This document shows, one piece after another, positions 1 through 55,997 of a stretch of 55,997 nt of DNA. The translations under genes and the position numbers were made by a program. Source of the DNA: Chrysophaeum taylorii (Eukaryota > Sar > Pelagophyceae > Pelagomonadales > Pelagomonadaceae); assembly GCA_029834535.1 (NCBI GenBank), contig JAQMWT010000519.1:1-55997 (forward strand), in the 5' to 3' direction. The notes beneath the pieces were generated by a model. That model saw only the letters and a list, made by a program, of their open reading frames with translations, made no database searches and was not told the DNA's origin. Every line of letters starts with the position of its first letter. The first letter of the stretch is position 1.

Positions 1-3000
1 CTCCCGTCGTCATCATCGTCATCATCGTCATCATCGTCATCATCGTCTCGTCAGTGTGGCTACGACAGCCGGTTTGTTGCCTGTGACTAAGTGTAAGCGA
101 GACTGCCATCTCCGTCAGCAACTATGATCGACTTGACGCACTGGGGATTCTTCGTCGTCGTCGTCGTCATCAGACGATGAGTCATCGTCGCTATCATCGC
201 CGTCGTCATCTTCCACTTTAGATGCGACAGCAGGCTTAGTTGTCTTTGCCTACGCAGATTGTGTGCCATATCAGACGGATCATTTTGGGCTTGAACTCAC
301 GGGGGACTCCAATTCATCATCGTCGTCATCAGAATCGTCGTCGTCATCAGAATCATCGTCATCCTCTTCATCATCGGAGGCTGTGGCTGCGACCGTTGGT
401 TTCGCTGCTTGTGCCTAAGCAACAGTTTCATCTCGGACGGGGCTATATTGGTGTGGCAAACACACCGGGTTTTCATCCTCGTCCTCTTCGTCTTCAGACT
501 CATCAGATGATGAGCCATCATCGTCATCTTTGGATGCGACAAGAGGTTTGATCGCTCGTGCCTATGATCCACAGGTCATGCGTGGACAAACCTGCGAACT
601 CACGGGGGGTTTCCTGTCCTCATCGTCGTCGTCGTCATCATCATCAGAGTCGTCAGAATCAGAGTCGTCATCATCGCTCGCTACAGCCGCGCGGGCAGGC
701 TTGGCAGCCTGTGCCTAAGCGAAGTGGCATTTCAGTCCCAGGTATGATGTGTTCCAACACACAGGGGCTTCTTCTCGTCGTCAGACTCATCAGATGATGA
801 GTCAGCATCATCATCATCTCCAGCTTTGGATGCAGCAACTGCTCGCACCTACACAATAGTGCCATTCGGTCTACAAACATAGAAGCCTGTGAACTGACAG
901 GGGTTTTGATTTCCTCATCGCCATCATCATCAGAGTCGTCAGAATCATCGTCATCGCTGTTATCATCGTCAGCTTTGGCTGTGAGCACAGGCTTGGCTGC
1001 TTGTGCCTAAGTGAGAACCATCTCAGTCCGCAACCATGACGAGCTTGAACTTACCTGGGTCTTCTCGTCTTCGTCGCTATCATCATCATCATCGTCAGAA
1101 GACGAGTCGTCGCCATCGTCGTCGTCCTCCTCCTCCACCTCTTCAGCCATAGTCGCAACAGCATGTTTGCTTGGTTGAGCCTACGCGATAGTCCAGATGC
1201 ACAAACATGGGTACGAACTCACAGGGTTTGCCATTTCCACATCCTCATCATCGTCAGAATCATCGTCAGAATCGTCATCAGAATCGTCGTCGTCATCATC
1301 GCGAGCTGTGGCTGCCACAGCAGCTTTTGCCACTTGTGCCTAAGCGACAGTGCCATCACAGTCCGTGTTATTACGCGCTTGAACACACCGGGGTTGCATC
1401 CTCATCATCGTCTTCAGACTCATCAGATGATGAGCCAGCATCGTCGTCATCCTCATCTTTAACTTTGGGTGCGACAGCAGATTTGGTCGCTTGTGCCTGC
1501 GCAAGATTTTCCAGAAAGTCAACAATTATAGAAACCAGTGACTCACAGTAGTTTTCATTTCCTCATCGCCATCATCATCATCAGAGTCTTCAGAATCATC
1601 ATCATCGTCGTCTTCATCGTCAGCTGTGGTTGCTAGAGCAGGCTTGGTTGTTTGTGCCTAAGCGACAGTGTCAAAAAACTTGCAACTATGGCGGGTTTTG
1701 AAACACAGGGGGGTTACCTCCTCATCATCGTCAGATTCATCAGATGATGAACCCTCCTCATCGTCATCCTCATCTTCAACTTTGGATGCGACAGCAGCTT
1801 TGGTCGCTTGTGCCTACGCGAGAGTGCTAGATCAATCGTCAAACATCGAAACCTGTCAACTCACAGCGTCTTCCATGCTTTCGTCATCGTCAGAGTCGTC
1901 AGAGTCGTCTGAGTCGTCAGAATCGTCGTCATCATCGTCAGCTTTTGATGCGGCGGCGGGCTGGGTTGCTTTTACCTACGCGAATGTTTCATACTTCAGA
2001 AGGCATACTTGGAGTGAACACACAGGGGCTTCCTCCTCATCGTCATCGTCGTCATCATCATCAGAATCATCGTTGTCAGCTTTGGAGGCAACAGCAGATG
2101 TGGTCGCTTGTGCCTACGCGAAAGTGTGAGGTCAGTCCACAAAATGTGCTTGTAACTTACAAGGGCTTCCTTCTCTTCATCATCATCGTCATCATCACTA
2201 TCAGATGACGAGTCGTCAGAATCATCATCGTCCTCATCATCATTGCCGTTATCTCCTTTGGATAAAACAGAAGGCTTCATGGCTTGTGCCTATGCGAATG
2301 CGTCACATCGGTGGGCACACTATGAATATGAACACACCTGGGTCTCCTCTTCATCGTCATCGTCATCAGAGTCATCATCGTCGTCGTCGTCGTCATCCTC
2401 TGACATGGTCTTAGGGTTGCTCGTTGCAACCTGCGTCACCTCAGGTCACGAAAGGAAGAACGTTTTCGCCTCCATACTCTGATAATCAACCTTTTTCTTA
2501 TTTCTGTCATCGTCGGTGTCATCGTCGTCGTCATCATCATCCTAAAGGGAGAGCGTCGACATTGGAGAAGACACACCAAGGGTACCCACATCGTCATCAT
2601 CATCGTCGTCGTCGTCGTCCGCTGCTGTGGCTGTTTTTGGTTGCGGCTTGAGTGGCGGAGCGAATAAAAGTGGCCCCTGCAAGTGGAGATGGGAGCGCAA
2701 TCAAGTGCATTAGAGTCACATCATCATCGTCATCATCGTCATCATCGTCATCATCGTCATCATCGTCGTCCTCGCTGTCCTGCCCAAAAACCGTAAGCGT
2801 ACGCAACCCATATGGTGCCAGTGACCAAGCTCACCGTGTCGTTGGGACCAGCCCGAACCGGCTTTGTTGGGGTTGCCGCAGCCGCTGAACCCTAATAAAA
2901 AGCGTCAAATGGACACGTCAAGAAGTTTGGGCGCAGGTGATCGCACATCGTCGTCGTCGTCATCGTCGTCGTCGTCATCATCGTCGTCGTCGTCATCATC

Positions 3001-3598
3001 GTCGTCGTCGTCGTCGTCTTTTGCAGCAGGCTTGCTGTGCGTGGTTGCTCTCACATTACTAACAACCTTGTTGTGGTCGTCCTGCCGCGACGACGGTCGT
3101 ATAATCCTCTCGCAGGCGCAGTTCCTACCTCGTCTTCGCTGTCGTCGCTCTCATCATCGCTTTCAGCACTGGCAGCGGCGCGGACAAGAGCTACGACCGC
3201 CTGCGAACAGCGCAGAGATTACGTCGGAGAGAGAAAGAGCCGCTGCAAGCGCTGGAGTGGACTCCCTTGTCCTGCGGCACGCGAGTTAACTGGCAACAAG
3301 CGGAGCTAGACACCGGGGTGTTGACTTTGTCATCGGCTTCGTTCGTCTTCTTCTTTTTGGCACCCTCGCGTTTCTTGGCATGCTCGGCCGCGCGCGGAGC
3401 TCCGCGCTTCTTTGCACCAGGGTCCTCCGTCTTAAGCTGAATGAGGGGGCCCGGGAGGGTCTCCTGCTTCGGAGGTTTCGGGTTCTTGAGCGCCTCCTTC
3501 TTGACCGCTTTGGGGCCGTCGGATGGCTTGCCCTTAGCGAGCGTCGGCTTGCTCGCGACCTTGGACGACGCCTTGCTTGACCGTACGCTTTTGCCCAT
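1..3598 (-). CDS. Nopp140/SRP40-like acidic-basic repeat protein, multi-exon, 3' end outside window
   Basis: The minus strand starts with ATG at 3598. Exon 1 (3598-3314) encodes a Lys/Ala/Pro-rich basic region. Intron 1 runs from GTGTCT at 3313 to TTCGCAG at 3201, and exon 2 (3200-3129) is 72 nt, phase 0. Leftwards at least 15 further exons follow at 130-170 bp spacing. Each opens with A-K/Q/R-A-x-K-P-x-V-A, continues into a run of Asp/Ser/Glu, and ends at a GTGAGT- or GTGTGT-type donor; acceptors read TTAG or GTAG. Alternating basic Lys-Pro segments and acidic serine clusters are the hallmark of Nopp140/SRP40 nucleolar chaperones, which bind snoRNPs and are CK2 substrates. No LisH domain is visible at the N-terminus and the conserved C-terminal domain lies off the window, so treacle-like or other acidic proteins remain possible. 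The TCATCG-rich plus strand translates as poly-Ser or His/Arg shadows only. Confidence 0.6.
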
Positions 3599-3908
3599 CG
3601 TGACCGCGATCGGTTATGACTGCGCGAGTCGGTACACTCCTGCGCGCGCGGTGGAAACGCACCGGGGAGCGAGATACTGGCGGTGGCCGTCGGCGTCGCA
3701 CACAGCAGCGAAGGGTCAACACACAAGAAACCCTTAAGTGCACGCACACTCAAAAACCCTCCCCAAAAACCCTTAACGCCCGCCGCACCACCTCAGCAGT
3801 CGACCCTCAAAAACCCGTCTCCTGTTTTACAAGGGGGGTTCGATACGATACCGTTGTACGTATGGAAGCCCCCCGTATCGAGTCGAGTCGAGTCGAGTCG
3901 AGCGATAG
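3599..3908. other. intergenic, divergent upstream / convergent downstream spacer
   Basis: No gene seen. The spacer holds several CAAAAACCC runs (3749-3820) and a TCGAG microsatellite at 3877-3902. It contains the upstream region of the repeat-protein gene and the 3' flank of the VOC gene, both on the minus strand. Confidence 0.4.
3877..3902. repeat. (TCGAG)n microsatellite
   Basis: Five tandem copies of a 5-bp unit lie immediately downstream of the VOC gene stop codon. Confidence 0.85.
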
Positions 3909-4841
3909 TCACTGAAGCCGAGGGGGTGAGCGAACGAAGGTGAGACGGTAGCCGTCGGGGTCAGTAAAGGAGACGGCACTCTGCGGTAGCTCGGCGGCAA
4001 AGAATGGGTCGTCGTCCGGCGCGGCCAAAGTCAAGCCTGCGTAGATGTCGCCGACGTCGGGAGGCGAGGCGGTCTTTCTTGAGCCGCGGTTGAAGGGGAA
4101 AGATCGCGGTGGAGGATCCGGCGAGTTGGGGAGGAGGAGGAGGCCGAAGGTGTCGTCGCAATAGGCCAGGAAGACGCTTCCGGGCGGGGGGTTGGGATCA
4201 AAGGGAGAATCGTAGTCGGTGGGTGGTCTCGCGCGCGGGTAGGTCGCGCGGTGGAAACCGAGCGTGGCGGTGTAGAACTGCTCCGCTCGCGCCACGTCCT
4301 GGACCCTGAGCGCGACATACATAGAGCGATCTCTGACCTCGTCTCCGACGAGGAGTCTGACGGGGATGCCGCCCGGCGCGATGACGTTGACGTTGCCGTA
4401 GGCTTCAACGATCGTGCCGCCGTAGCCAATGAGTTTTGATGCGCGGATGAAGGGCATGGCGAACTGCACGTAAGCGAGTCCGTCGCCGGGGCGCGTCGCC
4501 GGACCGGATCGGAAGCGCACCCCGAAGTGCGCCCCGTCCTCGTCAAACGATGAGATTCCCGGAACAAAGTCGCGCGGTTGGTCGAGCTGCGTCGGACCGT
4601 AGGCGACCAAAGTGCCAGCCGCGGATTTGGATGCGACGTGCATGTCCAGCGCCTTGGTGAAGAAAGTGACGGTTTCGTCGGGATCGGGAACCTCGAAAAC
4701 GAGTTCGCGCGGCAGCCGTTTGCAACCCGCCGTGTATCTCGAGGTCTCCCACGTGGGAAAGGCGGCAGTCGACGCGAGCAGCGACCGCCGCGTCACTTCT
4801 GTCTGCAACGCAGATACACACGTGATTACCAACGAGTTCAT
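3909..4841 (-). CDS. two-domain VOC (glyoxalase I / dioxygenase fold) protein, possibly plastid-targeted
   Basis: 310 residues from ATG at 4841. Residues about 45-150 and 165-305 form two tandem vicinal-oxygen-chelate units. The first opens with LVFEVPDPDETVTFFTKALDM and the second with MYVALRVQDVARAEQFYTATLGF, both typical first beta-alpha segments. The C-terminal strand reads VSFTDPDGYRLTFV, matching the usual D-P-D/E-G-x-x-x-x-[LF] ending. VOC proteins include glyoxalase I, dioxygenases and lyases that use a divalent metal; I cannot infer the substrate. The N-terminal ~35 residues contain TRRSLLASTAAF, a twin-arginine plus small-residue stretch resembling lumen-targeting signals of algal plastid proteins. 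No introns are needed. Next gene: eL22, divergent, 240 bp away. Confidence 0.75.
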   Translation of the reverse strand: MNSLVITCVSALQTEVTRRSLLASTAAFPTWETSRYTAGCKRLPRELVFEVPDPDETVTFFTKALDMHVASKSAAGTLVAYGPTQLDQPRDFVPGISSFDEDGAHFGVRFRSGPATRPGDGLAYVQFAMPFIRASKLIGYGGTIVEAYGNVNVIAPGGIPVRLLVGDEVRDRSMYVALRVQDVARAEQFYTATLGFHRATYPRARPPTDYDSPFDPNPPPGSVFLAYCDDTFGLLLLPNSPDPPPRSFPFNRGSRKTASPPDVGDIYAGLTLAAPDDDPFFAAELPQSAVSFTDPDGYRLTFVRSPPRLQ

Positions 4842-5083
4842 CTTCGGAATAGGGTAAGGGAGTCAACTCGAAAGTGGTGCAGCAGGGATCAGAGCGCAAA
4901 GGTGTAAACTCAAGGGTTAAGGGCAGAGCGGGGGCTTGGGATTCGAAGGAACCTAACCTAAAGGGTAAGGTATAAGGAGAGAGGGTAAGAGATCTTTACT
5001 GGGTAGGGGTTAGTATCGTGACTTTTTGGCGACCTTGGAAGGTATGGAAGGAATGGTGCGACTCGCCGTGACGATGCCGCAGG

Positions 5084-5504
5084 ATGCCTGCCGCCAAGCC
5101 CACCTCCAAGACCGGCAAGAAGAAGCAAGTCAAGTTCATCATCGACTGCTGGCAGTAAGTCGATGAAGCTTGTGGACGAAGTGAGCGCGCGACGCAGACC
5201 GGTCGAGGACTCCGTGTTGGATGTCGACACCTTCGAAAAGTTCCTCAAGGACGCGATCAAGGTCGCCGGCAAAGCTGGCAACTTGGGCGACGCCGTGAGC
5301 GTCTCGATGGAGAAGACTAAGGTCGTCGTCAGCGCTGAGCTTCCCTTCTCGAAACGGTACCTCAAGTACCTCACCAAGAAGTACTTGAAAAAGCAACAAC
5401 TACGGGACTACTTGCACGTCATCGCGACAAACAAGTCGACCTACGAGATGCGTTATTTCAACATCAACAGCGAAGAGAACGAAGAGAGTAGTAGAACACG
5501 ATAA
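5084..5504 (+). CDS. RPL22: 60S ribosomal protein L22 (eL22), two exons
   Basis: Exon 1 is 5084-5154, the intron 5155-5197 (GTAAGT...GACGCAG, 43 nt) and exon 2 5198-5504. The joined frame gives about 125 residues, the normal eL22 length. A basic N-terminus is followed by KFIIDC, then PVED directly after the junction; [17 protein letters not shown] and the diagnostic [17 protein letters not shown]; an acidic tail ends the protein. The ATG at 5084 is in frame with exon 1, while the one at 5074 is not. eL22 is a component of the large cytosolic ribosomal subunit. The splice assignment is supported because the frame opens only across the junction and restores the conserved DC-x-x-PVED stretch. 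Confidence 0.95.
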
Positions 5505-5567
5505 TAATGTTCGTTGGAACTGCTGCCGCGCCGCAAGGAGCGCACGCGATACATCGCCCTTTCGTGC

Positions 5568-5652
5568 AAGGAAGGAAGGAAGGATGGAAGGAAGGGGAGA
5601 AGGAAGGAACTATGCTCTCGCAACACGACGACGACGACGACGACGACGACGT
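5568..5652. repeat. (GGAA)n and (ACG)n simple repeats
   Basis: A GGAA-rich stretch (5568-5608) and a GAC/ACG run (5626-5652) lie in the 225-bp spacer between eL22 and the next frame. Confidence 0.8.
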
Positions 5653-5730
5653 GATATACAATGACGCTACCGCTCGGAACCCACTTACACTTACCCTTCG
5701 TCCAAAGAATTCGCCTAACGCCGAAAAAAA

Positions 5731-6564
5731 ATGGCCATCGAGGAGGAGGAGGGGCGCGCACCGCGGTTCACGAACCGGCGAGGGCTCGGGGCTCGGCGCG
5801 GTTGGGACGTACGCATGGGCGACGATGAGGACGAGTCCGATCTCGTCGCCCTCGGCGCGTCGGAGTCGTCGTTGTCGGCGTCGTGGCACATCATCGAGTC
5901 GAGCGCGGACGAGCGGATGCTCGGGGCCATCGCGACGAGGCTCGATGGCGGCACGGCGACAATCGAAGCGGTGCTGGTGGAGTCCCGCGCCCCCCCGGAC
6001 GTCGCGTCGGCGCTGTTGTCGTGCGCCGAGGCAGCCGCGCGGAGCCTGGGCGCGACTACGTGCCGCGCCCAGGTTCGCGCGGCGACACGGCCGCGCTCCT
6101 CGCGCGCGCTGGCTACGCGGCCGTCGACGGTGCCGTCGAGAAGAGTCTTGTTGGAGCGCCCCCAGTCGTCGAGGACGCGCCGGCGGACCCCTTGATCGCG
6201 TCTCTCGACCTGGCCGCATCGCTCAAGGAGATGGCGGGCGCCATCGTCGACGCTATCCCCGACCGCGACGACAACCCGCCCGACGATCCCGAGACCTCAC
6301 TCGAGGATCTCGTTGGGTCGCTCCTCAGCAAGCTCAAGACCGACGAAGGTCGTCTCGAGTTTCACCGCCTTGCCGCCAAACAGGCACGCGAGCGCCCCAC
6401 TGTAGAAACCGAAGAGGCGCGCCGTGCGCCTCGCGCATTCGTCCAGCGCCCCCGAGGAGGCCGCGCCAACGACCACCGCCACGACCACCACCATCGGCGA
6501 TGCGCACGCCGTTGCCGAGCTCTTCTGCGCCGACGGCCGCTTCGCGCGCACCGCCACCAACTAG
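5731..6564 (+). CDS. GNAT-acetyltransferase-like protein, frame interrupted
   Basis: ATG at 5731. The first frame (to about 6075) contains ASALLSCAEAAARSLGATTC, resembling the helix of a GNAT fold that packs on the acetyl-CoA site. The following GNAT-like segment (GDTAALLARAGYAAVDGAV, the 'A-x-x-L-Y-x-x-x-G-F' region) is in another frame, so a one-base indel or a missed intron lies near 6070-6085. After this comes an acidic, helix-rich C-terminal extension (LEDLVGSLLSKLKT) and possibly an Ala/Thr-rich end in a third frame stopping at 6562-6564. GC is very high (about 65%). The GNAT assignment rests on pattern only; the pyrophosphate-loop Q/R-x-x-G-x-A is not clearly seen. An alternative is an unrelated alga-specific protein. 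Confidence 0.4.
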
Positions 6565-6634
6565 ATAGTACGAGGATATCCCTCCCCCCATCTACTCCAT
6601 ATCCCGTTTGAAACTAGCTTGAAGAGCCGAAGGA

Positions 6635-7339
6635 ATGAGCTTGCTGTTCAACACGGGTGACGCCGCGCTCGACGCGGCGCTTGCGAATTCGCTGACGGGG
6701 CGGGCAATTCCTCCTGCGGAGACGCTTGTCGAGCAGGCGGCACTGGCCGCCTCAGCGCAACCCGAAGAAGCCATCGCGACGCTGCGCACGGTCCTCAGGA
6801 ACTTTTGCGACGAGCCGGCAAACCCCAAGTATCGACGGCTACGGCTGGAGAAGCCCATCGTCGCGAGACTCTGGGAGAGCGAGGTGTGCCGCGCAGTGCT
6901 TGAGTCCGTTGGCTGGGGCGAAACGAGAGACACCAACGGAGACCGCGTCTTGGCACTGGGCGGAGACCCCTCGCTCTCCGAGACCGCGCTTCGAATCCTC
7001 GAACCGCCTTCCGCCAGATCCCCCTCTGGCACCTGCGCGGTGTGCTACCGGGCTGTCTCCCAGTACTATCCACCCCCGCGCGGCGCGTTTTCCGACGAGC
7101 GCGATCGCCAAATGAAGGCGTCGTGTGTACGACGTGCCCGCCCGGCGCCTACACCTTGTGTGGCCGCTGCTACAACCATGGCGACTTCGGTAGCCACGAT
7201 GCGTCGCATACCTTTGCACCGATGGGCTGGGAAGAGGCCTCTGCGATGGGCTTTCGGCGGCGACAAGCCGGGGCCCCGCCCAGCGACCCCGACCTCACCC
7301 TCGGACGCGCTTCACGGCCGACGAGGTCCTTGGGGTTAG
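6635..7339 (+). CDS. PUB-domain plus ZZ-type zinc-finger protein
   Basis: Residues about 45-110 match a PUB/PUG domain: AIATLRTVLRNFCDEPANPK, then KYRRLRLEKPIVARLWES and the terminal DRVLAL. PUB domains bind the C-terminus of p97/VCP and occur in PNGase and UBXN6. After this a Cys/His cluster follows: CAVC, CTTC, CGRC, then an H-x-x-H-type pair ending HDASHTF, as in a ZZ zinc finger. The zinc-finger part is in another frame. An A-run at about 7110 is one base short and a T-run at about 7252 is one base long, and these two changes compensate, so the ends of the frame agree and it closes at 7339. The pairing suggests sequence errors or a recent double change. Role inferred: p97-linked ubiquitin/ERAD adaptor. 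Confidence 0.6.
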   Translation: MSLLFNTGDAALDAALANSLTGRAIPPAETLVEQAALAASAQPEEAIATLRTVLRNFCDEPANPKYRRLRLEKPIVARLWESEVCRAVLESVGWGETRDTNGDRVLALGGDPSLSETALRILEPPSARSPSGTCAVCYRAVSQYYPPPRGAFSDERDRQMKASCVRRARPAPTPCVAAATTMATSVATMRRIPLHRWAGKRPLRWAFGGDKPGPRPATPTSPSDALHGRRGPWG

Positions 7340-7900
7340 CCAATACCCTTCCTCTTCGGAGTCCCCTCTTTCCCGCCGGTGCTAGAGATTCACCACGCAG
7401 CGCATGCTTTTGCCTTAGTTACGTAGATTGTATTTCGTCGTCGCCATCCCGGTCTCATGAATCACATGATATGCCGAAACGGATAAAGCAAAAAGCGGGG
7501 GTTCGGGGACGGAGTCCTCCGAAAATCAAGCGGGCGACGAGGGGGGCTTGGGGGGCGGATCCCCCCGTCCGGTGGGGTTGGTGGGGCGTAGCCCTCGAGA
7601 CAGGTAGGTGCATACTCCAATGAGAGCACCTAGCGAGGCGTTGGGGGCGGAGTCACCCAGATGCGGTTTGCGCGGCCGTTTGGAGGCGTTAGGGCCACAA
7701 CCCGCAAACCCCAAGATATAATCGTGTCCCCGTTGTTGAGCCCCGGTCGTTGGCCGAGCCGTCTAAGGCGCTATCGTCCGCGTGAGTCGGTAAGCCGTAA
7801 CAACAATGGTGCGCAAACTCTGGCTGACGTGGTCGCGCGCAGGTCCGCTTCAGCCGGCTGTTCTCGGTGCCGATTTGGAGCGTGAACGCCGCGAGATGGA
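7340..7900. other. intergenic, no gene recognised
   Basis: GC-rich spacer with G-runs around 7535-7585. Short open frames here show no recognisable motif and no sustained coding pattern. It separates the gene island from the repeat-rich region. Confidence 0.4.
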
Positions 7901-8213
7901 GAATTTCAGCATGATGCCTCACCCTTCGTGCGACTGGTGCATCAGTTCATGGATAACTGCTCCGGGACGAGCAAGTTGCAGCATTACTTCGGTGGGCTGG
8001 CGCTGCTGCTGCCATTGAATAGTGTACTAACTAACTAACTAACGAACTAACTAACTTGGGACCTCTCCCGGGCATATGGGAGCCAGGCGAATTTTAGCAT
8101 GATGTCTCACCCCTTCGTGCGACTGGTGCATCCGTTCATGGATAACTGCTCCGGGACGAGCAAGTTGCGGCATTGCTTCGGCGGGCTGGCGCTGCTGCCA
8201 TTGAATGAATAAT
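7901..8213. repeat. ~120-bp direct duplication flanking a SINE tail fragment
   Basis: 7901-8028 and 8091-8221 are near-identical direct repeats (both contain GTGCGACTGGTGCATC and CTCCGGGACGAGCAAGTTGC). Between them lie (AACT)n and a short piece, GGACCTCTCCCGGGCAT onwards, that matches the 3' end of the SINE-like family at 45.5-45.8 and 53.3-53.6 kb. 8214-8536 beyond holds nothing recognised. Confidence 0.75.
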
Positions 8214-8536
8214 AGTGTACTGGACGCATTGAATCTTGAGTTCATGGCTGTTGGGCACTCGAAGTTCGAGGCGACGTTACCGCGCAGCACACGGTGAACA
8301 TTTTCAAAACGAGCGACTGCTTGAACCAGCATGCTTAACGAACTGTTCGGCCATTACGTGTCGGGCTACGAAGCCTCGACAATGTATGATTAAAAAGACG
8401 CCACCACAGCGCTCTTCGAGGCAGTAAGCGATTTTATGCAGTACCGCTCTTTCATGATAGTTGGTGACGACGGCGAGTTGAGACCTCGTGCCGGCCTCGA
8501 CGACGCAGGAGCACCATTACACTGCGGCATCGTTGG

Positions 8537-8870
8537 TGTGGCGTAAGGAGAATTTTAGGGGCTACCTGGCGTGCCTTCGAATCCTGGCTCGCCGATCGCG
8601 TCCGTGCCCTTGGTGGGATCACTGGACGAGGATGGCCGTTCTCCCGCCACGCGACCACAAACAACTCCTGCGCCTGGTCCTCTCAACTTGAGGATCGGCT
8701 GTTGCTTTATGATCAAGGATAATCGAAATCAGAAATCAGGGTGACACATGTCACGGAAAAGGAAGATGATGTCAGAGAAAACTCTGACATCATCGGAACG
8801 GAGTAGGGTGCCCCTGATGAGGGGGGCCTAGAAGAGGGGTAAGCCTTAGGAGGCGGGAGTTGCCGCCACA
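8537..8870 (-). repeat. gypsy 3' LTR
   Basis: 334 bp with 7-bp inverted ends TGTGGCG/CGCCACA. It contains a perfect 12-bp hairpin (arm ATGATGTCAGAG, 4-nt loop) at about 8767-8794, which is partly degraded in the other LTR. Confidence 0.92.
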
Positions 8871-8886
8871 GGACTCCCCTGGTAAG
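8871..8886 (-). promoter_or_regulatory. polypurine tract of the gypsy element
   Basis: On the minus strand the sequence CCAGGGGAGTCC abuts the 3' LTR, as expected for the plus-strand DNA primer. Confidence 0.55.
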
Positions 8887-8913
8887 AATTCGAGCTGCCC
8901 CAGCGAGGTGCTA

Positions 8914-10799
8914 GCGCGAGGAGCGCGGCTTCGCCTTACGAGCATCTCGTGAACGAATCTTCTGGTAAACGCGGGTGATGATCGGTTCAGGAACTCGACC
9001 ACTGCGTAAAGTAAACTTGGGGACCAACACGTCAATCTCGTGCGGAGCGAAATCCGTGACACAAGGAGTTGTGTTGGAGGAAATTCGGGACTTGTCGGTG
9101 AAACTTCGACCTTCAACGTCCTTGAATTCGGGCTTGAGCTTGCGGTGCGAAAGGTGAGAGGTCGGCTTGAAATAAGCGACATCATCGTTCGGACCCAAAT
9201 CGGAATAGAAATGTAGAGCAACACGATCATTTTGGTAATCGTAAGGCTCGTAAACTTCAGCAACATAAATCTTCTTGCGCCAATCAGAGCGCTTCCGGTC
9301 AGGAATCCGGAAAACAACAAACTTACCGTGCTGATAATCATCACGGAAGGTTTCTTCGGGTTTGCGGATGGTTTGATCAACGATCGGAGGTACCATCACC
9401 GGCGTGATCTGACTTACATGAACACGTCGTTCTTCGGGCGGAGAGTCGAGAGACTCAATCCTATAGGTGACCGGGAGGCGTTCTTGATAATAAACGGCCC
9501 TCGCCATTCCGGTCGAAGTTTGTTCTGAAGGAAAGGGATGTAGAGCAAAACGAGCGATCCTTCCTTGTATTCAACATCAACATGATCAGCATTGTAAGCC
9601 AATCGTTGTTTCTTCAAAGCTTATCACGAGCCTCGCGGACGATCTTTGTATAATATTTCAATCGTTCACGAGTCTCGGCGACTGCATCAGAGCGAGTCTT
9701 CGGCAATAATCGTGTATCAAAATCCATGAGCGTGTAGTCAGTCGGTAGCATCGGCTGACGGTTCAGGCGCAGCATAAAGGGAGAAATCTGCGTGCCTGGA
9801 ATAAACTTGCGGTTGTAGCAAAACGCAATATAATGAGCAAAGTCAGGCCAATCCGTGATGTTCCGGCCTTGAAGGCAAGCACGGAGGAAGGCCTTGATAA
9901 ATCGGTTGACACGCTCAGCCGGGTTCGACTGGGCATGATAAGGAATCGTAGTTTGGTATCGTGTGTTGAAGAGATGGCAAACTCGCGCATCAACTTGTTC
10001 ACGAAATCTTTACCGTTGTCGGTACGAATCATCTGGGGCAAGTAGCCCTTGAGAAGAATGTTAATGACACACACAAGACTCGAGGACAGACTCAGCAGTC
10101 TTATCGTTCAAAACATCCAGAATCAAGAAATGCGAGAACGGATCAAAAATACTAGAAGATACGTCTCGGGACCAGCGCTGGGCAAGGGTCCAAATAAATC
10201 CATGCAAAGAACAGCACCATCACCATCGTAGACGGGCTGCTGCAAGAGTCCAGCTCGTTTCGGCTCAGGCGTACGAGCTTTCTGGCAAACTAAGCATTCA
10301 GCAATGAAGACTCCAACTTCGTTCGACATGTGGGCCACCAAAATCGTTCTTGGATAGCCTGGACGGTACTGTGACGTCCCATATGACCACCGTTAACCGG
10401 AGTGTCATGGTAGAGTCGAATAATGCGCTTGCGCAACGTAGCAGGTGCAACAATCATCGGGTGCAAATCAGCAGAAATGCGGTAAAGAACATCTTTAACG
10501 ACTTCGAATCGTTCGTTCGCTCGGGAACGTCGCGGCGTCTGACCTTGGGCCATTCGGTAGCGAATATCCTCGCAAGTAGCATCAGATTCTTGCTCACGTG
10601 CGATCTCAGCGAGCGTCATATTATCGGGTATCTTATCGATATAATCTTTGTAAGCGGCTGCGTCCTTGAAGATCTGTGGCTCATCACGCGCACGGTTCTT
10701 CCGACGTTGTCTCGTAGCGTGAGACGTAGCCAATTTCATCGGATCCTTTTCAGGGTCTTCGTCTTCGTCTTCCGGCAGTTCGGTCGTAATAAACGACAT
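8914..10799 (-). pseudogene. gypsy integrase with GPY/F-type C-terminus, frameshifted
   Basis: The zinc-binding module H-x-x-x-H (YHDTPVNGGHMGRHS) with FWWP lies around 10,370-10,430; the C-x-x-C (CLVCQK) follows at about 10,280. The first catalytic Asp is in MDLFGPLP (about 10,190), the second in IRTDNGKDFVN (about 10,020) and the Glu in QSNPAERVNRF (about 9,910). A C-terminal WRGPFIIKN (about 9,510) is the GPY/F module, followed by ~150 residues rich in charged residues. At least three frame changes are needed. Role: inserting the retrotransposon cDNA into host DNA. Confidence 0.8.
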
Positions 10800-10929
10800 T
10801 ATGAAGTGGCAGCCGAGACGGGAACTCCTCGGTCATCAACAGGTCGGGAAGCTCTTGGAACACTAAATACGCGTGGTTCAAGGTTCTCCAAACTCGTCAG
10901 ACTCGATGACATGATCTATCGGTTGCGGG

Positions 10930-11400
10930 AGAGACAGTCAGGGATACTCATTCCCGGTGACTTTCCCGGCTTGTAACCAAGTTCAGGGTCAAAATTGGCG
11001 AGGCGCATCGCCCAACGAGCAAGCTGCCCAGACGAGTGCGTCGCCTTACGTAAAAACGTCAAATTTCGGTGATCGGTCTCCAAACAGTACGGTGCCCTTC
11101 GATGTAGGCTCGAAAGTGCTCTAGAGAAAGTACAACTGCCAGCAGCTCTAGCCGACGGGGCTCATAATTGCGCATCTCCTTCGGCACAGCTCGGCTCCAG
11201 TATTCAATCACTCGTTCTTCTCGAGTCACTCTTCCGGCATCGTCCTTGACTTCGACAATCTGGAAGAGATATGCTCCAAGTCCATCCTTGGAAGCATCGG
11301 ATCGGATCTGAAAAGGCAGATCATAATCGGCGTGGTAGACTCCACGGGAATCAACCAAAGCTTCAATAATCGTATCCCAAGCTTTCTGACACTCGGGCGT
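10930..11400 (-). pseudogene. gypsy RNase H and tether region
   Basis: The frame following the RT shows FQIRSDASKDGLGAYLFQ (first acidic residue), the RRLELLAVVLSLEHFRAYI helix, then after a frame change the segment LANFDPELGYKPGKSPGM and a terminal DCLSRN. This is the standard Ty3/gypsy RNase H ending before integrase. Role: removal of the RNA strand during reverse transcription. Confidence 0.8.
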
Positions 11401-11750
11401 CCACTCGAACTTTACACCTTCGAGGCATAATCGTCTCAGCGGTTCCACAATCTTTGAGTAGCCCTTCACATATCGCCGGCAGTAATTACTCATGCCGATG
11501 AAAGAGCGTATCTGGGTCTTCGGGGAAGTATTCGGTAAAGTACCTGGAATCGGCATCTTCTGCAGTGCTTCCAGCGTCTTCGGATTCGGCTTCAAGCCTT
11601 CTGGGGTAGAAATGTGTCCCAGAAATTCTATATCATCCTTGAGAAGGTGGAACTTCGCGGTTCGACCGCTGTACCCTCTCTGTGCCAAATGACACATCAC
11701 TTCGATCAAAACTTGTAAATGTCGATGAAGATCGTCGGATCCCATCATAA
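11059..11750 (-). CDS. gypsy RT, C-terminal part (thumb/connection) after the Helitron
   Basis: This resumes the RT reading frame immediately after the inserted Helitron, with MMGSDDLHRHL just downstream of the VDD active-site box. It continues with CHLAQRGYSGRTAKFHLL, FLGHIST, SFIGMSNYCRRYVKGYS and FEWTPECQKAWDTI, all typical gypsy RT/connection landmarks. Excising 11751-12787 precisely rejoins the frame with the part at 12789-13688. Confidence 0.88.
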
Positions 11751-12787
11751 TCTTAACTACGAATCGACAGATGTTTGTCTGTTTGTTTGTCTGTCTGTCT
11801 GTTTGTCTGTTTGTCTGTCCCTCGATTTAGGGTAAGGATCAGGTAGGCGCGAGAGTAAGGATCAGGTAGGCGCGAGAGCCAGACAGTGATCCTCCAAGCC
11901 GTCTACGGCGACCTCGCAGACTATTTCCACGAGCCGCGGCGGCTCTTTCAGCGCGCCATTCTCACGCCCCGTCGAAACGATGTTGTCGATGCTGACAACG
12001 CGCGCATGACCGCGGCCTTTTTTTCCCGGAGACGAGGCGTCGGAGTTCTTTTCGGCTGACTAGGCTGGGTCGGAAGACGACGCCTCGCTCTTTACAGTAG
12101 AGTTTTCAACTCCCTGACAACCAACGGCATGCTGACTTTGATCGCGAGCTTAATGTCTTCGCAACCTCGACCCGTCGCACGGCCACTGCAACGGTACCAG
12201 ATACATGATCGATCGTGTCGTTGTCACCGAGGCTCCTCCAACCTGTATCGCTTAAGGCCCGCCTACGCCAAACGATCAACAAGAGCCAGGGCCAGACGCC
12301 CCGCGAGGTCGGCGTCCTCTTTCCCAAGCCCGTCTTCTGCCACGTCCAGCTCTACGTGGCTCTCTGTCGATCGGCATCCCCGAGGATATACTCATCTGGG
12401 TCGACGACTCCACCCTACCCCACACGTGCTGCGCAATACCGATAAGCCCCCTCCCGGCGTCTACACGCGCACTGTAGGTGAACTTACTGGGACCAGGTGA
12501 ACTTACTGAAACCAGGTGAACTTACGGAGGTTAGAGATTGGGACTAGGTGAAATTAGTGACCAGGCGAACTTACTGAGACCAAGTGAACTTACTGGGGTT
12601 TTTAGAGTAAACTCAAAGGATAGCAGCGTGTGCGGATCAAAGCAGCTTAGATTGGCGGGGGTGACGGCGACGAGTTCAAAGGAGAGTGGATGTGAGCACG
12701 AGTGGGTTTACGCCGAATTTACTGGGGTTCGAGATTGGGACTAGGTGAACCTAACGGGGACTAGGTGAACTTACTGGCCTGCACTTG
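11751..12787 (+). mobile_element. Helitron copy H1, inserted in the gypsy RT active-site box
   Basis: Begins TCTTAACTAC and ends GCACTTG, inserted between A (11750) and T (12788) without target duplication. Deleting it restores an unbroken RT frame, which fixes both ends. It carries a remnant of the Helitron Pif1-type helicase on the plus strand (INKSQGQTPREVGVLFP and PVFCHVQLYVALCR match motifs V-VI, about 12,270-12,370), a GTCT/GTTT microsatellite near the 5' end and a 3' array of a 14-19 bp unit built on AGGTGAACTTACTGG. No Rep/HUH domain is present, so it is non-autonomous. The 3' end is CTTG, not the usual CTRR. Confidence 0.85.
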
Positions 12788-12788
12788 T

Positions 12789-13688
12789 ATCGTCAACAAA
12801 CGCAACCAAGTCTTGATACATCCATTTCGAAAGGTCGCTCGCCATTTGCTTGCAGAAAAGAGCTCCTGCCGTCTTCACACCTAGAGGTAATCGCAAGAAA
12901 CTATGAGCGCCAAGTGGGCTAACCATCGTGACAGCGTCCTGCGCTGCCGGATCCAGACGAAGGTTGTGGTATCCCCATCTAATATCAATGCATGTCCGCC
13001 ATCGTCTCATCGCGAGAAAGGCTAAAGCATCATCTTGTCGAATGTTTGGCCAACTGTCATTGACCAATTGATCGTTGAGCTGACGTAAGTCAACTGCAGC
13101 ACGGAACGCGTTTGACGTTCCAATCTCAGCTCCTTTCTTCGGAAGCATCAACACAGGAAAGCCCCAAGGTGAGTTGGCCGGACGAATGACTCCATCCCGG
13201 CACCACTCGCTGATCTGCTTGCGGAGACAATCGAGCTTCGCAGGCGTCAATCGGTAGGGCGTCATCTTTATCGGTCGCGGATTCGCGTCTTTGAATCGTA
13301 GAGACACAGGAGGCGAGTCCACAGGTCTCATAATCGGGTCGAAAAAGGCCCAAGAATATTGCACACAGTGACGGAGCATCAGTTTCGCCTCGTCATCTAA
13401 GTGCGGATTGTCAGGAATTCCCAGCTCCTGCACAACCTTGTCAACTTCTTCCTTCGTAGGAATTTTAACTTTCATTGCTTCGTTGTCCTTGACATGCTCG
13501 GGAGTCTGCGGTAGCGGTGCACCCTCAGCATCGCGCGGCGCATCTTTCCATGGCACATCGAACTTTTTCTCGTATTTTAGTTTCACTTCCGGGTGGCTTT
13601 TGTTGATCCTCTCGCCTTTGACACGAACACTCGGCTCGCTCTTAATCTTCGGTTCCCGATCTCGCTCAGGATCTGGCGGAACGTCCAA
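12789..13688 (-). CDS. gypsy reverse transcriptase, N-terminal part
   Basis: Contains PYRLTPAKLDCLRKQISEWC, GVIRPANSPWGFPVLMLPKK, FRAAVDLRQLNDQLV, CIDIRWGYHNLRL, LRLPLGVKTAGALFCKQM and ends at AFVDD, the catalytic box (usually Y-V-D-D, here F-V-D-D). The frame joins the upstream methyltransferase frame by a shift in an A/T run near 13,690. It is interrupted right after the VDD box by the Helitron. Role: synthesis of retrotransposon cDNA. Confidence 0.92.
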
Positions 13689-16568
13689 ATTTGGTTGTCG
13701 GGGGCAGCAGAAGAAGCATGAGACGTCCCCGGCTCATCTGTTGCAGGCGGAATCAACGGTACCTCTGGAGGTTTCCATTTGGTGCGATCTTGGAGATCAT
13801 CAGTCGACACCCATCTTACGACACGTGTGCGCGTGTTTAACAGCGGAACTTGTACGTGACGAAGGGTGGTTTCATCAATTTGTAAATAATAGTCAAACGG
13901 TCGGTCTGCAGGACTCAACGCTGACGGCAAAGCTTCGCCGCTCAGGTGAAATTCCCTGGTCACAGAGTTGTGCAGATCGAGCACTAATAAGGCTATCGTG
14001 TCAGGTGGCACGACGGACGCCAAGTGTTTCAACGAGGTCGTCCTGGAGAAGCCGGCCCAATCAAAATCAAGGGGCATCGTCAGCAACTCCGAAGTCATTT
14101 TCAGATTCAGAGATCTGTAATCGGAACGGTGCGGTCCTACGCGAAGCGGGACACGCGTAACGGTGTAAGCTGCGTCTGTCGCGGCTCGTGATGATCCTAA
14201 ATTGTTCATCTGAAGTAAATGTCGTTCGTCGGCGTAGCCAAGTGCTGCGGCGAACTCTTGCTGCATATTCTTGCAAGTCTTTGGAACTGCGCGCAAATGG
14301 AGCGGATGGCTGGAAACCAACAATCGCACGCGACAGCTCATCAAACTGGGAGTTATGTCGTAAAAATTGACGACGTACACGTAAGGGTGCAAACGTGCAA
14401 CGTAAGAAATAATCGAAGCCTCCTGCTCTATCAACCACATGAAGAAACCAGCCATCTTGCATAATTTCATCGTCCAGTGGGTAGCGGTGACTCCTTTCCC
14501 AACATCTCTGGAGGTCAAGTTGCACAGAGCGGAGTGTACGCAGGGTGGCGACGCGACACACATCGACGACGACCATTCCGCGTAGGGTAAATAAGATTCG
14601 ATCAACCGTAAGGTTGTAACATAGCGACCACACAGTGTGCTGCACCACAGGAATATTCGGAAAGTTCTTGTGGTGGATCTGGTTGGCGGTGTCCGACGCA
14701 TCGAGTGCTAGCACGACTCGAAACGACGTCCCACACGTTTCGTTGGCTCGTTGGAGACCTAAAGTACTGCCTCCGGCTCCACTGAACAGCATCACCACCT
14801 TGCGATAAGTGATTGGAAGCCATTGAACCTTTTCATATCGGCGGCGGATCTCCGCTTCGGTGATCTCGCGGCATTTCTTTTCATCTTCTTCCGACCTTCG
14901 AGCGAAATCGTCGCTGCCTTCAGGTCGTTTGAGGGTGGACTTGTCCGCCATAGCGGTCGTAGCGTCCTTCTGCACCGTGCTCAGCAGCATCGGCGGGGGA
15001 GATTCGTCGCATCGCGTCAAGTGACTAGCGACAGAAACGGTGAAAGAAAGGTTCCCCTTGTCGTATCCTTCTTCACATTCTTTCGTAAGTTCATTGATCG
15101 TAGAGACGTTCAACTCATCCTCGTACCTAGCGATATCGCCAATCGCAAGGACTTCGCCTTGAGTGACGACCGTCGGCACTTCTTCCGTGGCAGTAACCGC
15201 CACCCGAGCAGCGGACCGGTCGCGCTCTTCGCAAGAAGAACACATTCCTTCGACAACTCCCAACTGCTCGTTCTCAGCAAACGTAGCGACGAAAACCTGT
15301 CCTCTTTCCATAGGTTTCGACAAAATAACCGGTACATTGTAAGTTCGACCGGGCTCGATTTGAAGCGTGCGCGCAGCATAAGCTACTACTTCTCGCGCGT
15401 CTTCTCCCGGAGCTGGGGAGAATTTGGTCGTAGCATGTCCCCGCGTAGCCAAGGCTACCTTACGTTCCGGTGGCGGGCTTCGGAGATCTTTAATCGTGCT
15501 CAAACGAGCGTAAACTCGAGTCTTGACCAGGTCGAGACTCTGCCGAAAGGCATCGTGTTGATGATTGTAAATCGGTACGGTTATCGGATTTCGATCGTAA
15601 ATAGATCGAAAGGTCACGATTGGTGCATCGACTCGTTCATCCTTAACTTTAATCTTCTTGCGCCCGTAGACGACTTGGGTTCGATAAAAACAGATCCGAT
15701 CATGGGGAAAATCCACGATGGCTCCTAAAACTCGTATATCGCGCCCTCCCAACAGGAACAGATAGTTCGTATCGGCTACAATAGCGACAATGGGGGCAGC
15801 GAAGTCGTCGGCGAAGGCGACCCGAATGGCGATCCAACGATAGATCGTCGTCGTATTCAACCCTGATCCGTACAGCTTGCGCTTAATCGGAAGTTCGCCT
15901 TCATCGAAAATCAACTGATCTTTGGTCAACTTTGTGACCATTTCTCGGCAAATATAAGAAACATCTGCCATTCCATCGACACCGATGGTCGTCGAGAATT
16001 TCGGTCCGTCACGATTCTTGTAGACGTGACAGGCTATAAACGTTAGAGTACCCGTATTTAAACAACTGAGGGTAATCAAATCATCTTCGATCGTCTTGCC
16101 GTCTCGCGGCGTCAACGAAGTGTGAGCACATCGGGCTCTGACTCGCTCATCTCCGGGGTTGGGCATCGATACCGCGGCTTGAGCTTTCGTATCATCTGTT
16201 GTTGGCGTCTTCGCCATAACGCTCGCGGCAGCCTCTTTATCTGGCGGCTTCCGCTCTTCCTCCAAGACAATCTCCGAGGGAATAAACGCTGGTAGGGGAT
16301 CCTGGTCTTCGTAATCCTGAAGCAAACAACCCTCCCATAAATCATTCATTTCGTCGTTCCAGAATGCATCTGTGAATTCATTCGTCGCCTGCTGATCCTC
16401 ATCAGCATCGGCGATCGGTTCCGTGTCAGCTGCGGCTTTGAGTCTGCAGCTGCGCGGTTGTTCTGGTGGCTTCTTTAGCAAGAAATTCCGAGCTTTCGTC
16501 CACCAATCCTGCAGGTTCCACGTCGGCTCGTCTTCGTCCCACTTGAGAACGCTGCTAATCTTCTTCAT
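13583..16568 (-). CDS. gypsy ORF2: retropepsin plus C5 cytosine methyltransferase
   Basis: ATG at 16568 overlaps the gag stop (ATGA). The protease is marked by VDGMADVSY (catalytic loop, about 15,975) and FLLGGRDIRVLGAIVDF. The DNMT begins near 14,805 with VVMLFSGAGGSTLGL (motif I), then ALDASDTANQIHHKNFP (motif II). The frame shifts near 14,560. Motif IV with catalytic Cys is ASPPC (14,540-14,548), a motif VIII-like R-x-R is SCRVRLLV (about 14,330), and NNLGSSRAATDAAY (about 14,190) resembles motif X. So all landmarks of a C5-MTase exist but in two frames. Retrotransposon-encoded DNMTs are known in dinoflagellates and charophytes and have been proposed to self-methylate cDNA; activity here is inference. 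Confidence 0.8.
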
Positions 16569-19495
16569 AAATCTATCCTTTCTTCCGGCGGCGTATCCGT
16601 GTCTCGATCCGTAGTAACCGAAACCGTTTCGGGGGGGTCCGCAGGAAAAGATGGCGTCGTCCCCGACGTCAACTCTATCGTAAAATCGTCGTCTGCAATA
16701 CTCGCGCTGGTCATCGTCTCGTCAGTCGAATGCGCGCACGAGCTATCACTGCAGAAATCCATGTCTGGCTCACAGCCAGTTCGGTCGCCAACGGTCGTCT
16801 CTGGAGGGTCCAAAGATAAGCCGATGGCATCGAGGGCTTCCTCATCAAAAATAAACGGTGGGTCGTCCGTGGACGACTCGTCAAATAACGTTAACGCGGA
16901 CACTGGTTCACAAAGTGTAGCTTCTTCATCTTCCGAATCTGAATCGCCTTCCCAGTATCGTGGAGCTTCAAGTTCCTCGCTCGAATCTTCGAGCTCATCG
17001 CTCGACATCTGCTCATAAATCTGTGCCAAAGACCGACGATTGGTCAGCACGTCGTTGGGTGGCTCGTCCATCGGTGGGCGAGCAAGATCTTCGAATGCGG
17101 CCGCGGCAAGGGCGTCGGCTGCGTCGTCGGTGCGGGTGTCCGTGTTCGGGTACACCGTCACTCCTAATGGTAACTGTTGACCGCAAGGGGTCGTAAATGC
17201 GAGCGTTGCGCTCAAAAAACTCAAATTATATTGGTGTCGGCCTCCGTCGTATTCGTCGTCGCGCGATCGGCGTCGTCTGTGCCGGCGCGAACTTCGACTG
17301 GGGCTCTTGTTATCTTTGTCTCTCTCTGGCGTCAGTTCGGCAGGTCCTAGTACCTCTGGATCGTCCCTGTAGGCGACTGGTGCTCCCAAGTCTATCCGAA
17401 CTGTCTCAATCGTCTCGTCTATCGAAACATCGACGCATTCGTCGTCTTCTTGCCAAAACTCCGACCAAACGTAAATTAAATCTCGGTTGGCGAATAAATC
17501 CGTGCCTCGGGGTCGGAATTGCACTTCTTTCCGCTCTGGCGGTTTCTTCCTCAGGAAACAGTGAGCTCGTATCCGTATCGTCGGTACGCTCATCTTCCTA
17601 TTATCCATGCTGATCGTCCCATCCAAATTCGATTCCGGGCGGCAGCTATACTCATCCCTCATAGTATGTTCGGGATCTTTCTTTATCACGTAGCCATCAT
17701 CATATGCAGGCTGAAAATCTTTGAACTTTTCGTTCGTGAGTAATACGCCAGGGCTTTCACTGAGCTCCAAAGGCAGTTCATGCGTTATAAGATTCTTCAT
17801 CTCTTCCGCTTTCGTATTCATTTTCTCGGCCGTTTCACTCGGCCTATCATCCACTCCATCGCTTCGAATATCGGCAATCGCCTCGTCACTAAAAATGTCG
17901 GCACACGAATTGTCTGCCATCGTCAAAGGGAATAAAACATCTGCAAAAACGTCTGCAGTCGGTTCGTCGGGGGGCCCTGCAAAAGAAGAAGGCTTCGTCC
18001 CCGACGTCATATCTGTTAGAAACTGGCCACCAAAGGGCACGTGACGTTCGACGGGTGTGTACTCAGGTGCGCGCTTATCATTCGAGGTAATCCTCTGCGA
18101 CGCATCGTCGATCGATCGTGGAGACGAAGTGCCATCCACTTGAATGTCCGGAGGTAAACTCATAGCATCGAGCGTAGCAGCGGCGGGTCCCTTCCTGTGG
18201 GCGTCATCGGCTGCACGGGGCTCGTAAATCGGATTCACACATAACTCCGGCGCGTCGTCAAAACTGAGGGTTCTGTCAGCTGACGACAAATCATATCGTG
18301 CCACCAACGGTGACACCGGGTTAGAAGCGGTTGTCGGCTTCGACCCGTAGTTTAACGACGTTTCGGTCAAATTCTTCGATTCTGTGGGGATTTTGGTTTG
18401 GGTGAGCTCCTTCGACTTGGATTGCTCTTGATCGTAGTTTAACGACGTTTCGGTCATCTCGGACGACTCGTCGTCGTCGTCGCGCGGCTTCCTAACTTTC
18501 GCTCGCGTTCGCGTGGGCGGCGGTACCTCCGAGGGTCGGAATTCTCCCTCGAGACTGCTCGCTCGCCTCGGGCGACTCGGCATACGCAATTCATCTCTTT
18601 CACGTGTCAACGAGCTTACTTGATCTTGGAAGGCGTCTGCTCGAGCGTTGGTCTGACGCAGTTGCTCTATTAGTTCTTCTATCTCCTTCCGGTGTAGCAG
18701 TTCTTTTCGTTCGTCGTTGGCCCGACGCAGTTGCTCTTGCATTATTTTTATCTCATTCCGGTGTATCGATTCACGCCGTATCTCTTCTTCTATCAGCTGG
18801 GTGAGGATTTCTTGTGCGCGCTTATTTTCTCGGCGTATCTCGCGTAAATGGGCTTTGTAAATCTTTGCAGCATTCGGTGGTTCATCACCTCGCGCACGTT
18901 CTGGATGGGCTGCCGGTTGTCTCGCCGGCGGCGCCCTCGGCAGTTCATCGCCGTAGTAGTTCAGCTCTTCTTCCTCATTATCATAATCAGTATCATCGTC
19001 ATTCCGCTCGTTCGTCTCATCCTGACGGCTTGGCGGTTCTTCATATCGTAGCTGCTCGACGGCAGCATCATCGTCTTCCATATCGGCTCTGGCTCGTTCT
19101 AGTCGGCCGAGATCAGAGCGGGTCCAAAATGGTTGAATCGTCGTCGTTCTCGAGCTCCTTCGACTCTGGAACTTCTAATCGTCCACGACACGCGTAATAT
19201 CGTCGTTGCGTGCGTCTTCCACCGACAAATCTATCCGTACGGTGGGCGGCAGAACTCGTCTCTGCCCGGCAAACAATGCCTTATCCGTGAGTTGCGATCT
19301 CACTCCGCTCGCCTGCGGCAGCGGTACCCGGGTTGCGCGTCGGTTAGCACCAAATCGCGCGTCGTCACTTCCGACGACTAACGTATCCGGCCGGGGAACT
19401 TTCCCACGGCAATGGTCCTTCTGGAATTCCTTGTCGGCGCGCTTGATCAGGGCGCGCACGGCTTGTCCGGACCGTGTAGAGAATGCAAGATGCAC
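16565..19495 (-). CDS. gypsy gag-like protein with coiled coil, one in-frame stop
   Basis: The minus-strand frame is open from ATG 19495 to TGA 16565-16567 apart from a TAG at 19175-19177; the next ATG is 19081. About 140 residues precede the stop and 838 follow. The segment KAHLREIRRENKRAQEILTQ onward (~100 residues rich in E/R/Q) is a predicted coiled coil. The rest is acidic and low in complexity. No CCHC zinc knuckle is seen. Two copies of the 21-bp motif (TETSLNY) lie 87 bp apart at 18348 and 18435. The position directly after the primer site supports gag, which would form the particle. Confidence 0.7.
18348..18368 (-). repeat. 21-bp motif 1 (gypsy gag)
   Basis: Matches G + ACCGNAANGTCNTTAAACTA on the minus strand; read as TETSLNY in gag. 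Confidence 0.9.
18435..18455 (-). repeat. 21-bp motif 2 (gypsy gag)
   Basis: Identical to motif 1, 87 bp upstream in the same frame. Confidence 0.9.
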
Positions 19496-19525
19496 TAGTT
19501 CGTTGCGACCGATATAGTCGCTCGA

Positions 19526-19543
19526 ATCTCATATCCTCCACCA
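19526..19543 (-). promoter_or_regulatory. primer-binding site of the gypsy element
   Basis: The plus strand next to the 5' LTR reads as a tRNA 3' end: TCGAAT (T-loop), CTCAT (T-stem), ATCCTCC (acceptor), A, CCA, two bases from the LTR. The minus strand is therefore complementary to such a tRNA and would bind it as primer. I could not identify the tRNA species. Confidence 0.7.
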
Positions 19544-19545
19544 CC

Positions 19546-19883
19546 TGTGGCGCAAGGAGAATTTCAGGGGCTACCTGGCGTGCCTTCGAATCCTGGCTCG
19601 CCGCTCGCGTCCGTGCCCTTGGTGGGGTCACTGGACGAGGATGGCCGTTCTCCCGCCGCCCGACCACAAACAACTCCCGCGCCTGGTCCTCTCAACTTGA
19701 GGACCGGCTGTTGCTTTATGATCAAGGATATATCGAAAATCAGAAATCAGGGTGACGCATGTCACGGAAAAGGAAGATGATGTCGTAGAGAACACTGACA
19801 TCATCAGAACGGAGTAGGGTGCCCCTGATAAGGGGGGGCCCTAGAAGAGGGGTAAGCCTTAGGAGGCGGGAGTTGCCGCCACA
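19546..19883 (-). repeat. gypsy 5' LTR
   Basis: 338 bp, same ends as the left LTR. Differences include a few substitutions and short indels in homopolymers (GGGGGG and AAA runs) and loss of the perfect hairpin. Confidence 0.92.
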
Positions 19884-19914
19884 ATGCTCCCCACACACCC
19901 CCCCCTCTTAGCAG

Positions 19915-20939
19915 TCCTTACTACTAATCGACAGATTTTTGTCTGTTTGTCTGTCTGTTTGTTTGTCCCCCGATTTAGGGTAAGGATCAGGTAGGCCCGC
20001 GAGCCAGGCATTGATCCTCCAAGCCGTCTACGGCGACCTCGCAGACTGTTTCCACGACCCGCGGCGGCTCTTTCAGCGCGCCATTCTCACGCCCCGTCGA
20101 GACGATGTTGTCGATGCTGACAACGCGCGCATGACCGCGGCCTTTCCCGGAGACGAGGCGTCGGAGTTCTTTTCGGCCGACTAGGTTGGGTCGGAAGCCG
20201 ACGCCTCGCTCTTTACAGTCGAGTTTTCGACTCCCTGACAACCAACGGCATGCTGACTTTGAGCGCGAGCTTAAGGTCTTCGCAACCTTGACCCGTCCTA
20301 CGGCCACTGCAACGGTACCGGATACATGATCGATCGTGTCGTTGTCACCGAGGCTCCTCCAACCTGTATCCCTTAAGGCCAGCCTACGCCAAACGATCAA
20401 CAAGAGCCAGGGCCAGACGCCCCGCGAGGTCGGTGTCCTCTTTCCCAAGCCCGTCTTCTGCCACGTCCAGCTCTACGTGGCTCTCTGTCGATCGGCATCC
20501 CCGAGGATAAACTCATCTGGGTCGACGACTCCACCCTACCCCACACGTGCTGCGCAATACCGATAAGCCCTCTCCCGGCGTCTACACGCGCACTATAGGT
20601 GAACTTACTGGGACCAGGTGAACTTACTGGAACCAGGTGAACTTACTGGGGTTAGAGATTGGGACTAGGTGAACTTTGTGACCAGATGAACTTCCTGGGT
20701 CCAAGTGAACCTACTGGGGTTTTTAGAGTAAACTCAAAGGATAGCAGCGTGTGCGGATCAAAGCAGCTTAGATTGGCGGGGGTGACGGCGACGAGTTCAA
20801 AGGAGAGTAGATGTGAGCACGAGTGGGTTTACGCCGAATTTACTGGGGTTAGAGATTGGGACTAGGTGAACTTAACGGGAACAGGCGAACTTACTGGGGT
20901 TAGAGATTGGGAGTAGGTGAACTTACTGGCCTGCACTTG
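19915..20939 (+). mobile_element. Helitron copy H2
   Basis: TCCTTACTAC...GCACTTG, 1,025 bp, inserted into GCAG|TCGACATTT. The uninterrupted site is present at 20,998-21,010 and twice near 22.1 kb, so both ends are exact and there is no target duplication. Same helicase remnant and 3' AGGTGAACTTACTGG array as H1. It lies 31 bp from the gypsy 5' LTR. Confidence 0.88.
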
Positions 20940-21019
20940 TCGACATTTAAAGACAAACAGACAGACAAACATGCTCCCCACACACACCCCCCTCTTAGCA
21001 GTCGACATTTAAAGACAGA

Positions 21020-21993
21020 CAAGTGCAGGCCAGTAAGCTCACCTAGTCCCAATCTCTAACCCCAGTAAGTTCACCTGGTCCCGTTACGTTCGTCAGTAAG
21101 TCCACCTGGTCAGTAAGTTCACCTAGCTCACACCAACTCCTTTGAGCTCGTCGCTCTCGCCTCCGCCAATCTAAGCTGCTTTGATCCGCACGCGCCGCCA
21201 ACCTTTGAGTTTACTCTAAAAACCCTTTACTCTAAAAACCCCAGTATGTTCACCTGGTCCCAGTTTCACCTGGTCACTCAGCTCACCTAGTCCCAATCTC
21301 CAACCCCAGTAAGTTCACCTGGTCCCAGTAAGTTCACCTACAGTGCGCGTGTAGACGCCGTGAGGGGGCTTATCGGTATTGCGCAGCACGTGTGGGGTAG
21401 GGTGGAGTCGTCGACCCAGATGAGTATATCCTCGGGGATGCCGATCGACAGAGAGCCACGTAGAGCTGGACGTGGCAGAAGACGGGCTTGGGAAGAGGAC
21501 GCCGACCTCGCGGGGCGTCTGGCCCTGGCTCTTGTTGATCGTTTGGCGTAGGCGGGCCTTAGGGATACAGGTTGGAGGAGCCTCGGTGACAACGACACGA
21601 TCGATCATGTATCTGGTACCGTTGCAGTGGCCGTGCGACGGGTCGAGGTTGCGAAGACATTAAGCTCGCGATCAAAGTCAGCATGCCGTTGGTTGTCAGG
21701 GAGTTGAAAACTCTACTGTAAAGAGCGAGGCGTCGTCTTCCGACCCAGCCTAGTCAGCCGAAAAGAACTCCGACGCCTCGTCTCCGGGAAAAAAAGGCCG
21801 CGGTCATGCGCGCGTTGTCAGCATCGACAACATCGTTTCGACGGGGCGTGAGAATGGCGCGCTGAAAGAGCCGCCGCGGCTCGTGGAAATAGTCTGCGAG
21901 GTCGCCGTAGACGGCTTGGAGGATCACTGTCTGGCTCTCGCGCCTACCTGATCCTTACTCTCGCGCCTACCTTCCTTACCCTAAATCGAGGGA
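21020..21993 (-). mobile_element. Helitron copy H3, 5' end truncated
   Basis: Starts CAAGTGCAGGCC on the plus strand (3' end of the element) and continues through the repeat array and helicase remnant to CCCTAAATCGAGGGA at about 21,993. The GTCT/GTTT tract and TC terminus are missing. Confidence 0.8.
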
Positions 21994-22199
21994 CTCTTCG
22001 CCTGCCCCACGCCTCGGCGATGACCCCGACTAGGTCCCGCGTACTTATCTCCGCCCGTCAGGCACATCCCTCATACCCCACAAACCCACCCACATCCTTC
22101 ATGCTCCCCACACGCACCCCCCCCTCTTAGCAGTCGACATTTAAAGACAGACAGACAAGCCTTCATGCTCCCCACACACACCCCCCTCTTAGCAGTCGA

Positions 22200-22288
22200 C
22201 ATTTAAAGACAGACAGACAGTTTAAAGACTGACAGACAGACAAACAAACAAACAAACAAACAGACAAACATCTGTCGATTAGTAGTTA
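22200..22288 (-). mobile_element. isolated Helitron 5' end abutting H4
   Basis: A GACA/AACA tract followed by CATCTGTCGATTAGTAGTTA is the family's 5' terminus. It touches the 3' end of H4 directly, a tandem arrangement. Confidence 0.7.
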
Positions 22289-23330
22289 CAAGTGCAGGCC
22301 AGTAAGTTCGCCAGTAAGTTCACCTGGTCCCAATCTCTAACCCCAGTAAGTTCACCTGGTCCCAGTAAGTTCACCTAGTCCCAATCTCTAACCCCAGTAA
22401 GTTCGGCGTAAGCCCACTCGTGCTCACATCCACTCACCCCACTCTCCTTCGAGCTCGTCGCTCTCACCTCCGCCAATCTAAGCTGCTTTGATCCGTACAC
22501 GCCGCTGGCCTTTGCGTTCACTCTAAAAACCCAGTAAGTTCACTTGGTCCCAGTAAGTTCACCTGGTCACTAAGTTCACCTAGTCCCAATCTCAAACCCC
22601 AGTAAGTTCACCTGGTCCCAGTAAGTTCACCTACAGTGCGCGTGTAGACGCCGTGAGGGGGCTTATCGGTATTGCGCAGCACGTGTGGGGTAGGGTGGAG
22701 TCGTCGACCCAGATGAGTATATCCTCGGGGATGCCGATCGACAGAGAGCCACGTAGAGCTGGACGTGGCAGAAGACGGGCTTGGGAAAGAGGACGCCGAC
22801 CTCGCGGGGCGTCTGGCCCTGGCTCTTGTTGATCGTTTGGCGTAGGCGGGCCTTAGGCGATACAGGTTGGAGGAGCCTCGGTGACAACGACACGATCGAT
22901 CATGTATCTGGTACCGTTGCAGTGGCCGTGCGACGGGTCGAGGTTGCGAAGACATTAAGCTCGCGATCAAAGTCAGCATGCCGTTGGTTGTCAGGGAGTT
23001 GAAAACTCTACTGTAAAGAGCGAGGCGTCGTCTTCCGACCCAGCCTAGTCAGCCGAAAAGAACTCCGACGCCTCGTCTCCGGGAAAAAAAGGCCGCGGTC
23101 ATGCGCGCGTTGTCAGCATCGACAACATCGTTTCGACGGGGCGTGAGAATGGCGCGCTGAAAGAGCCGCCGCGGGTCGTGGAAATAGTCTGCGAGGTCGC
23201 CGTAGACGGCTTGGAGGATCAATGTGTGGCTCGCGGGCCCACATGATCCTTACCCTAAATCGAGGGACAAACAGACAGACAAACAAACAAACAAACAGAC
23301 AGACAAACATCTGTCGATTAGTAGTTAGGA
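22289..23330 (-). mobile_element. Helitron copy H4
   Basis: 1,042 bp with both family ends (CAAGTGCAGG at left, GTAGTTAGGA at right on the plus strand). Helicase remnant 22,663-22,893 in the minus direction. A second 5'-end piece follows at 23,331-23,360. Confidence 0.85.
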
Positions 23331-23358
23331 AGACAAACATCTGTCGATTAGTAGTAAG

Positions 23359-23391
23359 GAAGTGGGGGGGGGCGGTTGGGGGGGGGCGGTC
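23359..23391 (+). other. G-run tract, G-quadruplex candidate
   Basis: Two long G-runs (7-8 G each) around GGCGGTT between the Helitron and the uridylyltransferase start. It could fold as a quadruplex; no function claimed. Confidence 0.4.
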
Positions 23392-23431
23392 TATGGTCGA
23401 ATATGCTTTATTTGTCTGACCTTGGAGGGCG

Positions 23432-25453
23432 ATGGAGCTGAGGGCACCGCCAGGGCTGCCGGCGCCTCCGGGTCTGCTGCTTGATGGGGAAAAGAAGAAG
23501 CCGCCGGTGCCGCCGGGGTTTGGCAAGGTTGTGGAGGAGAAGTTTTTACAGGAGCCTCGCGGTACCGTGAGTTTATGTGTCGGCATTTGTTTTTGAAACT
23601 AGTCGTGCCGCCTGTAGTATGTAAGATGTGGTGGTGTGGTCGAAAATGCTCATGTTGTGTGCCTGATGATGTGTGTCAGTCAAAATGTCGATATGCACGT
23701 GTTGTCAAAAGGACGCAGCCTGATAATGTCAGATGTGCTCCTTAGCAGCCTGATTTCGAAATGTCAGCATGTCAAAAAAGACTTGTGGCAGCAGCCTGAT
23801 ATCATGTCGCAGCCTGATATCTGTGGCAAAATGTTCGTCGGCACGTGTTGTCAAAAAGACGCAGCCTGATAATATCAGATGTGTTCCTGAGCCGGCTGAT
23901 TTCGAAATGTCAGCACGTCAGATTAAACTTGTAGCAGCAGCCTGATATGAGGTCGCAGCGTGATGATGCGAGTCAAAATGTCAGTCAGCTGTAGTCAAAA
24001 AGTAGCTCCCGGTGAGCCTGATTTCGAAGTGTCAGTCAAAAAAGGCTTGGTAGCAGCAGCCTGATATCAGGTCGCAGCCTCGTGATGCGTGTCAGTGAAA
24101 ATGACTTGTAGCAGCTAATATCACATGTGCCAGGTGCGTTTCGAGAGTAGCGAATGTATCGAAGATTCGGACGAGAAGTGCGTCGTCCCTCCTAAAGCGA
24201 AAATTCTAGTCTTCGAAAAAGATGAGGTGGGGTTGTACCGACTCGGAAGCGACCAGCCGATCGTGACGAAGCGGACGGGGAAATTCTTCGCGCCAAGAAG
24301 TCCAGGAAATTTCGCGTTTCGAACAAAAAAAAAAATATCGAAACTCTTGGAAGTCGTTCCTAACGAAAGTTCGATCGAAGACGCGATCCTTCGGCTCCCA
24401 AAACCCTCAGCCTTTGCGCAGTTGGTGCTCTGCATGAGCTACGGGCTTATTTCGAGTCCTTTATTAGAAAAAGCGAAAGAAGCCAGGGATGATTCGAATG
24501 CGAAAGAACGGTTTTTGGAATGGTTTAGAGAAGAGCCGAAAAGAAATAATTTAAAAGGAATATCATTGCCGAGTCCGGAATTTTTCGATGACCGGGAAAA
24601 AATAAAAAAACGATTGGAAAAAGAATTGGACGTGAAATTAGAGATTTTTGGGTCTTCGAAGAATCTTTTCGGCTCGGAGAATTCCGACCTCGACATGTGC
24701 GTCTCCTCTCCAGAAGACAGAAGAGAAGTGGTGAGAAGAATCGGCGAAAAGATACGGAACTCGGAAATTCGGGATACGGCGAGAGTACCAATCGTAATTT
24801 TCAAGGACGAAACTTCGGGTTTGGAATGCGATGTTTCCGCTCATAATCCTCTTGCAATCAAAAACACAGAACTCCTCAAATCGTACGCTTCCATCGATCC
24901 TCGCGTTCGCGAAGCCGCGTTTGTTGTGAAAAAATGGGCCAAATCCCGAGATTTGAACAATCCGTCTTCAGGAACTCTGAGCTCGTATGGATATGTCTTG
25001 ATGCTGCTCCACTATCTCCAAACAATTCGTTTTCTTCCGGTTTTACAGAGAAAAGGAACGAAAATGAAACACCCCTTCGAGGAAAATCGAAAAGTTGACC
25101 TTACATTCGACCCGCCAACTTTGGAGATGCAAGAAATCGCGAGAGCTTCGGACGCCTCTGTCTCCGACCTCGTCGCGGGCTTTTTCCGGTACTACTCCCG
25201 GCGCTTCGATTTCCGGAACGTTGTGTCGATTCGAGGCCGTCCGGTCTCGAAATTGGTCAAAGCACAATACGAAAATTGGCCGTTAAATTCGAGACTCGCG
25301 ATCGAGGACCCTTTCGAGATTTGGTACGATGTTGCCCACGTCCTCAAAGGATCCACCTCGACCCTCATCTCTTCCGAAATCAAAAGGGCCTACGACATCA
25401 TGTCTTCTGACGACGACGCTCTCGCTTCGCTCTGTTCGCCTCCGGTTAGATAG
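23432..25453 (+). CDS. Cid1-type terminal uridylyltransferase / non-canonical poly(A) polymerase, two exons
   Basis: Exon 2 (24134-25453) has the nucleotidyltransferase signature FGSSKNLFGSENSDLDMCV (G-S plus D-x-D), the third Asp in LECDVSAHN, the nucleotide-recognition helix SSYGYVLMLLHYLQ and a C-terminal PAP-associated segment ending IEDPFEIWYDVAH. These define cytoplasmic TUTases that add U or A to RNA 3' ends. I propose exon 1 at 23432-23566, a Pro-rich start (MELRAPPGLPAPPGLLL) ending at GTGAGT, because donor and the acceptor TGCCAG at 24133 are both phase 0; otherwise the frame could start at ATG 24125. The joined product is about 484 residues. Codon use is A-rich with long A-runs, unlike the GC-rich genes at 5-7 kb. 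Confidence 0.85.
23610..24120. repeat. degenerate short repeats inside the proposed intron
   Basis: Some ten copies of GCAGCCTGAT(AT) alternate with TGTCAGTCAAAA-like pieces. The stretch lies wholly within the proposed 567-nt intron 23567-24133. Confidence 0.65.
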
Positions 25454-26099
25454 TACTATTAACTTTACTTCTCTTATCGACGCAAGACGGAGAGTCCTAC
25501 TCTGTAGATATGACGGTAGCTTCACTGCCAGTGTGAAAGCTAGCAGGTACATCTGCGAAGATGAGGAGCTGCTCTCGCAAGTATCATGTGGCGAGGCGGA
25601 ATGGTCTAGTGCTGTCTAAGACCGCACACGGTCTCTACCCACCTCTCTGGAGTTTATTGGCCAGATTGCGAAGATGTACAAGGGGACTGATTTTGTACTT
25701 CGAGCTCTATGACTAGCTAATCTGAACGCTGATTGGTTCGTTTAGCTAGTCACACGACAGCAGTGACTCAGCACCCGCCAATGAGAGGCCAGAATAGGTC
25801 GTCACACGTCATCATACGTCATCATTTTGCGGCGCGCTGCTCAAGATTTCTGAACGAACAAGCAACATCGGCCGAACACTGACCCTGACCGAACGATGCC
25901 CCGGGGGAGGGACCTTCAGCAGCGAAAGCGCATCGCGACAAGCCTACTGAGGAACAGCAGGTAGCTGTGAAACAAAGGCGACGCTGCAGAGGCTCGAAGC
26001 GCCTTCTTCCAGCCGCGACCAGCTGCGAGGAGACGAGCCAAGTCCGTCAGGGACAACGGTGGAGTGCGTGACGACGAGGACGACGTACACAATGAGGTG
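25454..26099. other. intergenic / possible 5' exon of the next gene
   Basis: Nothing is recognised at 25,454-25,890. At 25,961-26,012 a GTAGCT...TTCTTCCAG segment (52 nt) would be a phase-0 intron joining an upstream open stretch to the frame of the next gene, but no start codon is found for that exon, so it is left unassigned. Confidence 0.35.
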
Positions 26100-27105
26100 A
26101 TGTCCGAAGCAGAACCGGTCAGGCAAACTCCTGGAAGTACCGACCCGAGTGACCTCCACGTCGACGTGACCGATGTGAATCCAAGCAATTTGTGTGGGCT
26201 CGGCGCCTTCGACCTGCAAGAGTACAGAGCTCTAGCGTCGGGTTTTGTACCGACAGCACTCGATCGCGAAGGCGTCATCCCGGGCGAGCTCCTGCGCGGA
26301 TGGGCAATTATGTCTCGTTCGGCTGACGGCGGTCGCTCTTGGCCTCAAGGAATTGTCCTCCGTCCTGCGGAAGCCGACACGACGCTCTGTTCGGTGCGAA
26401 TGGGCAGCTCGGTAGTCGGCCTCTTCTTGGCCCCGTCGCACTATAGGGATGGGCTTAGCATCGCGGCTTCGGAACCGCCCCCTTGGTTTCGGATCGTGCG
26501 CAATGCAGATTTCGCCGATGTGATGCGCAGTCTTATCGACGAGCAAATGGCGGAATGCGCACGCCGACGGCAGAACGAGGTGGGCGACGGGGACTGTGAC
26601 TACCGCGGTAGCGTGCGGCAGGTTCTCCTGAAGCGCGGTAATTGCGTCGACTCAATCACTGTCGCGCACGTCGAGATGTCGCGCGATGTGGTTGCAAGAG
26701 GATTGGAGGACAACCCTGACGCCATCGTCAAGCTGTCACTCGACTCCGACTCCGCGGAGCACGCTGCAGTGAGGCCATCGGATCTTCGTGCCGTCGACTG
26801 CACTCAGCCCTGCGACCGCCACTACTGGTTCGGCGGCACCGACTCGATGGAAGGTCTAGTCCCAGGCCAATGTTTACTCGACTTCGCTTTTGGACATCGC
26901 TGTTCAGAGATTCAATGCTGATGGGACCTTCGAAGACGTGCCGGTCAGTCGCTGGACACCGAGTCTGGATGACCTGGTATTTGAGCACGACGGCAGAGTT
27001 CACTACACATCCTGTGTGAGCGTCGAACTTGAGCAGGCTGCCATCACAGTACATAGATGGCTCTACCCGCAGCCTGGTTGTGCGCTCGCAACGAGCGACA
27101 CTTAG
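26100..27105 (+). CDS. unrecognised protein, one probable frameshift
   Basis: The frame is open upstream to 25,971; the first ATG is 26100, and the frame runs to 26921. A second frame (26,890-27,105) carries on with similar composition, and the two overlap at a TTTT run, so one base is probably lost or gained there. The product is about 335 residues, soluble, with no signal peptide or membrane segment. Visible features are a conserved-looking core FRIVRNADFADVMRSLIDEQ and clustered Cys/His (VDCTQPCDRHYWFGG). I recognise no family. It stands alone between the uridylyltransferase and a long microsatellite. Confidence 0.5.
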
Positions 27106-27795
27106 TGCTAGTGCTCGCGCTTGCCGCATTGACTGAAGATGCATAGTGCGCAAGCTAGATAGGGCGCGGGAGTGCGAGGTGCGAGCTCGACCCATCAGCG
27201 TCGAGACGAGGACGAACTTCCTTCTTCTGTCTTTTCGCACACCAAAACAATAGAATTTCTAGAGCTCGCGCTATAAAACCAGAGCCTGTATAAGGACCAG
27301 CTACGCTCGTGCGCTTCAAAAGATGCACCTGTTCCCGCGCCTCGTTGCAAGTACGAATGTGATAAATGTGTTGTCGGTCTTTGTATATTGTGAGCACCGC
27401 CTTTTTGGGTGTGTGTGTGCTCCTGTACAGTTTATCGTCTATGACTGTATATATCCGCTTCGCTTCCTGAAGTCGCGAACGAACGGGGTTGTTCTGCCAC
27501 GATGTACGCACGATGGGCACAACTCACACGATGGACTCAGCTTATAAAAAAAAAGAATTTTTCCTTACTTGCATGCCATATGCCAGATGGTACGTAGGTG
27601 CATTTTGCCTCTCCTCTTGTGAACTGTCAAACAAAGGCCTACTTCCACCTTGCTAGTCACATGTTACAATGGTTATTCACGTTGTCGCATGTTTAGTTCT
27701 GTACATAGCCGACGCTTTTATGAGTTTCACGACTCGCCGCGTTCTTGCACATAGTCACCTATGTGAGACCCCTTTTCCTCTCACATTCGTCGACG
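27106..27795. other. intergenic, no gene recognised
   Basis: AT-richer spacer; short open frames on both strands show no motif. An A-run lies at 27,545-27,555. Confidence 0.35.
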
Positions 27796-27961
<166 letters not shown>

Positions 27962-27982
27962 ACAATTATAGTAGGGGGGGGG

Positions 27983-28085
27983 AGTAAACTCGAAGGTTAG
28001 AGGGCGGAGCGTGCGCTGATCAAAGCAGCTTAGATTCGCGGGGGTGAGAGCGTCGAGCTGAAAGGAGAGTGGGGTGAGTGGGAGG
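27983..28085 (+). mobile_element. Helitron fragment H6
   Basis: AGTAAACTC...GATCAAAGCAGCTTAGATT...GGAGAGTGG matches the segment upstream of the 3' array in H1 and H2; no termini. Confidence 0.7.
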
Positions 28086-28263
28086 AGGGACGTTGACGCA
28101 AGCCGATTATAAGTAGAGACAGGAAAAATTCACTGTGCCTCTGGTAGAGAATGATGGCAGTGGTGGTGCTGCCCTGACGCCCTGTCTCTCACGACACAAA
28201 GAGCAGCACGGTGTTCGACACAGTGATTTGGTGGGTGTTTAGGTGTGAGTGTGAGACTAAAGG

Positions 28264-28413
28264 GGGGTCCTAACCCTAGAGATAGAAAATCCGAACTAGG
28301 GTTAGTACCCCCTGTTCTAGCGTTAGTTCACTTAACTTTGCCACCTTTGATTTCAGAAAACGCTGTGTTATTCACACCGGCTGTCCTCGATTAAGAGACA
28401 GATTCGAGGACAG
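28264..28413 (+). other. two leader hairpins
   Basis: 28264-28279 pairs with 28296-28311 (15 of 16 bases, arm GGGGTCCTAACCCTAG). 28381-28390 pairs perfectly with 28404-28413 (arm CTGTCCTCGA). Both lie upstream of the gag start, a usual place for retroelement packaging or priming structures. Confidence 0.7.
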
Positions 28414-28556
28414 ACTACCACTGTTCTCACGCTCTGCTGAAGGGTAACACAGTTGTGATTACTGTTCTCTAGGTATTGGGCACCAGTCCCGGTATCAGCA
28501 GAGCCCCAGGATTTCCAGACAAGTCCAACTTACTGACGTTCCTGAACCCAAGCAAA

Positions 28557-30675
28557 ATGCCGACGAACCAAGAACTCCAAAAGGTGATGAAAGAACAAGA
28601 AGATCGTTTCGAAATAGAAATGCGACAGCAAGCTCAAGCGCACGAAGCTCGGCATAAACAAGAAATGCAAGACCAAGAAAATCGCATGATGGCTCGAATA
28701 AGCGCTTTATCCACCCAAATGCAAGCAACGCAAGCACCACCACCTGCCGTCGCTGCTGCGGCTCCGCCTCCCACTCCGGCTCAACAAGATCCCAAGTCTA
28801 AGATCAACACCTTTAGTGACCCTCCAAGTGCCGTTCTCAAGTCCATGGACTCGGCGCAAATCACACCGCAAATGCTTTCGTTTCGTGTCATGCAATTGTT
28901 CGTCGAACATCTGATGCCTGAAACAGGTATAACTCAGTACTTCCTACAGGGCTTCTACACGTGGGAATCCGTCCTGCGCGGATCTAACGATCTCGCTGAC
29001 GCTCTCTTAGGCCACTGTATCGACGAATACTACAAGGACCCCGACAACCACTCTACCGCCGGGAACACGCAAGATTTCCAAGGCCGTTACGTCTACTACA
29101 AGGGTGTCTACCGCAAGTTCGGCAAGCACTTCCTGGACAACGTCTACGAGCCAAAGCTCCAAGAACTCAAAGCCCAAGACAAGGACCCAACCGATATGAC
29201 AAAAGGCAAGTTGTATCCGATCACTCAACCGCCTCTCCAAGGAAAAGAAGCCGACTTCATCGTATATCTCCGCGAGACCGTACACCCCCTATTTCGCCGT
29301 TTCCTACATGCCGGTAGCGACTCCGTCAAGCATCCAGCATACGACGAAATCGATGCACTCGGATCCTCCTGCCCGATAGGACTCGAATTCGTGCTTCAAG
29401 TTCGCCTCGCACTCGACAAGCATACGGGCCAGAACCACATCCATCATGCGCATTATGTTTACAATGCCTTTCTGGACACGCCGTTCAACCCTGAAATCCA
29501 TGAGCCAGCTCACTACATCGACTACATGCGTCATGTCCAGCAGCAACTCCGCCAGATCACCACGGACGCTTCTCTCCAACTTCCCGACGACAAGATCCTC
29601 GAAGAAATTCACCAAATTCTCCGCTTCAAGTACCCCCCAAGCTTGCTTGACTCCCGCGCCCCAACACACATCAAGGGCTTTGCACGTCTTGCTAACTGTT
29701 TGCGCACTCCCAACGATTCGCTGTTGCTCGACGAAGACAAGGACGCCATCCACCACTTTCCTAAGCTCATCGCTCGCATCACCGTCATCTCAACGTTTGA
29801 GCGCAACTTTCGGGCTCACCTCAAGCCTCACCCCACTCTCAACTTCAAGCCTTCGGGCTTCGTTGCGGACTTTGGTCGTCTGCCAACAAAGGATAAAGAC
29901 AACCCCCGCTTTCGCTCCCGCCGTCATGGTCTCCACCTCACCGAAGACGATGTGACACCTCTCCCTCTGAAGACGACACCCCACCGGACCCCATTGAAGA
30001 CGCGGACCCCGTCGCCGTTTTTCTCACGGAGGCCAATCTTGATCAAGAGGAGGACAATGACCTCATTCACCAACTACACGCCTACCGCAAGAAGCAAATT
30101 TCGCGGCACGTCAAAAGCCCCCTCCAGGCAAAAAGCCTCCTAATCCTCGCTCCCCGTCTTACTACGACGTCAATGACAGTCCTAAACCCAAGGCCACCCC
30201 TGTCACCCCACCGAAGAACAAGCACCGTCCCCGCGCTCCTCCTGTCACCCCTGACAAACGCGAGCACCCGCATCTTCGAAAGGTCACCTTCCCAACACAA
30301 CCTCATCCACCCAAACCGTCTACTCCAGACCAACGCTTCAAGGTCCCCCTTCGTGAAGTTCGTCGCAAGCTCCAAACCATACGGAATCTTAGCCAAGCCG
30401 GTCGCCAACATACGTACAGCTCCGAGCCACTGCCCTACGAGCCCTACCTTTATGAGCTCTTAAAATCCTCGACCTCAGACCCCCACAATTACGCAACACT
30501 TCTAGGAAAGACCGCCGTCGTCCTTGCCGCTCGCAAGCCTAACGGCCTGTTGTCCCTGCCATCCCATCCCCGGCAAACATTCGCCACTGTGGTTAGCTTT
30601 AACACAAGAAAACGAATTTCACTCCACGATGAGATTGCACACATCACACAGCATGTCGCAAAGACACGCTCAAAA
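28557..30675 (+). CDS. gag-like protein of the DNMT element, frame changes at ~29,950 and ~30,118
   Basis: ATG at 28557 begins MPTNQELQKVMKEQEDRFEI, a ~60-residue coiled coil rich in Gln/Glu/Met, then a Pro/Ala linker and a ~350-residue helical region (e.g. FLQGFYTWESVLRGSNDLAD, HLLRRF-like segments) consistent with a retroelement capsid. The first frame ends at 30143. An acidic stretch (DPIEDADPVAVFLTEANLDQ) is read in the second frame and a basic Pro/Lys-rich C-terminus in the third (from about 30,118 to the TAG at 30676-30678). No zinc knuckle is seen. Placement next to the DNMT frame suggests a single ancestral polyprotein. Confidence 0.55.
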
Positions 30676-30678
30676 TAG

Positions 30679-31605
30679 CACACGCTTGACTTCGCGAAGT
30701 TACAAAATCATTCCATGTATCTTACCGAACTGCTCAACATCAAATCTCCTGTCGTCCACTCCGCCTTCAATGGCTCCGCAGACCTCTCTGTGCAAACACA
30801 AACCCCTCTGCTCAAAACAGCCATTATTGCAGGTGGACTTCACCAGGAAGGTTTCGCCACTTTTCGCAAACGCTTCGACAAACGCCTAACTGTCGTAGTC
30901 ACCTGTGAAATCAACGATATCCTGCGCACCCGTGCGCAACACCTGTTCCCGCATGCCCAGGACTATGCGGACCTCAGAAAACTCAATGCCGCGCTCCAAA
31001 CCGGCAAAATCCGACTCCCTACATTCGACCTGGCAGTTTTTACATTGCCCTGCCAACACCTCAGTGTAATGAAGGACTACGACGGTTATGCCACTCCGGT
31101 CACCGCCGACCTTTTTGTCAAAGAACAACTCCGCGTCGTTCGTTGCACGCTCCCGACCTATACCATTGTCGAGAACGTCCCTCCCAACCCCCGAACTCAC
31201 CATGAGTATGCTCAACTCGCCAAAGGCTATCACCGCTTAGGCTACTTCCGCCATTCCGGCGTCTACAATGCCTCTGCTTTTGGTGATGTCATCAGCAAGA
31301 CACGCTATCTCGCTGTGTATGCCCGGCACCCGCTCACCGGCTACAACCTCGAGAAAACCGCCTCCCCTTGGTTAACCTCGCCTCCGAGCATGGTTCCTCT
31401 CCTGGATCCCAGTCACACCATCCCTGACGATCTATGCATCGCCAAACCCGCCATTCGTGGTACAGTGTCCCGTTCCACATTGGACTACTACCAGCACAAG
31501 GCCACCTACTCCTACAAGCCCGCAAACGTAGAGAGCGAGAAAGGATTGTCATTCAACCGACTAGGGAGATGCGGCGGCCACGGGAGTGCCAAGAAAAGGA
31601 CATAA
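30679..31605 (+). CDS. C5 cytosine methyltransferase of the gag-DNMT element
   Basis: In the same frame as the end of gag, separated only by one TAG. Landmarks in order: a motif I-like AIIAGGLHQEGFATF (about 30,820), motif II VVVTCEINDILRTRAQHLFP (Glu of the cofactor site), motif IV FTLPCQHLS with catalytic Cys (31,044-31,060), motif VI IVENVPPN (31,165-31,188) and motif VIII SKTRYLAVYAR. Motif IX (IQPTREMRRPREC, about 31,552) is in another frame after a shift near 31,535, and motif X is lost at the copia junction. The P-C-Q and E-N-V boxes make the family assignment firm. It would methylate cytosine C5; whether it was active is unknown. Confidence 0.85.
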   Translation, partial: HTLDFAKLQNHSMYLTELLNIKSPVVHSAFNGSADLSVQTQTPLLKTAIIAGGLHQEGFATFRKRFDKRLTVVVTCEINDILRTRAQHLFPHAQDYADLRKLNAALQTGKIRLPTFDLAVFTLPCQHLSVMKDYDGYATPVTADLFVKEQLRVVRCTLPTYTIVENVPPNPRTHHEYAQLAKGYHRLGYFRHSGVYNASAFGDVISKTRYLAVYARHPLTGYNLEKTASPWLTSPPSMVPLLDPSHTIPDDLCIAKPAIRGTVSRSTLDYYQHKATYSYKPANVESEKGLSFNRLGRCGGHGSAKKRT

Positions 31606-31666
31606 GCGACACTCACACGCGCACAAAAAAATTGTGGCAAAAGAAGGTAGGGCCAGGGCTAGTGGC

Positions 31667-31687
31667 TAGTTTAACGACGTTGCGGTC
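31667..31687 (-). repeat. 21-bp motif 3 (copia A, 3' end)
   Basis: After the RNase H stop; in the same frame it would read TATSLN then TAG. Confidence 0.9.
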
Positions 31688-31704
31688 ACTAGAGTTAGGC
31701 ATCT

Positions 31705-34206
31705 TCAATCCTGTAAAGGCTTGTCATCAGAGGCATGATGCATACCGAGTAGAGAACGAAAGGTTGAGAACTCAGCAGCAAGTGGCTTTGTAAAACCATC
31801 CGCCACGTTTAGCTTGCCGGGAACATGATGGACTCGAGTTTTCTGTAGCGAGATGTACTCACGGATCTTAAACCACCTGGTCGACAGTGCCTTGGATCGA
31901 GAAGACCCATCTGGGTTATTAGAGGTGTGAACGGCGGGGGCATTGTCAGACAAGAGAGGTAGGCTTCTAATGACGCGCATATCTTGAGCAATTGGGTTGT
32001 CATTGTCATCGAAATCAACGGGATCAGCGGTGTTCTCACCATTAACATTGTTGACGTAGAAGGTGGGGTTGACGACAAAGGAGAGTTCCAATAGCAGCTT
32101 GCGTAGCCAAACCGCTTCATCAGCACAAATACTGAGGGCTATCAACTCAGCTTCGTGAGTTGAGCAGGAGACAATCGGTTGAAGCTGAAGCTTGCTTTTC
32201 CAACCAGTAAGGCAGTTGAAAAGATAGAAGACAAACCCGGTGGTAGATTTCCTATCTTCCTGTGCTAAGGAAGGGGCGTTGTCAGCGTCAACCATGGCGA
32301 CTAAGGGATCAAACTGTCCAGTGGATACATCCTGCGGTTGGTAGTCGACCACAGTGGATAGATCAATTCGATTAGCGGAGACAGTGCGAAGGTGAGCTTC
32401 AATGGCATTACCTTTAGGATGGAACCAGAGGCGAAGTGAGCGGTTTTCCGGCTTCTTGAGGCAAATGCTCAAGCATTTGGACGTGAAGATACGTAGGTGC
32501 ATGCATACCACGCGAACATCTGCCCAAGGCTTGCGAGAAGTCAGGTCTGCAGGCCACTTGCATGAACACCAGCTTGCCAAGGAGGGTGGCAAAGTGCGAA
32601 TTGATGTACAACTCTGTTTCAGAGCTGGGAGTGCCATCTTTATACTTGAAGGACGGTGACATAGGATATTTGAGCAGGGTCAGTTGTTGCAAGACAGGGT
32701 GATCGGCGAAGAGTTCATCCAGCTTGGCTTGCACATCCAGAGAAATGAATCCATCCGATCACACACCTATGAGGGTATGGACAGGTTCAAACGCTCTACA
32801 GCATACCGTTTGTGGAGGGCATCCTGTAACTCAGTACGAAGAGTGTCATCATTGGACACAATAACAATGTCGTCTACAGACAGACTGCATACGACGAACT
32901 TAGCATGTGCGGATACTCGAGCATATAGGCAAGAGTCCGAATGCAGGCGCTTGTAGCCAAGGCTACGGAAGAAGCCGTCTATCTCTTTGTTCCAAAGAGA
33001 TGGTGATTGCCGAAGTCCATAAAGTGACTTCAGCAGTTTCGGTAGACGTCGGCCCTTGTACTTAGCGTCATCGGGGTCGATAAGCTTGATGCCGTCTGGT
33101 AACTGAACATAGACGTTGGCATCAATGTCAGACTGAACGAAGGCGTTCGGGACGTCTGCATGGTAGACAGGCAATTGCTTGTATGCTGCAATAGCCAGTA
33201 GTACCCGGATTGCGGTCATTGTGGCCATTGGGCTGAAGGTGCCAAAGAAATCGGCGCCAAGAGATGCTAGGAAGCCACGTAGCACGAGGCGAGCCTTGTG
33301 CTTAACGTATTTGCCTGCAGAGTCTGTTTTAATCTTCAGCACCATCCTGCTGTCAATAGGGCGAGAGACACCGTCGGGTAAGGAAAGTTTGAAGCAGCCA
33401 AAGCGGATAATGTCGTGGAGTTCCTTGGCGATGGCCTTGAGGTAGGCGTGCCTGTTTTCAGGCGACATACCGTGGAGGCACTTGAGTTTATATTCGTCAA
33501 TGGAAACGTCCGCTTCTTGGACCTTATATTCGTCAGGACCAACAGTGGCTGGTGAATTATAGTTTAACGACGTTGCGGTCGAGGCAGTGTGCGCAACTTC
33601 GGGATAAGCGGAAACAGCGTCAGTAGGAGTAGGAGAAGCAGATTCCAGTTGAATATGGATAGTAGGGTCGGCATGTAAGACCTGGGTGATATACTCTGTA
33701 GAGACCAGAAGGTATTCCTCCAAGTCAGCCAGAGATGCAGAATTAGCGCCAAACTCGGAGGAGTTGTGATCGATAAAGCTGGTCGGCGCCAGATACGTAA
33801 GTGCATATTGTAAGAAAGAAATGCCAAAGGCAGCAGCGTGCTCAGTGAACGCAGCTAAAAGGGGCTGAGGAATGGGGCACGTAGGTGAACCATCAGCAGT
33901 TAGAAAGGTTGCAGCTGGGATGCTGGATGCGCACTTGGCGTGGGCGAAGTAACCATCGACGTGCGGGTAGCGGGCAAGTAAGTCAGTGCGCAACGGGAGA
34001 AGAAGACGAGCTAACAACGCATGTTCCCCCTCTGAGCAGATAGCAGACCAGAGGACACCACCATTGATATGTAGGGCGGAGAGGGCGGGAGACTTGAACG
34101 TAAGAAAGTGGTGGCGAAGATCCCAGCGGAAATCGGCGAGTTTGCCACCAGCGGCTTTGTAAGCACCAATAGTAGACGCTTGCAGCCGGGCTGGGATATT
34201 TTTCAT
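31705..34206 (-). pseudogene. copia A reverse transcriptase and RNase H
   Basis: The RT frame (34206-32767) has RMVLKIKTDSAGKYVKHKAR, FFGTFSPMATMTAIRVLLAI, VYHADVPNAFVQSDIDANVY, KSLYGLRQSPSLWN and the catalytic box CSLSVDDIVIVSND. The RNase H frame (32637-31705) has LVAMVDADNAPSLAQEDRKS, STTGFVFYLFNCLTGWKSK, SCSTHEAELIALSICADEAV and ends LLGMHHASDD. The two are separated by frame changes around 32,640-32,770. The 21-bp motif lies at 33560 between integrase and RT, and at 31667 after the stop. Confidence 0.9.
33560..33580 (-). repeat. 21-bp motif 4 (copia A, integrase/RT boundary)
   Basis: Read as TATSLNY. Counterpart of motif 10. Confidence 0.9.
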
Positions 34207-35500
34207 GGAGGTTGCCTTGCGGGTGTTAGGTTGTTTGGAACCTGGGACAAGAATGAGGTCATCTTATGCAAAAAGGTCGTTGTAAGAAGGAAGCAAGGGC
34301 GGCGGTGGCATAGAGCCAGAATCGTCGGCGAAAGCGTCGGAAGAGGGAGAAGAGGCAGGAGCAGGGGACGAAGAAGGAGCTGAAGGAGGTGGAGAGTGCC
34401 CCCTCTGAGGATGAGGAGTCCGTATCCCCCTCTGAATGACATGGTCGTGGATAGCGGCGTGGGGTGTGAGCGAGAAAGGCGCGGGAGGAGCGTGAGGCGG
34501 AGGAGCAAGTTCAGGATCAGGAGTAGGATGCTGGAGCATGTAGAGGAATTGCAGCTTGGACGAAACACGAATTTGGCCGTTTTCAGGGTTGAGGACGACG
34601 TCGGCGATATGGTCGACGCGTGGGGAGACGAGCGGGTTTTGCGCGTTGGCGCATTCAGCGCCGAAGATCTCGAGCATGTCATGCTGGGGGAGTGTTGAGT
34701 TGGTTGTAGAGTAGCTGTTGCGGACTCAGGATAGCATGGTGAATGCGCTCGAGCGTGGCGTTCGGGAGAAGGTTGTAGCTTTGGACGGTGTGTATCACCG
34801 CCCAGGGAAACATGATGGCTGGTTCCACGATCTTTGAGCCACGATAATGAGCATTAAGGAGAGAACGAAGGCGAGTTGAGGAGGCGGAGGCGATGAAACC
34901 GATAGCTGACTCAACTTCAAAGTTAAAGTGGTGCATGTACGGCGGGAAAGCGATGAGCTGAATGCCCTTATCGACGCGGTACGGGGAGGTAATGTGCTGG
35001 CTAAAGTAGGGCTTGAAGGCATCGGAGTAGAGGGCGCGCATGTGCACGTTGAGTTGTGTACGACAAAAGTCATACACAAACTCCAAAGCCTGAGTGAACT
35101 CCTTGGCGTTGGTGGTGCGTGTAAAGTACACCAAGAGAAATATCGAAATGAGTTCCTCGAAGACGATGATATGTGGGAAGCCTCCCCATTCGGATGGGAT
35201 GGTCACATAGCCGCCGTCGCACGCCCAGACTTCGCCGGACTTGTGAGTTTGCTCAAAAGGGGGCTTGGTCGGATTGAAGTGCTTGTGCGGGTGACGCTTG
35301 TTGTGTGCGATGCAGTCGGTGCATAAGTCGCGATACGGTATGTCAGAGGCAGAGAAGCCAGGGCGAGCCAGTACGTTGGGGGCCTTGGCAGCGACGTTGT
35401 CGGGACAGTGGTACACACGGTGGAAGCGATTGGCACGTTCTTTGGCGTTGAGGTATTCGGTAGATCCGTGTGCGAAGGACTTGCGAGGAATTGAGGCGTT
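34207..35500 (-). CDS. copia A integrase
   Basis: ORF 35416-34679 carries YHCPDNVAAKAPNVLARPGF and CTDCIAHNK (His/Cys zinc module), then VWACDGGYVTIPSEWGGF (first Asp), ALYSDAFKPYFSQHI (second Asp) and HFNFEVESAIGFI (Glu). A Pro/Asp-rich C-terminal extension (34,677-34,264) follows in another frame. This is the least damaged part of copy A. Confidence 0.85.
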
Positions 35501-36075
35501 AGACTAGCGATAAGAGAAAGACGTAAGGATACTGGATACATGGTGCAGGGGTAAGTGTCATAGCTTCTTCACACAGGTGCTGGAAAAGAAGGAAAAGGAA
35601 AAAGGGGTAAGTGAGGTCCTCAAACCCAGTTGTAGAGTGGCGGTCATCAGGGTCGTCGGCCCAGCTGGAGTCGGAATAACCACAGAGACGAAGGGTAGAA
35701 TCGCGACCAGGAACAAGGGCAAGATCCTGAGTACCGTTGAGATAACGCAGAGTGTGGGATAAAGCGTGCCAAGCGTGCCAGTGGGGTTTACCAGGATTGT
35801 GGGGGAAAACGCACACTGATTGACGGACCAAGTGATATCAGGGCGAGTCATGATGGAGATGAAGAGGACACAGCCAACAATACGGCGAAAAGGGACACGC
35901 GTAATGCGAAGACCAACGTAAGAGGTGAGATCGAGTTCATTGCGGGGTGGGTCACGAAGAAGAGGAAGCCCTTGGTCGTGCGCCACCTTGGCGGCGCCCA
36001 TGGGGGTAAGAAGAACAACTAGGCCGCAGCAGCAGCAGCAGCAGCAGCAGCATCATACGATGATTCGACTCGGTC
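35501..36075 (-). mobile_element. insertion containing RT/RNase H fragment of a different copia family
   Basis: Copy B is continuous here, whereas copy A has about 570 extra bp. They encode, in two frames, a fragment of a conventional copia element: TSYVGLRITRVPFRRIVGC, TRPDITWSVNQ, GKPHWHAWHALSHTLRYLNG and GYSDSSWADDPDDRHSTTGF. A (GCA)n run (36,024-36,051) lies near one edge. No clear target duplication. Confidence 0.75.
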
Positions 36076-36076
36076 G

Positions 36077-38117
36077 TTACGGTTTGATAATGGGATGAGC
36101 GGGAATATGACGTTTGCGCCGAACATCGAACTTGAGTTCAGTGTCCAAGGCAGGGGGAGGCGGTGCGTCGTCATCCTGGTGCGCAGCAGGGTCACTTGGA
36201 GGTGCATCCTCATCATCACGAGTAGCGAGAGTATCTTCGTAGGACGAAGATATATAGTTTAACGACATTTCGGTCAAGCAGTTGATGGAAATATATATCA
36301 TACAAGATTGTGCCAAAGACAAGGTATCTGTGCTGCACGTGGTGGAGGCCTGGTCAACGGTCATAAAATTGGATACATAGGATTTCTTCGTCACTGCAGC
36401 AGTATGTTGGAAGGTAGGGTCCAACATAAGGGATTTAATGTCGGCAACGAGGAGCGAAAGGTGCTTGTACAGTGTGCTGGTACCGGCAGGCAGAGCATTG
36501 CTGGGCATGTCGCAGCAAGGGTCGTGGCGAAGAGACAAGAGGAAAGATTCCGGTTGTTTGTTGTGGTTGTTAGCACGAATCAACTCCGGTCGAGTGGGGT
36601 AGCGAAAGTGCCCGTTGCGAGGGTCGAGCAAAATAATGTTGGCATACCCTCGAACGGTGGGCAATGGAGCAAGCACGGCGTGGATCCGAGTTTGCGGTCA
36701 CTTCCACGAAGGTACCATATATAGCGAATATGAGATAAGTGGTGATCTTCCAGGGCAAAATGAGAATCCTTGTAGTCGGAAGAGTTGTCGGTGGCCTTGT
36801 AGGTAAGGCAGCCAGGCATCAGAAGAGAGCATCTGGACAAGAGCTTTTGTATGGCGGTGCCATAGGTGGCAGCGGGGCCGACTTGAGGAAGGGCTTGGAC
36901 TATCCACAAGTAACCCATAAACGGCTCCAAATATATAGATCTGTCCCGGTCGCGGGGGACGTTGGAGGCAGTAAACGTATACGTGCTTCCAAACGCGTCA
37001 ATGGCAGCATGATATTTGGTGGCGGCGTTCTCTATGGTGAGGTTGCCGTCAGAGTGGTGGCCACCAGTTAGGAAGTGGGTGTTGTGTGATGTTGATGAGG
37101 TTGTAAGTAGTAACCTATGTGACGGTTGGTCAGTTTCGAAAACGGTTATGTAATAGGACACAGGAGTGGGTGAGTTAGTGTGCAATTTGGCAAACAAGTT
37201 ATACAGGATTGTAAAAACCTTGACGTGTATAGAATTGGTTGCATGAGGTAGCGGCTCCATGGAGGAGCGTTTAAAGCACAGCTGATGATAAGTACACTCG
37301 GATTGAACAGAGTGAGTACGTTGCTCGTGAGCCTGTTGTGAGTGAAGGCGCAACAGTAACATATTGAGTGTTGCAAGGTCAGCCATAGTAAGCTGAATAG
37401 AACCTGTGCGAGAGTAAGGTGCACACGTTTTAGAACGGGGGCATATGGAGGATCGGGGAACACCCGGATCCAATATTTGGAGATGTGTTTGGGTAACCAA
37501 AGGCGCTTAGGAATGGCTTGTAAGTCATCCACGATCTTTAGGAAGAGCCGTGGATGGAGGATAGGCCATGACAATAAGTTAATTGGTCCAGTAGAATACC
37601 TGCGTGCGATGCATATCCATCTTTCTCTAGATTGGTAGTCGCCACAGAGGTAGGTCGGGAACCTATCAACAACATCGACACAGTAATCGAGCGTAGCATG
37701 GATGAGATTGGCCACAGTTATGTGGTCTTGATGACAGTACTTGTGCGGGGGCGTCATCTCAGCCAGTAGTACCAAGGGTTGGAGTAGCTTGATGACAGAC
37801 AGCATGCTGTCGAAAAGAGAATCGTCCAGCAGGCTGTGTAAGTCTTCGGTCTTATGCTGCTTTAGTAGATTCCTTTCCTCTGGTGAGATTAGGTGAAGAT
37901 GGTTAATAAAGGCGGGGAGAGATTCAAATAATAATACTGTAGGGAAACGGTGGCGCAACATACGAACAAGCGTATCATCAGACTCAACAACAACTTTTAC
38001 ATCGATATTTAAGCTAAAGTAATTAGTGGCTTGAGACAGGAACGCTGGGGTTGACAAACCAGAACAAAGTAACATGACTGAGGGTTTGCGAAGATTGGGC
38101 TCTTGTGAGAGAAACAC
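36077..38117 (-). pseudogene. copia A DNMT, catalytic motif IV deleted
   Basis: From 38,090 leftward: motif I SVMLLCSGLSTPAFLSQATN, motif II VVVESDDTLVRMLRHRFP, motif VI-like LVLLAEMTPPH, motif VIII GDYQSRERWICIARR. Compared with copy B, about 16 residues are missing between ISPEERN and KTEDL (near 37,860), exactly the part with the PPC catalytic Cys. The target-recognition region and motifs IX-X are in ORFs 37500-36580 and 36676-36077 (TRPELIRANNH, NALPAGT). The end reaches the 21-bp motif at 36255. Confidence 0.8.
36255..36275 (-). repeat. 21-bp motif 5 (copia A, DNMT/integrase boundary)
   Basis: Read as TEMSLNY. Counterpart of motif 9. Confidence 0.9.
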
Positions 38118-40600
38118 TGGGCGAGATAGAATTCAGGTTAATGGCGGTGTATTTTGCTGGACAAACTTGTTCTGTTTCCGAAGATTGAGAACCAAAGGAC
38201 GAATCCACGGGCGATCTGGTAAAACTCTTTTGAGTAGATAATTGTAATATGCCAGTAGATCCCTGTTTTCATGGTATCGCTTGAGCGGAAATGCGAGGGA
38301 GCGAAGTTCGAGTTGCTTGTCGCGAGCGATGTTGTAGGTGAGACAAGGGAGAGAAGGTAAATTAGCTGCTATGTAGTGTATGGGAATACGTACATCTTTG
38401 TCTATGCGGCTCGTGACAGCGCTGAGCTTTGGCTCAGATTGATCATTGAACACAGTTTCAGGTTCGTCTGGTTCCACTCGAGCATGCTCAGGATAGCGAG
38501 ATGTCGATTGTGCACTGGCAGAAGACATAAAGCGAAGTCGATCTTGACGTAGCCAACTTGTGGATGATCTGGTAGGGGAACAACTATATTGCGTGTTAGC
38601 ATCATGTGTGAGGCACGTTGCTGTCCAGTGGCAGTTTGAATAACAATCGGCGCGTATTTGGAGTCCAGTGGAATAATATGATTTGGTATTGCAAAATCGT
38701 ACGTGGACATCTGGCAGTGAAGAAGTTCTCCAGAAATAACAGATGAGTTGGAATGATAATCGGTTGAACAGGTGGTGATGGTTCGTCAGCCTCATCAGCC
38801 ATGCCGTGCTTCTCATCAAATGACGATAGCGAAGTATGATCGACATCCCTTTTGGTTTCGGCTTGTGGTGGTTGGTTGAGGGCAGATTGGACCTGTGAAG
38901 ATAGCGAGGACAATAACGCTGGTGGTAAAGCCGAGATGGCGGAAGCAGCAAAGAAGTTAGGCACAATATTGGAGGGATTACCCTGTGTGTTGGAGGCATC
39001 CTTAGTATCTGTAGTAGGAGTGGCCTTTGGGTGGGAGCAGTAGCAACAGTATGATGTTGTGGCTCCACGTAGTTTAACGACTTTTCGGTCGAGGAAAGAT
39101 GGACGTCTACATCATAAATGATATCTTATGCGAACATGAGTTGTTCGTTTAGGCGAAGTAAGGCACTATTGTCCTCAGTAGATGTCGTTGACAGAATGTC
39201 AGCGGATTGCAATAGAGTCTCAAATAACTTGTTGATATTCTGTTGTAGCTGAGCCGTGGTATCATTGTCTGTCACATGCTTCGTAAGTTCGCTACACTGC
39301 TCTTGCAGTGTGTTTAACGTGTGCTTCGTTCGATCTAATAATTTCATGTTAGATCGAGAGGACCTGTCAAAAGTGCGGGGGTAAATTGGGCGATCATGGG
39401 ACTGTCCAGTAGTTTTCTTGGTGACATAAGAATCACCAGAACGATAATATGACAGATCGCTGCGAGAGAAAGGCTGGCGAGCATCATTAGAGTTACGCAA
39501 GCGTCTAGCATTAAACGTGGAAGATGTACCAGGTTGAGACGCAGTAATGAAGGCGAGTGTGTTAGCAGTTTGAGTCAGACTTTTGTCTGATAAATCCAGC
39601 GTGTTTGTAAGTAGTAACTTTGGCTTTGGTTGAGATGTTAATCCTTCGACATAGGGTTGCCAAGAAACAGGGCGTTCTAAGCGTCTTTTGTTCGACCCAT
39701 TTGATACTACATTATACTAGTCTAATGCGTATTCTAAGATATAGCTAGGGTTGGTAGGGTGACACAATCGTTCAGCGTCTGGCACAGGTCGAGATGAAGA
39801 TCGAGTTTCATACATATAACACCAGTCTACCCAACCACGATCGTAACGATTGTTGCTGGTATTATCGGCATAATGCCGATGTATCTCTTCGTAAATTTTT
39901 ATACGAAGAGTACCAAAGTCGAATTGAAGGTCAGTCTCTTCCTGGTTAAGTTGGTAAGAGATTTGCCTAAATGCTAGGACAGCTGCGATAAATACATGGA
40001 CATACCAGTTAGGATTATAAACAACAGAGTTAAACTGCTGTTTCAAGTAGGACACATCAGTAGTCGTAACAGACTCGTAGTGACTAAAGGCAATGAGCAT
40101 AATGGCTCGAGCCTTGTTGGGTAAATAACTTTTGTTATACACCTCATTGATGGCGGGCCAGGCCGCAAGTGCTGGTTTTCCAACACCTTCAAGATTGAAA
40201 TAAGTATGCAAGAATGTAGCATACGTATTCTGATAAGTGTGCCAGTCAGCAGCAGTTAACGAAAACATAGTAACAGGGGCACGAACACGGGTGTCGAAAG
40301 CTAATGCTTTCGGGTGCGCGCGATTTAAGATTCGTTCCTCTTCTGAGAAACGAACATTGATTTCAGGACGTAATGCCTTGACTTCATTGTCGTAGCAGAC
40401 AGTAGCTAGCTGAGCTACTTCTGCATCAGGTAAGTTGGGGAAGGCTTCATTGGTGAAATGCCATTCCTGATACTCAGGGGGCAATTCATCAACAGCTAAA
40501 CGGAGATCAGCAGCCCTATCGGTCTTCCATTCCAGGAAAACGCGATCGAGAATTTGATTCCGGAGGATATTATGTCCGCACCTGTGATCGTCTTAGGTGC
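38118..40600 (-). pseudogene. copia A gag, linker and protease remnant
   Basis: The gag frame (40484-39717, open upstream to about 40,560 in the same frame) begins near PPEYQEWHFTNEAFPNLPDA and is mainly helical. A basic region with SDLSYYRSGDSYVTKKT and a coiled coil (39,500-39,126) follow, then the 21-bp motif (39070) and a short helix module NFFAASAISALPPALLSSLS. The protease retains DFAIPNHIIPLDSKYAPIVI and QTATGQQRASHMML but lacks the D-S-x-A-S loop found in copy B, through a deletion near 38,710. Confidence 0.75.
39070..39090 (-). repeat. 21-bp motif 6 (copia A, gag/protease boundary)
   Basis: Read as TEKSLNY. Counterpart of motif 8. Confidence 0.9.
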
Positions 40601-41372
40601 GGCTCGTGCTGCGTGTTCTGCCATAGCAGTTGACGGGGAACCAATGGGTTCAGTCACGCAGTTGACACTGTCTATACATTATAAGGGGGTCTGTCTATCG
40701 GTGTCTATGTACACTCATTCGCTTCCGATGGGAAAATGTACATTTGACGACTGTGCAAGCTGTGAGTCCAGAGTACTGTCGCTAAGCGTAGTCACTCAGG
40801 CAGCTGGTTATTTTTGGTGCTCTCAAGGAGCTTGTTAGGTGCATTGCCATGGAATGTACGAGTGGACGTACCCAAAATATTCCATAACATTTGTGCAAGA
40901 GTACAGGTTAGCCAACTTACACACACATCAACATTGACATGACAATGCGATACTATGAACAGGTGCTCACAAGGTTACACGATCACGTGTGCAAAATATG
41001 CTATATACAGCCCAATGGTAATGGCGTTATATTGACAAGCGTGTCTGCATGTCGAGGCTGGACCGGCGCGGTAACAGTCCAAAACCCATAGGTTACGTGC
41101 ATGCTGACACATGATTTCTCAGGGACCCGCCTGGGCCCATAACCTGCAGAGCATTTAGCAAGCAGTGGTAAGTCACCTGGGAAACCATCCCGTCTCATCA
41201 TGAACGTCTGGAAGTATTTAATTCCGGCAATGAAAAGGTATGTTCCCTATATCCTCAGAACACGACAGGCGGCATCTAGAACTACACGAGAAAGGTAAAG
41301 TGTATAGTGATACATACCTCGGGACGCGCTAGACCATGATGATGAGCTTAAGCACAAATCAGAGGACTATTT
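40601..41372 (-). promoter_or_regulatory. copia A leader / 5' LTR region with a candidate intron
   Basis: Homologous to 44,815-45,968 of copy B. Best-conserved blocks are GGTCTAGCGCGTCCCG followed by GTATGT, the GCAGGTTATGGGCCCAG block and GGGTTTTGG...GTTACCGCGCC. The GTATGT at one end and the GCAG just before gag could be splice sites. LTR limits cannot be set because no 3' LTR is present. Confidence 0.5.
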
Positions 41373-41536
41373 GACGGTGTAGAAAGGAAGAAGAAGGGCA
41401 AGGAAGAGATCACGTTCTCAACGGACGGATAAGGGTAAGAGGCAGCAGAATTCTCTGCACATTTGCTAACTCCTACCCTTATTCCGTCCGTTGAGAACGC
41501 GATTTCTTCCTTACCCTTCTTCCTTTCTACACAGTC
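41373..41536. repeat. 164-bp imperfect palindrome (long hairpin)
   Basis: Arms 41373-41441 and 41470-41536 pair over ~67 bp with few mismatches (both contain GTTCTCAACGGACGG or its complement), leaving a 28-bp loop. It abuts the outer end of copia copy A. It could be a MITE or a fold-back remnant. Confidence 0.85.
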
Positions 41537-41576
41537 AACTAGTTCTACTTACTAAGTAGACTTTTTGACCGTTGAA

Positions 41577-41702
41577 AATATGAGAAGTATTGAGAAGTAT
41601 CGAGAAGTATTGAGAAGTTTTGAGAATTTTTGAGAAGTATTGAGATGTTTTGAGAAGCTTCGAGCAATTTCGAGAAGTTTTGAGAAGTTTTGAGAAGTTT
41701 AA
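41577..41702 (+). repeat. 10-11 bp minisatellite (GAGAAGTATT-like)
   Basis: About 12 diverged tandem copies of TTGAGAAGTAT/TTGAGAAGTTT. Frames through it read repeated Lys/Leu/Ser-rich or Ser-Lys pieces and are not counted as genes. Confidence 0.85.
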
Positions 41703-42361
41703 AGAAGGATTTTGTTGCTGAGTCAGCACGTTCCGAAACAGAACACGGACTCGGCGCCGCCAAGGGGCACGAAGTGCGGCACGGGATCTCTAGAAGATTG
41801 CATTCACTTGCGCCTCTCCCCACGGGCTACCTATGGGCCCTTTCTGCTGAGAGAAGTCGGTTTTGGGAACCTTGTCGTTCGCGACACGCCGCACGCGATG
41901 CCAAAAAAGATGATAAAGAGTGGAATGGCGAAGAGAAAGTGTACAAGCGCGCTGTTGATGCGTGGAAGCGCTTGTGGCGTGTTGGAGATGATCGCTTTCT
42001 CGAGCGCGAACGTGCGGTCCTTCGCGACAAGATGGGGCGATTGCGGGCTGCTCGTCGTGAAGCTCTTGCCGCCGGCGACGAGGATGCGGCGATGCTGCTT
42101 GAGCGTCAACGCGAGGCCAAGCGTATTGCAATTGCAGAGCGGCGTGATGATCGTCTAGAAGAAGCGCACGCCGGGGACGTGGACGCGAGGCTGATCGTCT
42201 GCGCCACGTCGCAAGACGCGACAAACGTTCAGAAGAAGCGCACGCCGGCGACGAGGGCGCGATGCGCGCGCTCGAGGACGAACGCGAGAGTGATCGTCTG
42301 CGCCACGCCGTATGCCGCAAGAGTCGCAGTGGAGCTAAACGAGCTCGTCGTAGTCACCAGC
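41703..42361 (+). CDS. unrecognised charged, coiled-coil-like coding fragment
   Basis: The plus frame is open through the minisatellite to 42610. The coding-like part (about 41,890-42,290) is rich in Arg, Glu and Ala: KVYKRAVDAWKRLWRVGDDR and RAARREALAAGDEDAAMLLE suggest long helices. Two tandem ~80-bp units at the end both contain GAAGAAGCGCACGCCGG and GATCGTCTGCGCCACG. Beyond 42,360 the frame enters a T-run and the SINE fragment, so the true end is lost. No family recognised. Confidence 0.35.
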
Positions 42362-42498
42362 AGCACACCCCCCCCCTTTTCTAACTTTTTTTTTTTTTTT
42401 AACGAAAGCCCTTGCCGCGCCGGCCCTAATGACGCGCTCTTGACCCTTACCCTGATTGTAGACTCAACCTTTAAGTCTCTCATAGCGCCATACTTTTC

Positions 42499-42722
42499 GC
42501 GATGGAGGACGGTGCCTTCTGAACCCGCTCCTCGTGACGGAATCGGTCCTCCCGGCGTAGGTTGGCACCTGTTCGCCTCCCTTGCGAGGGCACCGGTCCT
42601 CCCGGCGTAGGTTGGCACCTGTTCGCCTCCTGAACGGGCCGGTTGGCTTCCGGAACGTTCGCAGCGGGACGAGGTATGGCCGGGGGGCGTGGAAGGAAGT
42701 TGACGACGAAGTTGACAGTGAG
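42499..42722 (+). mobile_element. SINE-like element, fragment 3
   Basis: GCGATGGAGGACGGTGCC through GGTATGGCCGGGGGGCG matches the copy at 45,483-45,853. A 37-bp piece (CGGTCCTCCCGGCGTAGGTT...) is duplicated in tandem at 42,545 and 42,594. 3' part missing. 42,723-43,055 beyond holds nothing firmly recognised. Confidence 0.75.
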
Positions 42723-43055
42723 TCCGAATGTCCGCGGTCTCAAAAACGAGGCGAAGATAGTTCACGTATGGCCGGGTCTCATGAAGGCACTCCGAATATT
42801 TCACATAAGCACGAAGATATGGTACTCCCTCGCTCAAGACCGTGACAACTGGCGACAGACCATCTACGTGCCATCTGACCTCCCGGCGACTCTGATTGCA
42901 CGCGCCACGGTGCTGGGAGTAAATAGCCGACGCCCCATGCATTGGGTCGGCCTTTAGTTTATAAGATAGTGGTGACAGCTGCCAGATACACGAGGAGGGC
43001 GCGAGGAGCGAGAAGCAAAAGGACGCACACGAGAATATCACAAATCGGCTTGTCA

Positions 43056-43564
43056 TGAAATTCAAGAATCAGCTGAACGGCGGTGAGCAGCTGTAGCGGC
43101 CGGTCAACTACGTCGAGATCGGCTGGAAGAAGCTCGGCGCCTTCCTCGACCAGTTCGAACACAAGTATGCCAGGGTCAAGAGGTTCAAGCCCTCGGCGCC
43201 GCAGCCTTCGACGGGCGAACGGCTTGCTGCTCAGGAGGCCACCCGAGACGCCCAACATGATGCCCTCGCGGCCCTGTGCGAGGAGCTGCCGCCAACGTCG
43301 ATCGAGACGGCAAAAAGGATGGACCTCGTGCGAAGGGCCAAGCTGATGGGCCTCAAGCTCCAAGTCCCTAGGACCGACGGCAAGCCCGGCACGCGCCAGA
43401 TGAAAGTCGCCGAGCTCCGCAAGGCTTTCCTCGGGACACTCCGCCCCTCGGCCAAAGCCGCGGCGCCCGTTCCGTTCGCTCCCGCGCCCGCGCCCGCGCC
43501 CGCCGCACCGTTCCCGCCCACCTCACCTTCAACCGCTTCCGACGTCGATATGGCCGCGTCTTAA
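43056..43564 (+). pseudogene. unrecognised protein with one in-frame stop
   Basis: ATG at about 43,056 opens a frame broken by one TAG near 43,096 and then open to TAA 43562-43564. The product is helical and charged (KKLGAFLDQFEHKYARVKRF; MKVAELRKAFLGTL) and ends in a Pro/Ala repeat APAPAPAPAAPFPP. GC-rich codons like the gene island at 5-7 kb. No known family seen; the 43,319 ATG could be an alternative start. Confidence 0.4.
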
Positions 43565-43751
43565 ACGCAACACCTTTGCGGGCGCTTGACTTTTCGAGGG
43601 CGCCAAGCGGACGAACCCGTCAAGCCAGAACACATATCAGTAGTTCGTCTAGATGTACGTCATTTCTACAAGTGTAGTATGTAGGCAAATCAGGTTGCGT
43701 TCGTTTCGTTGAGAAGGGAGAGAGAGAGATTATCTACATTGTAAGAAGAAA

Positions 43752-44793
43752 CAAGTGCAGGCCAGTAAGTTCACCTAGTCCCAATCTCTAACCCCAGTAA
43801 GTTCACCTGGTCCCAGTAAGTTTCATATAAGTTCACCTGGTCAGTAAGTTCACCTAGCTCACACCAACTCCTTTGAGCTCGTCGCTCTCGCCTCCGCCAA
43901 TCTAAGCTGCTTTGATCCGCACGCGCCGCCAACCTTTGAGTTTACTCTAAAAACCCTTTACTCTAAAAGCCCCAGTATGTTCACCTGGTCCCAGTTTCAC
44001 CTGGTCACTCAGCTCACCTAGTCCCAATCTCCAACCCCAGTAAGTTCACCTGGTCCCAGTAAGTTCACCTATAGTGCGCGTGTAGACGCCGGGAGGGGGC
44101 TTATCGGTATTGCGCAGCACGTGTGGGGTAGGGTGGAGTCGTCGACCAAGATGAGTATATCCTCGGGGATGCCGATCGACAGAGAGCCACGTAGAGCTGG
44201 ACGTGGCAGAAGACGGGCTTGGGAAAGAGGACGCCGACCTCGCGGGGCGTCTGGCCCTGGCTCTTGTTGATCGTTTGGCGTAGGCGGGCCTTAAGCGATA
44301 CAGGTTGGAGGAGCCTCGGTGACAACGACACGATCGATCATGTATCTGGTACCGTTGCAGTGGCCGTGCGACGGGTCGAGGCTTCGAAGACCTTAAGCTC
44401 GCGCTCAAAGTCAGCATCCCGTTGGTTGTCAGGGAGTTGAAACTGTAAAGAGCGAGGCGTCGTCTTCCGACCCAGCCTAGTCCGCCGAAAAGAACTCCGA
44501 CGCCTCGTCTCCGGGAAAAAAAGGCCGCGGTCATGCGCGCGTTGTCAGCATCGACAACATCGTTTCGACGGGGCGTGAGAATGGCGCGCTGAAAGAGCCG
44601 CCGCGGGTCGTGGAAATAGTCTGCGAGGTCGCCGTAGACGGCTTGGAGGATCACTATCTGGCTCTCGCGCCTACCTGATCCTTACTCTCGCGCCTACCTG
44701 ATCCTTACCCTAAATCGAGGGACAGACAAACAGACAAACAGACAAACAGACAAACAGACAAACAGACAAACATCTGTCGATTAGTAGTTAGGA
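43752..44793 (-). mobile_element. Helitron copy H5
   Basis: 1,042 bp, CAAGTGCAGG... to ...GTAGTTAGGA on the plus strand, inserted between A and T (43751/44794) in a target with 14-bp flanking inverted sequence ATTGTAAGAAGAAA / TTTCTTCTTACAAT. Helicase remnant on the minus strand (44,101-44,331). One of the least truncated copies. Confidence 0.88.
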
Positions 44794-44814
44794 TTACTAA
44801 TTTCTTCTTACAAT

Positions 44815-45968
44815 TTAATTAGTCCTCTGATCTGTGCTCACGCTCATCATCATGGTCTAGCGCGTCCCGCAGGTACGTAGTAATTACATGTTACCCTGAT
44901 GTGTTGCTATGTATCGTCTGTCGTGTGAAGAGGCTAGGGGGACCACTGCCTGGGTTCCCTGAAACCTACCAGATTGCCAGACTCACGCGGTGAGACGGGA
45001 TGGTCTCTCCGTGATCTAACCACTGCTAGCGGAATACTCTGCAGGTTATGGGCCCAGCGGGGTCCTGAGAGATCATGTGTTGCATGCACGTTTACCATTG
45101 GGTTTTGGATCGTTACCGCGCCGATCTAGCCTCGCCATGCAACACAATTGTTTGTATACGCTATAACATGGGTTTGTACATAGCTACATCGCACACGTTA
45201 AGACTGCGCACCCCTCGTGTGCTTGTTTATAGTATCGTATTGTCGTGAAAGTGTCAGTGTGTGTGTAGTCAGTACAAGTCCTGTATTGGTTGCACGCACG
45301 CTTGGAATATTTTGGGCATGTCCTCTTTTTTGATGCTCCACGATAGTACACAATATGCCGCTCTCCGAGCACCCCCTTGCCAACTGCCTGTTCAGTGTAT
45401 GCCCCTTTAACACTGGCAGGAACCACAGTTTTGTACAGTTGCCGCATAGGCGCTTCCATTGTTTTACCTGATGAGTGTACATTCTTCGCTTAGCCTGATC
45501 GCCGACCGCATGGTTGCGATGGAGGACGGTGCCTCATGAATCCTGAGCCTTGCGAGGGCATCCGCCCTCCCGGCGTAGGTTGGCACCTATTCGCCTCTCG
45601 GGCGGGCCGGTTGGCAGCCGGAACGTTCGCAGTGGGACGGGGTATGGCCGGGGGGCGCAGACGGAAGGTTATCGACGAGTTGGTTGTCAGTCACATCGCG
45701 GTCTCCTCGTCGCATGGCGACAAGCTTGATGATCACTCTCCGCCGACCCACCTTTCGGCGCCCCTCGTCTACAGGCCCGTGATTCCGGACTGGCTCCTGT
45801 CGGTCCGGCCTGGCTCCCATGCTCGGGAGAGGTCTGAAGTTAGTTAGTTAGTTAGTGTACATAGACACCACCACTAGACAGAGCCCCCTATAATGTTATA
45901 TATGGTGTCAATTCTGCTCTCTGACAACCCACCGGTTCAGTCAGAGTTCTCTTGTAGAACGAGCAGTA
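44815..45968 (+). promoter_or_regulatory. copia B leader with candidate intron and TATA-like stretch
   Basis: Conserved with copy A except for the SINE at 45,483-45,853. A donor-like GCAG|GTACGTAG lies near 44,873 and an acceptor-like TTCTCTTGTAG near 45,956, 13 bp before ATG 45,969. TATAATGTTATATATGG at about 45,890 could serve as a core promoter. Known: copia elements may splice their leader; here it is inference. Confidence 0.5.
45483..45853 (+). mobile_element. SINE-like element copy 1, (TTAG)n tail, 9-bp target duplication
   Basis: About 371 bp flanked by AGTGTACAT (45474-45482 and 45854-45862). It ends in a GTTAGTTAGTTAGTT tail. The 5' part has TTAGCCTGATCG and GGTTGCGATGG, which weakly resemble pol III A and B boxes. 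No coding capacity. Confidence 0.75.
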
Positions 45969-46463
45969 ATGGTCGCACCTGAAGCAGTCTGGGTGCTGAC
46001 ATTCCCTTAAGGTCCCCATTGATTTTCTCAGCGAGAACTACCATTCCAACACCAGAGTGACTGTGTTCACCTTGGTTATGTTGAAGACTTGCCTTTGAAT
46101 ACCAGGTGCCTCATATCTGAGGCGTTCTCACTCATGTCAGACCAAGTAGCACAGTTGGATACTGTTTGCTGCGCTAACGAGGTCAGGGCTTTTCCGCCCG
46201 AAATTAACTATCGCCTTGAGGATGGTGAATGCAACCTTAACCTTAACCTCACCCATTCTCGCGAACTTGCTCTCGGCCTAGCCAGCCATTACCAAGAAAT
46301 ACTTAACCTTTTTCGAAACAGTGTATCCGAATGATGTCTCGTATTTGAATCAAGACTTAAACGCTGTTGTGTATAATTGGTGTACATGTTGTTCATTAAA
46401 TGTGTGCACTCTTTCAAGCATCTCCTGTTTCAAATCAACCGTTGGACACCCACATCTGTTTCC

Positions 46464-46484
46464 GACCGAAATGTCGTTAAACTA
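46464..46484 (+). repeat. 21-bp motif 7 (copia B, extra copy in gag)
   Basis: Read as TEMSLNY. No counterpart in copy A; part of a duplicated linker module. Confidence 0.9.
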
Positions 46485-47435
46485 TGGGCCAGAACGTTTT
46501 ACTGAGCCTGGACCCAACGCTATTCTTACTACTGATTCCAATGGCCGGCTTTCCTTATGCCATACTGCCGAGTCCGCAAACTTTACTGAAGCTGCCCTTG
46601 CCCAGCTTTCTCAGGAGCAGTTAAAAAAAATCAACTATCCTCTGACAACACCAGCAACAATCGCTACGATAGGATGGGTCGACTGGTGCCTCATCTATGA
46701 AACACGCACCTCCACTAGAGCGCAACCTGAAGCCAACAGACTATGTCACCCTTCTGACTCCTCTGCCATTCTTGAGTACGCACTGGACCTCTACAACTCA
46801 GTGTCCAATACCACAAGCGATAAAAGACGCCTAGAACCGCCAGTCTCTTGGATCCCTTACGTAGAAGGATTGTCCACACATCAAAAGCCCAAATTACTGT
46901 TAACTCAGCTGCTGGACTCCACAGACACTGAACTGGCGCACACAGCACATGTACTTGCGTCACTTACCAATTCAGCCACCAATGGACAACAGTCGAAACC
47001 CGCATTTAATGCTCGCCGCCTACGTAACTCAAAAGACGCTAGTCAGCCCTTCTCGCCCAACGATCTTAGCTACTACCGATCCGGTGACTCCTATGTCACC
47101 AGAGCCCGCAGTCCTGGTCAATCTAACGATCGCCCTGTGTATGCTCGCACCTTTGACAGACCTTCTCGATCTGATATGAAATTACTAGATCGCACCAAGC
47201 ATACTATGCATGCACTCAAAGATCAATTCCAGGAGCTCTCCAAATACGTCAATCAAACTACCACTACCTCTCAGCTGCAAGATAAGATTACAAAGCTATT
47301 TGAAACGTTGTTGCAATCTGCAGATATTATCGCTACTACGTCTAACCCAGACGATAATACAGACTTGCTCCGCTTAAATGATCAACTTTCCTATGCCGAA
47401 GATATCGTTCGGAATGTTGACATACATCTGCTTTC

Positions 47436-47456
47436 GACCGAAACGTCGTTAAACTA
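47436..47456 (+). repeat. 21-bp motif 8 (copia B, gag/protease boundary)
   Basis: Read as TETSLNY; identical in sequence to gypsy motifs 1 and 2. Confidence 0.9.
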
Positions 47457-48214
47457 TGGGGGAGACCAACCTACCATGTCTGCACCCAACATCTCTACTC
47501 CACCTAACACAAGTGGGACCAGCTCTTCACCAGCCACTGCTGTTGCCGCGGAATCAGTCAATTTTACTGCTGACGCCATAGCAAAATTGTCACCTGAGCG
47601 ACTTACGGAGCTCTCGTCACATGTCACTGCAGCAATGCAGGGGTTCCGATCAAGCAGCGACCAATACTACATTGTCGAGCAATCCACAAGATCTTTCGCC
47701 CTTCGATCTTAACAACGGTCTCGGCAAGGACAACGAGGAACCTACCGCGCCCGTCGTTCTTATTACCTTTTCACAAGTTGTGGTCACCTCAAAACTGTTC
47801 ACTCAAACTAATTTGTTCGCAGCCAGCATCCCTTCTACCAGTGTACCTCGCGAAAACGCTTTTCTCACCAAATACCGGAGAGACCATAATCTTCCCCTCC
47901 ATTTCCAATTTCTATACTTGGACAGTTGTGCCTCCATCTCGCTGATGACCACATTTGATTTTGCTTTACCGAACCACATTGTTCCCGTAGACGCTAAATG
48001 TGCCCCAGTTGTCCAAACTGCCACTGGACAACAGCAGGTATCGCATATCATGGTTACAAAAAATATAGTATCCCCTTTACCTGCTCACCCAGGCATTGGC
48101 TACGTCAAGCTTGACTATGCCCTATTCCTCAAACCAGTACAGGGTCGACGCTTGTTCATCCTATGTGCCCCTGAGTGGAACAAGGCTCAGCTAACTGTCA
48201 CGCTCAATGAATGA

Positions 48215-50436
48215 CAGTGAACAACCAAATATGTCGCACCTCACTAGCCTACTTGATAAAGACGTGCATGTGCTCATTCACTACGTCGACCACGACCCCC
48301 CTGCACTACCGTGTCTACCCTACACACTTGCGCGCGATAGGAACCTTGAACTACGCTCACTATCCTCCCCGCTGAGGAGGTACAACGAAAACCGTGACCT
48401 TTGCCCCTGTTACAATTACCTGGTCACCAAGCTCGAAACTCGACCGTGGCTGCGTACTCTACTCCTCGACCTTCGGAAGCAGAATGAATATGCAAGAAAC
48501 AACACTCCACCTCTCACCTGACTACGCACCCGTCCAGCATTCCTATCAACTACCAACAATGACTCTCGCAAACCAACTGTCATGTTACTATGCTCTGAAT
48601 TGTCAACACCTGCGTTCCTGTCACAGGCCACCAATGACTTGGGCTTAAACATCCACGTTAAGATTGCTGTCAAGTCCGACGAAACGCTTGTACGCATGCT
48701 GCGCAAACACTTTCCTAAGATTATTATCTTCGAATCTCTACCCTCCTTCCTCAATCATCTCCAGTCTATAACGGAGGATGAAAGACGGAATTTTTACTGT
48801 GATGTGATAGAAATCACTCCGCCTTGTACCAACCAAAGCCTTATCAAGAGCACCAAAACATCCGACTTGGCCAGTTTGCTCGATGACTTCCTCTTTGACA
48901 GTATGCTATCTGTCATCAACTACTCAAACCCTTAGTTTTACTTGCGGAGATGACACCCCCTCACAAGTGCATTCACAGGGATCACATCTCCGTAGCTAAC
49001 CTCATTCACGCCACACTGGACTACACTGTTGATGTAGTCGACCGCTTCCCTGCCTATCTGTGCGGCGATTATCAATCTCGGGAACGATGGATCTGCATTG
49101 CTCGCAGGTACAACACTGGACCCATGGACATCCTGTCCTGGCCGAACCAGCACCCGAAGCGCTTCTTGGACATAGCAGATGACGTTAACTCGGTGCCTAA
49201 AACCCTCTGGCTCTCCAAGACTCTGTCTCAAGGCTGGGTTCGCACTTACCCAGATCCACCATTGGTTCACTCCCCCAAGACGTTTCCCTTGTATTCTCGT
49301 ACTGGCTCCGTTCGGCTAAGCTTCTATGAGCTTGAGACCCTCAACCTACTCTTCCTCAGGCTTCATTCACAGCAAGCTTTCGAACAACATACACATAAAA
49401 CGCACTCGGAGTGTTCCTATCATCACCTTGGCTTCAAGAGGTCTTCTAATCAACCACTACCCGGGTCATCAAATCCTCTTCGCCTCAAGGCATTTATCAC
49501 CCTATACAATTTGTTCGCCAGAATCTCGCGGAACAACGCTACACCTGTATCTTACTATGTTGCGATTTTCGAAACTAACCAGCCTGCTCCTAGGCTATTT
49601 CTTACAACTTCCTCATCTACCTTCAATATCCACGCTCTTACCGGTGGACACCACTCTGAAGGCAACTTACTAGTTGAGAACAATGCAAGCAAATACCAGG
49701 CTTCCATTGACGCTTATGGATCTACTTACACCCTAACCGCCAGCGATAACCCCGCCGACAAGAAGCTCCATCTCGACTCGTTTCAGGGATACCTATGGCT
49801 AGTGCAAGCCTACCCCCTTGTCAACGCAGCCCACAACACTGTCCCTGCCATCCGCAACTTACTCCAACAGTGCTCTCTTGTTATACCTGACTGTCTCTCA
49901 TACAACCAACCCTCCGACCAATTCATTTTCAAGGACAGATATTTTTCCTTGGGAGATTACCATGTTTCTCATAGCAGGTATATTGACGACTTACGCGGCA
50001 GCGACCGCAAGCTCGGATCCAAAATTCACTATATGTCGGCTCCATTGCCAACTATCCGGGGATATGCCAATATCATCTTGTTGGACCCTCGCAACGGCAA
50101 ACTCCGCTACCCCACGCGAGCCGAACTTATCAAAGCTAACAACCATACTCGCTTCCAGACGTCCCTCTTACTTTCATTGAAAAAAGACTTATGCTGCGAC
50201 CTACTCGGCAATGCTCTACCTGCGGGCACCTATCACACTCTTTACACCCACCTCTGTCGCGTGGTCGCTGATATGAAGTCACTTATGTTGAACCCTTCCT
50301 TTCAACATGACAGTGCTACATTGAAGAAGACTAACGTATCTACCTTCCTCACCCGCGAACTGCTTCTTTCCAGTCACAGCTCAGACACTATCTTTCAGGC
50401 GACTGCATTCATGAGTCATATTTCCAACTGCAGCTG
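48215..50436 (+). CDS. copia B C5 cytosine methyltransferase
   Basis: After a short N-terminal region (48,215-48,521), motif I is VMLLCSELSTPAFL (48,579), motif II VKSDETLVRMLRKHFP, motif III IIIFESLPSF, motif IV EITPPCTNQS with the catalytic Cys at 48,825-48,827, motif VI-like LVLLAEMTPPH (48,933), motif VIII GDYQSRERWICIAR (about 49,060), a ~300-residue target-recognition region, motif IX RYPTRAELIKANNH (50,110) and motif X DLLGNALPAGT (about 50,200). One base is missing near 48,908 relative to copy A, splitting the frame. Motif VI has A-E-M for the usual E-N-V. Otherwise a complete C5-MTase, diverged from the other two. Confidence 0.85.
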
Positions 50437-50457
50437 GACCGAAAAGTCGTTAAACTA
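50437..50457 (+). repeat. 21-bp motif 9 (copia B, DNMT/integrase boundary)
   Basis: Read as TEKSLNY. Confidence 0.9.
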
Positions 50458-51625
50458 CCGTTCCTCAGGAACAACACCTGAGGAAGCCCTTGCTATAGCG
50501 CCCACTGCCGATGATGCTGACACTAACGATGATCCTGATTCCCCATCATTAGACGCATCCACAGAGCTCAAATTCAATGTCCGTCGGAAGAAACACATCC
50601 CGGTCAAAGCAATCCCTCGCAAATCACTCGCCCATGGCACCGTCGAATACCAAAATGCCAAAGAACGCGCCAACCGCTTCCACAATGTACATCACTGTCC
50701 TGATAACGTTGCCGCCAAAGCCCCAGACGTTCTTGCTCGCCCTGGCTTCTCAGCATCCGATATTCCCTACAGGGATATGTGCATAGACTGCATTTGCCAC
50801 GACAAACGTCACCGCCACGCCCATACTAACGAAACCAAGCCCAACTTTGAACAGACCCACCGACCTGGTGAAGTCTGGGCCTGCGATGGTGGCTACGTAA
50901 CCATACCTTCTGAATGGGGCGGCTTCTCCCATATTGTCGTTTTCAAAGAACTACTATCCAAGTTCCTACTCGCCTACTTCACTCGCACTACTAACGCCAC
51001 CGAATTTACTCAAGCATTAGACTACCTGCATAACTTTTGCAAAACGCAACTCAATGTGCACCTACGCACAGTATACTCCGATGCGTTCCGGCCGTACTTC
51101 AGCCAACACATCACCACTCCCTACAGGGTCGAACACGGCATCAACCTTGTTGCTTTCCCACCTTACCTTCATCATTTTAACCACGAGGTCGAACAGAGTA
51201 TAGGCTTTATCGCCTCCGCCTCATCTACTCGCCTCCGTAACCTTCTCAATGCCCATTACCGTGGCGCCAAGATCGTGGAACCTGCCATCCACTTCCCGTG
51301 GGCTGTGATCCACACCATCCAATCATACAACCTCTTGCCAAATGCCTCACTCGCACGCACTCACCACGCCATCATCAGTCCTCGACAGTTTCTATATAAT
51401 CAACTAGCAACACCTCAACATGATCTCCTCAAGATCTTTGGCAGCGAGTGCTTCCTCCTCCTTGAGCCTCATGAACACCACAAGTATGAGCCCTCTCGGC
51501 GCCGCTATCTCTACCTGTGCTGCGCCAACTCCCAAAACCCATATGTCTCTCCGCATGTTGACCATCAAGCTGATGTTGTCCTTAATCCTGAGATGGCCAG
51601 CTTCGCATCATCTATAAACTGCTGA
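50437..51625 (+). CDS. copia B integrase
   Basis: In the same open frame as the DNMT C-terminus (48,950-51,625). It starts at the 21-bp motif, with HHCPDN plus CIDCICHDK as the zinc module, VWACDGGYVTIPSEWGGF (first Asp), TVYSDAFRPYFSQH (second Asp), HFNHEVEQSIGFI (Glu), then the RNLLNAHYRGAKIVEPAIHF and ARTHHAIISPRQFLYNQLAT helices typical of copia integrases. Intact over its catalytic core. Confidence 0.9.
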
Positions 51626-51636
51626 CCTTCACCTAC

Positions 51637-53263
51637 ATGATCCGCCGCTCCGCCTTGGATCCTGAACATGCTCCTCCACCGGATGCTCCGCCAGTATCCT
51701 TCGACATTAGCCCTCATCGTCATGAAGACCCCGATGATGCGTTACAGGAGGGGATTCATCCTGGGAGGGGGCACACGCCCGCACCTGCCCCGTCGCCAAC
51801 TCCGCCTCCTTCTCCTAAGCCTACATCCGCAGCCTCGCTACCTGCTGACGACACTATTTCTCGTGACGACAATACCATTTCGCCACCGCCAATTCTCCCT
51901 TCTTACAAGGACTTGTTCTCTCAAGGCCACCTTCAACTTGTCCCAGGGACTTAGCGCCCCAACCAGCGTAAAGCCGCCTGCATGACCTCTGTCAATTCTC
52001 GGCTCCAAGCCTCTACGGTTGGTGCCTATAAAGCCGCTGGCGGCAAACTCGCTGACTTCCGCTGGGACCTTCAACATCGCTTTCTCGATTTCAAATCAAC
52101 AACCCTCTCCTCCCTCAACACCTCTGGTGGCATCCAGGACGGCTCTCTGCCCAGAGGGGGAGCAGGCTCTGCTGGTCAAACACCTCCTTCCATTGCGTAC
52201 CGATCTTCTATCTCGCTACCTTTTACTAGATGGTGCTTTCTCGCAAACCAAATGCGCATCCAGCATCCCAGTAGCTACACACCTCCTCACCGATGCCACT
52301 CCTAGTGGCCACCTCCCGCCTTCACTTGTCGCTATGTTCATGGAACATGCTTCAGCGTTTGGTGTCTCTCCATTGCTATACGCTTACTGTTACCTGGCAC
52401 CCACCAGTCTCATCGATCACTCGCCATCTGAGTTTGGCGCTGCATCCGCCGAATTGTCTGACCTGGAGGAATACCTCCTATGCACTACCGAGTACATCAC
52501 CCAGGTACTTCATGAGGAGCCCCTCCTGGTTGTTGCCTTGGAACCTGACCACTCTACCCCTTCCACTTGTGCCACTCACGCATATCCTGAAGTCCTCTAC
52601 ACTGCTTCGACCGAAACGTCATTAAACTATGGCTCTCCAGCCACTATAGGTCCGAACGAATACAAAGTCCAAGAGGCCGACGTATCCATCGACGAGTACA
52701 AGCTCAAGTGTCTTCAAGGCCTTTCCCCTGAAGACAGACAAGCCTATGTCAAGGCCAGCGCAAGGAACTACATGATACAGTGCGCTTCGGCTGCTTTAAG
52801 CTATCTCTACTTGATGCCCCTACTCGTCCAATTGACAGCCGGCTCGTCCTCAAGATCAAAACGAACGCGTCTGGCGATTACATAAAGCACAAGGCCAGAT
52901 TAGTCTTGCGTGGATTTCTAGCCTCACTTGGCGATGATTTCTTTGGGACGTTCAGCCCTATGGCAACTATGACCGCCATGCGTGTCATCTTAGCAATTGC
53001 GGCGTACAAAAGACTACCGGTCTACCATAGTGACGTGTCCAACGCGTTCGTCCAGTCCGACATCGACGCACACGTCTACGTCCAACTCCCGGATGACATC
53101 AAACTACTTGACCCTCACGACGATAAATACCGTGGCCGCCGCTTACCCAAGTTACTGAAGTCCCTCTATGGACTCAGGCAATCCAATTCTCTCTGGAACA
53201 AAGAGATCGACGAGATCGACGGCTTCTTTCGGAGTCTTGGATACAAGCGACTCCATGCGGATA
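51637..53263 (+). pseudogene. copia B integrase-RT linker and RT N-terminal part
   Basis: A Pro-rich acidic linker (51,637-51,954) is followed by a conserved region of unknown role (RLQASTVGAYKAAGGKLADF; EYLLCTTEYITQVLHEEP), the 21-bp motif at 52609, then RT: RLVLKIKTNASGDYIKHKAR, FFGTFSPMATMTAMRVILAI, VYHSDVSNAFVQSDIDAHVY and KSLYGLRQSNSLWNKEID. A 6-bp duplication gives EIDEID where copy A has EID. Frame changes at about 52,130 and 52,780. RT is cut at 53,263 by the SINE. Confidence 0.85.
52609..52629 (+). repeat. 21-bp motif 10 (copia B, integrase/RT boundary)
   Basis: Read as TETSLNY. Confidence 0.9.
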
Positions 53264-53557
53264 ACTAACTAACTAACTTCAGACCTCTCCCGAGCATGGG
53301 AGCCAGGCCGGACCGACAGGAGCCAGTCCGGAATCACGGGCCTGTAGACGAGGGGCGCCGAAAGGTGGGTCGGCGGAGAGTGATCATCAAGCTTGTCGCC
53401 ATGCGACGAGGAGACCGCGATGTGACTGACAACCAACTCGTCGATAACCTTCCGTCATCGCCCCCCGGCCATACCCCGTCCCACTGCGAACGTTCCGGCT
53501 GCCAACCGGCCCGCCCGAGAGGCGAATAGGTGCCAACCTACGCCGGGAGGGCGGATG
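53264..53557 (-). mobile_element. SINE-like element copy 2, 10-bp target duplication, inside copia B RT
   Basis: 294 bp between two copies of CATGCGGATA (53254-53263 and 53558-53567). In minus orientation it ends with the family's (TTAG)n tail, seen as AACTAACTAAC at 53,265-53,275. It is truncated at its 5' end relative to copy 1. Removing it with one target copy restores the RT frame. Confidence 0.88.
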
Positions 53558-53567
53558 CATGCGGATA

Positions 53568-54787
53568 CTTGCTTATATGTTCGCACATCCCACACTCGCT
53601 TTTTCATTTGCAGTTTATCAGTGGACGACATTGTTATAGTGTCAAATGATGACACTCTCCGCACAGAGTTACAAGAAGCGTTACATGTGCGCTTCTCTGT
53701 GGAACAATTCGAGCCAGTCCATACTCTTCTGGGAATGCGTGTCTGCCGAACGTCGGAAGGATCCATATCGTTAGATATCGAAGCCAAACTAGAAGCATTA
53801 TTTAACGATCACCCTATACTAAAAAAACTCGCTCCACTAAGGTATCCTATGTCATCCACTTTGACTTATAAAGAAGGCACCAACGTGGAAATTTATATCC
53901 ACGATCACTTCGCTACTCTACTTGGTAAATTGGTCTTCATGCAAGTTGCTTGTCGCCCCGATTTCTCCCAAGCTCTAGGGCGCTGTTCCCGAGGTATGCA
54001 CTCTCCCACCTATGTGCATGTCCAAATGCTCTGTCACCTCCGAAGGTACCTCAGCAAACCTGCCAATCGAGCTCTTCGTCTCTGGTTTCACCCTAAAGGG
54101 AATGCTATCGAAAACCATCTACGCGTCATTTCATATAATAGAGTTGACCTGTCAACAATAATCGACTACCGGGACAAAGACATCGCTGCTGGCAAGTTCG
54201 ACCCTCTAGTTGCTATGGTGGATGCCGACAACGCTCCTTCACTGGAACAGGAAGACAGAAAGTCCACTACTGGCTTTGTTTTATACCTGTTCAACTGCCT
54301 CATCGCCTGGAAAAGCAAACTACAACCCATAGTTTCGTGTTCTACCCACGAAGCTGAGCGTATCGCTCTCAGCATCTGCGCTGACGAAGCAGTCTGGCTC
54401 CGTAAGTTACTTCTTGAGCTCTCGTTTGTTGTTAATCCGACATTCTATATGAATACGCAAACTGACCCTCCTTCCGATTTTGACGCTGACGACAATCCTA
54501 TTGCCGAGGATACGCGCTTCATCAGAAGCCGACGTCTTTAGTCTGATAATGCTGCAGCTGTGCACACGTCCAACAACCCAGACGGTTCTTCTCGTAGCAA
54601 AGCCATTTCCACTCGATGGTTCAAAATTCGAGAATATGTCGCACTAAAGAAAATTCGTGTTCACCATGTCCCTGGCAAGTTAAACGTTGCTGATGGCTTC
54701 ACAAAGCCTCTTGCGGCCGACTTTACCACACTCCGTTCTCTTCTAGGTATGCACCATTCTACTGACTCAGACCAAGAAGATACCTAA
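53568..54787 (+). pseudogene. copia B RT C-terminal part and RNase H
   Basis: ORF 53555-54541 has the catalytic box CSLSVDDIVIVSNDD, HTLLGMRVCRTSEGSISLDI, LGKLVFMQVACRPDFSQALG, then RNase H: AMVDADNAPSLEQEDRKSTT, GFVLYLFNCLIAWKSKLQ and CSTHEAERIALSICADEAVW. A TAG at 54540 splits off the last segment (54,560-54,787): HTSNNPDGSSRSKAISTRWF and VHHVPGKLNVADGFTKPL, the standard copia RNase H ending. Confidence 0.9.
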
Positions 54788-54798
54788 CCTCAAGCCCT

Positions 54799-54819
54799 GA
54801 CCGCAATGTCATTAAACTA
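54799..54819 (+). repeat. 21-bp motif 11 (copia B, 3' end)
   Basis: After the RNase H stop; in frame it would read TAMSLN then TAG, as in motif 3. Confidence 0.9.
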
Positions 54820-54866
54820 GCCCTCATCTTTTGCCACTACTTTTTGTTTTGTGTACGTCGTCGCCA

Positions 54867-55997
54867 ATGCATCACTGGCGCAGCAACCACCCACGTGGAG
54901 TCACGCCCGCCCGACGCGAGTTACCTCGCACACTTACGCCCGCTGAGTCGTCTACCAACACTCCTCCGAACCGTAGGAAACCAAATCGCGACGACATTAC
55001 TCGTCTGCTCTCATCCTCTGCTGCTGCGATCCGGCCTGGCTCCAACCCCTTAACCACTTTTGCCGATGCTGTCGTTTTAAATGTTTCTCAGCAGGAACAT
55101 GGATCATCTATCACGTCAGACCAAAAGTTCAAAACTCCTTTCACCGGTCTCTTATCATCTTTTCTACATACGGACCTATTCAAGGCACTTGATTCCATCT
55201 ACGCATCTCGCGATCACTTGGACTACCAGATCTTCATGGAACTGTCGAATTTCTGCTCAGTCAGAACACCAGTCGTCTTCCCTCTGCCCTCTGCACCTTC
55301 AATATACGCTACACTTTGCTATCGAGGTCTCAAGAAGGAGACCCAACAATCCTCATTTCACTGCCTTCAATGCTTCGACAACGACGGCAAACCGCTCCTA
55401 GTCTGTGTCTCCGATTATAAAAGGAAGATAGACGAGCTACCTGCTGCTGTCTTAGAACACCTCGCCAGCGAATCACATATTCGCAATGCCTTCATACCTG
55501 TCTCTATTCCAACTATGTGTATGTGTTGTGCGCGTATAAATTCTGACCACATTGCCCTCTCGTTTCTGTTCCTCGCATGGAACGCACGTGTTATTGTTTT
55601 TCCTTGTGAGTCATCACCCGCTGGTCACCTCCGTGCCACCATCCTCCGTGTTTTCTTTCTCCCATTGGACCTGCAAGCACTGCTCCAAGAACTAATCAAG
55701 GAACACGCACTACCCGATGATATTATTATTACTTCCCCAGTCACAACAGATTCACAAAATGCGGTGGCCTACCCCTTCAACCTCAAGTTTATTTCTCGGC
55801 TTCATCTGGAACACCTGTCACTTATTGTGACAATTGTTCGCACACATGTAAGGAAGCAGTCGATTATTAAGGCAAGCGCCTATCAGCCTTTTGTTCACGC
55901 GCTCTGCCGCTCTCTCGTACATCACATTACTGAGTACAACACACTGGCACATGATGAACGACCACCATCTATCTTTGACGAAGTATCTTCACCAACT
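54867..55997 (+). CDS. long open frame running off the window, function unrecognised
   Basis: Starts at ATG 54867 (frame open from 54816) and has no stop to the last base, giving at least 377 residues. The codon pattern resembles the copia frames. The N-terminal 70 residues are basic and disordered-looking; a C-x-x-C pair (HCLQCF) and a second Cys group (CMCCARIN) lie in the middle. The part from about 55,575 (RVIVFPCESSPAGHLRATIL, then LPDDIIITSPVTTDSQ) follows the same spacing of hydrophobic strands as motifs II-IV of the copia DNMT, but has no Pro-Cys, so relationship is only a guess. It begins 48 bp after the last 21-bp motif, so it may be a third frame of the copia element or a neighbouring element. 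Confidence 0.55.
   Translation, partial: MHHWRSNHPRGVTPARRELPRTLTPAESSTNTPPNRRKPNRDDITRLLSSSAAAIRPGSNPLTTFADAVVLNVSQQEHGSSITSDQKFKTPFTGLLSSFLHTDLFKALDSIYASRDHLDYQIFMELSNFCSVRTPVVFPLPSAPSIYATLCYRGLKKETQQSSFHCLQCFDNDGKPLLVCVSDYKRKIDELPAAVLEHLASESHIRNAFIPVSIPTMCMCCARINSDHIALSFLFLAWNARVIVFPCESSPAGHLRATILRVFFLPLDLQALLQELIKEHALPDDIIITSPVTTDSQNAVAYPFNLKFISRLHLEHLSLIVTIVRTHVRKQSIIKASAYQPFVHALCRSLVHHITEYNTLAHDERPPSIFDEVSSPT

Follow-up and report, generated by a model that had tools for sequence, protein, structure and literature searches.

Coremin RNAs (xrRNA-C) are known from beny-, cucumo-, umbra-, enamo-, hypo- and chrysoviruses, for example from BNYVV RNA3 (PMC10520033; PMC5869530), where they are also found between genes and within a small number of coding sequences. 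The published core reads GUCCGAAGACGUUAAACUAC, with a hexaloop consensus YGNNAD and a spacer of 8-10 nt, and a second hairpin, hp2, is required in vitro (PMC10520033). The xrRNAs of flaviviruses and luteo-/tombusviruses share the presumed mechanical block of a 5'-3' exonuclease and the resulting stable subgenomic RNA, but are larger folds with pseudoknots (PMC10520033). In vitro, a flaviviral xrRNA can also stop bacterial RNase J1, an enzyme which, according to that 2018 study, xrRNAs never naturally meet (PMC5760640). Among the elements themselves, the closest described are DNMT retrotransposons of dinoflagellates and charophytes, whose polyprotein likewise includes a cytosine methyltransferase; they belong to the LINE, DIRS and gypsy types, whereas ours are copia and gypsy-like, and the term "conserved motif" has no occurrence in the main text of that report (PMC5890265).

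Here we analysed a 55,997-nt stretch of Chrysophaeum taylorii DNA (the window), in which a short motif recurs in LTR retrotransposons. This motif, which comprises an hp1 stem-loop and the spacer UUAAACUA, is probably the conserved core of an xrRNA of the coremin type in its hexaloop form, which would block XRN-type 5'-3' decay of retrotransposon sense RNA. Like its viral counterparts it combines a 4-bp hp1 with a covarying stem, a YGNNAD-type loop at part of the sites, the identical spacer and, at several sites, a predicted hp2 of free sequence, all in the sense RNA of a parasite; as in viruses, copies occur between and within coding sequences. In contrast to viral coremin, the copies described here belong to retrotransposons integrated in a cellular genome, stand in series and mostly inside a polyprotein frame, often have loops ending in C and have a weak hp2 at the untranslated site.

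Motif copies and their placement in the elements

The pattern GACCGNAANGTCNTTAAACTA matches exactly at all 11 coordinates that an earlier note on this DNA had listed (Table 1), on the minus strand from 18348 to 39070 and on the plus strand from 46464 to 54799. A sliding recount of the window detected no further copies at 1 to 4 substitutions; at 5 substitutions it gave two hits that look like chance (15096, plus; 18743, minus). The genome-wide count that the note had proposed yielded 1138 exact copies (569 plus 569) in 70.8 Mb, all with the A-U stem form (GAC/GUC), versus 0 copies of the pattern read backwards and a chance expectation, by our own arithmetic for 18 fixed bases, of about 0.002.

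Table 1 Cores and predicted second hairpins in the window
Feature	Position	Strand	Basis
Copia B duplicated gag site, core (hp1 + spacer), loop CGAAAU	46464..46484	+	exact match
Putative hp2 of duplicated gag site, -11.8 kcal/mol	46485..46516	+	folding prediction
Copia B S1 (end of gag region), core, loop CGAAAC	47436..47456	+	exact match; ortholog of 39070
Putative hp2 of S1 (B), -10.0 kcal/mol	47457..47488	+	folding prediction
Copia B S2 (before integrase), core, loop CGAAAA	50437..50457	+	exact match
Putative hp2 of S2 (B), 9 bp, -13.2 kcal/mol	50461..50485	+	folding prediction
Copia B S3 (integrase/RT border), core, loop CGAAAC	52609..52629	+	exact match; ortholog of 33560
Putative hp2 of S3 (B), -4.9 kcal/mol	52630..52643	+	folding prediction
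Copia B S4, untranslated, 11 nt past RNase H stop, core, loop CGCAAU; no hp2 predicted	54799..54819	+	exact match
Copia A S1, core, loop CGAAAA	39070..39090	-	exact match
Putative hp2 of S1 (A), -10.0 kcal/mol	39031..39068	-	folding prediction
Copia A S2, core, loop CGAAAU	36255..36275	-	exact match
Putative hp2 of S2 (A), 9 bp, -8.4 kcal/mol, sequence unlike B S2	36232..36252	-	folding prediction
Copia A S3 (before RT), core, loop CGCAAC	33560..33580	-	exact match; RVT_2 in same ORF
Putative hp2 of S3 (A), -5.4 kcal/mol, 6 nt behind spacer	33538..33553	-	folding prediction
Copia A S4, untranslated, 17 nt past RNase H stop, core, loop CGCAAC	31667..31687	-	exact match
Weak putative hp2 of S4 (A), -3.0 kcal/mol	31652..31666	-	folding prediction
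Gypsy upstream copy, core, loop CGAAAC; hp2 very weak (-1.5)	18435..18455	-	exact match
Gypsy downstream copy, core, loop CGAAAC	18348..18368	-	exact match
Putative hp2 of gypsy downstream copy, -12.6 kcal/mol	18317..18347	-	folding prediction

The copies stand, as first described, at module borders: at the end of gag, before integrase, before RT and past the RNase H stop. Placement was read from translations and Pfam matches, several of them below the Pfam cut-off (integrase and RT of copia B, RT and methylase of the gypsy element) and the RVT_2 of copia A well above it; the integrase core (rve, below cut-off) begins some 140 residues downstream of copia B S2. The set of motif sites is larger than the 11 reported before, with a further site, S5, in another ORF behind pol (L001, L002, L013, L015, L022:282). 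Copia elements carry up to four or five motifs in series and the gypsy element two, while one was seen in a third copia family, and each of the 57 copies read belongs to one of eight fixed classes of site. The carriers had been called unrelated retrotransposons, which holds for the gypsy element, a separate lineage, and not for copia A and B, which are homologous families at about 67-70% nucleotide identity. Four sites of copia A are orthologous to four of copia B, flanks included, and copia B sites 46464 and 47436 have a 67-nt repeat in common. Comparing one A with one B copy, the 18 fixed positions were identical at 4/4 orthologous sites, against a background in which 16 of 5705 aligned windows (the four motif sites included) reach 18/18 identity.

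All coding sites read sit in linkers outside recognised domains, and sites are gained and lost from one family to another. Two related families, L006 and L009, lack S2 in the single copy read from each, and L004, L018 and L009 have a degenerate S5; no single site is therefore indispensable. Both observations fit an account in which the border placement has no function of its own, linkers simply tolerating a 21-base insert plus hairpin and several xrRNAs giving redundancy against decay. We consider this account somewhat unlikely, as S4 stays put, lying 11 to 32 nt past the pol stop codon in four families (A, B, L009 and the third copia family), which suggests that at least this place matters.

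Stem, loop and second hairpin

The motif consists of a GAC/GUC stem, a CGNAAN loop and the spacer, often with a predicted second hairpin behind. Compared with the published core, the A-U/U-A stem pair differs and the loop is two bases longer, and the spacer UUAAACUA(C), identical in 11/11 window copies, has the same letters; our phage and bacterial copies were collected with a pattern that included the spacer, which makes its conservation among them a given. The swapped stem GUC/GAC (U-A) occurs in 153 copies of the Chrysophaeum genome, and over all W-W combinations at stem pair 2 we counted 1298 copies, 1291 paired versus 7 mismatched. Twenty of the swapped copies were read, and every one occupies the orthologous untranslated S4 site of another copia family, 17 or 19 nt past the pol ORF (6/6 and 14/14 read); four of the twenty, at the 19-nt spacing, are thereby out of frame with pol. 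In L267, one of the swapped copies, the RNase H end of the preceding pol ORF is shortened. At the fourth stem pair (-1/13), pairing in this genome does not exceed expectation (0.84 versus 0.83 expected); the values are 0.86 versus 0.71 in phages and 0.82 versus 0.70 in bacteria.

Outside eukaryotes, the exact motif was found in 57 phage contigs. A relaxed phage scan, in which 80 loci were read among the matches listed (15 already in the exact-motif set), gave canonical pairs at both free stem positions in 66/81 matches, mostly GUC/GAC and GAC/GUC and also CAC/GUG, GGC/GCC and AAC/GUU. In Lactobacillales, 13 matches in 13/295 genomes were all paired, with a control of 0; one of the 13 is the centre genome, chosen for having the motif.

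The stem is selected at the RNA level, which is shown here together with the identity of the core, its placement and the presence of XRN genes. Selection had been suspected at the nucleotide level, and the fixed synonymous positions, including the TTA Leu codon, and the compensatory stem swaps bear this out; among the explanations offered earlier, an RNA cis signal gains support from the untranslated S4 copies and the compensatory changes, and can now be named as a coremin-type exoribonuclease-resistant RNA. The motif's presence in both copia and gypsy elements of one genome would also suit a DNA-level signal or a short recombination homology for module shuffling. We regard this as extremely improbable: only 7/1298 copies are mismatched, a covariation expected of RNA and not of duplex DNA, phage copies lie mostly between genes, and the shuffling once proposed finds no support in flanks that are orthologous at each site and copies that keep to eight classes.

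The window loops all conform to CGNAAN, 5/11 ending in A or U and 6/11 in C (CGAAAC or CGCAAC), the latter outside the in vitro consensus. The last loop base is C 20, T 17 and A 7 in the own-genome set (n=44), T 62, C 17, A 17 and G 1 in phages (n=97), and T 51, C 13 and A 3 in bacteria (n=67). When tested in BNYVV context, loop CGAAAU was Xrn1-resistant and loop CGAAAC did not stall Xrn1, and two of four natural chrysovirus motifs also end the loop in C (PMC10520033). Four own-genome copies, all at copia A S1 and three with an intact stem, have the classical tetraloop, two bases shorter than in frame-keeping copies yet obeying the coremin rule; they are near-copies with disrupted frames around them, and probably go back to one event.

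Behind S1 and S2 of both A and B an hp2 of -8 kcal/mol or lower is predicted from unrelated sequences (for S2, -5.6 to -9.8 kcal/mol in three other B copies read). Predictions are also strong at the duplicated gag site and the gypsy downstream copy and moderate at S3; at S4 (in A, B and the third copia family), S5 and the gypsy upstream copy the hairpin is weak or is not predicted. Jointly, the hp2 energies of S1-S3, S4 being left out, were low against aligned control positions at P about 0.004; S4 alone is unremarkable, 577/835 controls being as low. As own-genome copies are related, P values taken over copies overstate significance. The corresponding test gave p 0.009 in phages and p 0.24, not significant, in bacteria. 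Rfam returned 0 matches at gathering score in the window, only tRNAs at gathering score at 10 phage loci and, at 13 other phage loci with E up to 10, one weak contact with the motif, AbsR28 (E 1.8, L073), which ends at the motif's second base and is below its gathering score.

Reading frame and the encoded peptide

Coding sites in the window read xxG ACC GNA ANG TCN TTA AAC TA(y), that is T-[E/A]-[T/M/K]-S-L-N-Y, in agreement with the earlier note. All coding site classes use this one frame, and element copies elsewhere keep it too, some with stops or frameshifts nearby. The peptide, T-[E/A]-x-S-L-N-Y, presumably resembles the SQNY/P site of HIV protease. A polyprotein cleavage site cut by the element protease would agree with the single frame, the module borders and the aromatic last residue, but we consider it very unlikely. 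Synonymous positions are fixed, TTA Leu among them, residue 2 varies between E and A and residue 3 between T, M, K and A in coding copies, no residue after Y is fixed, and the S2 peptide is absent from the single copies read of the L006 and L009 families. None of 13 homologous copia proteins from elsewhere contains a TExSLNY- or TAxSLNY-like stretch with up to 2 substitutions, in alignments that cover 25-54% of the query and may miss linkers. A protease site is not needed, because the motif is kept untranslated at S4 in A, B, L009 and the third copia family, with a compensatory stem swap there, and 93/102 paired phage copies lie outside ORFs of at least 80 codons (among the matches listed). 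The TExSLNY peptide is mainly a by-product of the RNA, constant because the RNA is kept inside an open frame; a second, peptide-level use is possible, given the frame shared by all classes of coding site. An RNA-only account has to put that single frame down to shared ancestry or coincidence.

A candidate block to RNA decay

The Chrysophaeum genome has three XRN_N matches above cut-off (best E 4e-83), and one ORF joins XRN_N with XRN_M, the Xrn1 helical domain. Judged from the sequence, the motif likely serves to hold up 5'-3' decay of the RNA, or ribosomes, where modules meet. Element RNA that is decapped or cut would offer entry to an XRN-family 5'-3' exonuclease, which would degrade it as far as the first intact core; there the combination of hp1, spacer and hp2 would halt the enzyme one nucleotide before hp1. 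With cores in series along the sense RNA, at the gag end, before integrase, before RT, past the pol stop and in the following ORF, the downstream RNA (PR-DNMT, integrase, RT-RNase H or 3' ORF) would survive 5'-truncated and stable, and might act as template, messenger or XRN sponge. We infer hp2 folding, Xrn1 stalling and any use of the surviving RNA.

The same folded RNA could instead have been selected on ribosomes, slowing or blocking them at module borders in the service of co-translational module folding or of initiation control at the 3' ORF. With hexaloop CGAAAA or CGAAAU, coremin holds back scanning ribosomes more strongly in vitro than the wild type does (PMC10520033), coding sites lie in linkers between modules, and 44/102 phage copies are at most 60 nt upstream of the next same-strand ORF (among the matches listed). 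We think this unlikely, since S4 lies behind the stop codon, ribosomes finally pass coremin, and CGAAAC loses most of the stall (PMC10520033), yet C-ending loops are common here.

Beyond the proposed block to exonucleases in this genome, we tentatively suggest, as a possibility somewhat short of even, that coremin blocks are a general armour of mobile elements across domains: serial in LTR retrotransposons, yielding stable module-sized RNAs, and, in phages and RNase-J bacteria, upstream of genes and behind structured RNAs against RNase J, a convergent cross-domain device that may also protect cellular operons (e.g., ahead of dnaK in streptococci). Among the matches listed, searches of the openly available literature showed no coremin in retrotransposons, phages or bacteria.

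If true, retrotransposons and bacteriophages would use the same tiny decay-stopping RNA as plant and fungal viruses, which would supply natural substrates for RNase J. The large natural set of loop and stem variants would also call the YGNNAD rule into question: the last loop position is often C and almost never G, opposite to what was seen in vitro. For the elements of Chrysophaeum, the finding would open a direct and inexpensive way to test how the RNA of LTR retrotransposons withstands 5'-3' decay.

Motif copies and their places in LTR retrotransposons

Sequence matching placed the exact motif, GACCGNAANGTCNTTAAACTA, at 11/11 of the window coordinates reported in the earlier note, and a sliding recount found no further window copies with 1-4 substitutions. 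Across the 70.8 Mb genome (697 contigs) we identified 569 + 569 exact copies and 0 copies of the pattern read backwards; in 90 + 92 of the exact copies the next base is G, giving TAG, the form found past the pol stop. The earlier note had tied the motif to retrotransposons, and a sample of copies upheld this: all 57 paired-stem hexaloop copies in 32 own-genome sequences (the window, L001-L025 and L264-L269) fell into eight recurring LTR-element site classes, with 0 unplaced, and in this sample none was seen outside retroelements.

Of the two homologous copia elements of the window, A runs on the minus strand and B on the plus strand; their pol regions share 67-70% nucleotide identity. Translations and Pfam matches, several of them below cut-off, suggest the order gag part, S1, protease and DNMT (within A, an assignment read from the translation), S2, integrase, S3, RT/RNase H, stop, S4 and an ORF3 containing S5, where S1-S5 denote motif sites. 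A gypsy-like element carries two further copies, 87 bp apart. In a comparison of one A with one B copy, all 18 fixed positions agree at 4/4 sites; across the 5705 aligned ungapped A/B windows, only 16 fit the same mask, including the 4 sites, and 10 of these 16 form one leader stretch. That the motif also sits just past the stop codon at the 3' end was borne out by a recount, which placed S4 11 to 32 nt behind the pol stop across families: 17 nt in A (21 in locus L002), 11 nt in B, and 32 nt, with two stops, in L009. Linker placement may merely reflect where the polyprotein tolerates sequence, but S4 lies behind the stop in four families and is the site whose placement looks functional.

The window holds other repeats and ORFs. 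Copia B is split twice, in opposite orientations, by a short repeat (about 300-370 bp) that shares up to 99% identity with copies in many other fetched loci; it is a young non-autonomous mobile element. Next to the 3' edge of copia A lies an ORF in which Pfam recognises a C-5 DNA methylase domain (E 4e-8), a further methyltransferase-bearing element or fragment. Additional repeats have units like CCCAGTAAGTTCACCTGGTC in direct and inverted copies.

Coordinates of element features, motif sites and neighbouring features
Feature	Sequence	Coordinates	Remarks
LTR-like repeats, copia A copy	contig C9	99403-99722 and 110591-110903	
S1, same copy	contig C9	101322	
S2, same copy	contig C9	104322	
S3, same copy	contig C9	106490	
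S4, same copy	contig C9	108397	
S5, same copy	contig C9	109681	one mismatch; within 641-codon open stretch behind pol
Short repeat splitting copia B	window	45489-45854 and 53262-53558	
C-5 DNA methylase ORF	window	30679-31605	plus strand
Direct and inverted repeats	window	11772-12788, 19938-23340, 43742-44805	
Twister-P1 ribozyme match	L058	733-784	54.5 bits, below gathering
ROOL RNA	L081	602-1181	Rfam, E 5e-59
Coremin core	L081	1213-1233	

Stem covariation and a probable coremin fold

The form with the second stem pair swapped, GTCCGNAANGACNTTAAACTA, is present in 83 + 70 = 153 own-genome copies. All A/T combinations at the second-pair positions together gave 656 + 642 = 1298 copies, so that, after the exact and swapped copies, only 7 carry A.A or U.U. 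Twenty of the 153 swapped copies were inspected, and 20/20 (6/6 and 14/14) are found 17 or 19 nt past the pol stop of a third copia family, the location of S4 in A, B and L009; in 4/20 the motif does not share the frame of pol. An encoded peptide would hardly account for a compensated pair at an orthologous untranslated site. A TExSLNY-type peptide is found in 0/13 homologous copia proteins from other sources; a protease site, proposed earlier, was rejected as the main cause. Four genomic copies, all at S1 of copia A, bear a classical tetraloop, two bases shorter than the loop of frame-keeping copies, with the stem intact in three; these near-copies, whose surroundings are frame-broken anyway, probably represent one event.

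Predicted as stem - CGNAAN - stem - UUAAACUA, the fold matches that of coremin, an exonuclease-resistant RNA (xrRNA) with the published core GUCCGAAGACGUUAAACUAC; its hexaloop form requires YGNNAD (PMC10520033). Coremin stalls Xrn1 one nucleotide before its first hairpin (hp1) and requires a second hairpin (hp2) of free sequence (PMC10520033); stalling of 5'-3' exonucleases by a 55-nt coremin-bearing fragment is also described (PMC5869530). Scanning ribosomes are likewise stalled by coremin (PMC10520033), and ribosome stalling by the same folded RNA is the nearest alternative to exonuclease arrest.

Other readings were tried and set aside. For a tRNA primer-binding or tRNA-derived sequence, ARAGORN gave no tRNA in the window. 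The motif contains GUUAAAC, which lies in frame and resembles a slippery heptamer; a -1 frameshift site was nevertheless rejected, given that phage copies mostly lie between genes and that S4 is untranslated, and the AUUAAAC or UUUAAAC of some copies also counts against it. A self-cleaving ribozyme was suggested by the closeness of copies to a twister-P1 match (L058, about 285 nt farther downstream), a ROOL RNA (L081) and tRNA-like arms, and dropped because coremin accounts for the fixed positions and Rfam gave no gathering-score match over the motif in the window and 10 phage loci, and none of note in 13 others. In L128, a hammerhead-like stretch was seen by eye behind the copy.

Copies in phages and bacteria

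Fifty-seven phage contigs carry the exact motif, one copy each. In phage copies position -1 seemed paired with position 13, and the stem was therefore relaxed in a second phage search. Among the matches listed for the relaxed pattern, CCGNAANGNNNTTAAACTA, both free pairs are canonical in 66/81 (80 phage loci read, of which 15 also belong to the exact set and some nearly duplicate one another), against a chance expectation of about 14%; the pairs are mostly GUC/GAC and GAC/GUC, with CAC/GUG, GGC/GCC and AAC/GUU also represented. Copies outside ORFs number 93/102 in phages and 67/80 in bacterial loci. In L081, the phage ROOL RNA ends 31 nt before the coremin core, which may mark or protect the adjoining RNA. 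At lactobacillus-type phage and chromosome loci (L100, L102, L112, L142, L205, L213, L227), copies directly follow a T-arm-like hairpin (GGTTCGATTCC type) and may be tRNA-like remnants; ARAGORN found no tRNA in L100, L102 and L142, and in L112 a tRNA of unknown type adjoins the motif.

The swapped form was detected in 85 genome stretches (genome_contigs). Judged by title, the 80 listed belong to Bacillota, phytoplasmas and relatives, Arthrospira and a few patescibacterial, actinobacterial and archaeal MAGs, with no proteobacterium among these 80. Within Lactobacillales, 13/295 genomes have a match, the search-centre genome, chosen for its copy, included; the stem is paired in 13/13 and the control gave 0. 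Streptococcal and lactococcal chromosomes carry a coremin-like core (L188, L200, L218, L235, L253), in L188, L235 and L253 just upstream of what we take, from its N-terminus, to be a DnaK-like start; a cellular stress operon may thus carry such an element. Arthrospira sp. PCC 9108 has 10 copies, and each of nine Arthrospira copies read (L193, L195, L197, L203, L215, L220, L221, L238, L241) stands shortly upstream of near-identical genes starting MSIK.STPGLNVVEYSYMS. Phytoplasma genomes contain many similar copies; in 12 of them (L176, L179, L187, L204, L217, L225, L236, L239, L240, L244, L245, L250) a terminator-like hairpin (AGATTACTTT..AAAGTAATCT) and a T run come next, which places these copies in the 3'-terminal part of a recurring unit. 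In vitro, RNase J1 is blocked by a flaviviral xrRNA (PMC5760640), which makes RNase J the obvious candidate target of the bacterial copies.

Second hairpin, loop end and possible role

Predicted hp2 energies behind S1 and S2 in window A and B range from -8.4 to -13.2 kcal/mol, with unrelated sequences, and from -5.6 to -11.5 kcal/mol in other element copies; S3 gave -4.9 to -5.4 kcal/mol in the window and -5.4 and -5.7 in L020 and L014. Summed over S1-S3, with S4 left out, an equally low value arose in 0.4% of triples drawn at random from aligned control positions; taken by itself, S4 was unremarkable against controls. Predictions reached -11.8 kcal/mol at a duplicated gag site and -12.6 at the downstream gypsy copy, with 0 to -2.3 at the upstream gypsy copy, -1.2 to -4.5 at S5 and, at S4, none in B, -2.3 to -5.0 in A, 0 to -6.1 in the third family and -0.5 in L009. 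The mean over 43 unique own-genome copies, which are related to one another, was -5.8 vs -3.6 for shuffles; the excess was modest in phages (p 0.009) and not significant in bacterial copies (p 0.24). As a universal feature hp2 is unsupported.

What speaks most against a simple xrRNA interpretation is the C-ending loops. In the window, 6/11 copies have C as their last loop base; at this position C/T/A are 20/17/7 in 44 unique own-genome copies, T/C/A/G 62/17/17/1 in 97 phage copies and T/C/A 51/13/3 in 67 bacterial copies. Natural copies thus use C and avoid G, whereas in the BNYVV context CGAAAC does not stall Xrn1 and CGAAAG does so partially (PMC10520033). Either C-ending loops are active in their native context, as the same authors considered for a chrysovirus (PMC10520033), or those copies serve another role.

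Among the matches listed in open-access literature (titles and abstract starts), no report described an xrRNA, coremin or other, from retrotransposons, phages or bacteria, and 'bacteri' and 'transposon' have 0 occurrences in the main text of PMC10520033. The core is that of the known RNA motif; its serial, frame-embedded use in retroelements and its use in phages appear new. In the host genome XRN_N was matched three times (best E 4e-83), with one ORF combining XRN_N and XRN_M. XRN decay of element RNA would halt where it first meets an intact site, so that the RNAs left over would start at a module border, and these surviving RNAs may serve as messengers, templates or XRN sponges.
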